Positions 1-64,000 of a DNA stretch of 64,000 nt are shown here, in pieces. Source of the DNA: Clavelina lepadiformis (taxonomy: Eukaryota > Chordata > Ascidiacea > Aplousobranchia > Clavelinidae); NCBI RefSeq assembly GCF_947623445.1, contig NC_135246.1, forward strand, positions 19,712,288 through 19,776,287, given 5' to 3'. The position numbers and the translations under genes are program-made. The notes below the pieces were generated by a model, which did not search any database, was not told the DNA's origin, and saw only the letters and a list, made by a program, of their open reading frames with translations. Numbering within the stretch: position 1 is the stretch's first letter; each line of letters begins with the position of its first letter.

Positions 1-40
1 TATTGATGAATCAATCGATGTAAATCATTTTAGCATCTAG

Positions 41-3000
41 AAAGTCCTCTCAGGGTGGTTCTCCTCCTGCGAAAAAGGAAGTCAGCAATCCAAGCCCAGA
101 AAGAATTTTTCCTAACAGAAGGTAGAACTAAATGCATGTTAATGATGCTTTGGATTAGTTAAATCGCCTTTTATGTTTGCCTCGTTATATTGAAAGGTGT
201 AGACTTTAATAAACATGAAAACGTTGCTAGTAGCACAGCATAAATATCGTCATGAACGCCTGCACCTTCAATGCAAATGAATTGCTACACTGCACTACTG
301 TACGCCTGTTTGAACTTTAAAGGCCGACATTTTCTAAAAATTTATTCTATCTAAGGAGCGATGTTGGACCGAGTGTTCCTGTTAATGTTCCCGGCCTCGA
401 AGATCTTCTTGAAAAGGAGAGACAGCTTCTGAAATCTGCGAAAGAGCAGGAAGACGCATCCCAGGACAAGGTGAAGAAAAACAGCCAAGAAAAACCATCG
501 GTACGTTTATTTTCAAGCAATGCTCTATTTGTGTCAAGCGTGATACTTTTTACACAGCGCAACACGATTCTAGATTTGCTTAGGCCTATTACAACATAAT
601 TTTAAGTAAATAACTTCCAATCACAGGCAGGAGATGATAACCTGGAAACAGCTCTGATATCGATCATGAAAAAGAAACGCCACCGTGACCCCAAGTCACG
701 ACGCCGTGGCCTGGCCGCAAGTACGATGGCGAGAAGAGCAGACAGTGATGATGAAGATGACGGTAAATGGTTTATTTTGTTTTAAATATTAAGCTATCAA
801 TATGCTTTTGCCTACCTTGATTCTGGGTCAACGTAACCATGACGACCCAGCCTACATCTGTGGGTGGAATCATTCTTGGGTTAAATTGATCGACCACAAG
901 TTGCCTCAGCATCCTATGACCTATGACCTTTTATGAATTTACTTTCTAGCCTTTTATAAAAATTCACTAAAATGCATCAAAATTGTGTTTTTCTTTTGAA
1001 GCTGATAAGGACTTTGGTGGTGACACCGACTACAGGAGTCTCACTGCCAATCTTGATGATGAGGAGGACAACAGGAGAAGGAAAGAAAGGCATAGGTGTG
1101 TTACGGTCTAATGAATTGATGTCTAGTTATTACAGTCATTATGTTGAATTGGCACCATGTTCGATCTATGAATTCATCTAATTTTTTTATCTCCTTCACT
1201 TTTTGAGCGAGTAGAGTTACTGCTCTTTTATGATTAATGTTTGTATTTTTAGACGACGTCGTGAAAAGAAGCACAGAGACAAGCCAGCTGCCTACAGAGA
1301 TCCAGAGGTGTGTGGATTTTTTTGATGCTGCCGTAACAACTTTAATACTGCTCACATTTGTCGATCTTCTGTGATATTTGTGTTTAGAATTTTTAAACTA
1401 TCGTTTACCATGACGGTTACAATGGATGTCATTATAATTGTTATGCTTTTAGTAGAAGCACAATACCAATGCCAGCAGTCACTTTGTTGGTTTCAGTAGT
1501 TTTATCTGTATTTTTCAGCCAAACGACAGTGGCATTGAGGCACGCAACGATCAGCGTCCGTATGATCCGGAGGACGACGAAAGAGAATTACATCCACTAG
1601 AGGAGGCAGAATTACTTGCTAGGCAGCTGCAAGCTTCAGCGCAGATCAAACAACGTATGACAATAATTATGATGTTTATTACAAAATAAATAAAAAGCCG
1701 GTCATTATTAGTAAAGTATTTTTTTGCTGAAAATTGTAGCATATATGTCGGTTATTTTTGTAAAAACAATTTTGTCAGAATTTTAAGTTTACCAACTTCC
1801 TCACAGAGCAAGAAGAACCTGAAGCGATGGACACAGAACCAGTAAATTTGTCCGATGCTCCGTCTTTAAAGGAAGAGAAACTTCAGCTGAGTGAGATCAG
1901 TGAAGAAGATGATGATAAACCAAAGAAAAAGAAAAAGAAGCACAAGAATAAGAAGAAGAGGAAGAAAGAAAAGAAACAGCAGAAGAGGAAAGATTCGGAG
2001 AATGACTTCTCGGATCTCGGTAGGATGTCAAAGGAGCCAGAGATTAAGGATGAGGGTTTTAAAAGAGAAGAGATTGAAGAGATGAAAAGGATGAGTCGAA
2101 GCAGGTGAGGATTTATCTTGCCGTCAACTTGTCAGCATCGACCAACGTCACTGGCTGTGCATTGCAGTCCTCGGTGCCTGAGTTTATGCAGCGATAAAGT
2201 TGTGTTAGATGTGACTCATTTTTTTCTTTGTAGGACTCCCAGTTTCTCTTCGCTATCACTTTCGAGCATCTCATCGGTGTTCAGCGAATCTTTTGATTTT
2301 GCCGAGGGAATGATAATGCCAGTGCCACCTGGTGGTGATTTTGATAACGTAATGCTCAGTTTTCATATTCTTCACCAAATATATCATCCAATATAAGACG
2401 TGCCTATTTTGTTACTTGTAATTTGATTGTTTTATGCTATCATTCAGGCATTAGGAGATTATCGCAGAATGAGGGGTATTCCTGGCTTTCGCGGTCGGGG
2501 TGGTTTCGACATGTTTCGAGGTCGTGGCGTGTTTAGAGGTTACCCACGTGGCAGGGGATGGCCTCGTGGGAATTTTAGGGGTCGTGGACGTGGCTTTGGT
2601 AAGCTTTCTTCTATACAACATGACTGACTAGTGTGTGATAAGTCTAGGTGGTTGTATGACACCAGAAACACAGTAAAACTGCAGTTACATCATAAAAGGC
2701 TGGTAATGCTTTTCTAGCACTGAAATAAAAGCAGTTCTGTGACATAGCATCATATATTGTACTTCCACCTACACGGAAATCTTATTTCAGCACTCGACAT
2801 ATCTTGTTTCTCGCAGACATGTCAGGGGCGATGTTCGTGGAAGGTGGCATGATGCCAATGATGGACCCTATGTTTGTGGGTCGTGGAGGCCGCGGCATGT
2901 GGAGGGGCGGACCGTGGGGACCGATGGGTCGAGGTGGGTTCAATAATGCAGAGGATGGGGGCATCGGGATCTACGTGGAGGATGATAGCGATGGTAGCAA

Positions 3001-6000
3001 GAAGAGGAGGAGCTACAGTTACAGGTGTGTCAAAATTGCAATCGCTGTAACGGGAGGAATCGAAAAAACTTCTCTGTTTCTATGAATTTATTATTTGTTT
3101 GCGGTGGACTTACACTTATTTGCCGGATGCCACCTAGTGTTTCAAATAGAGATGTCCGATCTTGTAAACGCAAGTCACCGAATGCTATGAGACCATACCA
3201 AGCTCTTACTAACCCTGCAAGCTTATTCACACAGTTCCTACTCCTCTTACTCATCACGATCGAGGTCGAGGAGAAGACGCAGACGTCATCACTCCAGCAG
3301 TCGATCTTACTCTTCATACAGCTCCAGGTCCTCCTACAGCCGATCCTACTCTCGCTCGAGTCGCTCTTACTCTCGCTCCTACTCACGATCTAGTTCAAGA
3401 TCGTATTCATCTCGATCGAGGAGTCGCTCGGGCTCAAGGAGTCGCTCAGGGTCAAAGTCAGTGACTTTTTTAACTTTTAACTGTTCATTTTTCCAAACTT
3501 TGTCTCTCTGTTGTGCAACAGCTTTTATGATAATGTTAGAATATGTTATGGTATTTACAAGACCTTTTTTAATCACCATCATTTCAAACCATGCTTATGG
3601 CGGTCGTCTAACACCAACATCGGATCTAAACATAATAATCGCTTTCTAGGTCTAAGGCAGCAGTCGGGTGGGGCTCAAGTGATGATTCGAGGAGGTAAGA
3701 ACTGTCTTGTTGTTATATTGAAGTTTGTGATGGTTTAACATGTCGTTTGTAACATCCCCTGAACCAATTGGTTTCCTTATGTTAGGGGCAGCCCCAGCAT
3801 GAGAGATGTCTATGCTGTTGGAGCAAATGCACAGGAATCTAAGCAAGAAGAAGAAGTGCCGTGGTGGGCGGAGTTCGATAAGACATACGAGGTGCAGCAG
3901 AAGCAAGAGAAGGTACGAATCATTTTGCTGAAGTTATCGATTTCTAATAAGTTAATTGATTAGTTAATAGGTCATCAATTTGTTGGAATCTGTTAGAATA
4001 TCGGATTATTCTCAGCAGTGTCAATTATTCAAAGAATTGCTTTCTCCTCTTAATGCAGGAAGCTAAAGCTAAAGCTGCTGAAAAGGATGAGAGCAGTGTT
4101 ATAATGGATGAGGGGGCAGCACCGGCTGAGAATTCTCAAGATAAATCTGACCTCACAGAGAGAGGTAGGATTGTAAATGATATGTTTCAAACTCTCTCAC
4201 CTTCACAACAAGACTAAATTAAATTAAAACAAATCGTTGCAGTATTCCTGCGATCGTATTATGACTCACAGTAAGCATTATTACATGTAGTCCCCAACCC
4301 ATTCTCGGACTTGACGGGTGATGACATTGACGTCATTGGTTGTCTCATGTCGTTGGTTGACAGGACGTGCCAGCAGCAGGACGTCGTTCTTGATGACACT
4401 CGCCAGTGTTTGGTTGATCTTGTTGATGAGGTGAAAATGTCCTGATGCTTTGTTGTTAGATTAAGCAAATTGTAGGTCTCAACCATGATTGACCAACCTG
4501 CGAAGGTTTTATTAACTTTAATGTGTTTGCAGGTGTGTGAGACTGTACTAGACCCACCAAGCGTGGAAAACGCAGAATCAGTCGTCCAATTTTGCTTGGA
4601 TGACATCATCGATCAAGTTTGTAAAGACGAGAAGCCAGCAGAAGAGAAATAGTGAGGGAACTTGTCTCAATAGAAGCATTGCGTGCTGTTGTTAATACTC
4701 TAATTGTCACAGTCTGCTGAGGTGCTACGTTAAAGCGTGTGAGGTCACCAACGAACTTCGCACACGACAGCTCGAGGCGCGGATGATGGAAGCGGCAGAG
4801 CGTGTCGCTGCTGCAGAGAGATCCTCGGACAGTGACCGTGGTCGTCGTAGCGACAGAAGGGGAAGACGCAAAAGAAAGAGGGGACGAAATCGAAGCAGGT
4901 GAGACGGTTTGTGCCAGATGAGCAGATGAGCGCACTGTTGGCTTAGGTGTTTGCTTACAGTTGCGTTATTCTACAACTTTCACAGTGTTATGTTTGTTAA
5001 ACTTTGTAATTTCAAGGGAACACATAGATGCAGATTAAGGCAGAGCTTTTGCAAAGTAAACGTTTTCCTAATGTTTTCTTTAACGTACGTTTATTTTATT
5101 CTATAAGCATGTGGCGCTGTGTTGGTACATCACAGTCAAAGCCCAGTACTGGGCAATACTTCACAGAATAGTGGACTTTCCTGACTTGCAACACAATATT
5201 TATTTGTAGCAGGCGTCGACGTCGCAGGAGTTACAGTCGTTCTTCATATTCATCTTCATCAAGCGATCGGCGACCGTCATTGGTCGATTTGACGGCAGAG
5301 CAGAAGAGTCTGCAGCAGGCTCGAGATTTATTGATCCTGCAGCAGAAGCAACTTCAAGTAGCTGGAATCTTACCAGCCAGGTTTGTTAATCGCCAAGTTT
5401 AGTTTGATATCTATGCTCCATCACTTACCAGTTCATTCCGCGTAAAATATATATGATTTCTATGATCATGCAGCCTTGCACTTCCCGTTTCGTCGACCGA
5501 TTTATCGAGCCTCATCCCGACCAACATAGCAGCAGCTCCTGAACCTGAAATCCTGACCAACAGATGGGATAAAGACCTGGTAAGACTGCATTTTAAATAT
5601 GTTGTGGGCCTACGATCAAGTGCTGTGTTGCATAGGCTACTTGGTTTGTTGTTGGTTGTCGTGCAGTTAGGCCCATATGTTGCTCTGTCCTGTCCTGTCT
5701 GTCCTCTGCTCTGTTGCCGTTGGCTTTAAATACTCACGGCGTCCTTTTGTTTTTCAACACGGCAGCCTTCGAAAAGCAAAGATGACATCACGAGGAAGCT
5801 GATGCAGCGTATGAAGGAGAAGAAACAACTCGGAGAATCTGGCGACCTTTCACCCACTTTCCAAGCTCGAAATAAAGGGGTAAGTGCATGCCATCGCAAA
5901 CACTGTTTCAATTGAATTTTTTCTCTCATGCTACTGTGTGTGCTCGTATCACCGGTTCTCTAAGTCATTGAGAACGGTCGTAGGCCAAAACGTATCAGTA

Positions 6001-9000
6001 TTTCTTTTGTGTGAGTTTATCTGTTTCTTGATGCTTGAACTTGAACTTAAGCAACTGGCACAAGTTGCTAAAGATTTACTGAAATGATGAACAGATTGTT
6101 GGTTAATTTTCCACCTCACTTTTCAGATGGAAGGCGTTCCGACAGAGAAAGTCTTTCCCGGTGCTGGAAGTCTGAAAAGTAGAAAAATTGCGTTTTCCTC
6201 GATCGATAAGTCGAAGTTTAAAATGGGTGAATCTTCTCCTGGCGGTGAGAATCTCCACCTGAACTAAATATAATGACACAACTTACGAAGTGTTACTATG
6301 AGCAGTACAAGTTGATTAAACAGAATAATTAGTCGTAGATATTGCGATTAACCGTGTGTGTTATACCCAGATGAGATATCCGGTTATAAAAAGAGTGACA
6401 TCGTCGCGGCAACCGCGATGCTTGACGCAGAGAAGTTCAAAGAGATCGAGAAGTAAGTGAATGAGCATCTTGTACACATCGCGAGCTAAGTCCTCCGCTT
6501 TTTGCACCATCTCTATGTGGAGGTAAAACACTTCCTCATTGATGTCATCTTGATGTGCAGGAGCCGGGAGCAAGAGCAACGGGAGCGACTGGAAGCGTGG
6601 TCGGGTGAGCAGAAGAATCTCAAAGAAGAGGTAAAGAGGAAGATGCGAGAGGAGATTGAGAAGGCGGAGAGAGCAAAGAAGGAAATGATGAGAGAGAGGA
6701 TGCTGGAGGAAGAGAAACAAAAAGAAATCATGAGGATCAGGGAGGAGGTTTGTGACATCATCATCATCATTTTTAGTTGTTTTTTAAATTCAATTATTTT
6801 AATGGTAAGTTGTAATGCGATGTTGGCATCATGAAACAAAGCAAATGCTTTATATTTCTGTCGGCCACGTTTGTGTATTTAAAAGCGGTTCTGATTAATG
6901 TTGTTTGTTCTTCAACTTTATCTTTTACATTTGTCCATTAAGCCGTGAAAAAATTCCACCTGTTGTGAGGCCTTGTCTTTAGTAGTTATCTAAGACACTA
7001 CATCAGTTATTACTCGTCATTGTTTCAGGTCCGAGAGCAAATCAGAAGAGAAATCCGCGAAGAAATTGAGAAGCAACGGAAGGAAGTTCTGGAGGATCCA
7101 GATCTGAAGAGCTCTCTGATGGAGCTCGAAGCGTTGAGGCAGAGCAAAGTCCCAAAAAGCGATTCCGGGACCGGAAGTGCAAAGATCAAACCGCTGGAGG
7201 AGAGCTTTGTGATGCAGCAAGATAAACACAAAGAGGTTAAACTTTCAAATTTTTGCAGTCTTGCTAAAACCCTACCCCTGTAATTTGATGTTTTGATGAA
7301 GTTAGCCCCTACATAAAATACGATTTGTCTCTCAAACTCAAACTGAATTGAAAAGCTGAACTGAATCTTAAGCCCAACATCAGCGTTAGAGGATTTTTAT
7401 TTTGTAATCAGGACATGAACAAATGGTTGGAGATGAACGGGAAGAGAGCATCTGACATGGGCGTGGATGAGATGAGGAGGATGCAGGTGGTATACATGCA
7501 ACAGCTTCAACACTGGAGCCAGCAACAACAGAAGGTAAAGCGCTTTTTGTCAACACCTCATGCAGATGTGTTAAGCCAAAATATATGCAAGTACAATTGC
7601 AATAGACTTTTCTCGTTTCTTTCTGGAAATGCTTCTATCACATTGAAAGATGTGTCACTTCGAGCGGGAATAACACAGCAAACATGAACCCACCATGGTT
7701 CAGCCATTGGTGTTTAACAAACATCAGCATTGCATTGAAGCTTCATACTTCTAACCAAGTGATCTATTCCAGGCTTACATGCAGTGGTACTGGCACCAAC
7801 AGCAGCATTACCAGCAGCATAACAGACCAAACCCGTACAACCAGCAGGGAAATTACTACAACCAGAACCAGCGCAACCCGAATATGGGAAGCACCAGCAT
7901 GCCGAACCAACCAATGAGACAGCACCCTGAACAGGTAAGTTGCTAACTTCACTCGATTATTTGAGTACAAGTTCTCCATTTAGCACTATGAGCGTTTGGA
8001 GCACTATTGTTGGGTGTTTTTGTCGGCTTGAAATTGTGCACCCATATCAAGTTGCACTCAAATTGAGTCACATACTTAACAAGCTTGTAATGTTGATGAT
8101 GAATCATAGTCTTGCTTTATAAGACAATGTCTTCAACTAAACCAGTTAAAAGAGTTACCAGACAACAAACTATGCTCATGGCGGCAATACTGTAGTCATC
8201 GGCAAGCTATGACTGATGATTATTACTCTTCTAGGATTTGAGAAGCAGCGGTCCGAATAAAAGCCGTGATATGGACTTCTCCCAGGGTAGATCTGGCGAG
8301 ATGGGGGCTTCAACCTTCACCCACGCCCCCAGTAGCGGTCCATCACAGAACCCCATGGAGGTATCGTAGCCAATAGGTTCTTGATAATGGTTATAAGAAA
8401 CGTAGCCCCAATTCATTCTTACACCGGTGTTTTAAACCAGGGTACTACCCATACCATGCCCCCGAGGGGTGTAATGACCCCACAGTCGGAAGACCGACCC
8501 CCAAACCTGCCTCCCAATCACCCCCATTATCGACCAAGCCCCAAACAGTTCGAGGAACGAAACATGTACGGCAAGTTCCGACCCCAAGATGGTGAGTTCA
8601 TTATTTTTAGCACTTTTCCTTCCGGGTGATGTTTTAGAATTTAGTTAACTTGTCGACGAGGTAATTTTATGTCAAACAGCAAAAGAAATTGTCAAATATT
8701 ACCATCATCGCCAGTTTCAAATCAGTTGTATTCTAAATTTCTTTGTAACTACTATAATATTTTTGCAGAACACATGGCTCCCAACAGACCTATGTACCCA
8801 AGAGGGGAATTCCATAGGCCCCTTGGTCCTAACACTCAACCCATACGTCACCCACGTTACCCACCTCCACATTCTGTAAGTTTGGTTTGGGGTAAGCCCC
8901 CTTATTTGTATAAGGCATCAAACCTATTCAGGTAGAACAATATCATCATCGTATTTGGGAAATAAATCTGTGTCAAGTCACGGAAAGAAAATGTTTGGTG

Positions 9001-12000
9001 ATATTTTGAGTTGATGTCGTTGCAGCAGAACCCTCAAGATATGGGTCGAGCTCCCTTTAATAAACCCGATGGGGGACATCCCCCACCCCACCAGTACCCC
9101 CCTCCAGATATCGAAGCTCGGCGGGGCGAAGATCGTGCCCCAGGCACCACCCCACCGCCCAGAGGTATTTTACAATTACCCTGATTATATATTCGGGGCT
9201 TAGCATCGTCACAAATAACCCTATGGTCACTTTCCAGGTCCCAGCCACCCCGGGGCACCCGGCTTCAACCAGCGTCATGCTCACCCAATGGATCAACGTG
9301 GGCCTTTACCCAGAATGCCGGGGCAGTTTAACCAGTTTGATCGCCCACCCATGCAGCAACGGCCTCTCTCGGGTGAAATGGGAATTCCCCCCCAAAGATC
9401 CATCAGTAAGTGGAGTTGTAGAATAGGAAATATCAGAAGTTTCATAGAGATATTTCCGTTTCTTTTATTTTCTGAGTGTTTAAAAAAACATTTTTTCTTG
9501 CACAGGCACTGATCAACCGCCGCCACCTGGTGTTGACTCGTCCATCATCGCACCTTCTCAGAGGTAAGCATCCATTACCTCCTCGTAAAACCATAGAAGC
9601 ATTATCATATTACGTTGTTTCGTCGTGTAATCATTGTTTTCTCACCATGCTGGATTTGTGTGAAGGGTGATGGCTCCACCTGGTGTGGATGATCTGGCAC
9701 CACCTGGTGAGGAAAAGGCACCGATACCAGCCCCGCAGATGACCCCATCGAAGGAGGATAAAGCTGCCAAGGTAAGGAACGTCAAGAACTTGATTACTCC
9801 TTCGCAACATGGCACCGTATGCAAGCGTGCACTTTAAACTTTTAATAGTTTTACAAGTTTTGTGTCATCTTTGCCACAGATCAGCAAAAAGAAAAAGAAA
9901 AAACATCGTAAGCACAAGAAGAGGCGAGATCGATCGAGCTCCAGCGATGATGAGGAGGAGACAAGAGCCGCTCTCATGGTGAGTTCATCTTTAATCGAGA
10001 GATTTTCCAGACTGAACTTCTTTACCCACAATGCTAACTGCAACAGGCAGTTTTAAACGATTCCGATTGGATAAAATGAAGAGATAAGAAATTGGTGAAA
10101 TAAAAAGCTTGCCAACCTAGAAATAAATAAATCTGTGTGTAAGTTGAACCAATAAAAGTGAGATTCATCTTTGTCATCTTTAAAATCCTCCTATCCAGGC
10201 ACAACTTCAAGCTCTTCAGGAGAAAGATGAGGGAGAGTTTGAGGATGGAGAGGTGCAGAGTGATGAGGATGCCAAACCATCAGCCGCCACTGCTGCTGCT
10301 GCTCTTCTTCAACAGGTGAGCGCGGTAACTTGCTGGGTAGATGTCTATTGAGGACTTTTCATGCTCAGATTGAGTTAAAAATGGTCTTTTAGTTTTGTTC
10401 TTGGAATAACAATTCGCAGAAAATGTTTCAAAAACAAAAGAGTTGAGACAATATGTTGATGACTTGAAGTGTGCAAGTGCAAAGATTAACCATGTCTGAT
10501 TGTATTATTTTATAAATGTTTACTGACTCTATATTTTAACGACAAAGTTGGAAGCGCGGAAGAAGAAGCACAAGAAGAAGAGGAAGAGAAGGAGGAAGGA
10601 AAGCTCAAGTGATGAGGAAGAAGCAGCAGAGTAAGAATCCACCCTGATTCTGTTCACTTAAGCGCCAATCAGTCTGGTTTCTCTTTATTTTGTCATTGTT
10701 ATGTCACAGACAAGCAGCAGGTGATGCACAGCACAATCCTCCACCAGATCTTGCTCCTCCTCCATTCTTCCAGAAAACTCTCGAACCTCCCAACTTGGCT
10801 CATCAACCTCCTCTTGGGATCATTCCATCCTTTCCCAATCAGATTCCACCCCAAGGTATTTCTTCTTTATTTTAGTGCAATTACTTGCGAGTTCCGTTCA
10901 TCGATATTTGATAGATTTTATTACTGATCTTCAAAAGTTGAAATGCCCTTGTTCCTTCTCAATACTGCACGTGATGTGAAAACAATTGTTTTGCATTTTC
11001 TTTATGAATAAAAAAAAAACACAAACAAATAATTCCATGGCTTCATCAAACAGTTTCTTATGATGCATGTTAAGGCAAAGTTATCTTGATCATGCAGTAG
11101 AATTAAACCCGGCTATCACATTGTTAGGGATGCCTCCTCTCAATGTGGAGCCACTCCACCCTGGTATGAATGAGCAGCGCATGCCCCAACCGCCCCTGGA
11201 TGGTCCTCCTGCTCACCAGTATCCTCCTGAACGCTCGTCCCAGTTTGCTCCTCACATTCAGCAACCTCCGGAGCGGTACAACCTCCCACCAAACCCACAT
11301 CCGACCGTTGATCCCAATTTGATGCTCCACCCATCCCAGCAACCGCCAATGCGCGATTCGATCCCTCGCGAACACTTCATCGGGCCCGGTGGAGACCACA
11401 ACCCTGCACAGGGACTTCCTCAGATGCAGGAGAGAAAGCGGTCACCTTCTCCGCTTCCGATGGTCATCCCGTCCGATCCACGAGAGATGGACGCCTGGGC
11501 TCGTCGAATGGAGCAGAGATACACCGACAACAAATCTTCGGTGACGGAGGAACCGCCGAAGAACATGGGCAAGGTGGAGAAAATTCCGTCGCTCATGGAC
11601 CAGCATTTTCCATCTCCTCCTCCAGGGCACGGGGAGCCGAGACACATTGCATCCCTGGGATCACATGGACCACCTAGAGGTGAAGAAGATTTCAATTGTT
11701 GCTTCTTGAACTCCCAATCTCAGAAATTTTAATATATTGAAGAACAGTATCTAATATTACTCCAGAAAATTTCTTAGGTGGACACTATGTGCACCCTTGC
11801 ATAAGTCACTGGCCTTTGTACTTTCGACTCAATAAACCGAGATGTATTTTAGATTTTCATCCTGAAGACGACAGGATGGGCGGTCGTCCAAACAGACGAA
11901 AACGAGAGGTAAAAGTTATCCGCCACCAACACTACATAGTGAACGCAAAGAAATGATAACCTTAAAACTATAACCACTTTGATACTTGTTTGATAACAGA

Positions 12001-13012
12001 GAGGAGGTCGTGGTAGAGGTCGCAAACGACGCAGAGGAATGCAACAACGCAACTATCACGACTGGGATCAACCAGCAGCCGATGACAGCATGGTGAGTTC
12101 TGCAATGGTCATGTTTTACCATTACCGTGTTTAAAAACTTCAACAAACTTTCTTTTCCTAATCTTTGCCTATTTTACAATTTCGCCTCCTGCAGATCTAC
12201 TACTACAGCGAAAGCGACAAGAGTTCAGGTTGGGGTTCAGATAAAGATTTTGACGACTTGCTTGCCAAGAAAAAGCGCGAAACCCAGCCAAAGATGAAAC
12301 CAGAGCGAGATTTTCCTTCACACGGGCAGCCAATTCATGTCACAAATACCAGGTACATCAGCGTGATAGTGCTGAACGATTTCAATTTTCAGCGTCGTAA
12401 TGATTCGAGTCCGTGATTCGAGTCGAGTTTGGTGACAACGACGATTAACAGTGATGGTCAACGACTCTGTCAATGTGTAATAACTACATTGTCCGGGTGC
12501 TTCTAGGTCTTTATTTATTAAAGTTTTATTCAAGTTTGTTTCGTGAGCAGCAGTATTATGATTTATTTTACAGGAGACCTTCCCCTGCCCGCAGAGACCC
12601 TTACTGGGACAAACCCGGGCATATGGGAGAGCCACAGGGTATACCTGTCATTGGAGGGGTCCAGAAACCAAAACCGCAGCCCATTCCGTCGTTAGCAAAT
12701 CGGGGGCAGCCAGTACCCCGTTCAGAGCTCCCCCGCAATCAGTACGATCATCTCGGTCACCCGATACCACGCGACGACGACTTCAAGATGCACCAGGACA
12801 TGGAGTACATGAAGAACACGATCCAAAATGACCAGCAGTTGATGCTGGGACGCTCGTCTCACTGGGATCAGGGTTTCGGTGGCTACCCACCCCAGGAACC
12901 TCTTCCTCCCCACATGATGGGTCACAACCTGCTGCCCCATCACCCTGGAAGACCCATGGAACACGACAGGGGACGCATGGACAATTTACTGCGGCGTCCG
13001 TATGGCCTCTGA
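41..13012 (+). CDS. Large SR/RGG-rich nuclear protein, 3' part (42 exons visible, N-terminus outside window)
   Basis: I do not recognise the orthologue. Forty-two exons with GT-AG introns and matching phases join into one open frame of about 2,075 codons ending at TGA 13010-13012; the first visible exon (41-121) enters from an acceptor, so the start lies upstream. Order of regions: acidic and Lys-rich segments (627-2104, including a KKKKKKHKNKKKRKK tract near 1921-1960); an RGG/RG-Phe-rich box (exons 2448-2598 and 2817-3024); a dense RS domain (3235-3456); a mostly alpha-helical stretch (4059-4898); a second RS patch (5210-5270); a charged coiled coil (6371-7235); a Gln/Tyr/Asn-rich low-complexity region (7412-7934); long Pro/Met/His-rich disordered regions (8235-9771 and 10710-11679); two Lys-rich patches each followed by Ser-Asp-Glu runs (9880-9978, 10548-10630); an RGGRGRGRKRRR box (12000-12092); and a Pro-rich tail. 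This composition is typical of splicing or pre-mRNA-processing scaffolds with nuclear-speckle localisation (family knowledge); a specific role is not inferable. The exon ending at 4651 uses a GTGAGG donor which, if not used, would put a stop directly in frame. Exon ends are my reading and a few may be off. Confidence 0.8.
2448..3024 (+). other. RGG/RG box exons within the SR-rich gene
   Basis: Two consecutive exons (2448-2598 and 2817-3024) encode repeated Arg-Gly and Gly-Arg-Gly motifs mixed with Phe, Met and Trp, such as FRGRGG, RGRGWPRG and FRGRGRGFG. RGG boxes usually bind RNA and are substrates for arginine methylation. They are followed directly by the RS-domain exon, so RNA-binding and splicing-factor-interaction modules lie side by side. 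Confidence 0.75.
3235..3456 (+). other. RS-domain exon within the SR-rich gene
   Basis: One exon of 222 bp encodes almost only Ser, Arg and Tyr in alternating SYSR, SRSR and SRS patterns, with a short Arg run near its start. RS domains mediate protein-protein contacts in the spliceosome and are phosphorylated by SRPK and CLK kinases (family knowledge). The donor is GTCAGT, weaker than its neighbours, but the frame continues correctly into exon 3650-3694. Confidence 0.75.
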
Positions 13013-13770
13013 GCCGCTCTGGCGTTGCCACGTCTCCTTTGTACATAGACATCACATGCCTTTTGTTTGTTTTCGGCTTTTAGTTTTGTGACTTGAACAA
13101 ATTGTTGTGAATGAGAAAGATTTTGATAACACGGCTCATAATCAACTTGAAAGCCACATCCTTTTAATTTCTCAGTAAGATTCTTATGGTTTGTCTCTCA
13201 GGTGGACGCTTTCAATTGTTGAACTCAAATTTTAATTTGCAGATTCCAATCGTGTAAATAGTTTGTTGATGTTCTCGTTGCTGACGTGGGTTATATGCCG
13301 GGGTTCTGAGTCTCACTTCGTAGGTTTCAAGTAGTAACTCACATCCAGCTCTGACTTTTAGTTCGTGTTCTCTTATTGTTTCAGTTGAACTCTTACAATG
13401 AACTGTGTTTCCGTTCTTGAGTCCAGTGCAGAGAGAAACGTTCAAACCGTCTCTCATTCAGTTTATTGTTTCCAAATGGGTGTCATCTGTGTCCAGGTTG
13501 CTTTGGAAATCGTCTGTTATTTTGGCACCCCCAGACTTGACTGAATAATACCGACCTAAGCAGCGCAACTTTGATGCTGACAAGGTTTTTCCAGATTTAC
13601 AGACAAAGCATTTGCGCTGTGCATTGGCGTATGCTGTTGCTTTTATTAGATCATGGAATAGTTGCTACTTGGACTTACCAGATTGATCAAGACTGCCGTA
13701 TAATTTCGTGAGAAATGTTTGTTTCAACCTCGTAATGTGTTAATAAACAGAACCGCTTCTGTTGTGACTT
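13013..13770 (+). other. 3' UTR and polyadenylation region of the SR-rich gene
   Basis: After the stop codon there is about 750 bp without a sustained open frame. An AATAAA hexamer lies at 13742-13747, followed by a GT-rich stretch, consistent with a polyadenylation site near 13765. Confidence 0.5.
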
Positions 13771-15235
13771 GCCCTGAAGTCGATTTTTCTTACAGTTTTT
13801 AGTATCTGGCCTATATTTATTTACCCATTATAGGGAAAACTTACAGGACTGCGTTGGAAATGTTGGCAAGAAATTCTACAAGGTCAGCAAGCTTGTAATC
13901 GAAGTCTGACAAAAACCGACTGCAGGCATTTATGCGAATTCTTAAAGATTTAGTGTCATTACATATGGCAAAAATAGCCTGGAAATAACACATTATTCGG
14001 TTAGTATTTAACAGAAATTATACATTATTTCATTGCAATTGGGGCCAAGAAATTGCATCCAAGAACACACTTGGTTTTGATATTCTCATCTCTAATCCTG
14101 ATTTCTACTATACTACACGTGTCACGTTTACAAATGCTTTAGTCTGCTCTAATTTTTGACTAAAAATTTCGTGTAACCTAACATAGTACCATATTTCTCA
14201 ACCCTGTTCAAGATGAATTAATAGTCATAAAGATAAAAAGGTTTCGCAACGTTTATTAATAACGGAAGGCAGTTGCATTAACCTCGTTATTTTTTGATCA
14301 TCGACGAATGCCGACGGTATGACTATGAAGCTTGTTTGGCTAGATACAGTTATTATTTTGTAAGCTGACAACAACTTTTTATCGAAATAAAATGTTTTGC
14401 AATAGCGTTACACGTCGCAATTCGGTTTACTGTGCTTTGGTTGTTACAAAGTACAATTGCAACTACACTGCACATGATTGACATGTTATCGTGGCATGAA
14501 AGTATAAAAATAATAAAAAATTATGGAGAAATATTCCCAGCTTGCCAACCTTTCGCCTTGCAACGACTCCCTTCAGACTGAGCAATTCAAGCATAGGTCA
14601 TAGAAATCATAAATTGTAGGAATTATTTTACAGCAATAGAAATCATTAACTCAATCAACGTGGGTTGCGACCTGGAAAGAGTAGAATGAAAGTTGAGCAG
14701 TAAGAGTCCGATATTAGCAAAATTTGTCTGGTTTCGTATCTTATATTCCTTGCCATTGACTTTGGGAATTAAAAGAATGTTGCTAACTTCATTGTAATAT
14801 AATATAACACACATTTTATTGCACTTGTTCTATAGCTACACTAGCACTTTCGCTCCGCAAAGTTAATCGCGAAAAATAAACAAAACTAGGCTATACAAGC
14901 TGCACTAGGCTACTTTTCTACGCTCGATTTTTCGATGAAACTGCCATACTTTCCAGTTTGGTGCAAAACTTCACAAGCGATGGATTTTTTTGCTTACTTT
15001 TATAATGAAGGATGCAGGTCTTTTACATCCAACCTCGTGTTCAGTGATTGTACCATTGTAGCCGACTTGATCATGCGTAATATTTGCATTGTAGTTACAC
15101 AAATGGAAATTCTTAATTAAGCCCATTCTATAAACAACCATTATGGTGATGTTGCATTTTCTACTTTATTTACATTCTCACTTACAACATATTTGGTTTT
15201 CAGTTATTTATTCCCACATCACTTCTTGTTTAGTC
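13771..15235. other. Intergenic stretch, no gene seen
   Basis: About 1.5 kb of AT-rich sequence between the SR-rich gene and the SSB-like gene. Short open frames (for example 14935-15120) have no recognisable protein content and no splice context. A promoter for the SSB-like gene is expected near the right end, but I see no specific motif. Confidence 0.5.
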
Positions 15236-15259
15236 TAAGTACAAGTTGTGCCACTAAGC

Positions 15260-15793
15260 ATGCAGAGTGTAGTCGGTCATCTCAAATCGCGAACTTCTAT
15301 TTTGTCTGTCATTCCTCGGATGATTGGAGGATTTTCAAATAGTAGCCTTCAGAGATCGATGTCATCAGCGGAGGACAAGGACTATGACGAACCAGAAACT
15401 GAAAATGTGACGACAGAACTTGTGGCAAAAGTAAAGTCACAGTTTCTAAATCAAGTCACACTGGTTGGCGAGGTAAATCGACCGCCGCGTGCTTTAATAA
15501 ACGGCAGTACTGGTGAAGTTTTCGGCTACAAATTCTGGGTTCTTACAAGATCAGGTTCCGTTGCACCAACAGGCCAGCCTTTTGTTAGAGACAATATACA
15601 CAGTGTGACTTGCTACAGAAGGAGCCTCTTTCCGATCTTTGAAAATACTGACCTATCTGACTCTCGCGTTATGATACGAGGAAGCCTGCATAACGTGATG
15701 TTTCCCGTGGAGGATTCAACAGTACCGCAGAAGGAGACACAAGTTAGAGTGGATTGGTTGGAATTACTGCAAGATCGCAGAAACATTAACTAG
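15260..15793 (+). CDS. Mitochondrial single-stranded DNA-binding protein-like (OB fold), single exon
   Basis: A single uninterrupted frame of 177 aa starts at ATG 15260; an in-frame GTG twelve bases upstream is not a plausible start. The first ~35 residues are rich in Arg, Ser and Ile with no acidic residues until SSAEDKD, as expected for a mitochondrial presequence. An OB-fold-like core follows: LNQVTLVGEVNRPPR resembles the SSB beta-1/beta-2 segment (L-N-x-V-x-L-x-G-x-V). Further on, VTCYRRSLFPIF and DSRVMIRGSLHNVMF fit the SSB pattern of a strand followed by x-G-x-x-I-x-L-x-G-x-L. The C-terminus is QVRVDWLELLQ. Human SSBP1 is 148 aa, so this one is slightly longer. If correct, it coats single-stranded mtDNA at replication forks with Twinkle and POLG. 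A pyrimidine-rich acceptor (ttgtttag) ends about 23 nt before the ATG, and the decayed duplicate keeps an acceptor there too, suggesting a 5'-UTR intron or spliced-leader addition. Another OB-fold protein is possible. Confidence 0.6.
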   Translation: MQSVVGHLKSRTSILSVIPRMIGGFSNSSLQRSMSSAEDKDYDEPETENVTTELVAKVKSQFLNQVTLVGEVNRPPRALINGSTGEVFGYKFWVLTRSGSVAPTGQPFVRDNIHSVTCYRRSLFPIFENTDLSDSRVMIRGSLHNVMFPVEDSTVPQKETQVRVDWLELLQDRRNIN

Positions 15794-16096
15794 GCCCGAG
15801 AATCGGTAGCTTCGTAACACCAGCAAGAAGCACTGACATTGTTTAATGTTTACTTGTTCATGAAGCTGTAAATGCTGGAGTCTTGCTCATTGCTGTAGCT
15901 TTATTGCTCAAATTCTATTTAAAACTGCTGTGTAGTGCCGGCTATGTTATGTAAATTCTGTATTGTTTGCTTCTGTATAAAAAGGCATTGGGTTCGTTAA
16001 TTATGCAGCTCCAATTCTTTTTGCCATACTCATTTCAAATTGAAAATTGGACCAATTTTAATTTTACACGCTCATTGTTTTGCAGTCAGCTAGGTT

Positions 16097-16102
16097 AATA
16101 AA
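16097..16102 (+). terminator. Candidate poly(A) signal of the SSB-like gene
   Basis: AATAAA about 300 bp after the stop codon. The same hexamer recurs at 16992-16997 in the duplicated copy, where it lies immediately before the PYROXD2 start codon. Confidence 0.4.
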
Positions 16103-16106
16103 AATA

Positions 16107-16198
16107 ATGTGTTGTAATGCTAGAAAAAGTGACAACTTTTTCTTCAATCACAAAATCATGCTGATGAAATGATGACAGAATTGGTGTAAGTTAATTGT
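16107..16198 (+). pseudogene. Relic of PYROXD2 exon 1 (duplicate copy)
   Basis: This segment aligns codon by codon with the PYROXD2 first exon at 16999-17080: ATG, then a shared ARKS core, NHK versus HHK, and the same TTGGTGTAAG donor context at 16181-16190. Relative to the functional exon it lacks one codon and has a TGA after 21 codons, so it cannot serve as the start exon. It lies 3' of the intact SSB-like gene as the mirror of the decayed SSB copy further on. Confidence 0.7.
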
Positions 16199-16454
16199 GA
16201 CTAGAAGGCTTGCAAGCTTGAAATTGACAAATGTAGTTACAAGGCAGTGATACATCAGTTCACCAAGAGAGGTGTTTTGACACGTTAACAGTAAAATGAA
16301 TTTATGAAGCGGTTAAAAACTGCTCTTTAACGTGGCCATCAGGTTGTTTCTAAAAAAATTCCAAGTTTGATGAAACCACTTCCACCAATGGCCTTGCAAA
16401 TACATTCATCTGAAATTGCGTCTGTTCTTAACTAATTTTACTTTATTTTTTTGG

Positions 16455-16700
16455 GGTCCTGTAGCAATGAGTTGTGTCATTAGACATGCACAGTGTAGTC
16501 ACTGACCTCAGACCTCAAACTTTTAGTTCATTCTGTCTGGCATCTGCCATTCCCCGGATGATCAAGGTTTACAAGAACAGATTTCATGAGGTTGATGTTG
16601 CCAATAGAGGAGGGGGTACGATAAATAGCAAACTAAGGACTTGAAAACAGGTTGTTGCCAAAATAAAGTCACAGTTTAATTGGCAACAAAATTGCTTTAA
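16455..16700 (+). pseudogene. Decayed tandem copy of the SSB-like gene
   Basis: From 16486 the sequence matches the start of the SSB-like gene at 15260 with scattered substitutions: ATGCA(C/G)AGTGTAGTC, then the segments encoding the SV-IPRMI part of the presequence. A second matching patch around 16650-16680 corresponds to VAKVKSQF. Most of the OB-fold coding part is missing (this copy is about 330 bp shorter between the start codon and the shared 3' flank) and the frame is broken by stops, so it is a dead partial copy. An acceptor-like TAG is retained about 20 nt before the old start codon. Confidence 0.75.
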
Positions 16701-16920
16701 TATTTTCATTCACACAAGCGATATCTAGAGCTCTTGCTCCTTATCATAACATTAAAGATAGCAGATAGACCATTCCGGATGAAATCGGTGGGGATTGGTT
16801 ATATTAGTTCTAGCAGAGTCTACTGATTTATAAAGGGGCGTTGGATCCATTGGTCGTGCTAAAATGAAAATTTGAGTATGGTTGTGTTTTGCATTTTCCA
16901 CCATTCACTTTTCCAGTTTT

Positions 16921-16998
16921 TTATTTCAGTGCATTAATTTATTTTATTTTCAGTCTATTGTACTTATTCAGTCTTTGCAGTGTGCTAGGTCAATAAAA
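16921..16998 (+). promoter_or_regulatory. Run of 3' splice acceptors just before the PYROXD2 start codon
   Basis: Three pyrimidine-rich TTTCAG/TTTGCAG acceptors lie within 60 bp, the last about 18 nt before ATG 16999. No matching upstream donor exon is evident. In tunicates such a layout often marks spliced-leader trans-splicing, but a conventional 5'-UTR intron would look the same. Confidence 0.35.
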
Positions 16999-19900
16999 AT
17001 GATCTGGTCCACGGCCAGAAAAAGTGGTCACAATATCTTCCATCACAAAATTACACTGAAGAAATGTGTGCAAAGTTGGTGTAAGTCAACGTGACTAAAA
17101 ACTGTGCACTTGATTTCCACTGTGTTTTGTTTTACAAGCCTTTCTTCTTAGACAGACAACAGACATCTGTCTACTGTCGTCACAAATCCAGAACATATCA
17201 AGTCCGAGTATGATGTCATAGTGATTGGGGCGGGTCATAATGGTTTGACATCGGTAAGAAAGAAAGTTTCTTACAAATTGCAAATAATTTTTCTGTGTTG
17301 AAAAAAGTTGTCTTGTAAGCAAAATATATTATCTCTGACACCTCTATAGGCAGCTTATTTGGCTAAACACGGTTTGTCGGTCGCGGTGTTTGAGAGGAGG
17401 CACATAGTCGGGGGTGCAGCTGTAACGGAAGAAATCATTCCTGGCTACAAGTTTTCTCGGGCATCTTATGTTCTTAGCCTGCTGCGACCTCTGATTATAA
17501 AAGAGTTGAATCTTAAGGTAACTGGAAAATTTTGTTATGAAACAGGCCATGTTAGTAGAGGTTGATTTAATTTTCATTTGATTTTGGCTTCGTTAAAATA
17601 TTGTTTGATGCGGAAATTTGATGTTTTAGAAATATGGCTTGGAGGTATTTCTTCGATCTACTGCTGCGTTTACTCCAATGCTGGATGATGGTTTCTACGG
17701 GGGAAAACCCCCCTATCTGATGCTGTCATCTGACCCCAAACTAACTTACAATGAAATTTCAAAGTTTTCTGAAAACGATGCCAAGGTACTTTATATTTTT
17801 CTTGTTTCTTCTACATTTTCAAACAGTGAATGATTTTATCGTAGACTCCATTGGAAATGTTTAATTCTGTTAACAGAAGTATTCTTCTCGCAACAAACCT
17901 GTTATTTTTTTATAAATTTCAAAAGGGTTTATGTTATTTGTTATATATACCTGGCATGTATATTTTTCCACTTTCTCTTGTTCATCGCACAACGACAACG
18001 TTTTGCAACAACAGGCTTATTTTCCTTATGAAGATGCGATGAGCAGAATTTCTGCTGCAATCAAACCCATTCTGGATAATTCACCTCCAGTTACCAGCTC
18101 ATCTCTCTTTGAATCTCTGCACTCCTCCCTGCCCTTGCTGAAATCCAGTAGGTTTTATCTTATTTCGTGTCTGTATAACTGTTATAATCTGATCATATTA
18201 TAAATCTTCGTATTTAGATTGTGAAAATTACGCCTGTTCTTCTGCAGTAGTCACAATTTTGGGTAACTGTAATTGTGATGAACTTTTTCTGTGTTTATTG
18301 AATATTAATCGTTGTGAAAAGTGAAAATATTTTTACAGTTCGTCAATTGGGTGCGGATGTTGGATCATTCTATGAACTATTTACTGCCCCCATTTCAAAG
18401 GTAAAATTTTTTGCTTAGCATTTGCACTGAAAAGTCGTCGCATAAAACGAGAGTTTTTAAAGTGTGGAAAAAGTTTTTAAATCAATTTCGGTCACGTTCA
18501 ATTTGATTTTAGATTCTAAATCGAGTTTTTGAATCTGAACCATTGAAAGCAACGTTGGCGACAGACGGTGTCATTGGAGCCATGCTAACACCTGACACAC
18601 CAGGCAGTGGGTAAGACCTTGCAGCACACAACACACAAGGAATATTTTTGTTTATTCATTTATGCTTATGATGTCACAGATATGTGTTATTACATCATGT
18701 AATTGGGGAGTGCAACAACGTCCAGGGAAGTTGGGGCTATGTAAAGGGTGGAATGGGAAGTGTGTCGAATGCGATTGCCAGCTCGGCGTGTGACAAAGGA
18801 GCTCAGATTTTTGTATCTCAAGTAAGATTTTACTTTGTTTTTGTGCTTTTGAGGTTTCGATATCTTCCAACTTTGTACTTTTAATTGCTTAAACGAGTTT
18901 TTTTGCTTAATTTAAAATAAGTTTTTCATTTTTGCAGTCACTATAAAATATAACGGGTAGCTTTGAAAAAAAACGCATTTCTTGCAATGTTTCCTCTAAG
19001 CTGCGCGCGTGCGCAAATGCGCACTGCTGACACGGTCTCCGCGCACAGAAAATCTGTGTTGCGCACAAGAAAAAAATCCAACCTGAATTGAAAATAAAAT
19101 AAACGCAAAATAATGGCCACAGCGCACGTCTGATGTTGCTCACAGTGGTCCAAGGGACTGCTCAGGGAGTTAGTGTGTTTGCTCAGACTCGTGAAAAATT
19201 AGAGGGAACATTGATTTCTTGTATCCTTTGCTTCGTTTAAGAAATGTGCAGGTGTGCACGCATGGTTAGAAATTTGTTCCGAAATTCTTTGCATTTTTGT
19301 TTTCAATCAGCAGGTTTTATTTTGTTATAAAATTAGAAAATTCTTAAACCTATTTGCAGCCGGTAAAGCAGATCTGTGTTGAAAATGAATCGTGCACCGG
19401 CGTAGTGCTGGAGGATGGACAAGAAATAAAAAGCAAGATGGTGTTGTCCAATGCAACTCCTCATGTTACGTTTGAGAAACTCATCGCAAAAGAGAAATTC
19501 GTGAAACATTCCGATTTCTTGCAGCATGTTTCAAAATTTGATTACACGTCCCCAGTTACAAAGATTAACGGTATGTTGACAGCTGTTAACAAGGTTTATC
19601 TAGTTTTATCAACGAGTGTTTATCATTTGATCAGTGAGGCTGATTTCCTTGCAGTTCCTATATCTGTTTTGTTTGGACCATTCCCTTGGCATAGCACTCA
19701 CATGAAATTTACTTACTTGGTTATCACTAATTTTGATCATAATCAAGCAAGATCATATTTACAAATAAACCAGTTGAAAAAAGTGACCACGCAGCAAATT
19801 ATACTTGTGGCTGCAATACCGTGGCTACCATTTCGGACACACAGCAACCAGCCACTAATGTCATAACCGTGCATAAACAGCTTGGGCGGTCTTGTTCAGT

Positions 19901-21701
19901 TGCAACACTTTTGTTACGTCATAGTTGATATTGTTCATTATCAATTTCAGTTGCTGTTAACAAGCTTCCAAATTTTCTGGCTTGCCCAAACAAACCAGGG
20001 AACGAGGTTGGAGAGCAGCACAAAGGGACGATCCACTTGAACTGTGAGAAGATGAGTTATCTTAACGACGCTTTCGATGACGCCCAGAAAGGCATTCCTT
20101 CAACCAGGTGGGTTCTGGAACAGACAAAAATAAAAATGAGTTGTAACAGCTGTGATCGCGTGCTTACCACAAATGAAAAGATTATTTTTTTATTTATATT
20201 GAGACTTTGAGTTTTCTGTGAACTGTTTGCACTTTCAACAGTGAGAGGTTAGATTGTTCTATCTTCTCACACACAGAGTGCTAGATGGAACGAAGAGTTA
20301 ATCCTGGTCCTGTGTAAATATGCACAACACCTCTACAACTCTTCAACAAAACTTTTGTCGTTACTAATCCTTATAATGCAGCATCTACTATTTTTGACAA
20401 TTAAACCGTCGCAATCAAGGCAACAAATGCAAGAATCATATTTTATTTTACAAAATAAAACTAACATGTTTCGTTCGTAAACATTTTTCCCTATTTAGAG
20501 TAAATGCGAAGGAAAGATGTCAGTTTAAACTTTAAACCCTTAATTAAACATGTTTCCTGCATGTCTTGCTTTGATTGCAACGGTGTGGTTTTAGAAGAAA
20601 TTTCGAATTTTCCTTCTTTATAAGTGTCAGTTTTAGAATAAATGCTCTGATGAAGCATCGCTGGGTTAATTTAGTTTATTAAAGTATGACGTCACTACTT
20701 GACAGTGATAATAGCAAATCACCAGTAATAAGCACAGCAGCGTGAACACTGTTGTGAAAGCTGAAATGGCTGTAAGCAGTGTAGTGAATTCCACTCACAG
20801 TGTTGGTGGTTACGCTGCAGCATCGAAGTACTTGCTGATGTCTTCATTATGTTCAGGCCCATGATTGAGATGTGCATCCCCAGCTCCATAGACCCCACCC
20901 TTGCGCCCCCCGGCCATCACGTGATATCGCTGTTCACCCAATACACCCCGTTTTACCTCAACGGAGATCAGAAATGGACCGAAAATGACAAAGCTAACTA
21001 CGCATCAACCGGTACCTTCAATTACCCACTTTTTTAGTTGTTTTTTGTGTCTTTAACTCAAACTTTTTTGCGTCACGCTTTAGCTGCGTCATTTGTGCTG
21101 TTGTTGAGACATGCCTAGTTATGACGTCACAAATATAATTGTTTGCTTTCATTTCAGTCTTCTCCCGCATCGACGATTACGCTCCGGGATTCCAAGAGAG
21201 CATCGTGGGAGTCGACATCCTGACTCCGAGTGATTTGGAGGAAGTCATCGGCTTAACCGGCGGGGTAAAATATGCAAACTTGGTTCGCGGTTGTGTTGAC
21301 CCAACGATGCTCTTGTCACTTTAGTGTTATAACAGCGGCTCAGCGAATGAAACTAGACGTCGCTTTTCAAAGTCGTTGTGTGAAAGGTCGTATAGGGTCA
21401 ACGATTACAGCTCATTCAGATAAAATCGAGCAAATTTTCAATCTAGAACATCTTCCACGGCGCCATGTCCCTTGACCAATTGTTTATATCTCGCCCTTCC
21501 CCTCTGCTGCCATCGTGCGAGAGCCCATTTAGAGGACTTTACCTCTGCGGGAGTGGAGCACATCCGGGTGAGCTTGTGGTCACTTTATTTGCTCGTAATT
21601 CCCATTTATCCGGTTTAAACCAGTTATATCTGGCTACAGGCGGTGGTGTGATGGGATCGTGTGGTCGTCTTGCTGCTCTCACTGCGCTCAAGAAAAAGTG
21701 A
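16999..21701 (+). CDS. PYROXD2: PYROXD2, FAD-dependent oxidoreductase (14 exons, complete)
   Basis: Exons: 16999-17080, 17156-17253, 17350-17517, 17630-17785, 18015-18147, 18339-18400, 18513-18610, 18680-18821, 19360-19570, 19951-20107, 20857-21011, 21158-21264, 21447-21567, 21640-21701. All phases agree, giving 583 aa (human protein about 581). Exon 1 encodes a basic, acid-free presequence ([17 protein letters not shown]), fitting mitochondrial location. The FAD/NAD(P)-binding dinucleotide motif is [20 protein letters not shown], followed by [15 protein letters not shown]. Family-typical stretches follow: [89 protein letters not shown], and the C-terminal [17 protein letters not shown] loop that closes over FAD. 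PYROXD2 is a mitochondrial matrix-side inner-membrane protein linked to complex IV function and amine metabolism (family knowledge). Exon 1 is the least certain: I chose it because the phase-1 GTAAGT donor fits an acceptor at 17155 and restores an open frame. Confidence 0.9.
18985..19213 (+). mobile_element. hAT-type MITE in PYROXD2 intron 8
   Basis: A 229-bp element with terminal inverted repeats: left end CAATGTTTCCTCTAA, and the right end reads CAATGTTCCCTCTAA in reverse complement. It is flanked by a perfect 8-bp target duplication ATTTCTTG (18977-18984 and 19214-19221). Eight-bp duplications and this terminus are typical of hAT DNA transposons. There is no coding capacity, so it is non-autonomous. 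The interior has a GCGC-rich segment with CpG sites. It sits in the intron between exons 18680-18821 and 19360-19570 and disturbs neither splice site. Confidence 0.85.
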
Positions 21702-22130
21702 AACGAAGCTTGTTTTGGTGCAAAATTGTCCGATGTAAAAAAATTCTGGTACCAATGTCGAAAATTTAAATGGCTAAGGTTTTGTTAAGAAGCAATTGTC
21801 ATATTTTTAATCAAAGTTTTTGATGATTTCTGTTCGATTTCTTCACTTTTAATTTTGTCTTCACTTGTGCAATCGGGGATGTTTCCATGTCCTGGTTTTA
21901 TTGTCAAGATTATATTTTTACATGTTCTTCTTATTCAATCCACTTAATCATAGCTTTCGTCACTGTTTTTAAAGCACAAATTTCATCTTGAATTCTCTTA
22001 GATCGATGCAACCCGTCCAAGCAACCTTACATATATATTTGTTAAATGTTGTAATTGTGTTTGTTTTTGATCATACGCGCGTAAAAGTTAATGTGAGTCA
22101 GTCAATGTAGTGCCTTGAGCAGGCTCTTGC

Positions 22131-22136
22131 AATAAA
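22131..22136 (+). terminator. Candidate poly(A) signal of PYROXD2
   Basis: AATAAA about 430 bp after the PYROXD2 stop codon, the clearest hexamer before sequence character changes. Confidence 0.45.
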
Positions 22137-22371
22137 TTCATTAATTTTGCGACGGTCATTGTTAGCTGACTTCGACTGATAGTCAGACGAGTGTCGCGTG
22201 TTTTCGGGAAACACCTGTTTTGGAAGACTTGTTTGAAGCTTGAGAAAAACCCTCCGCACAAGCTCAACTCGACGATGATTTCCGACTTCCTCTTATTAAT
22301 CTGCTCATGCGAAGCGAACTATGAGCAGCAAGCGCAAGGTAATGTCACTTTTTCGAGCAAAGGCGATTCTA

Positions 22372-22945
22372 CTATCACCCACTACTACCTTCAGTTCATT
22401 AGATGATTGAAATTGTGCGCAAAATATGCCCACATGGTGGTGCAATAGCGAGCAGTGTTCGCTCGTCTGAGATTTGTGCAGCTCGAACCCCGATTACGGA
22501 GCGTGCCTTTGTACAATATCAGATGATTCGTTACGTAAATGTCGAACTGACCTTTCTCGAATTTAGAGCTGTCCACCACGTCCATAGAACAGGGGAAAGT
22601 CTCGTTAATGCCTTGCCCAAGGGCTCCACACTAGCAGCGTCACTGGATATCAAACTTACTTTTGCTGATTCATCTCTAGCTTACTATCTATCACCCAGTA
22701 CTACCTTCAGTTCATTAGATGATTGAAATTGTGCGCAAAATATGCCCACATGGTGGTGCAATAGCGAGGATTGTTCGCTCGTCTGAGATTTGTGCAGCTT
22801 GAGTCCCGATTACGGAGCGCGCTTTTGTACAATATCAGATGATTCGTTACGCAAATGTCGAACTGACCACCACGTCCATTGAACACGAGAAAGGCTCGTT
22901 AATGCCTTGCCCAAGGGCGTCACTGGATATCAAACTCACTTTTGC
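22372..22945. repeat. 316-bp tandem duplication between PYROXD2 and the claudin-like gene
   Basis: The segment starting CTATCACCC at 22372 recurs from 22688 with an offset of 316 bp. The second copy runs to about 22945 and is shortened by internal deletions of roughly 20 bp and 12 bp. Identity is high, so the duplication is fairly recent. The repeat contains a CTCGAACCCCGATTAC box and a CCTTGCCCAAGGGC motif of the kind found in some tRNA-derived SINEs, but I cannot define SINE ends or a tail. No convincing protein is encoded. Confidence 0.7.
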
Positions 22946-23437
22946 AATATTTTGACCCCAGCGCTCTATTCCCAAGGCTACATGAGGGTGATGTATAGAC
23001 AATCAACGACGGACAAGTTTCGAGCATTGTGATTTATCTCCATTTTTGTTTCGAATGTCAAACAATGTGCCATTTACCGGTATTGTTTCATCATTTCTAA
23101 TTTGCAGTCTGGCCAAAGTTAGGACTTCCTGTTGTAATTTTGTGAACCTGTCCGATGTGGCGTGTGCGTGTGGCGTGTCCTATGTGGCATGTTATAAACA
23201 GTTGGACTATAACACGAGCTGGCGATATTTCCTAAAGTTCTCGATAACGTTTTAAAATGACGACCACTGCATTAAGCGAGGAACTTTTATTTAACTGAAT
23301 ATATCTAGAATAAAGTTGCGTTAAACATCTTGATATGTATTTACGGATATAAGCGATACAATGTTCTTGTAAGTCCTGGGCCGCAATTTGCTGTGAGTGT
23401 CAGTTGCGTTGTTGATGAAATACTCGTTCATCCATAT
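22946..23437. other. Region between the tandem repeat and the claudin-like stop codon
   Basis: About 490 bp holding the probable 3' UTR of the minus-strand claudin-like gene. A TTTATT on the + strand near 23286-23291 reads AATAAA on the minus strand and may be its poly(A) signal. No other feature is seen. Confidence 0.4.
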
Positions 23438-24427
23438 TTAGGGGAATTCCCCACTTGAGCCAGCCCAGAAAGCGAAAATGGCGGCCACTATAGAAAGCCC
23501 GCCGCCGACCCAGCAGAGATAGAAGCTGTAGCCGAAGACGCTCCCGCCCCCTCCCGCTGTTGTTAAACCGAAGTTGGTCGCGAGATACGTGATCCCGGCT
23601 GCAATGGCGACGATTGCTGAAACAGTAAATTAAAGTAAATCTTGCCGGTCATTGTGAAGTCATAATGAAAGAATTGACGACAAAACCAACACGATGAAGC
23701 GTTACTTTCCTGTATTTGTTGAATTTTATTCATCCTAGGTTAGGTTTTGTGGGTTGTAGCCACTCCACGATGATAAATTAAGCGCAATTCACAGGCAACA
23801 ACTTCTTCCATTCCAGACTCACCAGCGAAAAGCCAAAGTACTCCGGCTGAGTATCCTTGGTTCTTCTTGTCCCGGTTGATGAACATGACGAAGAAGACGA
23901 AGCCACTTAGGAGGAAGATCGCTCCGCACAAGCAGAGAATCGCCGTCACCAGACCGACAACGTTGTTTCCTGTTGATTGTACGAGAGGAATACACTGTAC
24001 TGTATGCTGAGGTTGTATGACTGTGATTTATGGCGGTGTAATTTATGATCTGCTTTAAATTGCCGTTGACCTTGCAATTGTGATCAAACCGATTGTTGAA
24101 AAGAACAAGCGTCGATAATTTCAAGGTCAAGGTCACAGACTTGGAGAGATTCGTGAGTTTTGGAAAAGCTGAAAATACTTTAAGGCCGCATGACCTTGTT
24201 CATTTCAAATCACTCCCAACAACCTGAGCTCACAAAGACTCACCGAAAACATTGTCACAGTTGACCAAGATGGCCGTGGCTGTGTTGAAACAGCTGATGA
24301 AGACGCCTTCTCCAGCACCACCTGACGGAGGAGTCAGCCAACCGGGAGTGGCCACCGCCACAACGATGAGCACAAATGCAGCTATGGAGGTGAGAAGAGA
24401 CCCGACAATGGAAAACATTCCTGACAT
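23438..24427 (-). CDS. Claudin/PMP22-superfamily four-transmembrane protein (3 exons, complete)
   Basis: Exons in transcription order: 24427-24244, 23969-23823, 23616-23438, joined in phase 1 at both junctions; 169 aa, starting at ATG 24427 and ending TAA 23438. Four hydrophobic segments: TM1 VGSLLTSIAAFVLIVVAVAT; an extracellular loop with PGWLTPP and two Cys; TM2 VGLVTAILCLCGAIFLLSG and TM3 around VLWLFAAIVAIAAGITYLA; then GYSFYLCWVGGGLSIVAAIF as TM4, ending in a very short cytosolic tail. The tetraspan order, the Trp after TM1 and the FGYSFYLCW start of TM4 match claudin/EMP/PMP22-like proteins, which act in cell junctions or membrane organisation. The canonical GLW-x-x-C of the first loop is replaced by GVFISC, so it is a divergent member; clarin- or TMEM-type relatives are possible. 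It is convergent with PYROXD2. Confidence 0.7.
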
Positions 24428-25861
24428 CTTGTTGGTTTAGTTTTTCACGATTCTAATTTTATGGCAATTTCTTAGATCAACTTGGGGCGATAAAACATAA
24501 AAATGACGTTTTTGAATTCATTTTTCAACAAAAACAATTAAGAGCGTGAATGCACAAAACTCAATGAGAAATTCAGGAATGTGCCGAAAAAAACTATTCA
24601 GGTTTGCGCAAGAACGAATATCCTGAAATTCAACGACAACGAATCCCGAATCTATTCGAATCAGCACCAAACCAGAAATTTTATCTATATCTTGTGTATA
24701 GTTGCGCTCACAATATAACTCGGTTTCGAAAACATTTCATTACTGTAACGAGAGATTGAAAAGTTTAAGTCGTCTGGTAAATAACCTATTTTGAAAAAAA
24801 TGTTCTTCTATTTGAGCAGAAACTGCATCATTATTCCTCACCAAAATCAATAAGTTCGTGGCCAATATATTTTATTAAGTTCGCCCAAATCTTTCATTCG
24901 GCGAATCTATTCGGGTTTGCGATTGTATTAGTCCTTCATTGCGGTCAGAAATAAACCTAGAAATGGATTTAATATGAAAGGCAAAGGCGTCAAGCGACTC
25001 AAGTATAATTCTTAACCTAAGCTGTCTTCACGAAATTAGTAGGTCTACAGTCTATTTAAGTCATCTTGTTCAGGCGACCTCGCCCTAAGCTCTCACCATC
25101 GAATTATTGGCTTGCTTCCGATTATTACCGCACAAACGATGACGTCAAGTCCGCTTTGGTGTTTTGAGGAGGATGTGGAAAGATGATGACATTTGATCCT
25201 ATACCGGTTGTGACGTAAATGGTGTTATCTCGTTGCAAAATACGGTTTGTCTGACATGGTACTGTTGTGTTTATATTTCTGTTATACTGCATATAGCACA
25301 TGCTAAATTGATATGGTAGTAATGCAAAGAATCCCCATTCTTTTGTTCTCGTTCTCAACACTTTAACGGCGACAAAAACACATAAATTTTGACAAATAAT
25401 CGGCAACAAAACACAAAATATGTCAAACTACAAGACAATATAAACGTCTTCACAGTGGATCTTCTGAAGGGTTATTTAGCTGTGAATTATTCCTATGACA
25501 ATCTCTGGCACTCTCTGCCTCCAATGAACACTACGGTTGTGTTTCAACTAAGGTGCATAACCGTTATAGTTTGTGCTTTTTTGAAAGATCTGCATCAACA
25601 CATTTTATAAGAGTTTTTTACAAATGAAATCCTTAAATAGTTATTTGGGCGTCAGTTCGTACAAATACAACGGGACATCGACTCGTTAAATCCACTTTCA
25701 CAGTAAAAAGATCCAACTAAACTCGGCCATATTAGTTTTTTGTCACGATGAAGAAGTCCGAGGTAGATGGAAGGAAAACTTAATCATTTGTTGTTCTCGC
25801 CTCTGCAACGCCACAGAAAGTTAGCTCTTTGCATTGACAAAGCTTAAAAGACACCAATCTT

Positions 25862-25898
<37 letters not shown>

Positions 25899-26450
25899 CG
25901 AGGTTACCTCTCCGGGTCCTCTTCTTTTCCTTTGGTGAGGAACTGCGAGAGCCTCCATATCCTGAATATAATGCTGCCTTAATCAATGATATGAACGTTC
26001 CCATCGCATATGACGTCACCAATAAATGACGTATATGTCGCGTCATATTACGATGGGTTAACCTCGAAGCAGGTAACTGCGAGAAAGTCAAGAAAGTGGG
26101 AGAATGGAGAAAAGAACGAAAATGTTTTCAAAGATACTTTGTATGTTTTCATTCTACGCAGGTTGGCGCTGAACGCTTGTGACTAAGCGTCGTTGTTTGC
26201 AACATACGAGCTGGAAGGGGGAGGGGCGCCGCTATCATAGTGGTCTACGTAGGTTTTAAACTTAAAACAACTTATTGAGGAAATTTGAGGGTCAGGGGAA
26301 CGCAGTTTGAAGAAAGGTCTCGTCTTAACATGCGTCATAGACCAAAAAACAACTTACTTTGGCAATTTTCCCTTTTCTTTCCTGCAAAACAATTCAACAA
26401 TTTAGAATTTTTTCTTGCATATGTGACGTCATAAACATCAACGCGAAGTA
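24428..26450. other. Intergenic stretch with an AC microsatellite
   Basis: Roughly 2 kb between the claudin-like gene's 5' end and the RGS gene's 3' end. The only clear structure is the AC repeat near 25865-25897. Short open frames show no recognisable proteins. Confidence 0.5.
25865..25897. repeat. (AC)n microsatellite
   Basis: About 16 perfect AC dinucleotides in a row, likely length-polymorphic. Confidence 0.95.
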
Positions 26451-26451
26451 C

Positions 26452-26457
26452 TTTATT
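26452..26457 (-). terminator. Candidate poly(A) signal of the RGS gene
   Basis: TTTATT on the + strand reads AATAAA on the minus strand, about 35 nt after the RGS stop codon, so the 3' UTR would be very short. Confidence 0.45.
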
Positions 26458-26490
26458 CAAGTGACGTAATCTCTAATGCCGTTACGTCAC

Positions 26491-29400
26491 TTACTCGGGC
26501 TTCTGCGGCACTATCGCAGTTTCCAGAGTCTCCTTGAAGAGCTTCGAACTGGGGAACCTTTTGTAAGAATCCTTCTTCATCAGCTTGTAGATGTGCTCCA
26601 GGGCGAGATCGAACACGAATCTCGTCGTTTTCGTTTTCATCTCGGCTTTGACCGCGTTAAGTGTCTGCGTGTCAATGTTCACTGGCGTGGCGCCGTTCGG
26701 CGAAATAAACTCGCTGCCACAAGATACAAAGCGCATTTAACGAGGTCACGCATGCTTTGAGGGCGATTGAAAATTTCGCGTTGATAAACAAATTTTCTGA
26801 CGTTGTTAGTTGGCATTAAGCTACTATAACACAGAGGCCTCTGTATGTGTTTCAATGTGTTAGTCACCTGAAAATTGACTGGATCAGATCTTCCAATTCT
26901 TTCAGAGGCGCGCTTCTGAGGTAGATACAGTCAAGGTAGAAAGCCAAGTTTTCTTCGCTGAATTCCTTCTTCAAATGTTTCTCAAAAGTCAACTGACCGA
27001 GCTCGTCCTTGAGCAAAGCATCGAAGCTCATCCCCCACGCCTTGCATTGTAGCTTGTACGGACCCGTGCTTCTGAAATTGAAAGAAATCAAAAACCTCTT
27101 TCTACGAATAATATTCTATTATTTCGCGTAGATTTATTTTGACTAAACGTTCTGCTGATGTCGCTTAAGCATCTATTTCTCTACCCTACTTCGTTTGCAA
27201 GTACAAAGCAACATTATGCAGTTTACAGCAAATGTTTACAGCTACGAGATGCCTGTTTTCTGTACTGATGGTTTGAAGAGAATTAAACGTCATCGGCGCT
27301 TACTCTGTGGCTTCCTTAGGCCACGCGTTCCTGATTGTTTCGCTCTTCCAAGGGTTGAAGAAACTCTCATCTTTGATCAAAAAAGGATCAATTTCCTCTC
27401 TCTCAAGGCAGCTGGTTATAATCCTGCGATTAAATTTCATTCTAATCTTAATTAGTTGTATGAATAAATAAGTTGTAATTGCTACAATGTCTGCAGACAA
27501 TAAGTAAACTTTGCCGATATACCAAGCTAGTATAATTAAATTTGCAATCATGCAATATTTCTTTTTGCAAATAAACAAATTCTCAAAACTATTAACGGAT
27601 TTTAAACAGAAATTGTCTGATTTTTCCTATCACTTGTGTGAGCCTACTGCGGTTGATGCTGTGTAGATGTAGATTTCTACTTCGTGTCCTGTGGAATTGG
27701 CGATTAATTGTCTTTGTAAATATCAAGCACTTTGGCGTCTGATGACCGACCTGTACTAACCTTTTGCAACTGGAGGTCAATATCTTGGACGGCGACATGG
27801 CCGTCTTCTTCTCTTTGTCATTTTCTGCTGAAAATGACGTCATAAACAATACAACCGATACAATGGAAATGAAACACGGAACAAAAATTTAAACAACAAA
27901 AACAGTGACATCTACCGGATGGGACGATTGATGTTTCTGTGAAAGAAGGAAAGTTTCTATTCGGTCCATTTAAGCAGCTCTCAGCCTTGCAAATGTACTT
28001 GTAGTAGGCTGGTGGACGGCGGACACGCCAGAAAGCGTAGTTCTGCCAAGCGTTGATATACTGATCTGACGGGCAGCAGCCTTCAAGGAAACTGAAAAGA
28101 GAATCCTATTGTTTTTGACTGTTAAAGATTTGGTCGCAAAGTAGGAATCCCAGCTGTAGATTTCAACACAGTTGCTTGGTATTGACAGGCAATGTGGCGT
28201 GAAAATGTTGACTTATTCAAAATACAAGGTGGTGTTTTGTCAATGCATTTGCATAAAGTGTCACAATGTAACAGAAGTAACTTGCCGGATGAAACCTTCT
28301 TCAAGTGATTTCCAACTTCTATTCGCATACTTTAATATACAGCCATATTACCTGGTCTGAGTGAGCGCCGACTGTGTAATGCAATCCCACTGATGTTTTA
28401 GCACTTTTTTCAACCTCGAAAGACACATCTAAGGTGCAGGTTAAAAGTTAATTATCACTTGGGCTACACCGACCTCTTTTTGAACTAACCAGCAAATAAA
28501 CAGGTTAACCTACTACCCCTATGCTTAAGGTAAATGAATGAAATACTAAATCGTATAATTACTAAGTGATTAGTAGGATAGTTCTAGTAATTACTATTTC
28601 ATATTCGTCCATGGGAATTCCATGATTGTTTGCCTCCCTCATCAGCAAATGAGAAGCTGCAGATAACAGGAAGAAAAATCAGGTGACGTGTCAACATGCC
28701 AGGCAAACGAAGCTAAAACTTAAACCTAATTAAAGTCTTTGCTTCTACCAAAACTCAAAGCAGTTTTAGTGTCATGTGGACTTATGAACAACGTTTCTTT
28801 TGTCTCACAAATCAGGTCGTTTCACGGACGAATATTATGAGCAAACAATTGAAATAATTAGACAAAATTCACAATACTGCTTGAGACAAATCTTGATGCG
28901 GCATATACGTCATAATAAATCCCAAAGGGAAAAATTTGCAGCTTGTTAGTCCACATATTACACATGTACCGTGATCTTGGTCAAGCGGGAATTGGCTTTC
29001 ATTTGGCCAGTAGAAAGGAGTCTGAAAGTAGAGAAGAAGCCACGAATGCTCTAACTGTCGTTTACCAAAAAAAGTTAATTATAAGAAACATATCGCAATG
29101 GTTTGGAAAAATATAAAAATGGTTAACTCTGCAATAACCCGTATAAATAACCAACTAACCACATTACAAATCTCATTAATTCAAATCAATTCTTCTTACC
29201 TGGTAGCGGAAAACCATGTTTCCGTCAGGTTCGCTTATTTTAAAGTTCACTGTATTCCACTGCACGTTGCAAGGATAAATGTAACCAGTCTTACATAGCA
29301 TTGTCGCTAGGTGGCAGGCTTCTGTGAATTGCAAAATACAATGTTTTACAGATTAATGCCGCGATAATATCGACACATGCTTTGGATTAAAATTGGTCCG

Positions 29401-30400
29401 GATGATATTTTATGACAATTGCTTTTGATCCCAGCTTAAAATGCCGTTCAGATTCAATCAGGTTGTTCATTTAAGCTAAAACCATAAGAAGCAATCTGTC
29501 GTTTTTTAATCTCGATCCTTGCTTACCAAGATCACATTCTATGTTCAAAACTTGCTTCAACCATCGGATCAATTCTGTCGTCCAAAAAGCGTCCGGCACT
29601 CCATCTTTTTGGTTCTTCTCGCGTTCCTTGCAATTGACTTTGCACGACGTATCTCTCAACGCACGAAAATTTTGACGAAATGTCTGCACGCCTTCCGTCT
29701 CGTGCTGCATCTCAACTAAAAGGGCCGACAACTGAAAAAGAATGGGTTTGTGACGTGATAAATGCATTATAATACACAAAGATTAGATATTATCTTGGCA
29801 TTGCTGGTCAGCTTTAAGTAAACTAAAAGTTTATGGAACGTTTACCCACCTTGGTGTATACGCTTTGTCTCGGAGGATGCTTTAAATTTATTGCGACGTC
29901 AGAGGTGTCAGCTTTCCCGTTTTCAACCTGGTCCTGGTCAAGTAAAATAGTTTATCGCGTTACCTTGATTTATGTAACAAAACATTTCACAATAGAGAAT
30001 TGAAAACCAAAGAACAGCAAACAAATAATCTGGAAAACGTTATTTTCATGTTAATCAAATCATCGACGTATCACGAAAACTTCTGTATTTCTACAATTGT
30101 TTGACGTAAAATAAAATCTACCTCCAAATCTTTTATGTCAATAATAACTCCATCGTTTAGATCGAATGTTGAGTTGTCAACTATCAGATCTGGAAAAAGA
30201 CCAATAAAAGTTACCAAATTTGTCCGCTTTGCTAAGACCTTATAATCAAGGTTTACGTCTTAAACGAATTTCAAATCTTATTGATGCAAAAGAGAAACTT
30301 TAATTAAACACTGATTACCGGTCGGTCTCTTCAACAAAACTCCTTCGAGCGCTTTCTGCCATTGTGTGCGCAAAGCTTCCTGGGATAATTTTTTCGACAT
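26491..30400 (-). CDS. R7-family regulator of G-protein signalling (DEP-DHEX-GGL-RGS), 13 exons, complete
   Basis: Exons in transcription order: 30400-30319, 30189-30122, 29933-29850, 29731-29527, 29321-29200, 29021-28970, 28656-28595, 28428-28352, 28091-27916, 27824-27761, 27423-27304, 27071-26868, 26713-26491. Phases agree throughout, giving 512 aa, close to RGS6/7/11. The DEP domain lies in exons 4-6 (GVPDAFWTTELIRWL, LCKTGYIYP, FRYQTPFYWP). DHEX follows with DEYE, LKKVLKHQWDC and YAFWRVRRPP. A GGL stretch (SPSKILTSSCKR into EIDPFL, NPW) would bind G-beta-5. The RGS box has FEKHLKKEFSEENLAFY, FISPNGATPVNIDTQT and ALEHIYKLMKKDSYKRF, keeping the Glu-Asn pair that contacts the G-alpha switch. 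R7 proteins speed GTP hydrolysis on Gi/o, mainly in neurons and photoreceptors. KKDSY followed by AI-PQ most resembles RGS9/RGS11, but an ascidian gene may be ancestral to all four. The first 60 residues before DEP are unusual in length and composition. Confidence 0.9.
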
Positions 30401-32379
30401 AATTGTTTTCTCGTCGGTGTCGCAAAGTTTATTTGAATCTAAATCTTTGACTAACTCGATGTTGTCAAATTATCTTGGTTAAATCTGCTCAATTTTTTCT
30501 ACATTTTCTTCTTTCAAGGAATCTTGTCTCAGGATCTCAGAACATTTGTTTCATGTTTTCTAATGTTTCATCAAACAACTGCAAATTGAAAATAGATTAA
30601 TGTTTTAAATCTCGAAACCTTTCAAGATGAACGATTAAGAAATCAATGTTCAAAAGCACAGCTTGAGATTATCGGAAAAAAGTCAAGCTAATGACCGATG
30701 CCATTTTATCCGGGAAATGTTTTTGAAGAAGCTAATCCATAGTATACTGCCACTTATAACACATCCTATCACGAGAAATCTTTCGAAAACTTTCAAGTTT
30801 TAAGAAGAAAAGTACCAAATTGTTACATTTCTTACCAAACGTTAATTCTGCAAATAAAAGTCATCGGTTTTCGTATTTTAAATTAAAATTAAAGTTTTTC
30901 CGTGATACCAAATTATTTTATACAAAATTACTTGAACTGAACATTGAGCTTGAAAGCTTGTCCACTGACTTAGAGAGCAAACGATTATTTTGAAATTATT
31001 TAACACTTCTTGCTTCTCTGTGACTACTTGCATTTTATTTTAATCAATATAAAACTTGATATTATGGTAAATATTTTTTATTTCTGTGAAGTTACATTGC
31101 TTTTAATGAAGCCACTTTTTGTAAAAGGAAAAAGTGTATAATATTTTGCTTTTTAAGTTTTTCTCTTATAACGACTGATGTCCATCTTATTCGGGCAACT
31201 GCATTTTCCATTTGGACAAACATGTTCTACTCAGTCTGCCTGTCTGCAGTAAAGCACCGAACATCTTCCTTCATCGTCCTTACACTTGGATATGAAAGAT
31301 CAACTTTATCCGCAATCAATGTTTGGACAGATTTCACAGACAGCTGGTGATTTGCCATAAGGAGCATTCTATTGCTAACACTGCTTTGTTAAATTAAATA
31401 AAACCAACATAGACATCTGTCAGTCGGACGTGCTATTAGGATCGATCGTGATTGTTGGGAATTGATTTTCAAACCGATCAAAGATTCTCAAAAAGCCTCT
31501 AGAAAGTCTCCGCTAATGTAAATCGCTCATATTGTAACGTGACCAATAATTGCTTTGAACTTTAAGCTGGGTTCATGCGACAAAAAATACACGAATGACA
31601 GATTAAAACAAAACCGATTTTAGTATTTGGTAGAGATTGCGTGCTGCTGTGATTTGCGTCAGTTCGAGAAATATGTTATTAACGACATCGGTTGAGTAAT
31701 TTATAATGCATGTTGTATTATGTCTATGACATAATAAGCAGTTTATTTATTTCATAAAGATATATTGTTATTTCAGTTTGATTTCACTGTTTCAGTATTT
31801 ACTTATGTAATGAGTTTTCTTTACTTTTCTTTGTTTTGAAATGAGGTTGGACCGTTTGCTTCGTATTGTTTTATTTCTGGCCTTTTTGTGGGTGTGATCT
31901 TCCTTGTGTTTCGATGCTTTTGTTCGCACGCAAGTTTTATTTGCTTGGGCCGTCACTCTGATTTCGTTCTTCCTCTTGGTTGATCAGTTCCCGGATGCTA
32001 AAATCGCCAAAACACCCTTAAAAATCAGAACAATTTTTTCTATGAAGAATTCATTTGTTTTTACCTTAAAGCTTGTTCAAAGCAAGAACAGGTTTGGTGC
32101 TCAGTATCTATAGGTATCAAATCCGATCTACATTCAGATAATATAACTCCTGAAAAAATTATACTTCTGCATATATATTTCTGAATGAAATAGTTTGTTA
32201 GAATTTTCGAATGGCACAAAAGAACCGCTACAAATAACGATAATGCGCAGTTAATGCTTCAGTGAAAATGAACATTTTCTTCAAATTGACCAAACAAGGC
32301 CAAGAAATAGAAGCAAATGCAAGAAAATAGGGCCAATTTCGGTAAAAATATAACCGCTCATAGGCCTTTAACATATACG
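30401..32379. other. Spacer between the RGS gene and the F5/8C array
   Basis: Nearly 2 kb of very AT-rich DNA containing the RGS 5' flank and, around 31150-31390, a decayed Cys-rich coding relic listed separately. No intact gene is seen. Confidence 0.5.
31158..31390 (-). pseudogene. Decayed Cys-rich coding relic
   Basis: On the minus strand one frame reads a dense cysteine pattern with short recognisable stretches (AVCEICPNIDCG, SKCKDDEGRCSVLYCRQA, HVCPNGKCSCPNKMD) interrupted by several stops. The spacing C-x2-C-x4-C, C-x7-C-x4-C, C-x5-C-x-C suggests a small disulfide-rich secreted module (EGF-, WAP- or antistasin-like). It is broken and has no visible flanking exons. The cysteine density exceeds what random AT-rich DNA would give, but I cannot name the family. 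Confidence 0.35.
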
Positions 32380-32690
32380 GCATCGATAATAGTTCTAAGA
32401 GTATAAAACATATAAAAAGTCAGTAAAAACTGCCATAATAGTTGGCATAGAAAAAAACTTACGACAGATAAGCCGAGCGAAAGAGGTACGTATGTTTCAG
32501 AGATTTTTTGTAAGCATTGAAGCTGTCCGCGTTGCGCACGTCCCGCGGTAGACTGTTCCACAGCCTAGAAGCAACTGCGGAAAACATTCTGTCGCTGTAC
32601 ATCGAGATCCGACAAGGTGGGACTTGGACGAATTTCCTGGACTGGGATCTCAGAACTCTCGTTGGGCTATAGCGGCACAGACGCGTTTGC
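32380..32690 (-). mobile_element. 5'-truncated LINE 3' end (non-LTR retrotransposon), copy near gene F1
   Basis: On the minus strand the sequence encodes the C-terminal signature of LINE ORF2 proteins: a SRLWNSLPRDVRNA motif preceded by an RVLRSQSRxF-VQVPPCRT-like segment. Only the tail of ORF2 and some 3' UTR remain. The same fragment occurs at 42990-43410, where it is cleaner. The motif is shared by CR1, L2 and Jockey-like clades, so the clade is not fixed. It lies just 3' of gene F1 and is part of the older F1/F2 segmental duplication. Confidence 0.75.
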
Positions 32691-33066
32691 TGATATAAAA
32701 TTGTGAAACAGATATAGGCTCTCGGTACTTAGTTGAAATACATTTTATTGTTTATTTTTCGCCATTGACAATGGGAAGCAAAATTACGGTACTTAGTAAT
32801 TATTTTACGCAAATTTGCACTGGCAAATACTTTCCTCAGTTCGAGGATAAACAAAGCTTGTTATGCTAGAGTAGACCTAGAAACCAGTTATCGTTCCACG
32901 TTGAATACATACCCAGTAAACATTGCTATAAATCATGTCAATATAGTTATACGCGGTCAAACCTTTGAAAAACGCTGTCATTGTGGCTTGTTTTATATCT
33001 CCATGTCCAACAAAAGAAGTCAATAAACCCACGTAATCAATTAATTTTCGTGTTTTTTGTTTTATT

Positions 33067-33074
33067 ATTGTGAC
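33067..33074. other. Empty MITE target site (ATTGTGAC)
   Basis: Single copy of ATTGTGAC at the position where the paralogous block carries a 181-bp MITE flanked by two copies of the same 8-mer. It is the pre-insertion state of that site. Confidence 0.85.
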
Positions 33075-33314
33075 TCATATACAAATTTGGTTTAAAGTCA
33101 CCTAAGTGCGAAATTTCCCGTTGGCTACGAAATGCAAAACTAAGGGCACAAAATTAAAAAATTGAACCAATAAATCCAAAATAATGAGAAAAAAGTGGAC
33201 TTAATATTATAACATGGGTTTAACACAAATATTAACAGGAAAGTCAAAATCCGGCAACATCGACAGCGGAAATTCAACATCGGGTTGTCTCTTCAGGTTG
33301 GTCGTGTCGTGGAC

Positions 33315-35886
33315 TTAGCAAATCAGATAATCCAAGCGTAAGGCAATGATACCATGAAAGGTGACGGCAATAAGTCTGAAAAGTCTGGCTTTAATTGGGT
33401 TCGGGAATAAATTCTGCATGGGAGTGTAGCTATCAGTTTTGCCTTGGAAAATCTACAAAAACAAACAAAATCGAAATAAACAGAGCTGTGTATCTTGATA
33501 TAAACAAAACTTAACTTTTATTAGAGTTTTATCACGAATATCAACTTGCCATGTCGTTTCCATCGACATCTTGTATCGTTTGCAGCTGATTGGTGGAATT
33601 TCCAAATGATATCTTGAAGCTTGTCACCCAATAGCCAAAATTTCCCTGGGTGACTACACCTGTCACTGTGGTCGGAGTTCTCAAGTCAACTTGAAGCCAC
33701 TCTCCTGGCGTCCCTGCATGAAAACATTACGTCATCATATCTTGGCAGCATTGATAAGATTCTTAGAGGCGAGATGCATTACTAACGATCTTTTGATGGA
33801 TGAGGAACCCAATATGTTTCTCCATCCAATCTTCCTTCATGAGCAGCATAAGGTTGAGGGTGGATCGACGATGCGGTCATTTCGTCATCTCGCACTTTCC
33901 CACTTTTCACACCAGCCAAGCATACTTCCTCTGTGAAATGTAAATATCATAAATATGTATGTGTATGTATGTAAATATCAAGTTGTGGAAATATTCTTAA
34001 ATGTGACGAATTACCTAAACCCATGACTTCGTATCGCAGAAATAAACAAAGTTCTTCTTCTGAGCTAAGTGTGGGGAGTTACCACAATCCCATAGAAATC
34101 ATATTTACCATCATTTACCGGTTAATTTAGTTCAATACATGGTTAAGACTGGGCAACAGCAAATTATTTGGTGGTATTTTAAAAGGTTTTGGAAATAGTT
34201 TAGATGATAATTCAAAAAATTTCTCATTTTGTCCACCCCCACAGCAGGTTAGGATGGTTATTTTACAAGTTTTGCCTTTATTTAATTTTATCCGGTTGTT
34301 CAAAAGAACTAATCGACACATAATAAAAGTATAAATCAGCAAGCATCAAAACCAAAGTTAAATGGACAATCTTGCCACCACAGTTTTACTGAATGGCTTG
34401 TATGTAATTGAATCCTTTATGAAGAAAAACACCCTAAACAAATTTCGAATTCACGGCATGTATCGGTTAAGAAGTTGTGTTTAATGTTTATATTTCTTGA
34501 AATTAAATTTACTAAATATAGAAATTAAATGTAAAAATTAGCTCTTTCAACATTGGTAACAATTTCCAAGACTGGAAAGTCTTGAAAAGAAGCAAGGACG
34601 GACCTGGAATTTAAGCAAACAGCCAAAGTTGATGTTGTTAATGGTTGTGGTTTGCTTTATTTACAAGCAGAGTTGAATAAACTGTGTTTTATTTGCTCGA
34701 TATTACGATAAGCAAAGGATTGGGCTCCATGTAAAATATACATCTTTGTACAACTGGACAGTGTAGTTTTAAAGTAATTTGAGGGACCGAAACGGTATCT
34801 TAAAATTTGTACCACGGTTCCTACAGCAGAAAATGAGCAGTTACGGTTTCTTAAAACACTAACTTGCGGTTTTTAAAATTTTTAGCGGTCGCCAAAGCCA
34901 AACCTTAAAAAACCTGCCGTTGGCTAAAGGGAAAGTCCCTATAATGCCTTATTTTCTAAGCTCTGACGTCAAACCAAACACCTTTATCTGGACTTGGAAT
35001 AAATATAAAGTAGAAAGTTTCAAAATAAAATAAAATATTTAAACACTTGAGCTTGGAAAGAAAACGTGTTTGCAAAGATACCCTGTCTGTTTGCTCAAGA
35101 TGGACTTGATGTGTTGGTGTGAATGTGTAAAGTTTCTTGCTGCATTAAGTTCGTGCAGCAACAATTTGTTGTCAAGTGTTAAGTTTAAGACATCAGATAA
35201 TTTATATAGAAATTGCTTACAAAAAGAAACCGTTAAAATGCATAAAAAAATGCTGTCAGTGAAAACATTCACATACTTTAGCTCGGTTCAACATGAAAAT
35301 GTGAAAACATGAGACATGAATGCGGTGAACATGATATGATATGATATAACATCGTGATATGAAGCTCTCATATGACATTTGACAAATGTTATGCTTTGCA
35401 AATATACCAGCAGTGTAATGGCTGCTGTATGGATCGAAATGTTTTTAAAAAACTTCTGCATCGTTTTAGACTGTTTGTTTAGATTATTTGACTGTTTTTT
35501 ATAGTCCAGCCACTCCTCGACATATTGTCATAATGCGACCAATCTACATTAATCTTTTGATAAAGCAACTTATTTGTTGTTGGTAAATTACCTCGAACAG
35601 CTTCATGTAAACGATCCAACGTATCCAACCTTTTCTTAAGTTCGACAACTTCGCTTAGATCGCATTGACACTGGCCAGGTGGACCGGGATTCCCCTTTGC
35701 TCCTTGCGTGCCCTGAGGTCCAGGTATTCCCCGTTTACCGGATGGTCCTCGCGGGCCTCTACTTTGCAGGATTCCTAGAGCATCACGTGGAACAGGCAAA
35801 CAAATCTGCTCATTTTGACTCAGCACAAACTTGGCCAGATTAGCAGCAAACACCAGCGCTAAGAAAGCAGCTATCAATGACGTCAT
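33315..35886 (-). CDS. F1: secreted collagen-stalk F5/8 type C (discoidin) lectin-like protein, 4 exons
   Basis: Exons in transcription order: 35886-35592, 33930-33787, 33713-33550, 33452-33315; 246 aa. Exon 1 encodes a signal peptide (MTSLIAAFLALVFAANLAKF), then about ten Gly-X-Y triplets beginning GPRGPSGKRGIPGPQG, a CQC pair and a short Leu/Lys coiled coil (VVELKKRLDTLDRLHEAV), a layout that trimerises collectin-type proteins. Exons 2-4 make one F5/8C domain: EEVCLAGVKSGKVRDDEMTA, GRLDGE, PGEWLQVDLRTPTTVTGVV, VTSFKISFGNSTNQLQ, VDGNDMIFQGKTDS, FRLIAVTFHG and ALRLDYLIC, with the terminal Cys pairing with the first. Such domains bind glycans or phospholipids, so a secreted recognition protein is likely. 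The intron after exon 3 begins with GCAAGT rather than GT (a GC-AG intron). An acceptor (TTTTGCAG) lies 18 nt before the ATG, suggesting a 5'-UTR intron or spliced leader. Confidence 0.85.
34759..34916. mobile_element. Old hAT-like MITE in the first intron of F1
   Basis: About 158 bp with ends CAG(T)GTAGTTTTAAAG and, in reverse complement, CAGGTTTTTTAAGGTT, plus internal matches to the element at 43798-43978. The flanking 8-mers CAACTGGA and CCGTTGGC match at only about half of positions, so the target duplication is eroded or doubtful. The paralogous copy is at 45646-45802. Confidence 0.55.
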
Positions 35887-36479
35887 CTTCACTTGTTTAT
35901 CAGTCTGCAAAATATAACAGATTATGACGTGAGAGAGAGCATTCTATGCAACAAAGATCTGCGCGAAAAATTTCATTCACAATTAGGTTAGAAACAAGAT
36001 GCTTTAAAGCAATTACAGAAATATACTTGTCCAATTGTGTGTGAAATATTAAGTAAAAAATAAGGATGTTCAAAAATTTTGGTAATAATGGAACGAAAAC
36101 TTTTATATCAAATTTTCTTGCAACCCGAACCGATGTCAAATATATTACGTCATAAAAATGAAAAACTGAAAATTATAGTAAAAGAATTTTATCAATATTT
36201 ATCGCGTTTATTGAACATTTACGTAATAATGGTTGGTTTGCTTTTTATATTCTTGGGATAAAAAGAAATAAAGCAACAGCGCTTCCGCCATAACATTGCC
36301 AAGTTATTTCGTTACTTGAGGAAAGAGCAACAATAAAGCGTTGATCAAATTATCAAAAAATCTGACGCTACATGTCGCTCTTTGCTTGCAATGTAAACTT
36401 CATCACCTCTAAGTCGGAGGCAATAAGAAAGGAAATGACGTCAGCAATATTTGAGACTCTTCTACCATAGAAAGAACAA

Positions 36480-36830
36480 AACCTACAGAATGAAAACTAG
36501 AGGTGCTAGAGAGAAACAAATGTCATGCGAAAGTTTTTCCAATTTTTGTTCATCGCAGATATTTGCCGTCGACTTATTTCAGTTTTCTATCAAGACTGAG
36601 TTCTTTCGCGGTTTTTGAGTTTCTCAAAGCACTTACAACCGTGACCCTGGTGTGGTTGGATGACTTTATAAAAGTGATTATATTTGAAAAAACAATCCGT
36701 GTTTTCATTTTGAATATTTTTATTTTCGTGTATTTCACACATTTCAGTGCAAAGAATCAGCTGCTTACGTATTTCTTCTTATACGGATAATACAACCAAG
36801 TCAGTCGGCGCAGTCATTAAAAGTTTTAGC
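36480..36830. other. Block-specific indel upstream of F1
   Basis: About 350 bp present here but absent between 47345 and 47375 in the paralogous block, where an A-run joins the flanks. I see no terminal repeats or coding content, so it may be an insertion here or a deletion there. Confidence 0.5.
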
Positions 36831-36884
36831 TCTCCACTTGTTTAGAGCTTATTTCCATTTCTAAGCTTTGAATACTGTCTATAG

Positions 36885-37377
36885 CGGGCGTGTGCAACCT
36901 TTTTCACTGGAGGGCCAAATAGAAATTTTGAATGATAACGCAGGCCGCATGAAATTTTTCAGAAAACAATTAATATCATTTTCTTATGAAAGTAGTTTAT
37001 GTAGTCAAAAAACAGATTTAATGCAGTCCACGACACACTTGTGCGACAGTTTATTGAAAAACTGTGAATAATTGTCGATGGAAGATGAGGAAACTAAATT
37101 CAGTCAAGCGTATTTAATCACAGATTAATGTGGTGTTTGATGTTGCGGATCTTTGCAAACTTTTGGAATATTTACTTTCACAGAACTACATTCTTACGCA
37201 GCAATCTTACATCACAAAGCTTCAGCGCAATATTACTGTACACAGCGCGCGAAAATTTCGCTTGCTTTGCTGTAAACCGCATCAAAGAGTGATGGCTAGT
37301 ATACACTTCTAACATTTTGCTGAACACCACGCGGGCCGCACGGAACAACCTGGCGGGCCGCTTGTTGCACCTGTCTG
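36885..37377. mobile_element. hAT-type MITE, copy at the left edge of the tandem array
   Basis: A 493-bp non-autonomous element. Imperfect 14-bp terminal inverted repeats: left CGGGCGTGTGCAAC, right CAGACAGGTGCAAC in reverse complement. A perfect 8-bp target duplication GTCTATAG lies at 36877-36884 and 37378-37385. Both ends show the GGGCC-rich subterminal sequence common in hAT MITEs. The same element with the same target duplication lies at 47413-47907 and 57944-58438, so one insertion was copied with its surroundings. Confidence 0.85.
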
Positions 37378-37998
37378 GTCTATAGGAATATTAAAATAAA
37401 TACCAACATCAAGTTATTCTTTTTACCAGGAAATCGTTTACTTTGAACAGGCTGAAAGCTGAAGCTTTTAGGAAAATACGAGCTTAATAACTATATTTAT
37501 CAGCGCTGAAGTTTGAATTATGACGTCGATTTTCATAGAAAAGCAACTACCAATAAGAGCGTCAGTTTATATCTGGTAAACAACTTGAAGTCGTTCAGTT
37601 TCAACTTTCAAAGCAATCGATACTTTGTTCCACAAAGTCATATTCGCCTGCTAGCATACAATTACCTATAGTCGTAAGCTTACTGTAAGTTCGACTGCAA
37701 TGTACTAGTCAGTTATTTGCGTAGTTAAGCTGCATTTATATAGAAAATATTCGAGTCAAAAAGTCTTTTTTTCCCGCATGTAACAACAAATATTTTGCGA
37801 CTGCACTGCACCATTTCCCATGCCCCGTGGATTGGTTAAAAATCACCTTTTTTCTTCGAATTTTTAAACAAAACTAAACCAAGCTCAGAGATTTGAAACA
37901 AATAGATTGGATCCTGACGTAAAGTATGATGCTAACAAATGACTCAGTTATAAGTGTCACCATGTCAGAGTTTATGACTTGTTTTATTTCAACCGGTC

Positions 37999-38190
37999 CA
38001 AGGCCGACCTAAGGAAGTGCGGGGCCCGATGCAAGAATTCATGACGACGATCATCGCTGATTATAAACAACATCAGCTGTGAACTAACAATGTGATTTGT
38101 CCAAAATAAAAGTTAAATTGATGTTTTGGTTCTAAGCAGCGCGAGTCACAACGCAGTCGCATCTCTCTCATTGACCTAAGGCCGGTCCTG
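37999..38190. mobile_element. hAT-like MITE in the unit spacer (unit 1)
   Basis: 192 bp with ends CAAGGCCGACCTAAGG and, in reverse complement, CAGGACCGGCCTTAGG (12 of 16 match). The flanking 8-mers AACCGGTC (37991-37998) and AACTCGTC (38191-38198) match at 6 of 8 positions, consistent with an aged hAT target duplication. Copies lie at 48529-48720 and 59060-59251. Confidence 0.65.
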
Positions 38191-38969
38191 AACTCGTCAT
38201 AGTTCGTATTCTCGCAGATTGATTGAAACATCAAATATATACACGCAAATAGTTTTGACTTACGTGTTTTTGTGACGGATTTGTCATGGTTATATTTTCT
38301 CTAAACAGGGTTACAATTCTTGCATTCACACGAAACGTGAAATACGGCAGAGTTTAACAGCAACTGAGCCGTTATATTTAGCTGATAAAGTTCAACTAAT
38401 TCAACCAAGATTTTTCTTGGCCAGGATGTATGAAGTCATAATAAAACAAACAAAAAAATCAAATCGAAGCAAAACGCTTTTATCGATATATTTTAGTCTT
38501 CGACTCTTACATCATCGGTATAGACTATAGACCTTTGATATATAGGTCTAATGTATAAGTGCCTTTAATTCGATGAATTGAATCTTAACCAAGTTTGACA
38601 AAACACCAAACGCCAAATACAATTTTCAAGAACTATAAGTTTTCGTATATCCCAGTGACAATTGGCAAATGTTTTATGAATACTAACGCTAAGGTTATGG
38701 TACGACTTACATACGAGGATATTGTGCACTATTGTATGTTATATATTGTATATATATTAATTTGCTCTGACTTGTACCGCGCGTGTATACGTCTGCAGGC
38801 ATCAAATAATAGAATAAACTCGTTTTTGATAAGGTTCGCATTTTGGCTTTCCTACAAATCTTTCTGTCTGTCCACGATAAGCAGAAATTAAAACATTCAT
38901 TAAACAGGCAGCAGCAAAGCAGCATAAATAGATCATCGCCGCGGTTATATCGCGTAAATATTTACAAGA

Positions 38970-40760
38970 GGCACAAAAATGCGTTTGCAGAATCCAAAAT
39001 AATCCAGCTTTTGTTATACCGCAGTGTTATGCTTGAAACAACGACAACAAGCAGCAGTGAGATTTTTGCACAAGATAATGACATGGAGTGTGTTTACTGG
39101 ATTTTGTGTTTGTTGTACAACTATGCACTCCTGTCAAGTCGTTTCCGATAACCCGCTCAATATACACATTGATTCGAGGAGCTTTTCATGACGAACTTTT
39201 ATGTATTTGGAATAAATTACTTGTTGTTTGTCCTGATTGTCTTTAAAACTTTGATATTTGAAGAAATATTCCTCAACAAATCCATAACTATATTAAACAC
39301 CCCAGCATCAACAAACGAAACTTTATTAGCATGTTAGCTTGGATTTAATATTAATCGGAATTCCGCTTCAAAATCGGGTGGTCTCTTCAAGTCGGTCGTG
39401 TTGTGGACTCAACAAATCACATAATCCAAGCGTAAGCCGCTGCGAGCGTAATAAGTGACCGCAATAAGTCTGAAGAGTCTGGCTCTAATTGGTATCGAGC
39501 ATATATTCTGCACGTGATTATCTGTGTCTTCAGTGTTGTCTTGGAAAATCTACAAAAACAAACAAAATCCAAATAAACAAAGCTGTGATATAAGCACAAC
39601 TTCTATCGAGTTTTATCACAAATACAAATTTACCATGTCGTTTCCATCGACATCTTGTGTCACTTGCAGGTGATTATTGGAATCTCCAAATGATATCTTG
39701 AAGCTTGTCACCCTCCAACCAACAGATCTCTAAGTGACTACACCTGTCACTGTGGTCGGAGTTCTCAAGTCAGCTTGAAGCCACTCTCCTGGCGTCCCTG
39801 CATAAAAACATTACGTCATCATATCTTGGCAGCATTGATAAGATTCTTAGATGCGAGACGTGCGAGACGTTTTCGAGGCAAAAATGTGTTTGTAGAATCC
39901 AAAATAATCCAGCTTTGTTATACCGCAGTGTTATGCTTGAAACAACGACAACAAGCAGCAGTGAGATTTTTGTACAAGATAATGACATGGAGTGTGTTTA
40001 CCGGATTTTGTGTTTGTTGTGCTACTATGCACTCCTGTCAAGTCGCTTCTGATAATCTGCTCAATATACACATCGATTCGAGGAACTTTTCATGACGAAC
40101 TTTTATGTCTTTGGAATAAATTACTTGTTGTTTGTCCTGGTTGTCTTTAAAACTTTGAAATTTGAAGAAATACTCCTCAACAAATCCATAACTATATTAA
40201 ACACCGCAGCATCAACAAACGAGACTTTGTTAACAAGTTAGCTTGAATTTAATATTAATCGGAATTCCACTTCAACATCGGGTGGTCTCTTCAAGCCGGT
40301 CGTGTCGTGGACTTAACAAGTCAGATAATCCAAACGTAAGACGATGCCACGATTAAAGGTGACGACAATAAGTCTGAAGTATTTAGCTTTAATTGGGTTC
40401 GGGAATATATTCTGCACGTGAGTGTCGCTATCAGTGTTGCCCTGAAAAATCTATAAAAACAAACAAAATCGAAATAAACAGAGCTGTGTATCCTGAAATA
40501 AACACAAATTAACTTTTATTGAGCTTTGTCACGAATATTCAACTAACCATGTCGTTTCCATCGACATCTTGTATCACTTGCAGCTGATTGGTTGAATTTC
40601 CAAATGATATCTTGAAGCTTGTCACCCACAAACCCGCAGCTCCCTGGGTGACTACACCTGTCACTGTGGTCGGAGTTCTCAAGTCAACCTGAAGCCACTC
40701 TCCTGGCGTCCCTGCATGAAAATATTACGTCATTATATCTTGGCAGCATTGATAGAATTC
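38970..40760. repeat. Internal duplication of about 905 bp generating F5/8C sets C and B (unit 1)
   Basis: The stretch from about 38970 to 39870 repeats from about 39880 to 40760 with an offset near 905 bp. Each copy carries a spacer starting with a GTTTG(C/T)AGAATCCAAAATAA motif followed by F5/8C exons 4 and 3. The left copy (set C) joins directly to the spacer of the right copy and so lacks exon 2. Confidence 0.75.
39409..39797 (-). pseudogene. F5/8C set C1: broken discoidin exon pair
   Basis: Two exons equivalent to exons 3 and 4 of F1: 39797-39634 (TPGEWLQADLRTPTTVTGVV) and 39549-39409 (HVQNIC, ARLFRLIAVTYYA, LRLDYVIC then TGA). The first contains an in-frame TAG where the intact copies have the Gln of TQG, and the exon 2 equivalent was lost at the duplication junction. 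Splice sites are still present, so it is a relatively young dead copy; it is broken identically in all three units. Confidence 0.8.
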
Positions 40761-40937
40761 TTAAAGGCGAGACGCATTACTTACAATATTTTGATGGATG
40801 AGGAAGCCAATATCTTCCTGACTCTCCATCCAATCTTCCTTCATGAGGAGCATAATTAGAATGAGGGTGGATCGACGACGCGGTCATTTCGTCATCTCGC
40901 ACTTTCCCACTTTTCACACCAGCCAAGCATAATTCCT
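40313..40937 (-). CDS. F5/8C set B1: intact discoidin exon set without its own collagen exon
   Basis: Three exons: 40937-40785, 40711-40548, 40450-40313, together a complete F5/8C domain (EELCLAGVKSGKVRDDEMTA, PGEWLQVDLRTPTTVTGVV, VDGNDMIFQGNTDS, LRLDYLTC and stop) with intact acceptors, donors and frame. Exon 2 starts in phase 1, exactly as in F1 and F2, so it could be spliced to the collagen exon at 46475-46769 by skipping the nearer F2 set. Its spike-1 loop (SSIHPHSNYAPHEGRLDGES) and spike-3 loop (TQGAAGLWV) differ from those of F1 and F2. The intron upstream of exon 2 matches that of F1 only to about 41160, then unrelated sequence begins, so its original collagen exon was probably lost. 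It is either an alternative 3' cassette or a recently orphaned gene part. Confidence 0.6.
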
Positions 40938-41164
40938 CTGTAAAATATAAATATCAAGTTGTTGAAATATTCTTAAATGTGGGGAATTCCCAAAAAAAGT
41001 TCTTCTGAGCGACCTGCGGGGAGTTACCATAATCTCATAAAAATCATATTCAGCAGCAGACGATGATAACTCTCTGTTCAACAGCAAATAACATGGTGTT
41101 ATTTTAAATGGTTTTGGAAGTATTTGAGATGCCAATTCAAAAAGTATTTCATTTTGTTATCGTT

Positions 41165-42985
41165 GTTTTCCTAATTTTACATTGGGACCATCTCACAAAA
41201 ACAACAAAATTTTGAGAACAAATGGTGAATTTCTATTGGATGGTGTTTACCAGACGACATAACCAATTTAGAGCTTTCATTTAAACCTTAATACTTCTAT
41301 AACCAGTTAACGAAACGATTCCAATTTTAACAAGCGTAGGACGATTTAGCCAGGCCCTGTCCAGACTTCCGTTGAAACTCGATTTTAATTACGCCTCCAA
41401 GTGGCAAGTTATTAAGTAACAAATTTATGTTAAATTGGGCTACAGATAGTAGGCGCTGTGTTAGATCTTTGATCAAAAAGAAGCTAGTGACCGACAGAGA
41501 AATTCTTCCCACTTCCAACGATATTAACGTTGTTGAAATTGATAAAGCCAGTGTAATTTCAGTTGCGAACTACTGCACTTGGGGCAGAAATGCATTGATT
41601 TAAATAGGGTCAAAAGTCGTTTACGCGACCTCAAAGTACTCTTTGCATAGACAACTTATTGTATTTTCTCGTTATTGCATTATCTTTTTATTTGGAACGA
41701 CAACTTAGGAGGGCTCTCCCCGGCGATTGGCGAGTAACGACCCGCTAGCGACTGCAACTAAGACTGGTAACACGAACAATTAAGAATCACTTTCAATTGT
41801 CGCTCGATTAACGAACTTTGTACTTATTTTGTGGTGTAAGTCGGCCAACACTGACTTAGTTGTAACTGGTCCGATGAGGACTCATCGAGAACTTATCTAC
41901 TTACAACAACAAAAACTAAACTGTCGAGCAAATGTCAATACTAGTTAATACAAATGTTATATTGTAGAAAGATTTTGGACAATGATTTGTGCGCCAAATT
42001 GTGCTCCACGTGAAAAGTGCCGAGTACCGGTGTAACGATTATTTTCTCGTTCATATAGCCAGGCTTAATTTCACATTTACGGTGAACCGCGACACCTTTA
42101 ACTGCGAGTAACTGTGAGTAACTGTGAGTAACCTTCAACTGTGAGACTTTGTAGCGTTATCACGCTAACGAAACAAACCGATGATCTTCGAAAAGCCACA
42201 TTTAATTGGTCTCAGCCAGACGCCGACTCAGACTAAAAAAACTCTAAAAAGCGCACAATATTTATATAGAATAAGGGTGCCAAATCATGTGATTAAAATA
42301 GTTAACAAACGCGTAGGTGCTGATTGGTAAAAAATGCTTCAAGCAAAAACACGGTGATAAGTAACGACACAACATGTGAGGAACAAAGTCCGTAACACCG
42401 GGACTGACCGAAATTTCTTGACAAAAAATAATTCGGTTCTATTTTCGAAAGTACCGACGGTATCGGTAAGTATCGGTAACGCGATAGTACCGCGGTACAG
42501 TAATTCGGTACTATACTAGCCGCGGTACTGCCTTGGTAGGTTGGAAAACTTGCTACAAATCAATGAAAATAAATTTTTAATAAAGATAATAATGGTTGGT
42601 ATCGTCCAATCATACGCTCAAGGCTGATTGACTTATCTTGTAACAACCACGCCAACCTGCAAGCTACAGTAAGAGTTAGTGCTTTTCTAAGCGCAAAGTT
42701 AAGTTGATTCTAATTCACTTTTCACTTCATCTTCAAAGTGAGAAGCTTTCACTGCACTCAGTTGTAAACCTGCTTCATGAAAGCTCGGTCACAATTTGCT
42801 GATCACTTTTTGGAAAAAGATTTTTTATAGCTAGTTCTTGGCTCTTGCTTAAAAACGAGATTATAATAATCAAGCTACCATTTTTAACCAGCCTTGTTAT
42901 GAAAATATTAAATTCTGCTTTGATGATAATATATGGACATAGTACTTTTTTTTAACAAACTGTTGCAAAATAATATTTCGCACCA
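41165..42985. other. 1.8-kb spacer between set B1 and the LINE tail
   Basis: Unrelated to the paralogous F1 block. It contains a short TAACTGTGAG minisatellite (42100-42129) and, around 42430-42540, a cluster of imperfect palindromes built on CGGTACT and GGTATCGGTA, such as often lie near hAT-type element ends. No protein-coding content is recognised. It probably includes transposon remains whose ends I cannot define. Confidence 0.45.
42100..42129. repeat. 10-bp minisatellite, 3 copies (unit 1)
   Basis: Three copies of TAACTG(T/C)GAG. Unit 2 has the same three at 52631-52660; unit 3 has sixteen. Confidence 0.9.
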
Positions 42986-42989
42986 TTGT

Positions 42990-43410
42990 TTGTTTGTTTT
43001 TCGTGTGTTTTCCCACGCTTTTATTTTTGTTAGTTAATTATCAGTTAGATTTTATTCTGTTTGTTATCACCTTGATTTCTTTTGTCCACTGCGTTATTTC
43101 ATGTTGTTTTCGTTTGCGCCTCAAGTGTTTCGATGTGGTCGAACGGTCAGTAAAAACTGCCATAATAGTTGGCATAGAAAAAAACTTAAGGCAGATAAGC
43201 ACAGCGAAAGAGATGTGTTTCAGAGATTTTTTGAAAACACTGAATCTGTGCGCGTTGCGCACGTCCCGCGGTAGACTGTTCCACAGCCTAGAAGCAGCTG
43301 CGGAAAACATTATGTCGCTGTACATCGAGGTCCGACAAGGTGGAACTTGCACGAAGTTCCTAGACTGGGATCTCAGAACTCTCGTTGGGCTATAACGGCA
43401 CAGACGCGTT
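42990..43410 (-). mobile_element. LINE 3' end, unit 1
   Basis: Minus-strand frame with RVLRSQSRNFVQVPPCRT, then SAAASRLWNSLPRDVRNA and FKKSLKH, the conserved C-terminus of LINE ORF2, followed by about 150 bp of 3' UTR-like sequence. It is 5'-truncated, with no reverse transcriptase or endonuclease domain here. It lies just beyond the 3' end of gene F2, as its counterpart does for F1. Confidence 0.8.
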
Positions 43411-43797
43411 TGCTGATATAAAATAGTTAAACAAATATAAGCTCTCGGTACTCAGTTGAAATACATTTTATTGTTTATTTTTCGCCATTGACAGTGGGAA
43501 GAAAAATTACGGTACCTAGTACTTAATCTATGCAAATTTGTACTGGCAAAAACTTTCGTCAGTTCGAGGATAAAGAAAGCTTGTCATGCTAGTGCAGGCC
43601 TAGAAACCAGTTATCGTACCACGTCGAATACATACACAGTAAACATTGCTATAAATCATGTCAATATAGTTATACGCGGACAAACCTTTGCAAAATGCTG
43701 TCATTGTGGCTTGTTTTATATCTTAATGTCCAACAAAAGAAGTCAATAAACCCACATAATCAATTAATTTTCATGTTTTTTGTTTTATTATTGTGAC

Positions 43798-43978
43798 CAG
43801 TGTTTTTTTAAGGTGTTTTGGTGTTTTGGGAAACCGAAACGGTCCCCCAAATTTCTCCAGCGGTTTCCCAAAATTTGGACTTGCAACTACAGGCTATTTT
43901 TTGGTATTTAAATGAAACACTTGCGGTGTCTTAAAACTACTTAGTGGTCACCCAAACCAAACCTTAAAAAAAAACCTG
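43798..43978. mobile_element. hAT-type MITE downstream of F2 (unit 1)
   Basis: 181 bp with ends CAGTGTTTTTTTAAGG and, in reverse complement, CAGGTTTTTTTTTAAGG. A perfect 8-bp target duplication ATTGTGAC lies at 43790-43797 and 43979-43986. The paralogous F1 block has an unoccupied ATTGTGAC at 33067-33074, so the insertion is younger than the F1/F2 split and older than the unit duplication. It lies next to the probable F2 poly(A) signal (TTTATT at 43784-43789 on the + strand). Confidence 0.9.
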
Positions 43979-44228
43979 ATTGTGACTCATATATATATTT
44001 GGTTTAAAGTCACCAAAGTGCGAAACTGCGCTTTGGCTACGAAATGCAAAACCACGGGCACAAAATTAAACAATTGAACCAATAAATCCAATTAAGCAAT
44101 GAGAAAAAGTGGACTTAATATTATAGCATGGGTTTAACACTAATATTAACAGGAAAGACAAAATCCGACAACATCGACATCGGAAACTCAACATCAGGTT
44201 GTCTCTTCAGGTTGGTCATGTCATCGAC

Positions 44229-46769
44229 TTAGCAAATGAGATAATCCAAGCGTAAGAAGATACCACGACGAAAGGTGACGGCAGTAAGTCTGAAGTGTCT
44301 GGCTTTAATTGGGTTCGGGAATATATTCTGCACATGATTAGTGCTATCAGTGTTTCCTTGGAAAATCTACAAAAACAAACAAAATCAAAATAAAGAAAGC
44401 TGGGTAGTCTGATATAAACACAACTTAACTTTTATCGAACTTTATCACAAACATTCAATTTACCATGTCGTTTCCATCGACATCTTGTATCACTTGCAGG
44501 TGATTGGTGGAATTCCCAAATGATATCTTGAAGCTTGTCACCCAATAACTACTACTTCCCTGGGTGACTACACCTGTCACTCTGGTCGGAGTTCTCAAGT
44601 CAACTTGAAGCCATTCTCCTGGCGTCTCTGCATGAAAATATTACGTCATCATATCTTGGCAGCATTGATAAAAACTCTTAGAGGCGAAACGCTTGACTTA
44701 CGATATTTTGATGAATGAGGAAACCAAACTTTCTCTCCATCCAATCTTCCTCCATGAGCAACATGATTAGGATGAGAATTGATCGACGATGCGGTCATTT
44801 CGTCATCTTGCACTTTTCCACTTTTCACACCAGCCAAGCAAACTTCCTCTGTGAAATGTAAATATCAAGTTGCTGAAATGTTCTTAAATGTGACGAATTT
44901 CCAAAACTCATGACCTGGTATCGCTGAAATAAATAAAGTTCTTCTTCTGAGCTAAGTGTGGGGAGTTACCACAATCCAATAGAAATCATATTTACCAGCA
45001 TTTACCGGTTAATTTAGTTCAATACATGGTTAACACTGGTCAACAGCAAATTATTTGGTGTTATTTTAAAAGGTTTTGGAAATATTTAAAACGCCAATTC
45101 AAAAAACATCTCATTTTGTCCACCACCACGGCAAGTTATGATGGTTATGTTACAAGTCCTGCCTTTATTTAATTTTATCCAATTGTTCAAAAGAACTAAT
45201 CGATACATAATAAAAGCATAAATTAACAAGCATCAAAACCATAGTTAAATGGACAATCTTGCCACCGCAGTATCACTGAATGGTTTGTACGTAATTGAAT
45301 CCTTTATGAAGAAAAAATACAAAACAAATTTCAAATTCGCGGCATGTATCGGTTAAAGTGTTGTGTTTAATGGTTATATTTCTTGAAATTAAATTTACTA
45401 AATATAGAAATTTAATGTAAAAATTAGCTTTTTCAACATTGGTAACACTTTCCAAGACTGGAAAGTCTTGAAAAGAAGCAAGGACTGACCTGGAAGTTAA
45501 GCAAACAACCCGAGTTTATGTTGTTTATGGTTGTGTTGTGCTTTGTCTACAAGCAGAGTTGAATAAAGTATCTTTTATTTGCTGGGTATTAGGATAAGCA
45601 AAGGATTGGGCTCCATGTAAAATATACATCTTTGTACAACTGGCCAGCGTAGTTTTTAGGTATCTTGAGTGTCCGAAACGATATCTCAAAATTTGTACCA
45701 CGGTACCTACAGCAGAAAATGAGCAGTTGCAGTCTCTTAAAACATTTAATTGAGGTTTTTAAAATTTTAGCGGTCGCCAAAGATAAACCTTAAAAAAACC
45801 TGCCGTTGGCTAAAGGGAGAGTCCCTATAATGCCTTATTTTCTAAGCTCTGACGTCAAACCAAACGCCATTATCTGCATTTGGGATAAAAATAAAGAACG
45901 AAGTTTCAAAATAAAATAAAATATTTAAACACTTGAGCTTGGAAGGAAAACGTTTTTGCAAAGATGCCCTGTCTGTTTGCTCAAGATGAACTTGATTTGT
46001 TGGTGTGAGTTTTGTAAAGTTTCTTGGTGCGTTAATTTCGTGCAATATCAATTTGTTGTCAAGTGTTAAATTGAAGACATCAGATTAGTTATTTAGAAAT
46101 TGGTTACAAACATAAACTACTAAAATGCATAAAAAAATGCTGTCAGTGAAAACATTCATATATTTTAGCTCGGTGCAACATGATAATATGAAAACGTGAG
46201 ATATGATTGCGGTGAACAAAGTCGTGATATGAAGCTCTCATGTGACATTTGACAAATGTTATGCTTTGCAATATACCATCAGTGTAATGGCTGCTGTATG
46301 GATCGAAATGTTTTCAAAAAAACTTCTGCATCGTTTTAGCTTGTTTGTTTAGCTTGTTTGTTTAGATTATTTGACTGTTTTTTATAGTCCAGCCACTCCT
46401 CGACATATTGTCATAATGCGACCAATCTACATTAATCTTTTGATAAAGCAACTTATTTATTGTTGGTAAATTACCTCGAAGAGCTTCATGTAAACGATCC
46501 AACGTATCCAACCTTTTCTTAAGCTCGACAACTTCGCTTAGATCGCATTGACACTGGCCAGGTGGACCGGGATTCCCCTTTGCTCCGTGCGTGCCTTGAG
46601 GTCCTGGTATTCCCCGTTTACCGGATGGTCCTCGCGGGCCTCTACTTTCCAGGATTCCTAGAGCATCACGTGGAACAGGCAAACAAATCTGCTCATTTTG
46701 ACTCAGCACAAATGTCGCCAGATTAACAGCAAACACCAGCGCTAAGAAAGCAGCTATTATTGACGTCAT
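44229..46769 (-). CDS. F2: secreted collagen-stalk F5/8 type C lectin-like protein, 4 exons
   Basis: Exons in transcription order: 46769-46475, 44848-44702, 44627-44464, 44366-44229; 247 aa. It has the same architecture as F1: signal peptide MTSIIAAFLALVFAVNLATF, ten Gly-X-Y triplets, CQC, the VVELKKRLDTLDRLHEAL coiled coil and one F5/8C domain. All introns are GT-AG, including the one that is GC-AG in F1. Differences from F1 concentrate in the F5/8C spike-1 loop (SSINSHPNHVAHGGRLDGE) and spike-3 loop (TQGSSSYWV), whereas the framework and collagen exon are nearly unchanged. The frame is open upstream of the chosen ATG as far as 46859, but the ATG just before the signal peptide is preferred because an acceptor lies 18 nt before it. 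Likely role: multivalent extracellular recognition of glycans, lipids or microbes. Confidence 0.85.
45646..45802. mobile_element. Old hAT-like MITE in the first intron of F2
   Basis: Counterpart of 34759-34916, with ends CAGCGTAGTTTTTAGG and, in reverse complement, CAGGTTTTTTTAAGGTT. Present in both blocks, so it is older than the F1/F2 split. Repeated in unit 2 at 56177-56333. Confidence 0.55.
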
Positions 46770-47412
46770 CTTCACTTGTTTATCAGTCTGCAAAATAGAA
46801 CAGATTATGACGTGTGAGAGAGCATTCTGTGCAACAAAGATCTGCGCGAAACATTTCATTCACAATTTGGTTAGAAACAAGATGCTTTAACCATTTACAG
46901 AAATACACTTGTGCAATTGTGTGTAAAATATTAAGTAAAATGTAAGGATTTGCAAAAATTTTGGTATTAATAGAACGAAAACTTTTAACCTCAAATTTTC
47001 TGCAAACCCGAACCGATGCCAAATATATTACGTCATAAAAATGAAAAACTGAAAATTATAGTTAAAGAATTCTATCTACATTCATCGCGTTTATTGAACA
47101 TATACGTAATAATGGTTGACTTGCTTTTTATATTATTTGGATAAAAGGAAATAAAGCAACAGCGCCTCCGCAATAACATTGCCAAGTTATTTCGTTACTG
47201 GACGAACGAGCAACAACAAAGCGACAATCAAATTATCAAAAAAGCTGACGCTACATGTCGCTCTTTGCTTGCAATGTAAACTTCATCACCTCTAAGTCGG
47301 AGGCAATAAGAAAGGAAATGACGTCAGCAATATTTGAGACTCTTCTACTAATGAAAGAAAAAAAAAAGTTTAGAGCTTATTTCCATTTCTAAGTTTTGAC
47401 TACTGTCTATAG

Positions 47413-47907
47413 CGGGCGTGTGCGACCTTTTTCACTGGAGGGCCAAATACAAAACTTTGAATGATAACGCGGGCGGCATGAACGTTTTCAAAAAAAAAAT
47501 TGGTAACATTTTTCTATGAAACTAGTTTATGTAGACAAGAAACAGATTTAGTGCAGTCCACGACACACGTGTGTGACAGTTTATTGGAAAACTGTGAATA
47601 ATTGTCGATGGAAGATGAGGAAACTAAATTCAGTCAAGCGTATTTAATCACAAATTATTGTGATTTTTGCTGTTGCAGATCTTTGCAAATTTTTGGAATA
47701 TTTGCTTTCACAGAACTACATTCTTACGCAGCATTCTTACATCACAAAGCTTCAGCGCAATATTACTGTACACAGCGCGCGAAAATTTCGCTTGCTTTGC
47801 TGTAAACCGCATCAAAGAGTGATGGCTAGTATACACTTCTAACATTTTGCTGAGCACCACGCGGGCCGCACGGAACAACCTGGCGGGCCGCTGGTTGCAC
47901 CTGTCTG
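47413..47907. mobile_element. hAT-type MITE at the unit 1/unit 2 boundary
   Basis: Counterpart of 36885-37377 with the same terminal repeats and the same GTCTATAG target duplication (47405-47412 and 47908-47915). It differs from the left copy at several percent over its left part, but the sequence right of it is nearly identical to that right of the left copy. Confidence 0.85.
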
Positions 47908-48528
47908 GTCTATAGGAATATTAAAATAAATACCAACATCAAGTTATTCTTTTTACCAGGAAATCGTTTACTTTGAACAGGCTGAAAGCTGAAGCTTTTA
48001 GGAAAATACGAGCTTAATAACTATATTTATCAGCGCTGAAGTTTGAATTATGACGTCGATTTTCATAGAAAAGCAACTACCAATAAGAGCGTCAGTTTAT
48101 ATCTGGTAAACAACTTGAAGTCGTTCAGTTTCAACTTTCAAAGCAATCGATACTTTGTTCCACAAAGTCATATTCGCCTGCTAGCATACAATTACCTATA
48201 GTCGTAAGCTTACTGTAAGCTCGACTGCAATGTACTAGTCAGTTATTTGCGTAGTTAAGCTGCATTTATATAGAAAATATTCGAGTCAAAAAGTCTTTTT
48301 TTCCCGCATGTAACAACAAATATTTTGCGACTGCACTGCACCATTTCCCATGCCCCGTGGATTGGTTAAAAATCACCTTTTTTCTTCGAATTTTTAAACA
48401 AAACTAAACCAAGCTCAGAGATTTGAAACAAATAGATTGGATCCTGACGTAAAGTATGATGCTAACAAATGACTCAGTTATAAGTGTCACCATGTCAGAG
48501 TTTATGACTTGTTTTATTTCAACCGGTC

Positions 48529-48720
48529 CAAGGCCGACCTAAGGAAGTGCGGGGCCCGATGCAAGAATTCATGACGACGATCATCGCTGATTATAAACAA
48601 CATCAGCTGTGAACTAACAATGTGATTTGTCCAAAATAAAAGTTAAATTGATGTTTTGGTTCTAAGCAGCGCGAGTCACAACGCAGTCGCATCTCTCTCA
48701 TTGACCTAAGGCCGGTCCTG
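48529..48720. mobile_element. hAT-like MITE in the unit spacer (unit 2)
   Basis: Copy of 37999-38190, 10,530 bp further on, with the same degenerate flanking 8-mers. Confidence 0.65.
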
Positions 48721-49938
48721 AACTCGTCATAGTTCGTATTCTCGCAGATTGATTGAAACATCAAATATATACACGCAAATAGTTTTGACTTACGTGTTTT
48801 TGTGACGGATTTGTCATGGTTATATTTTCTCTAAACAGGGTTACAATTCTTGCATTCACACGAAACGTGAAATACGGCAGAGTTTAACAGCAACTGAGCC
48901 GTTATATTTAGCTGATAAAGTTCAACTAATTCAACCAAGATTTTTCTTGGCCAGGATGTATGAAGTCATAATAAAACAAACAAAAAAATCAAATCGAAGC
49001 AAAACGCTTTTATCGATATATTTTAGTCTTCGACTCTTACATCATCGGTATAGACTATAGACCTTTGATATATAGGTCTAATGTATAAGTGCCTTTAATT
49101 CGATGAATTGAATCTTAACCAAGTTTGACAAAACACCAAACGCCAAATACAATTTTCAAGAACTATAAGTTTTCGTATATCCCAGTGACAATTGGCAAAT
49201 GTTTTATGAATACTAACGCTAAGGTTATGGTACGACTTACATACGAGGATATTGTGCACTATTGTATGTTATATATTGTATATATATTAATTTGCTCTGA
49301 CTTGTACCGCGCGTGTATACGTCTGCAGGCATCAAATAATAGAATAAACTCGTTTTTGATAAGGTTCGCATTTTGGCTTTCCTACAAATCTTTCTGTCTG
49401 TCCACGATAAGCAGAAATTAAAACATTCATTAAACAGGCAGCAGCAAAGCAGCATAAATAGATCATCGCCGCGGTTATATCGCGTAAATATTTACAAGAG
49501 GCACAAAAATGCGTTTGCAGAATCCAAAATAATCCAGCTTTTGTTATACCGCAGTGTTATGCTTGAAACAACGACAACAAGCAGCAGTGAGATTTTTGCA
49601 CAAGATAATGACATGGAGTGTGTTTACTGGATTTTGTGTTTGTTGTACAACTATGCACTCCTGTCAAGTCGTTTCCGATAACCCGCTCAATATACACATT
49701 GATTCGAGGAGCTTTTCATGACGAACTTTTATGTATTTGGAATAAATTACTTGTTGTTTGTCCTGATTGTCTTTAAAACTTTGATATTTGAAGAAATATT
49801 CCTCAACAAATCCATAACTATATTAAACACCCCAGCATCAACAAACGAAACTTTATTAGCATGTTAGCTTGGATTTAATATTAATCGGAATTCCGCTTCA
49901 AAATCGGGTGGTCTCTTCAAGTCGGTCGTGTTGTGGAC

Positions 49939-50327
49939 TCAACAAATCACATAATCCAAGCGTAAGCCGCTGCGAGCGTAATAAGTGACCGCAATAAGTC
50001 TGAAGAGTCTGGCTCTAATTGGTATCGAGCATATATTCTGCACGTGATTATCTGTGTCTTCAGTGTTGTCTTGGAAAATCTACAAAAACAAACAAAATCC
50101 AAATAAACAAAGCTGTGATATAAGCACAACTTCTATCGAGTTTTATCACAAATACAAATTTACCATGTCGTTTCCATCGACATCTTGTGTCACTTGCAGG
50201 TGATTATTGGAATCTCCAAATGATATCTTGAAGCTTGTCACCCTCCAACCAACAGATCTCTAAGTGACTACACCTGTCACTGTGGTCGGAGTTCTCAAGT
50301 CAGCTTGAAGCCACTCTCCTGGCGTCC
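49939..50327 (-). pseudogene. F5/8C set C2: broken discoidin exon pair
   Basis: Exons 50327-50164 and 50079-49939, a copy of set C1 with the same premature TAG and the same missing exon 2. Confidence 0.8.
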
Positions 50328-50843
50328 CTGCATAAAAACATTACGTCATCATATCTTGGCAGCATTGATAAGATTCTTAGATGCGAGACGTGCGAGACGT
50401 TTTCGAGGCAAAAATGTGTTTGTAGAATCCAAAATAATCCAGCTTTTGTTATACCGCAGTGTTATGCTTGAAACAACGACAACAAGCAGCAGTGAGATTT
50501 TTGTACAAGATAATGACATGGAGTGTGTTTACCGGATTTTGTGTTTGTTGTGCTACTATGCACTCCTGTCAAGTCGCTTCTGATAATCTGCTCAATATAC
50601 ACATCGATTCGAGGAACTTTTCATGACGAACTTTTATGTCTTTGGAATAAATTACTTGTTGTTTGTCCTGGTTGTCTTTAAAACTTTGAAATTTGAAGAA
50701 ATACTCCTCAACAAATCCATAACTATAATAAACACCGCAGCATCAACAAACGAGACTTTGTTAACATGTTAGCTTGGATTTAATATTAATCGGAATTCCA
50801 CTTCAACATCGGGTGGTCTCTTCAAGCCGGTCGTGTCGTGGAC

Positions 50844-51468
50844 TTAACAAGTCAGATAATCCAAACGTAAGACGATGCCACGATTAAAGGTGACGACAAT
50901 AAGTCTGAAGTATTTAGCTTTAATTGGGTTCGGGAATATATTCTGCACGTGAGTGTCGCTATCAGTGTTGCCCTGAAAAATCTATAAAAACAAACAAAAT
51001 CGAAATAAACAGAGCTGTGTATCCTGAAATAAACACAAATTAACTTTTATTGAGCTTTGTCACGAATATTCAACTAACCATGTCGTTTCCATCGACATCT
51101 TGTATCACTTGCAGCTGATTGGTTGAATTTCCAAATGATATCTTGAAGCTTGTCACCCACAAACCCGCAGCTCCCTGGGTGACTACACCTGTCACTGTGG
51201 TCGGAGTTCTCAAGTCAACCTGAAGCCACTCTCCTGGCGTCCCTGCATGAAAATATTACGTCATTATATCTTGGCAGCATTGATAGAATTCTTAAAGGCG
51301 AGACGCATTACTTACAATATTTTGATGGATGAGGAAGCCAATATCTTCCTGACTCTCCATCCAATCTTCCTTCATGAGGAGCATAATTAGAATGAGGGTG
51401 GATCGACGACGCGGTCATTTCGTCATCTCGCACTTTCCCACTTTTCACACCAGCCAAGCATAATTCCT
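50844..51468 (-). CDS. F5/8C set B2: intact discoidin exon set without its own collagen exon
   Basis: Exons 51468-51316, 51242-51079, 50981-50844. Same coding content as set B1, with splice sites and frame intact. It lies 3' (in transcription sense) of gene F3 and of the LINE tail, and could act as an alternative 3' cassette for the collagen exon at 57006-57300. Confidence 0.6.
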
Positions 51469-51695
51469 CTGTAAAATATAAATATCAAGTTGTTGAAATA
51501 TTCTTAAATGTGGGGAATTCCCAAAAAAAGTTCTTCTGAGCGACCTGCGGGGAGTTACCATAATCTCATAAAAATCATATTCAGCAGCAGACGATGATAA
51601 CTCTCTGTTCAACAGCAAATAACATGGTGTTATTTTAAATGGTTTTGGAAGTATTTGAGATGCCAATTCAAAAAGTATTTCATTTTGTTATCGTT

Positions 51696-53516
51696 GTTTT
51701 CCTAATTTTACATTGGGACCATCTCACAAAAACAACAAAATTTTGAGAACAAATGGTGAATTTCTATTGGATGGTGTTTACCAGACGACATAACCAATTT
51801 AGAGCTTTCATTTAAACCTTAATACTTCTATAACCAGTTAACGAAACGATTCCAATTTTAACAAGCGTAGGACGATTTAGCCAGGCCCTGTCCAGACTTC
51901 CGTTGAAACTCGATTTTAATTACGCCTCCAAGTGGCAAGTTATTAAGTAACAAATTTATGTTAAATTGGGCTACAGATAGTAGGCGCTGTGTTAGATCTT
52001 TGATCAAAAAGAAGCTAGTGACCGACAGAGAAATTCTTCCCACTTCCAACGATATTAACGTTGTTGAAATTGATAAAGCCAGTGTAATTTCAGTTGCGAA
52101 CTACTGCACTTGGGGCAGAAATGCATTGATTTAAATAGGGTCAAAAGTCGTTTACGCGACCTCAAAGTACTCTTTGCATAGACAACTTATTGTATTTTCT
52201 CGTTATTGCATTATCTTTTTATTTGGAACGACAACTTAGGAGGGCTCTCCCCGGCGATTGGCGAGTAACGACCCGCTAGCGACTGCAACTAAGACTGGTA
52301 ACACGAACAATTAAGAATCACTTTCAATTGTCGCTCGATTAACGAACTTTGTACTTATTTTGTGGTGTAAGTCGGCCAACACTGACTTAGTTGTAACTGG
52401 TCCGATGAGGACTCATCGAGAACTTATCTACTTACAACAACAAAAACTAAACTGTCGAGCAAATGTCAATACTAGTTAATACAAATGTTATATTGTAGAA
52501 AGATTTTGGACAATGATTTGTGCGCCAAATTGTGCTCCACGTGAAAAGTGCCGAGTACCGGTGTAACGATTATTTTCTCGTTCATATAGCCAGGCTTAAT
52601 TTCACATTTACGGTGAACCGCGACACCTTTAACTGCGAGTAACTGTGAGTAACTGTGAGTAACCTTCAACTGTGAGACTTTGTAGCGTTATCACGCTAAC
52701 GAAACAAACCGATGATCTTCGAAAAGCCACATTTAATTGGTCTCAGCCAGACGCCGACTCAGACTAAAAAAACTCTAAAAAGCGCACAATATTTATATAG
52801 AATAAGGGTGCCAAATCATGTGATTAAAATAGTTAACAAACGCGTAGGTGCTGATTGGTAAAAAATGCTTCAAGCAAAAACACGGTGATAAGTAACGACA
52901 CAACATGTGAGGAACAAAGTCCGTAACACCGGGACTGACCGAAATTTCTTGACAAAAAATAATTCGGTTCTATTTTCGAAAGTACCGACGGTATCGGTAA
53001 GTATCGGTAACGCGATAGTACCGCGGTACAGTAATTCGGTACTATACTAGCCGCGGTACTGCCTTGGTAGGTTGGAAAACTTGCTACAAATCAATGAAAA
53101 TAAATTTTTAATAAAGATAATAATGGTTGGTATCGTCCAATCATACGCTCAAGGCTGATTGACTTATCTTGTAACAACCACGCCAACCTGCAAGCTACAG
53201 TAAGAGTTAGTGCTTTTCTAAGCGCAAAGTTAAGTTGATTCTAATTCACTTTTCACTTCATCTTCAAAGTGAGAAGCTTTCACTGCACTCAGTTGTAAAC
53301 CTGCTTCATGAAAGCTCGGTCACAATTTGCTGATCACTTTTTGGAAAAAGATTTTTTATAGCTAGTTCTTGGCTCTTGCTTAAAAACGAGATTATAATAA
53401 TCAAGCTACCATTTTTAACCAGCCTTGTTATGAAAATATTAAATTCTGCTTTGATGATAATATATGGACATAGTACTTTTTTTTAACAAACTGTTGCAAA
53501 ATAATATTTCGCACCA
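51696..53516. other. 1.8-kb spacer between set B2 and the LINE tail
   Basis: Unit 2 copy of 41165-42985, including three TAACTG(T/C)GAG copies at 52631-52660 and the GGTACT-rich palindrome cluster. No gene seen. Confidence 0.45.
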
Positions 53517-53520
53517 TTGT

Positions 53521-53941
53521 TTGTTTGTTTTTCGTGTGTTTTCCCACGCTTTTATTTTTGTTAGTTAATTATCAGTTAGATTTTATTCTGTTTGTTATCA
53601 CCTTGATTTCTTTTGTCCACTGCGTTATTTCATGTTGTTTTCGTTTGCGCCTCAAGTGTTTCGATGTGGTCGAACGGTCAGTAAAAACTGCCATAATAGT
53701 TGGCATAGAAAAAAACTTAAGGCAGATAAGCACAGCGAAAGAGATGTGTTTCAGAGATTTTTTGAAAACACTGAATCTGTGCGCGTTGCGCACGTCCCGC
53801 GGTAGACTGTTCCACAGCCTAGAAGCAGCTGCGGAAAACATTATGTCGCTGTACATCGAGGTCCGACAAGGTGGAACTTGCACGAAGTTCCTAGACTGGG
53901 ATCTCAGAACTCTCGTTGGGCTATAACGGCACAGACGCGTT
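53521..53941 (-). mobile_element. LINE 3' end, unit 2
   Basis: Copy of 42990-43410 with the same ORF2 C-terminal signature. Confidence 0.8.
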
Positions 53942-54328
53942 TGCTGATATAAAATAGTTAAACAAATATAAGCTCTCGGTACTCAGTTGAAATACATTTT
54001 ATTGTTTATTTTTCGCCATTGACAGTGGGAAGAAAAATTACGGTACCTAGTACTTAATCTATGCAAATTTGTACTGGCAAAAACTTTCGTCAGTTCGAGG
54101 ATAAAGAAAGCTTGTCATGCTAGTGCAGGCCTAGAAACCAGTTATCGTACCACGTCGAATACATACACAGTAAACATTGCTATAAATCATGTCAATATAG
54201 TTATACGCGGACAAACCTTTGCAAAATGCTGTCATTGTGGCTTGTTTTATATCTTAATGTCCAACAAAAGAAGTCAATAAACCCACATAATCAATTAATT
54301 TTCATGTTTTTTGTTTTATTATTGTGAC

Positions 54329-54509
54329 CAGTGTTTTTTTAAGGTGTTTTGGTGTTTTGGGAAACCGAAACGGTCCCCCAAATTTCTCCAGCGGTTTCCC
54401 AAAATTTGGACTTGCAACTACAGGCTATTTTTTGGTATTTAAATGAAACACTTGCGGTGTCTTAAAACTACTTAGTGGTCACCCAAACCAAACCTTAAAA
54501 AAAAACCTG
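54329..54509. mobile_element. hAT-type MITE downstream of F3 (unit 2)
   Basis: Copy of 43798-43978, flanked by the same ATTGTGAC target duplication. Confidence 0.9.
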
Positions 54510-54759
54510 ATTGTGACTCATATATATATTTGGTTTAAAGTCACCAAAGTGCGAAACTGCGCTTTGGCTACGAAATGCAAAACCACGGGCACAAAATTAA
54601 ACAATTGAACCAATAAATCCAATTAAGCAATGAGAAAAAGTGGACTTAATATTATAGCATGGGTTTAACACTAATATTAACAGGAAAGACAAAATCCGAC
54701 AACATCGACATCGGAAACTCAACATCAGGTTGTCTCTTCAGGTTGGTCATGTCATCGAC

Positions 54760-57300
54760 TTAGCAAATGAGATAATCCAAGCGTAAGAAGATACCACGAC
54801 GAAAGGTGACGGCAGTAAGTCTGAAGTGTCTGGCTTTAATTGGGTTCGGGAATATATTCTGCACATGATTAGTGCTATCAGTGTTTCCTTGGAAAATCTA
54901 CAAAAACAAACAAAATCAAAATAAAGAAAGCTGGGTAGTCTGATATAAACACAACTTAACTTTTATCGAACTTTATCACAAACATTCAATTTACCATGTC
55001 GTTTCCATCGACATCTTGTATCACTTGCAGGTGATTGGTGGAATTCCCAAATGATATCTTGAAGCTTGTCACCCAATAACTACTACTTCCCTGGGTGACT
55101 ACACCTGTCACTCTGGTCGGAGTTCTCAAGTCAACTTGAAGCCATTCTCCTGGCGTCTCTGCATGAAAATATTACGTCATCATATCTTGGCAGCATTGAT
55201 AAAAACTCTTAGAGGCGAAACGCTTGACTTACGATATTTTGATGAATGAGGAAACCAAACTTTCTCTCCATCCAATCTTCCTCCATGAGCAACATGATTA
55301 GGATGAGAATTGATCGACGATGCGGTCATTTCGTCATCTTGCACTTTTCCACTTTTCACACCAGCCAAGCAAACTTCCTCTGTGAAATGTAAATATCAAG
55401 TTGCTGAAATGTTCTTAAATGTGACGAATTTCCAAAACTCATGACCTGGTATCGCTGAAATAAATAAAGTTCTTCTTCTGAGCTAAGTGTGGGGAGTTAC
55501 CACAATCCAATAGAAATCATATTTACCAGCATTTACCGGTTAATTTAGTTCAATACATGGTTAACACTGGTCAACAGCAAATTATTTGGTGTTATTTTAA
55601 AAGGTTTTGGAAATATTTAAAACGCCAATTCAAAAAACATCTCATTTTGTCCACCACCACGGCAAGTTATGATGGTTATGTTACAAGTCCTGCCTTTATT
55701 TAATTTTATCCAATTGTTCAAAAGAACTAATCGATACATAATAAAAGCATAAATTAACAAGCATCAAAACCATAGTTAAATGGACAATCTTGCCACCGCA
55801 GTATCACTGAATGGTTTGTACGTAATTGAATCCTTTATGAAGAAAAAATACAAAACAAATTTCAAATTCGCGGCATGTATCGGTTAAAGTGTTGTGTTTA
55901 ATGGTTATATTTCTTGAAATTAAATTTACTAAATATAGAAATTTAATGTAAAAATTAGCTTTTTCAACATTGGTAACACTTTCCAAGACTGGAAAGTCTT
56001 GAAAAGAAGCAAGGACTGACCTGGAAGTTAAGCAAACAACCCGAGTTTATGTTGTTTATGGTTGTGTTGTGCTTTGTCTACAAGCAGAGTTGAATAAAGT
56101 ATCTTTTATTTGCTGGGTATTAGGATAAGCAAAGGATTGGGCTCCATGTAAAATATACATCTTTGTACAACTGGCCAGCGTAGTTTTTAGGTATCTTGAG
56201 TGTCCGAAACGATATCTCAAAATTTGTACCACGGTACCTACAGCAGAAAATGAGCAGTTGCAGTCTCTTAAAACATTTAATTGAGGTTTTTAAAATTTTA
56301 GCGGTCGCCAAAGATAAACCTTAAAAAAACCTGCCGTTGGCTAAAGGGAGAGTCCCTATAATGCCTTATTTTCTAAGCTCTGACGTCAAACCAAACGCCA
56401 TTATCTGCATTTGGGATAAAAATAAAGAACGAAGTTTCAAAATAAAATAAAATATTTAAACACTTGAGCTTGGAAGGAAAACGTTTTTGCAAAGATGCCC
56501 TGTCTGTTTGCTCAAGATGAACTTGATTTGTTGGTGTGAGTTTTGTAAAGTTTCTTGGTGCGTTAATTTCGTGCAATATCAATTTGTTGTCAAGTGTTAA
56601 ATTGAAGACATCAGATTAGTTATTTAGAAATTGGTTACAAACATAAACTACTAAAATGCATAAAAAAATGCTGTCAGTGAAAACATTCATATATTTTAGC
56701 TCGGTGCAACATGATAATATGAAAACGTGAGATATGATTGCGGTGAACAAAGTCGTGATATGAAGCTCTCATGTGACATTTGACAAATGTTATGCTTTGC
56801 AATATACCATCAGTGTAATGGCTGCTGTATGGATCGAAATGTTTTCAAAAAAACTTCTGCATCGTTTTAGCTTGTTTGTTTAGCTTGTTTGTTTAGATTA
56901 TTTGACTGTTTTTTATAGTCCAGCCACTCCTCGACATATTGTCATAATGCGACCAATCTACATTAATCTTTTGATAAAGCAACTTATTTATTGTTGGTAA
57001 ATTACCTCGAAGAGCTTCATGTAAACGATCCAACGTATCCAACCTTTTCTTAAGCTCGACAACTTCGCTTAGATCGCATTGACACTGGCCAGGTGGACCG
57101 GGATTCCCCTTTGCTCCGTGCGTGCCTTGAGGTCCTGGTATTCCCCGTTTACCGGATGGTCCTCGCGGGCCTCTACTTTCCAGGATTCCTAGAGCATCAC
57201 GTGGAACAGGCAAACAAATCTGCTCATTTTGACTCAGCACAAATGTCGCCAGATTAACAGCAAACACCAGCGCTAAGAAAGCAGCTATTATTGACGTCAT
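54760..57300 (-). CDS. F3: secreted collagen-stalk F5/8 type C lectin-like protein, 4 exons
   Basis: Exons in transcription order: 57300-57006, 55379-55233, 55158-54995, 54897-54760; 247 aa, with no amino-acid difference from F2 that I could find. It has the same signal peptide, collagen triplets, coiled coil and F5/8C domain, and the same flanking elements. If the assembly is right, F2 and F3 are dosage copies that have not diverged. Confidence 0.85.
56177..56333. mobile_element. Old hAT-like MITE in the first intron of F3
   Basis: Unit 2 copy of 45646-45802. Confidence 0.5.
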
Positions 57301-57943
57301 CTTCACTTGTTTATCAGTCTGCAAAATAGAACAGATTATGACGTGTGAGAGAGCATTCTGTGCAACAAAGATCTGCGCGAAACATTTCATTCACAATTTG
57401 GTTAGAAACAAGATGCTTTAACCATTTACAGAAATACACTTGTGCAATTGTGTGTAAAATATTAAGTAAAATGTAAGGATTTGCAAAAATTTTGGTATTA
57501 ATAGAACGAAAACTTTTAACCTCAAATTTTCTGCAAACCCGAACCGATGCCAAATATATTACGTCATAAAAATGAAAAACTGAAAATTATAGTTAAAGAA
57601 TTCTATCTACATTCATCGCGTTTATTGAACATATACGTAATAATGGTTGACTTGCTTTTTATATTATTTGGATAAAAGGAAATAAAGCAACAGCGCCTCC
57701 GCAATAACATTGCCAAGTTATTTCGTTACTGGACGAACGAGCAACAACAAAGCGACAATCAAATTATCAAAAAAGCTGACGCTACATGTCGCTCTTTGCT
57801 TGCAATGTAAACTTCATCACCTCTAAGTCGGAGGCAATAAGAAAGGAAATGACGTCAGCAATATTTGAGACTCTTCTACTAATGAAAGAAAAAAAAAAGT
57901 TTAGAGCTTATTTCCATTTCTAAGTTTTGACTACTGTCTATAG

Positions 57944-58438
57944 CGGGCGTGTGCGACCTTTTTCACTGGAGGGCCAAATACAAAACTTTGAATGATAACG
58001 CGGGCGGCATGAACGTTTTCAAAAAAAAAATTGGTAACATTTTTCTATGAAACTAGTTTATGTAGACAAGAAACAGATTTAGTGCAGTCCACGACACACG
58101 TGTGTGACAGTTTATTGGAAAACTGTGAATAATTGTCGATGGAAGATGAGGAAACTAAATTCAGTCAAGCGTATTTAATCACAAATTATTGTGATTTTTG
58201 CTGTTGCAGATCTTTGCAAATTTTTGGAATATTTGCTTTCACAGAACTACATTCTTACGCAGCATTCTTACATCACAAAGCTTCAGCGCAATATTACTGT
58301 ACACAGCGCGCGAAAATTTCGCTTGCTTTGCTGTAAACCGCATCAAAGAGTGATGGCTAGTATACACTTCTAACATTTTGCTGAGCACCACGCGGGCCGC
58401 ACGGAACAACCTGGCGGGCCGCTGGTTGCACCTGTCTG
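57944..58438. mobile_element. hAT-type MITE at the unit 2/unit 3 boundary
   Basis: Same element as 47413-47907, with GTCTATAG at 57936-57943 and 58439-58446. Confidence 0.85.
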
Positions 58439-59059
58439 GTCTATAGGAATATTAAAATAAATACCAACATCAAGTTATTCTTTTTACCAGGAAATCGTTT
58501 ACTTTGAACAGGCTGAAAGCTGAAGCTTTTAGGAAAATACGAGCTTAATAACTATATTTATCAGCGCTGAAGTTTGAATTATGACGTCGATTTTCATAGA
58601 AAAGCAACTACCAATAAGAGCGTCAGTTTATATCTGGTAAACAACTTGAAGTCGTTCAGTTTCAACTTTCAAAGCAATCGATACTTTGTTCCACAAAGTC
58701 ATATTCGCCTGCTAGCATACAATTACCTATAGTCGTAAGCTTACTGTAAGCTCGACTGCAATGTACTAGTCAGTTATTTGCGTAGTTAAGCTGCATTTAT
58801 ATAGAAAATATTCGAGTCAAAAAGTCTTTTTTTCCCGCATGTAACAACAAATATTTTGCGACTGCACTGCACCATTTCCCATGCCCCGTGGATTGGTTAA
58901 AAATCACCTTTTTTCTTCGAATTTTTAAACAAAACTAAACCAAGCTCAGAGATTTGAAACAAATAGATTGGATCCTGACGTAAAGTATGATGCTAACAAA
59001 TGACTCAGTTATAAGTGTCACCATGTCAGAGTTTATGACTTGTTTTATTTCAACCGGTC

Positions 59060-59251
59060 CAAGGCCGACCTAAGGAAGTGCGGGGCCCGATGCAAGAATT
59101 CATGACGACGATCATCGCTGATTATAAACAACATCAGCTGTGAACTAACAATGTGATTTGTCCAAAATAAAAGTTAAATTGATGTTTTGGTTCTAAGCAG
59201 CGCGAGTCACAACGCAGTCGCATCTCTCTCATTGACCTAAGGCCGGTCCTG
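59060..59251. mobile_element. hAT-like MITE in the unit spacer (unit 3)
   Basis: Copy of 37999-38190, two unit lengths further on. Confidence 0.65.
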
Positions 59252-60469
59252 AACTCGTCATAGTTCGTATTCTCGCAGATTGATTGAAACATCAAATATA
59301 TACACGCAAATAGTTTTGACTTACGTGTTTTTGTGACGGATTTGTCATGGTTATATTTTCTCTAAACAGGGTTACAATTCTTGCATTCACACGAAACGTG
59401 AAATACGGCAGAGTTTAACAGCAACTGAGCCGTTATATTTAGCTGATAAAGTTCAACTAATTCAACCAAGATTTTTCTTGGCCAGGATGTATGAAGTCAT
59501 AATAAAACAAACAAAAAAATCAAATCGAAGCAAAACGCTTTTATCGATATATTTTAGTCTTCGACTCTTACATCATCGGTATAGACTATAGACCTTTGAT
59601 ATATAGGTCTAATGTATAAGTGCCTTTAATTCGATGAATTGAATCTTAACCAAGTTTGACAAAACACCAAACGCCAAATACAATTTTCAAGAACTATAAG
59701 TTTTCGTATATCCCAGTGACAATTGGCAAATGTTTTATGAATACTAACGCTAAGGTTATGGTACGACTTACATACGAGGATATTGTGCACTATTGTATGT
59801 TATATATTGTATATATATTAATTTGCTCTGACTTGTACCGCGCGTGTATACGTCTGCAGGCATCAAATAATAGAATAAACTCGTTTTTGATAAGGTTCGC
59901 ATTTTGGCTTTCCTACAAATCTTTCTGTCTGTCCACGATAAGCAGAAATTAAAACATTCATTAAACAGGCAGCAGCAAAGCAGCATAAATAGATCATCGC
60001 CGCGGTTATATCGCGTAAATATTTACAAGAGGCACAAAAATGCGTTTGCAGAATCCAAAATAATCCAGCTTTTGTTATACCGCAGTGTTATGCTTGAAAC
60101 AACGACAACAAGCAGCAGTGAGATTTTTGCACAAGATAATGACATGGAGTGTGTTTACTGGATTTTGTGTTTGTTGTACAACTATGCACTCCTGTCAAGT
60201 CGTTTCCGATAACCCGCTCAATATACACATTGATTCGAGGAGCTTTTCATGACGAACTTTTATGTATTTGGAATAAATTACTTGTTGTTTGTCCTGATTG
60301 TCTTTAAAACTTTGATATTTGAAGAAATATTCCTCAACAAATCCATAACTATATTAAACACCCCAGCATCAACAAACGAAACTTTATTAGCATGTTAGCT
60401 TGGATTTAATATTAATCGGAATTCCGCTTCAAAATCGGGTGGTCTCTTCAAGTCGGTCGTGTTGTGGAC

Positions 60470-60858
60470 TCAACAAATCACATAATCCAAGCGTAAGCCG
60501 CTGCGAGCGTAATAAGTGACCGCAATAAGTCTGAAGAGTCTGGCTCTAATTGGTATCGAGCATATATTCTGCACGTGATTATCTGTGTCTTCAGTGTTGT
60601 CTTGGAAAATCTACAAAAACAAACAAAATCCAAATAAACAAAGCTGTGATATAAGCACAACTTCTATCGAGTTTTATCACAAATACAAATTTACCATGTC
60701 GTTTCCATCGACATCTTGTGTCACTTGCAGGTGATTATTGGAATCTCCAAATGATATCTTGAAGCTTGTCACCCTCCAACCAACAGATCTCTAAGTGACT
60801 ACACCTGTCACTGTGGTCGGAGTTCTCAAGTCAGCTTGAAGCCACTCTCCTGGCGTCC
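60470..60858 (-). pseudogene. F5/8C set C3: broken discoidin exon pair
   Basis: Exons 60858-60695 and 60610-60470, broken in the same way as sets C1 and C2. Confidence 0.8.
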
Positions 60859-61374
60859 CTGCATAAAAACATTACGTCATCATATCTTGGCAGCATTGAT
60901 AAGATTCTTAGATGCGAGACGTGCGAGACGTTTTCGAGGCAAAAATGTGTTTGTAGAATCCAAAATAATCCAGCTTTTGTTATACCGCAGTGTTATGCTT
61001 GAAACAACGACAACAAGCAGCAGTGAGATTTTTGTACAAGATAATGACATGGAGTGTGTTTACCGGATTTTGTGTTTGTTGTGCTACTATGCACTCCTGT
61101 CAAGTCGCTTCTGATAATCTGCTCAATATACACATCGATTCGAGGAACTTTTCATGACGAACTTTTATGTCTTTGGAATAAATTACTTGTTGTTTGTCCT
61201 GGTTGTCTTTAAAACTTTGAAATTTGAAGAAATACTCCTCAACAAATCCATAACTATAATAAACACCGCAGCATCAACAAACGAGACTTTGTTAACATGT
61301 TAGCTTGGATTTAATATTAATCGGAATTCCACTTCAACATCGGGTGGTCTCTTCAAGCCGGTCGTGTCGTGGAC

Positions 61375-61999
61375 TTAACAAGTCAGATAATCCAAACGTA
61401 AGACGATGCCACGATTAAAGGTGACGACAATAAGTCTGAAGTATTTAGCTTTAATTGGGTTCGGGAATATATTCTGCACGTGAGTGTCGCTATCAGTGTT
61501 GCCCTGAAAAATCTATAAAAACAAACAAAATCGAAATAAACAGAGCTGTGTATCCTGAAATAAACACAAATTAACTTTTATTGAGCTTTGTCACGAATAT
61601 TCAACTAACCATGTCGTTTCCATCGACATCTTGTATCACTTGCAGCTGATTGGTTGAATTTCCAAATGATATCTTGAAGCTTGTCACCCACAAACCCGCA
61701 GCTCCCTGGGTGACTACACCTGTCACTGTGGTCGGAGTTCTCAAGTCAACCTGAAGCCACTCTCCTGGCGTCCCTGCATGAAAATATTACGTCATTATAT
61801 CTTGGCAGCATTGATAGAATTCTTAAAGGCGAGACGCATTACTTACAATATTTTGATGGATGAGGAAGCCAATATCTTCCTGACTCTCCATCCAATCTTC
61901 CTTCATGAGGAGCATAATTAGAATGAGGGTGGATCGACGACGCGGTCATTTCGTCATCTCGCACTTTCCCACTTTTCACACCAGCCAAGCATAATTCCT
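61375..61999 (-). CDS. F5/8C set B3: intact discoidin exon set, upstream part beyond window
   Basis: Exons 61999-61847, 61773-61610, 61512-61375. Same coding content as sets B1 and B2. Any collagen exon it could join lies past position 64000. Confidence 0.6.
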
Positions 62000-63160
62000 C
62001 TGTAAAATATAAATATCAAGTTGTTGAAATATTCTTAAATGTGGGGAATTCCCAAAAAAAGTTCTTCTGAGCGACCTGCGGGGAGTTACCATAATCTCAT
62101 AAAAATCATATTCAGCAGCAGACGATGATAACTCTCTGTTCAACAGCAAATAACATGGTGTTATTTTAAATGGTTTTGGAAGTATTTGAGATGCCAATTC
62201 AAAAAGTATTTCATTTTGTTATCGTTGTTTTCCTAATTTTACATTGGGACCATCTCACAAAAACAACAAAATTTTGAGAACAAATGGTGAATTTCTATTG
62301 GATGGTGTTTACCAGACGACATAACCAATTTAGAGCTTTCATTTAAACCTTAATACTTCTATAACCAGTTAACGAAACGATTCCAATTTTAACAAGCGTA
62401 GGACGATTTAGCCAGGCCCTGTCCAGACTTCCGTTGAAACTCGATTTTAATTACGCCTCCAAGTGGCAAGTTATTAAGTAACAAATTTATGTTAAATTGG
62501 GCTACAGATAGTAGGCGCTGTGTTAGATCTTTGATCAAAAAGAAGCTAGTGACCGACAGAGAAATTCTTCCCACTTCCAACGATATTAACGTTGTTGAAA
62601 TTGATAAAGCCAGTGTAATTTCAGTTGCGAACTACTGCACTTGGGGCAGAAATGCATTGATTTAAATAGGGTCAAAAGTCGTTTACGCGACCTCAAAGTA
62701 CTCTTTGCATAGACAACTTATTGTATTTTCTCGTTATTGCATTATCTTTTTATTTGGAACGACAACTTAGGAGGGCTCTCCCCGGCGATTGGCGAGTAAC
62801 GACCCGCTAGCGACTGCAACTAAGACTGGTAACACGAACAATTAAGAATCACTTTCAATTGTCGCTCGATTAACGAACTTTGTACTTATTTTGTGGTGTA
62901 AGTCGGCCAACACTGACTTAGTTGTAACTGGTCCGATGAGGACTCATCGAGAACTTATCTACTTACAACAACAAAAACTAAACTGTCGAGCAAATGTCAA
63001 TACTAGTTAATACAAATGTTATATTGTAGAAAGATTTTGGACAATGATTTGTGCGCCAAATTGTGCTCCACGTGAAAAGTGCCGAGTACCGGTGTAACGA
63101 TTATTTTCTCGTTCATATAGCCAGGCTTAATTTCACATTTACGGTGAACCGCGACACCTT

Positions 63161-63324
63161 TAACTGTGAGTAACTGTGAGTAACTGTGAGTAACTGTGAG
63201 TAACTGTGAGTAACTGTGAGTAACTGTGAGTAACTGTGAGTAACTGTGAGTAACTGTGAGTAACTGTGAGTAACTGTGAGTAACTGTGAGTAACTGTGAG
63301 TAACTGTGAGTAACTGTGAGTAAC
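63161..63324. repeat. Expanded 10-bp minisatellite, 16 copies (unit 3)
   Basis: Sixteen perfect TAACTGTGAG copies (63161-63320) followed by a partial TAAC, against three at the same place in units 1 and 2. The extra thirteen copies account for the 130-bp shift in spacing after this point. The long minus-strand frame here is a by-product of the repeat. Confidence 0.95.
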
Positions 63325-64000
63325 CTTCAACTATGAGACTTTGTAGCGTTATCACGCTAATGAAACAAACCGATGATCTTCGAAAAGCCACATTTAATTG
63401 GTCTCAGCCAGACGCCGACTCAGACTAAAAAAACTCTAAAAAGCGCACAATATTTATATAGAATAAGGGTGCCAAATCATGTGATTAAAATAGTTAACAA
63501 ACGCGTAGGTGCTGATTGGTAAAAAATGCTTCAAGCAAAAACACGGTGATAAGTAACGACACAACATGTGAGGAACAAAGTCCGTAACACCGGGACTGAC
63601 CGAAATTTCTTGACAAAAAATAATTCGGTTCTATTTTCGAAAGTACCGACGGTATCGGTAAGTATCGGTAACGCGATAGTACCGCGGTACAGTAATTCGG
63701 TACTATACTAGCCGCGGTACTGCCTTGGTAGGTTGGAAAACTTGCTACAAATCAATGAAAATAAATTTTTAATAAAGATAATAATGGTTGGTATCGTCCA
63801 ATCATACGCTCAAGGCTGATTGACTTATCTTGTAACAACCACGCCAACCTGCAAGCTACAGTAAGAGTTAGTGCTTTTCTAAGCGCAAAGTTAAGTTGAT
63901 TCTAATTCACTTTTCACTTCATCTTCAAAGTGAGAAGCTTTCACTGCACTCAGTTGTAAACCTGCTTCATGAAAGCTCGGTCACAATTTGCTGATCACTT

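Follow-up and report, generated by a model that had tools for sequence, protein, structure and literature searches.

The window, a 64,000-nt stretch of the Clavelina lepadiformis genome (GCF_947623445.1, NC_135246.1, 19,712,288-19,776,287, forward strand) carried on chromosome 7 (C7), contains three collagen exons (35593-35886, 46476-46769 and 57007-57300). Each unit opens with an exon for a putative signal peptide, collagen and a coiled coil (the stalk), and three further exons (e1, e2 and e3, together a set) then code for one F5/8C head. With units labelled u0 to u4, the features are as follows.

33315..33930, minus strand: u0 single F5/8C set (e1 33787-33930, e2 33550-33713, e3 33315-33452)
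35592..35886, minus strand: u0 collagen/stalk exon, coding part, with putative signal peptide, 10 Gly-X-Y triplets and a coiled coil
39409..39797, minus strand: u1 partial set (e2 39634-39797, with an in-frame TAG; e3 39409-39549)
40313..40937, minus strand: u1 set B (e1 40785-40937, e2 40548-40711, e3 40313-40450)
43145..43628, no strand assigned: retroelement-like piece in the F-to-B interval
44229..44848, minus strand: u1 set F (e1 44702-44848, e2 44464-44627, e3 44229-44366)
46475..46769, minus strand: u1 collagen/stalk exon, coding part (donor after 46475)
49939..50327, minus strand: u2 partial e2-e3 set, stop in e2
50844..51468, minus strand: u2 set B
54760..55379, minus strand: u2 set F
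57006..57300, minus strand: u2 collagen/stalk exon, coding part
60470..60858, minus strand: u3 partial e2-e3 set, stop in e2
61375..61999, minus strand: u3 set B (u3 stalk at C7:19780248 and F set at C7:19778328, both outside the window)

The first-pass annotation had given every unit one collagen exon and two complete sets. This description fits two of the three collagen exons in the window, each followed by both F and B; the one at 35.9 kb (u0) has a single set after it, whose e2 (33550-33713) carries a GC donor, and no second set was found 3' of that set within the window. The splice sites named for u1 and u2 were confirmed: the collagen exons have their donors at 46475 and 57006, the F sets their acceptors at 44848 and 55379, and the B sets theirs at 40937 and 51468. 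As had also been reported, frames are open in both sets, and the first exons of both start in phase 1 with intact acceptors; GT/AG sites are present in both as well, leaving two intact cassettes in phase with a shared donor. A third, partial set lies 3' of every B and consists of e2 and e3 only, with a stop in e2; in u1 its e3 (39409-39549) has an open frame and an intact acceptor. The locus as a whole thus presents graded fragments: full sets, e2-e3 pieces and e3-only pieces. The retroelement-like piece, which we take to be a retroelement tail, has an ORF without a Pfam match; it recurs at two diverged loci (C7:19976582 and C7:19796327), where it separates set 1 from set 2, and 3' of the single u0 set (C7:19745361). 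Between 4.6 and 24.2 kb in the window, Pfam assigned no family to any of the eight ORFs searched.

The F5/8 type C model (PF00754) scores 74.8 bits on stalk plus F and 83.7 bits on B (E-values 8.8e-21 and 1.5e-23), both above the cut-off of 28.2. At Pfam E<=0.1, stalk plus F matches PF00754, PF22633 and Collagen, B matches PF00754 and PF22633, and neither matches the F-type lectin (fucolectin) family model. By Pfam the head is F5/8C, not C-type lectin or fibrinogen-like. The stalk's 10 Gly-X-Y triplets and hydrophobic N-terminus can be read directly, and its Pfam Collagen score of 25.0 bits falls below the cut-off of 27.2. The best PDB sequence matches are neuropilin b1, factor V/VIII C and lactadherin domains, members of the same domain family as the Clavelina heads; we know of no collagen stalk or tandem spare heads in neuropilin, factor V/VIII or lactadherin proteins.

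The 10.5-kb units are recent near-copies. Pairwise, u2, u3 and u4 differ by 4, 7 and 11 substitutions over 10.5 kb, u1 and u2 differ at 3 sites outside the last two 1-kb bins of u1 and at 83 within them, and the coding sequence of set B is identical in all four copies; the units therefore count as one case. The few substitutions separating u2, u3 and u4 might point to tandem copies created during assembly, but we consider this very improbable: the PacBio assembly has a QV of 67.4 according to the available text of its report (PMC10884593), unit lengths are unequal (10518, 10661, 10531 and 10883) with differences at scattered sites, and diverged loci with the stalk-set1-set2 layout exist beyond the four near-copies. 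The publication also lists a poly(A) RNA run for the species (ERR10908613). Stalk and e2 matches stand at 16:16 in a cluster on C2 (C2:24.58-24.79 Mb), and two clusters on C7 hold additional sets that lack a stalk.

The firmest result, and a well-supported one, is that the binding loops evolve fast over a constrained framework. With loops delimited from the variable positions of 22 other loci rather than from a structure, first sets show a dN/dS of 0.38 in the framework and 1.78 in the loops, pooled loop values being 1.5-1.8. Private framework changes in first sets number 20 synonymous and 22 replacement (P 2.6e-4 for constraint). Divergence reaches 16.4% in e1 and 14.6% in e3 of first sets, against 7.3% and 10.2% in the introns (a_set1 and b_set1 left out). 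Among F, u0 and d, pN is 0.030-0.041 in the stalk and 0.107-0.138 in the head, a head difference 3-5 times that of the stalk. The recognition role proposed in the first-pass annotation is an inference from these loops, whose diversification is well supported.

Our preferred reading, which we think probable without holding it firmly, is of a tandem array of collectin-like genes in which the stalk exon and first head set form the working gene and extra sets come from partial 3' duplication. Such genes would encode secreted proteins with one F5/8C (discoidin) head on a short collagen stalk that would trimerise. Head diversity is mainly the product of duplication, which would act at the DNA level on whole units and on their 3' parts, with diversifying selection on the binding loops, a constrained framework and stalks that change little in the closest units.

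The stalkless extra sets look like partial 3' duplications with a breakpoint in the stalk-e1 intron: remnants of this intron, without a collagen exon, lie upstream of all six second sets, and c_set2 and u5set2 share a breakpoint. Most extra sets look relaxed or damaged. The four second sets other than B (c_set2, d_set2, a_set2 and u5set2) together carry 8 synonymous and 27 replacement private framework changes (dN/dS 0.98, P 0.55), and splice sites are broken in u5set2 and d_set2. These splice lesions, like the e2-e3 and e3-only fragments, are expected of partial-duplication debris, and with the pooled counts they lend no support to swappable cassettes as a general system. Several observations nonetheless sit uneasily with the preferred reading. 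Set B is free of lesions and has few framework changes, unlike debris, and c_set2 is lesion-free too; second-set exon gaps preserve the frame in 20 of 20 pairwise gaps, which are not independent. In 4 of 18 settings the four other second sets do show constraint at P<0.05, d_set2 alone giving 8/9 (P 0.024) in the looser count, and their contrast with first sets is weak (Fisher P<0.05 in 2 of 18). Intron 1 of second sets diverges by 13.8%, nearly as much as e1 (15.1%). A poly(A)-signal motif occurs 3' of B, c_set2 and u5set2 but is absent within 400 nt of F, u5set1 and c_set1, a distribution that would suit one long pre-mRNA.

Of the extra sets, B alone still looks constrained. It may be a used alternative 3' cassette, the collagen exon being spliced to F or to B to give two heads per stalk, and we put this at a little under an even chance. 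B has no lesions and is intact in all four near-identical copies, its framework deviations number 1 of 94, and its private framework changes are 3 synonymous to 0 replacement (P 0.012), or 5 to 1 in a looser count (P 0.003). Constraint is significant (P<0.05) in 14 of 18 settings, resting on three to six changes, with which a recent loss is also compatible; against the four other second sets, which pooled look unconstrained, Fisher P is below 0.05 in 8 of 18. The lesion-count test is weak: simulation gives a probability of 0.18 for zero lesions at branch 0.035 (falling from 0.38 at branch 0.02 to 0.05 at 0.07), and of 0.034 for no more than one lesion in three related sets.

The earlier view that B lacks a collagen exon of its own holds for the interval between F e3 and B e1, where none was found. 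As a first exon for B, these 3.3 kb offer a 21-aa GTRAG candidate without a signal peptide and two signal-like ORFs with poor donors, all rejected as weak. Trans-splicing of a leader would yield no secreted head, since B has no in-frame ATG before the one within the domain. If B is used, the upstream collagen exon is the lone stalk found for it and would be joined by skipping F. A double-headed protein is forbidden because F e2 ends in phase 0 whereas B e1 starts in phase 1, and because F e3 contains a stop, so that a choice between F and B would be forced. The matching phases and acceptors are nevertheless inherited through common descent of the sets and are therefore not independent evidence for swapping. 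AATAAA and ATTAAA are absent within 400 nt of the F stop and an ATTAAA stands at +59 of B, although such motifs are frequent by chance in DNA this rich in A+T. Cassette use might also extend to single exons, mixtures such as F e1 with B e2, or an e3 from B or the partial set, being in phase; seven ordered combinations stay in frame when F and B can each supply e1 and e2, and F, B or the partial set supplies e3. That a unit yields several proteins from a single stalk exon, through F or B heads and such mixtures, strikes us as possible but rather doubtful.

Alternatively, B may be a recently orphaned head, selected until it lost its stalk and now silent, an account we find conceivable though on balance doubtful. 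It would explain the few private changes in B, and the greater load of framework deviations in the four other second sets (5 to 10 of 93-95) is in keeping with it. A less recent event is suggested by the 3' flank common to B, c_set2 and u5set2, by the colinearity of B with c_set2 as far as the next stalk and by the stalkless breakpoint that c_set2 and u5set2 share, which together would make stalk loss older than those splits, though less certainly so for B, which has different upstream DNA.

It is unlikely that the extra sets serve as gene-conversion donors to expressed heads, even if some patterns invite the idea. The nearest relative shifts along a set (a_set2 is nearest F in e2, at 96.3%, and nearest B in e3, at 92.0%), and heads show roughly double the synonymous divergence that neighbouring noncoding DNA would suggest (B/c_set2 0.141 vs 0.076; F/d 0.141 vs 0.074). 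Long shared runs in several pairs, from a GENECONV-like run test, are suggestive only, as the test takes no account of exons and introns evolving at different rates and has no correction for the 55 pairs, and no tract of clear direction was shown.

Ficolins and collectins are secreted and carry a C-terminal recognition head on a collagen stalk. The Clavelina array would share this plan, also with ascidian ficolins as described in the available text of one report (PMC3269628), while its head is F5/8C and theirs are fibrinogen-like or C-type lectin. No description of a stalk-plus-F5/8C architecture in tunicates appeared in the titles or abstract openings of the open literature searched. A large stalked F5/8C family whose first-set e1 and e3 diverge beyond the introns is a candidate recognition repertoire.

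Oyster (Crassostrea) sperm bindin, in the available portion of its description (PMC5712786), resembles the array in having lectin-domain exons in tandem, with a jellyroll of similar class, in positive selection at binding loops, in recombination and in a retroelement beside the domain exons; its F-type lectin domains are strung within one protein, and alternative splicing was seen in cDNA. Bindin-like diversifying selection is present in the loops of the first sets here (see the loop and framework values above). The Clavelina heads differ in being F5/8C domains carried by a collagen stalk, and the phases and the stop read from the genes would make them mutually exclusive.

Mutually exclusive exon cassettes are characteristic of Dscam, and the Clavelina sets, which follow a shared exon in phase on its 3' side and may be used alternatively, are similar. 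Unlike those of Dscam, the Clavelina sets are terminal, span three exons, include one extra set with a signal of constraint and are known at the DNA level. If true, the multi-protein reading would describe a chordate germline-encoded, splicing-diversified stalked lectin, and set B offers a sharp and cheap test case for one stalk serving two heads.

In genes on the minus strand, a stalk exon coding for a hydrophobic signal-like N-terminus, ten Gly-X-Y triplets and a coiled coil is followed by e1 (phase 1-1), e2 (1-0) and e3 (0-stop), a set that together codes one F5/8C domain. An acceptor-like TTTTGCAG lies 18 bases before the stalk ATG in all 8 stalk exons examined. The first-pass annotation gave every unit one collagen exon with two complete sets 3' of it, F and the stalkless B; this layout is largely right, holding for two collagen exons but not for the one at 35.9 kb.

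Collagen (stalk) exons of the window, minus strand
46.5 kb: collagen exon, then complete F, complete B and an e2-e3 fragment with a stop within e2
57.0 kb: collagen exon, then complete F, complete B and an e2-e3 fragment with a stop within e2
35.9 kb: collagen exon with only one set 3' of it

Past the window, which spans C7:19712288-19776287, the array continues with the remainder of u3, with u4 as a fourth near-copy, and with the diverged u5. Because u2, u3 and u4 are only 4-11 substitutions apart over 10.5 kb, the four near-copies count as one recent case. The B coding sequence is identical in 4/4 copies, and between F copies there is no more than one silent change and one replacement. Unit u3 measures 10,661 bases and u2 10,531; in u3 an array of 10-base repeats upstream of B (window 63190-63290) is expanded.

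A second cluster, on the plus strand at C7:19.93-19.99 Mb, contributes four further stalk exons, three of which (a, c and d) have a second set while b does not. The cluster at C2:24.58-24.79 Mb holds 16 stalk matches and at least 16 e2 matches, each stalk having one e2 3' of it among the matches listed; one e3 match there (24670215) lies 2.1 kb beyond the nearest listed e2. C6 carries clusters of the family as well. The intact head set at C3:2406860-2407484 is an apparent further stalkless head: 11.9 kb upstream of it held no convincing stalk match and the genome-wide stalk search listed none there; a complete relative lies 19 kb upstream in the same orientation. At C7:19949263-19955255, four 1.9-kb tandem repeats each comprise the end of e2 plus e3, with neither e1 nor stalk.

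Second sets probably arose, without a stalk exon, through partial 3' duplication. Some 0.9-1.0 kb of the stalk-e1 intron lies upstream of c_set2, u5set2, d_set2 and the truncated set Xu, about 150 bases of it upstream of a_set2, and about 220 diverged bases upstream of B; the stalk exon is absent upstream in 6/6. The break point in that intron is identical in c_set2 and u5set2, and loose fragments around the loci consist of e2-e3 or e3 alone. B, c_set2 and u5set2 have a common 3' flank, and so have the e2-e3 fragments; B and c_set2 are colinear as far as the next stalk, and the middle piece between set 1 and set 2 is common to F/B, c and u5 (it is present, too, 3' of the only set that u0 has). 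These common features suggest that the two-set layout is older than the F/B, c and u5 split. The phase common to the sets is inherited.

Frames are open and splice sites usable in all seven distinct first sets, one with a GC donor. Among second sets, e2 has lost its donor in u5set2 and its acceptor in d_set2, and is truncated in Xu. In a_set2 a retrotransposon-like insertion with similar, LTR-like sequence at both ends (about C7:19939070-19944897) occupies the e2-e3 intron, the flanking exons keeping intact splice sites. Frames and splice sites of B and c_set2 carried no lesions; in a neutral simulation, zero lesions in B had P 0.18 at branch 0.035.

Framework deviations (columns set by 22 loci, L031-L052, outside the two C7 clusters)
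Second sets: B 1/94; c_set2 7/93; d_set2 9/93; a_set2 5/95; u5set2 10/95
First sets: 1, 1, 4, 4, 5; a and b, a diverged pair, 10/102 each

Private framework changes (synonymous/replacement), counted without duplicates (b_set1, three copies each of F and B) and the unaligned Xu, were 20/22 in first sets (P 2.6e-4 versus neutrality), 3/0 in B (P 0.012) and 8/27 in the other four second sets (P 0.55). A looser count gave 30/42 (P 1.8e-4), 5/1 (P 0.003) and 19/46 (P 0.13), with d_set2 by itself at 8/9 (P 0.024). Constraint reached P<0.05 in 18 of 18 settings for first sets, 14 for B and 4 for other second sets; Fisher comparisons with those other sets did so in 2/18 (first sets) and 8/18 (B). On these results B's apparent constraint is fairly stable, though resting on few changes, and it is probable, not proven, that the others are relaxed. 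Since those others resemble, for the most part, partial duplicates that have relaxed or been damaged, the swappable cassettes first proposed are unsupported as a general system; B is a fair candidate for an alternative head cassette.

AATAAA or ATTAAA occurs less than 100 nt past the stop of B, c_set2, u5set2 and the two e2-e3 fragments examined, at about 110 or 250 nt past a, b, u0, d_set1 and d_set2, and nowhere in the 400 nt past F, u5set1, c_set1, a_set2 and Xu. The pattern would suit a single pre-mRNA spanning F to B, though in DNA this rich in A+T chance alone produces many of these hexamers.

The stronger biology lies in heads that diversify rapidly while the stalks of the closest trio (F, u0, d) hardly change. 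Loop dN/dS is 1.53-1.78 pooled and 1.09 to 1.94 across three single pairs; the loop positions align with loop regions of the neuropilin-2 domain, where such loops bind ligands. With the a/b pair set aside, divergence between first sets is 16.4% in e1, 14.6% in e3, 8.0% in e2, and 7.3% and 10.2% in introns; for second sets it is 15.1% in e1, 15.4% in e3, and 13.8% and 9.2% in introns. Within the trio, stalk pN is 0.030-0.041 versus 0.107-0.138 for heads; pooled over all pairs without a, the values are 0.095 and 0.122, so the contrast is limited to the trio. A relative at C7:19237290-19239277 has a short stalk exon of its own; next to a variable loop, its e2 has a TGA at a position that codes for Trp in most relatives.
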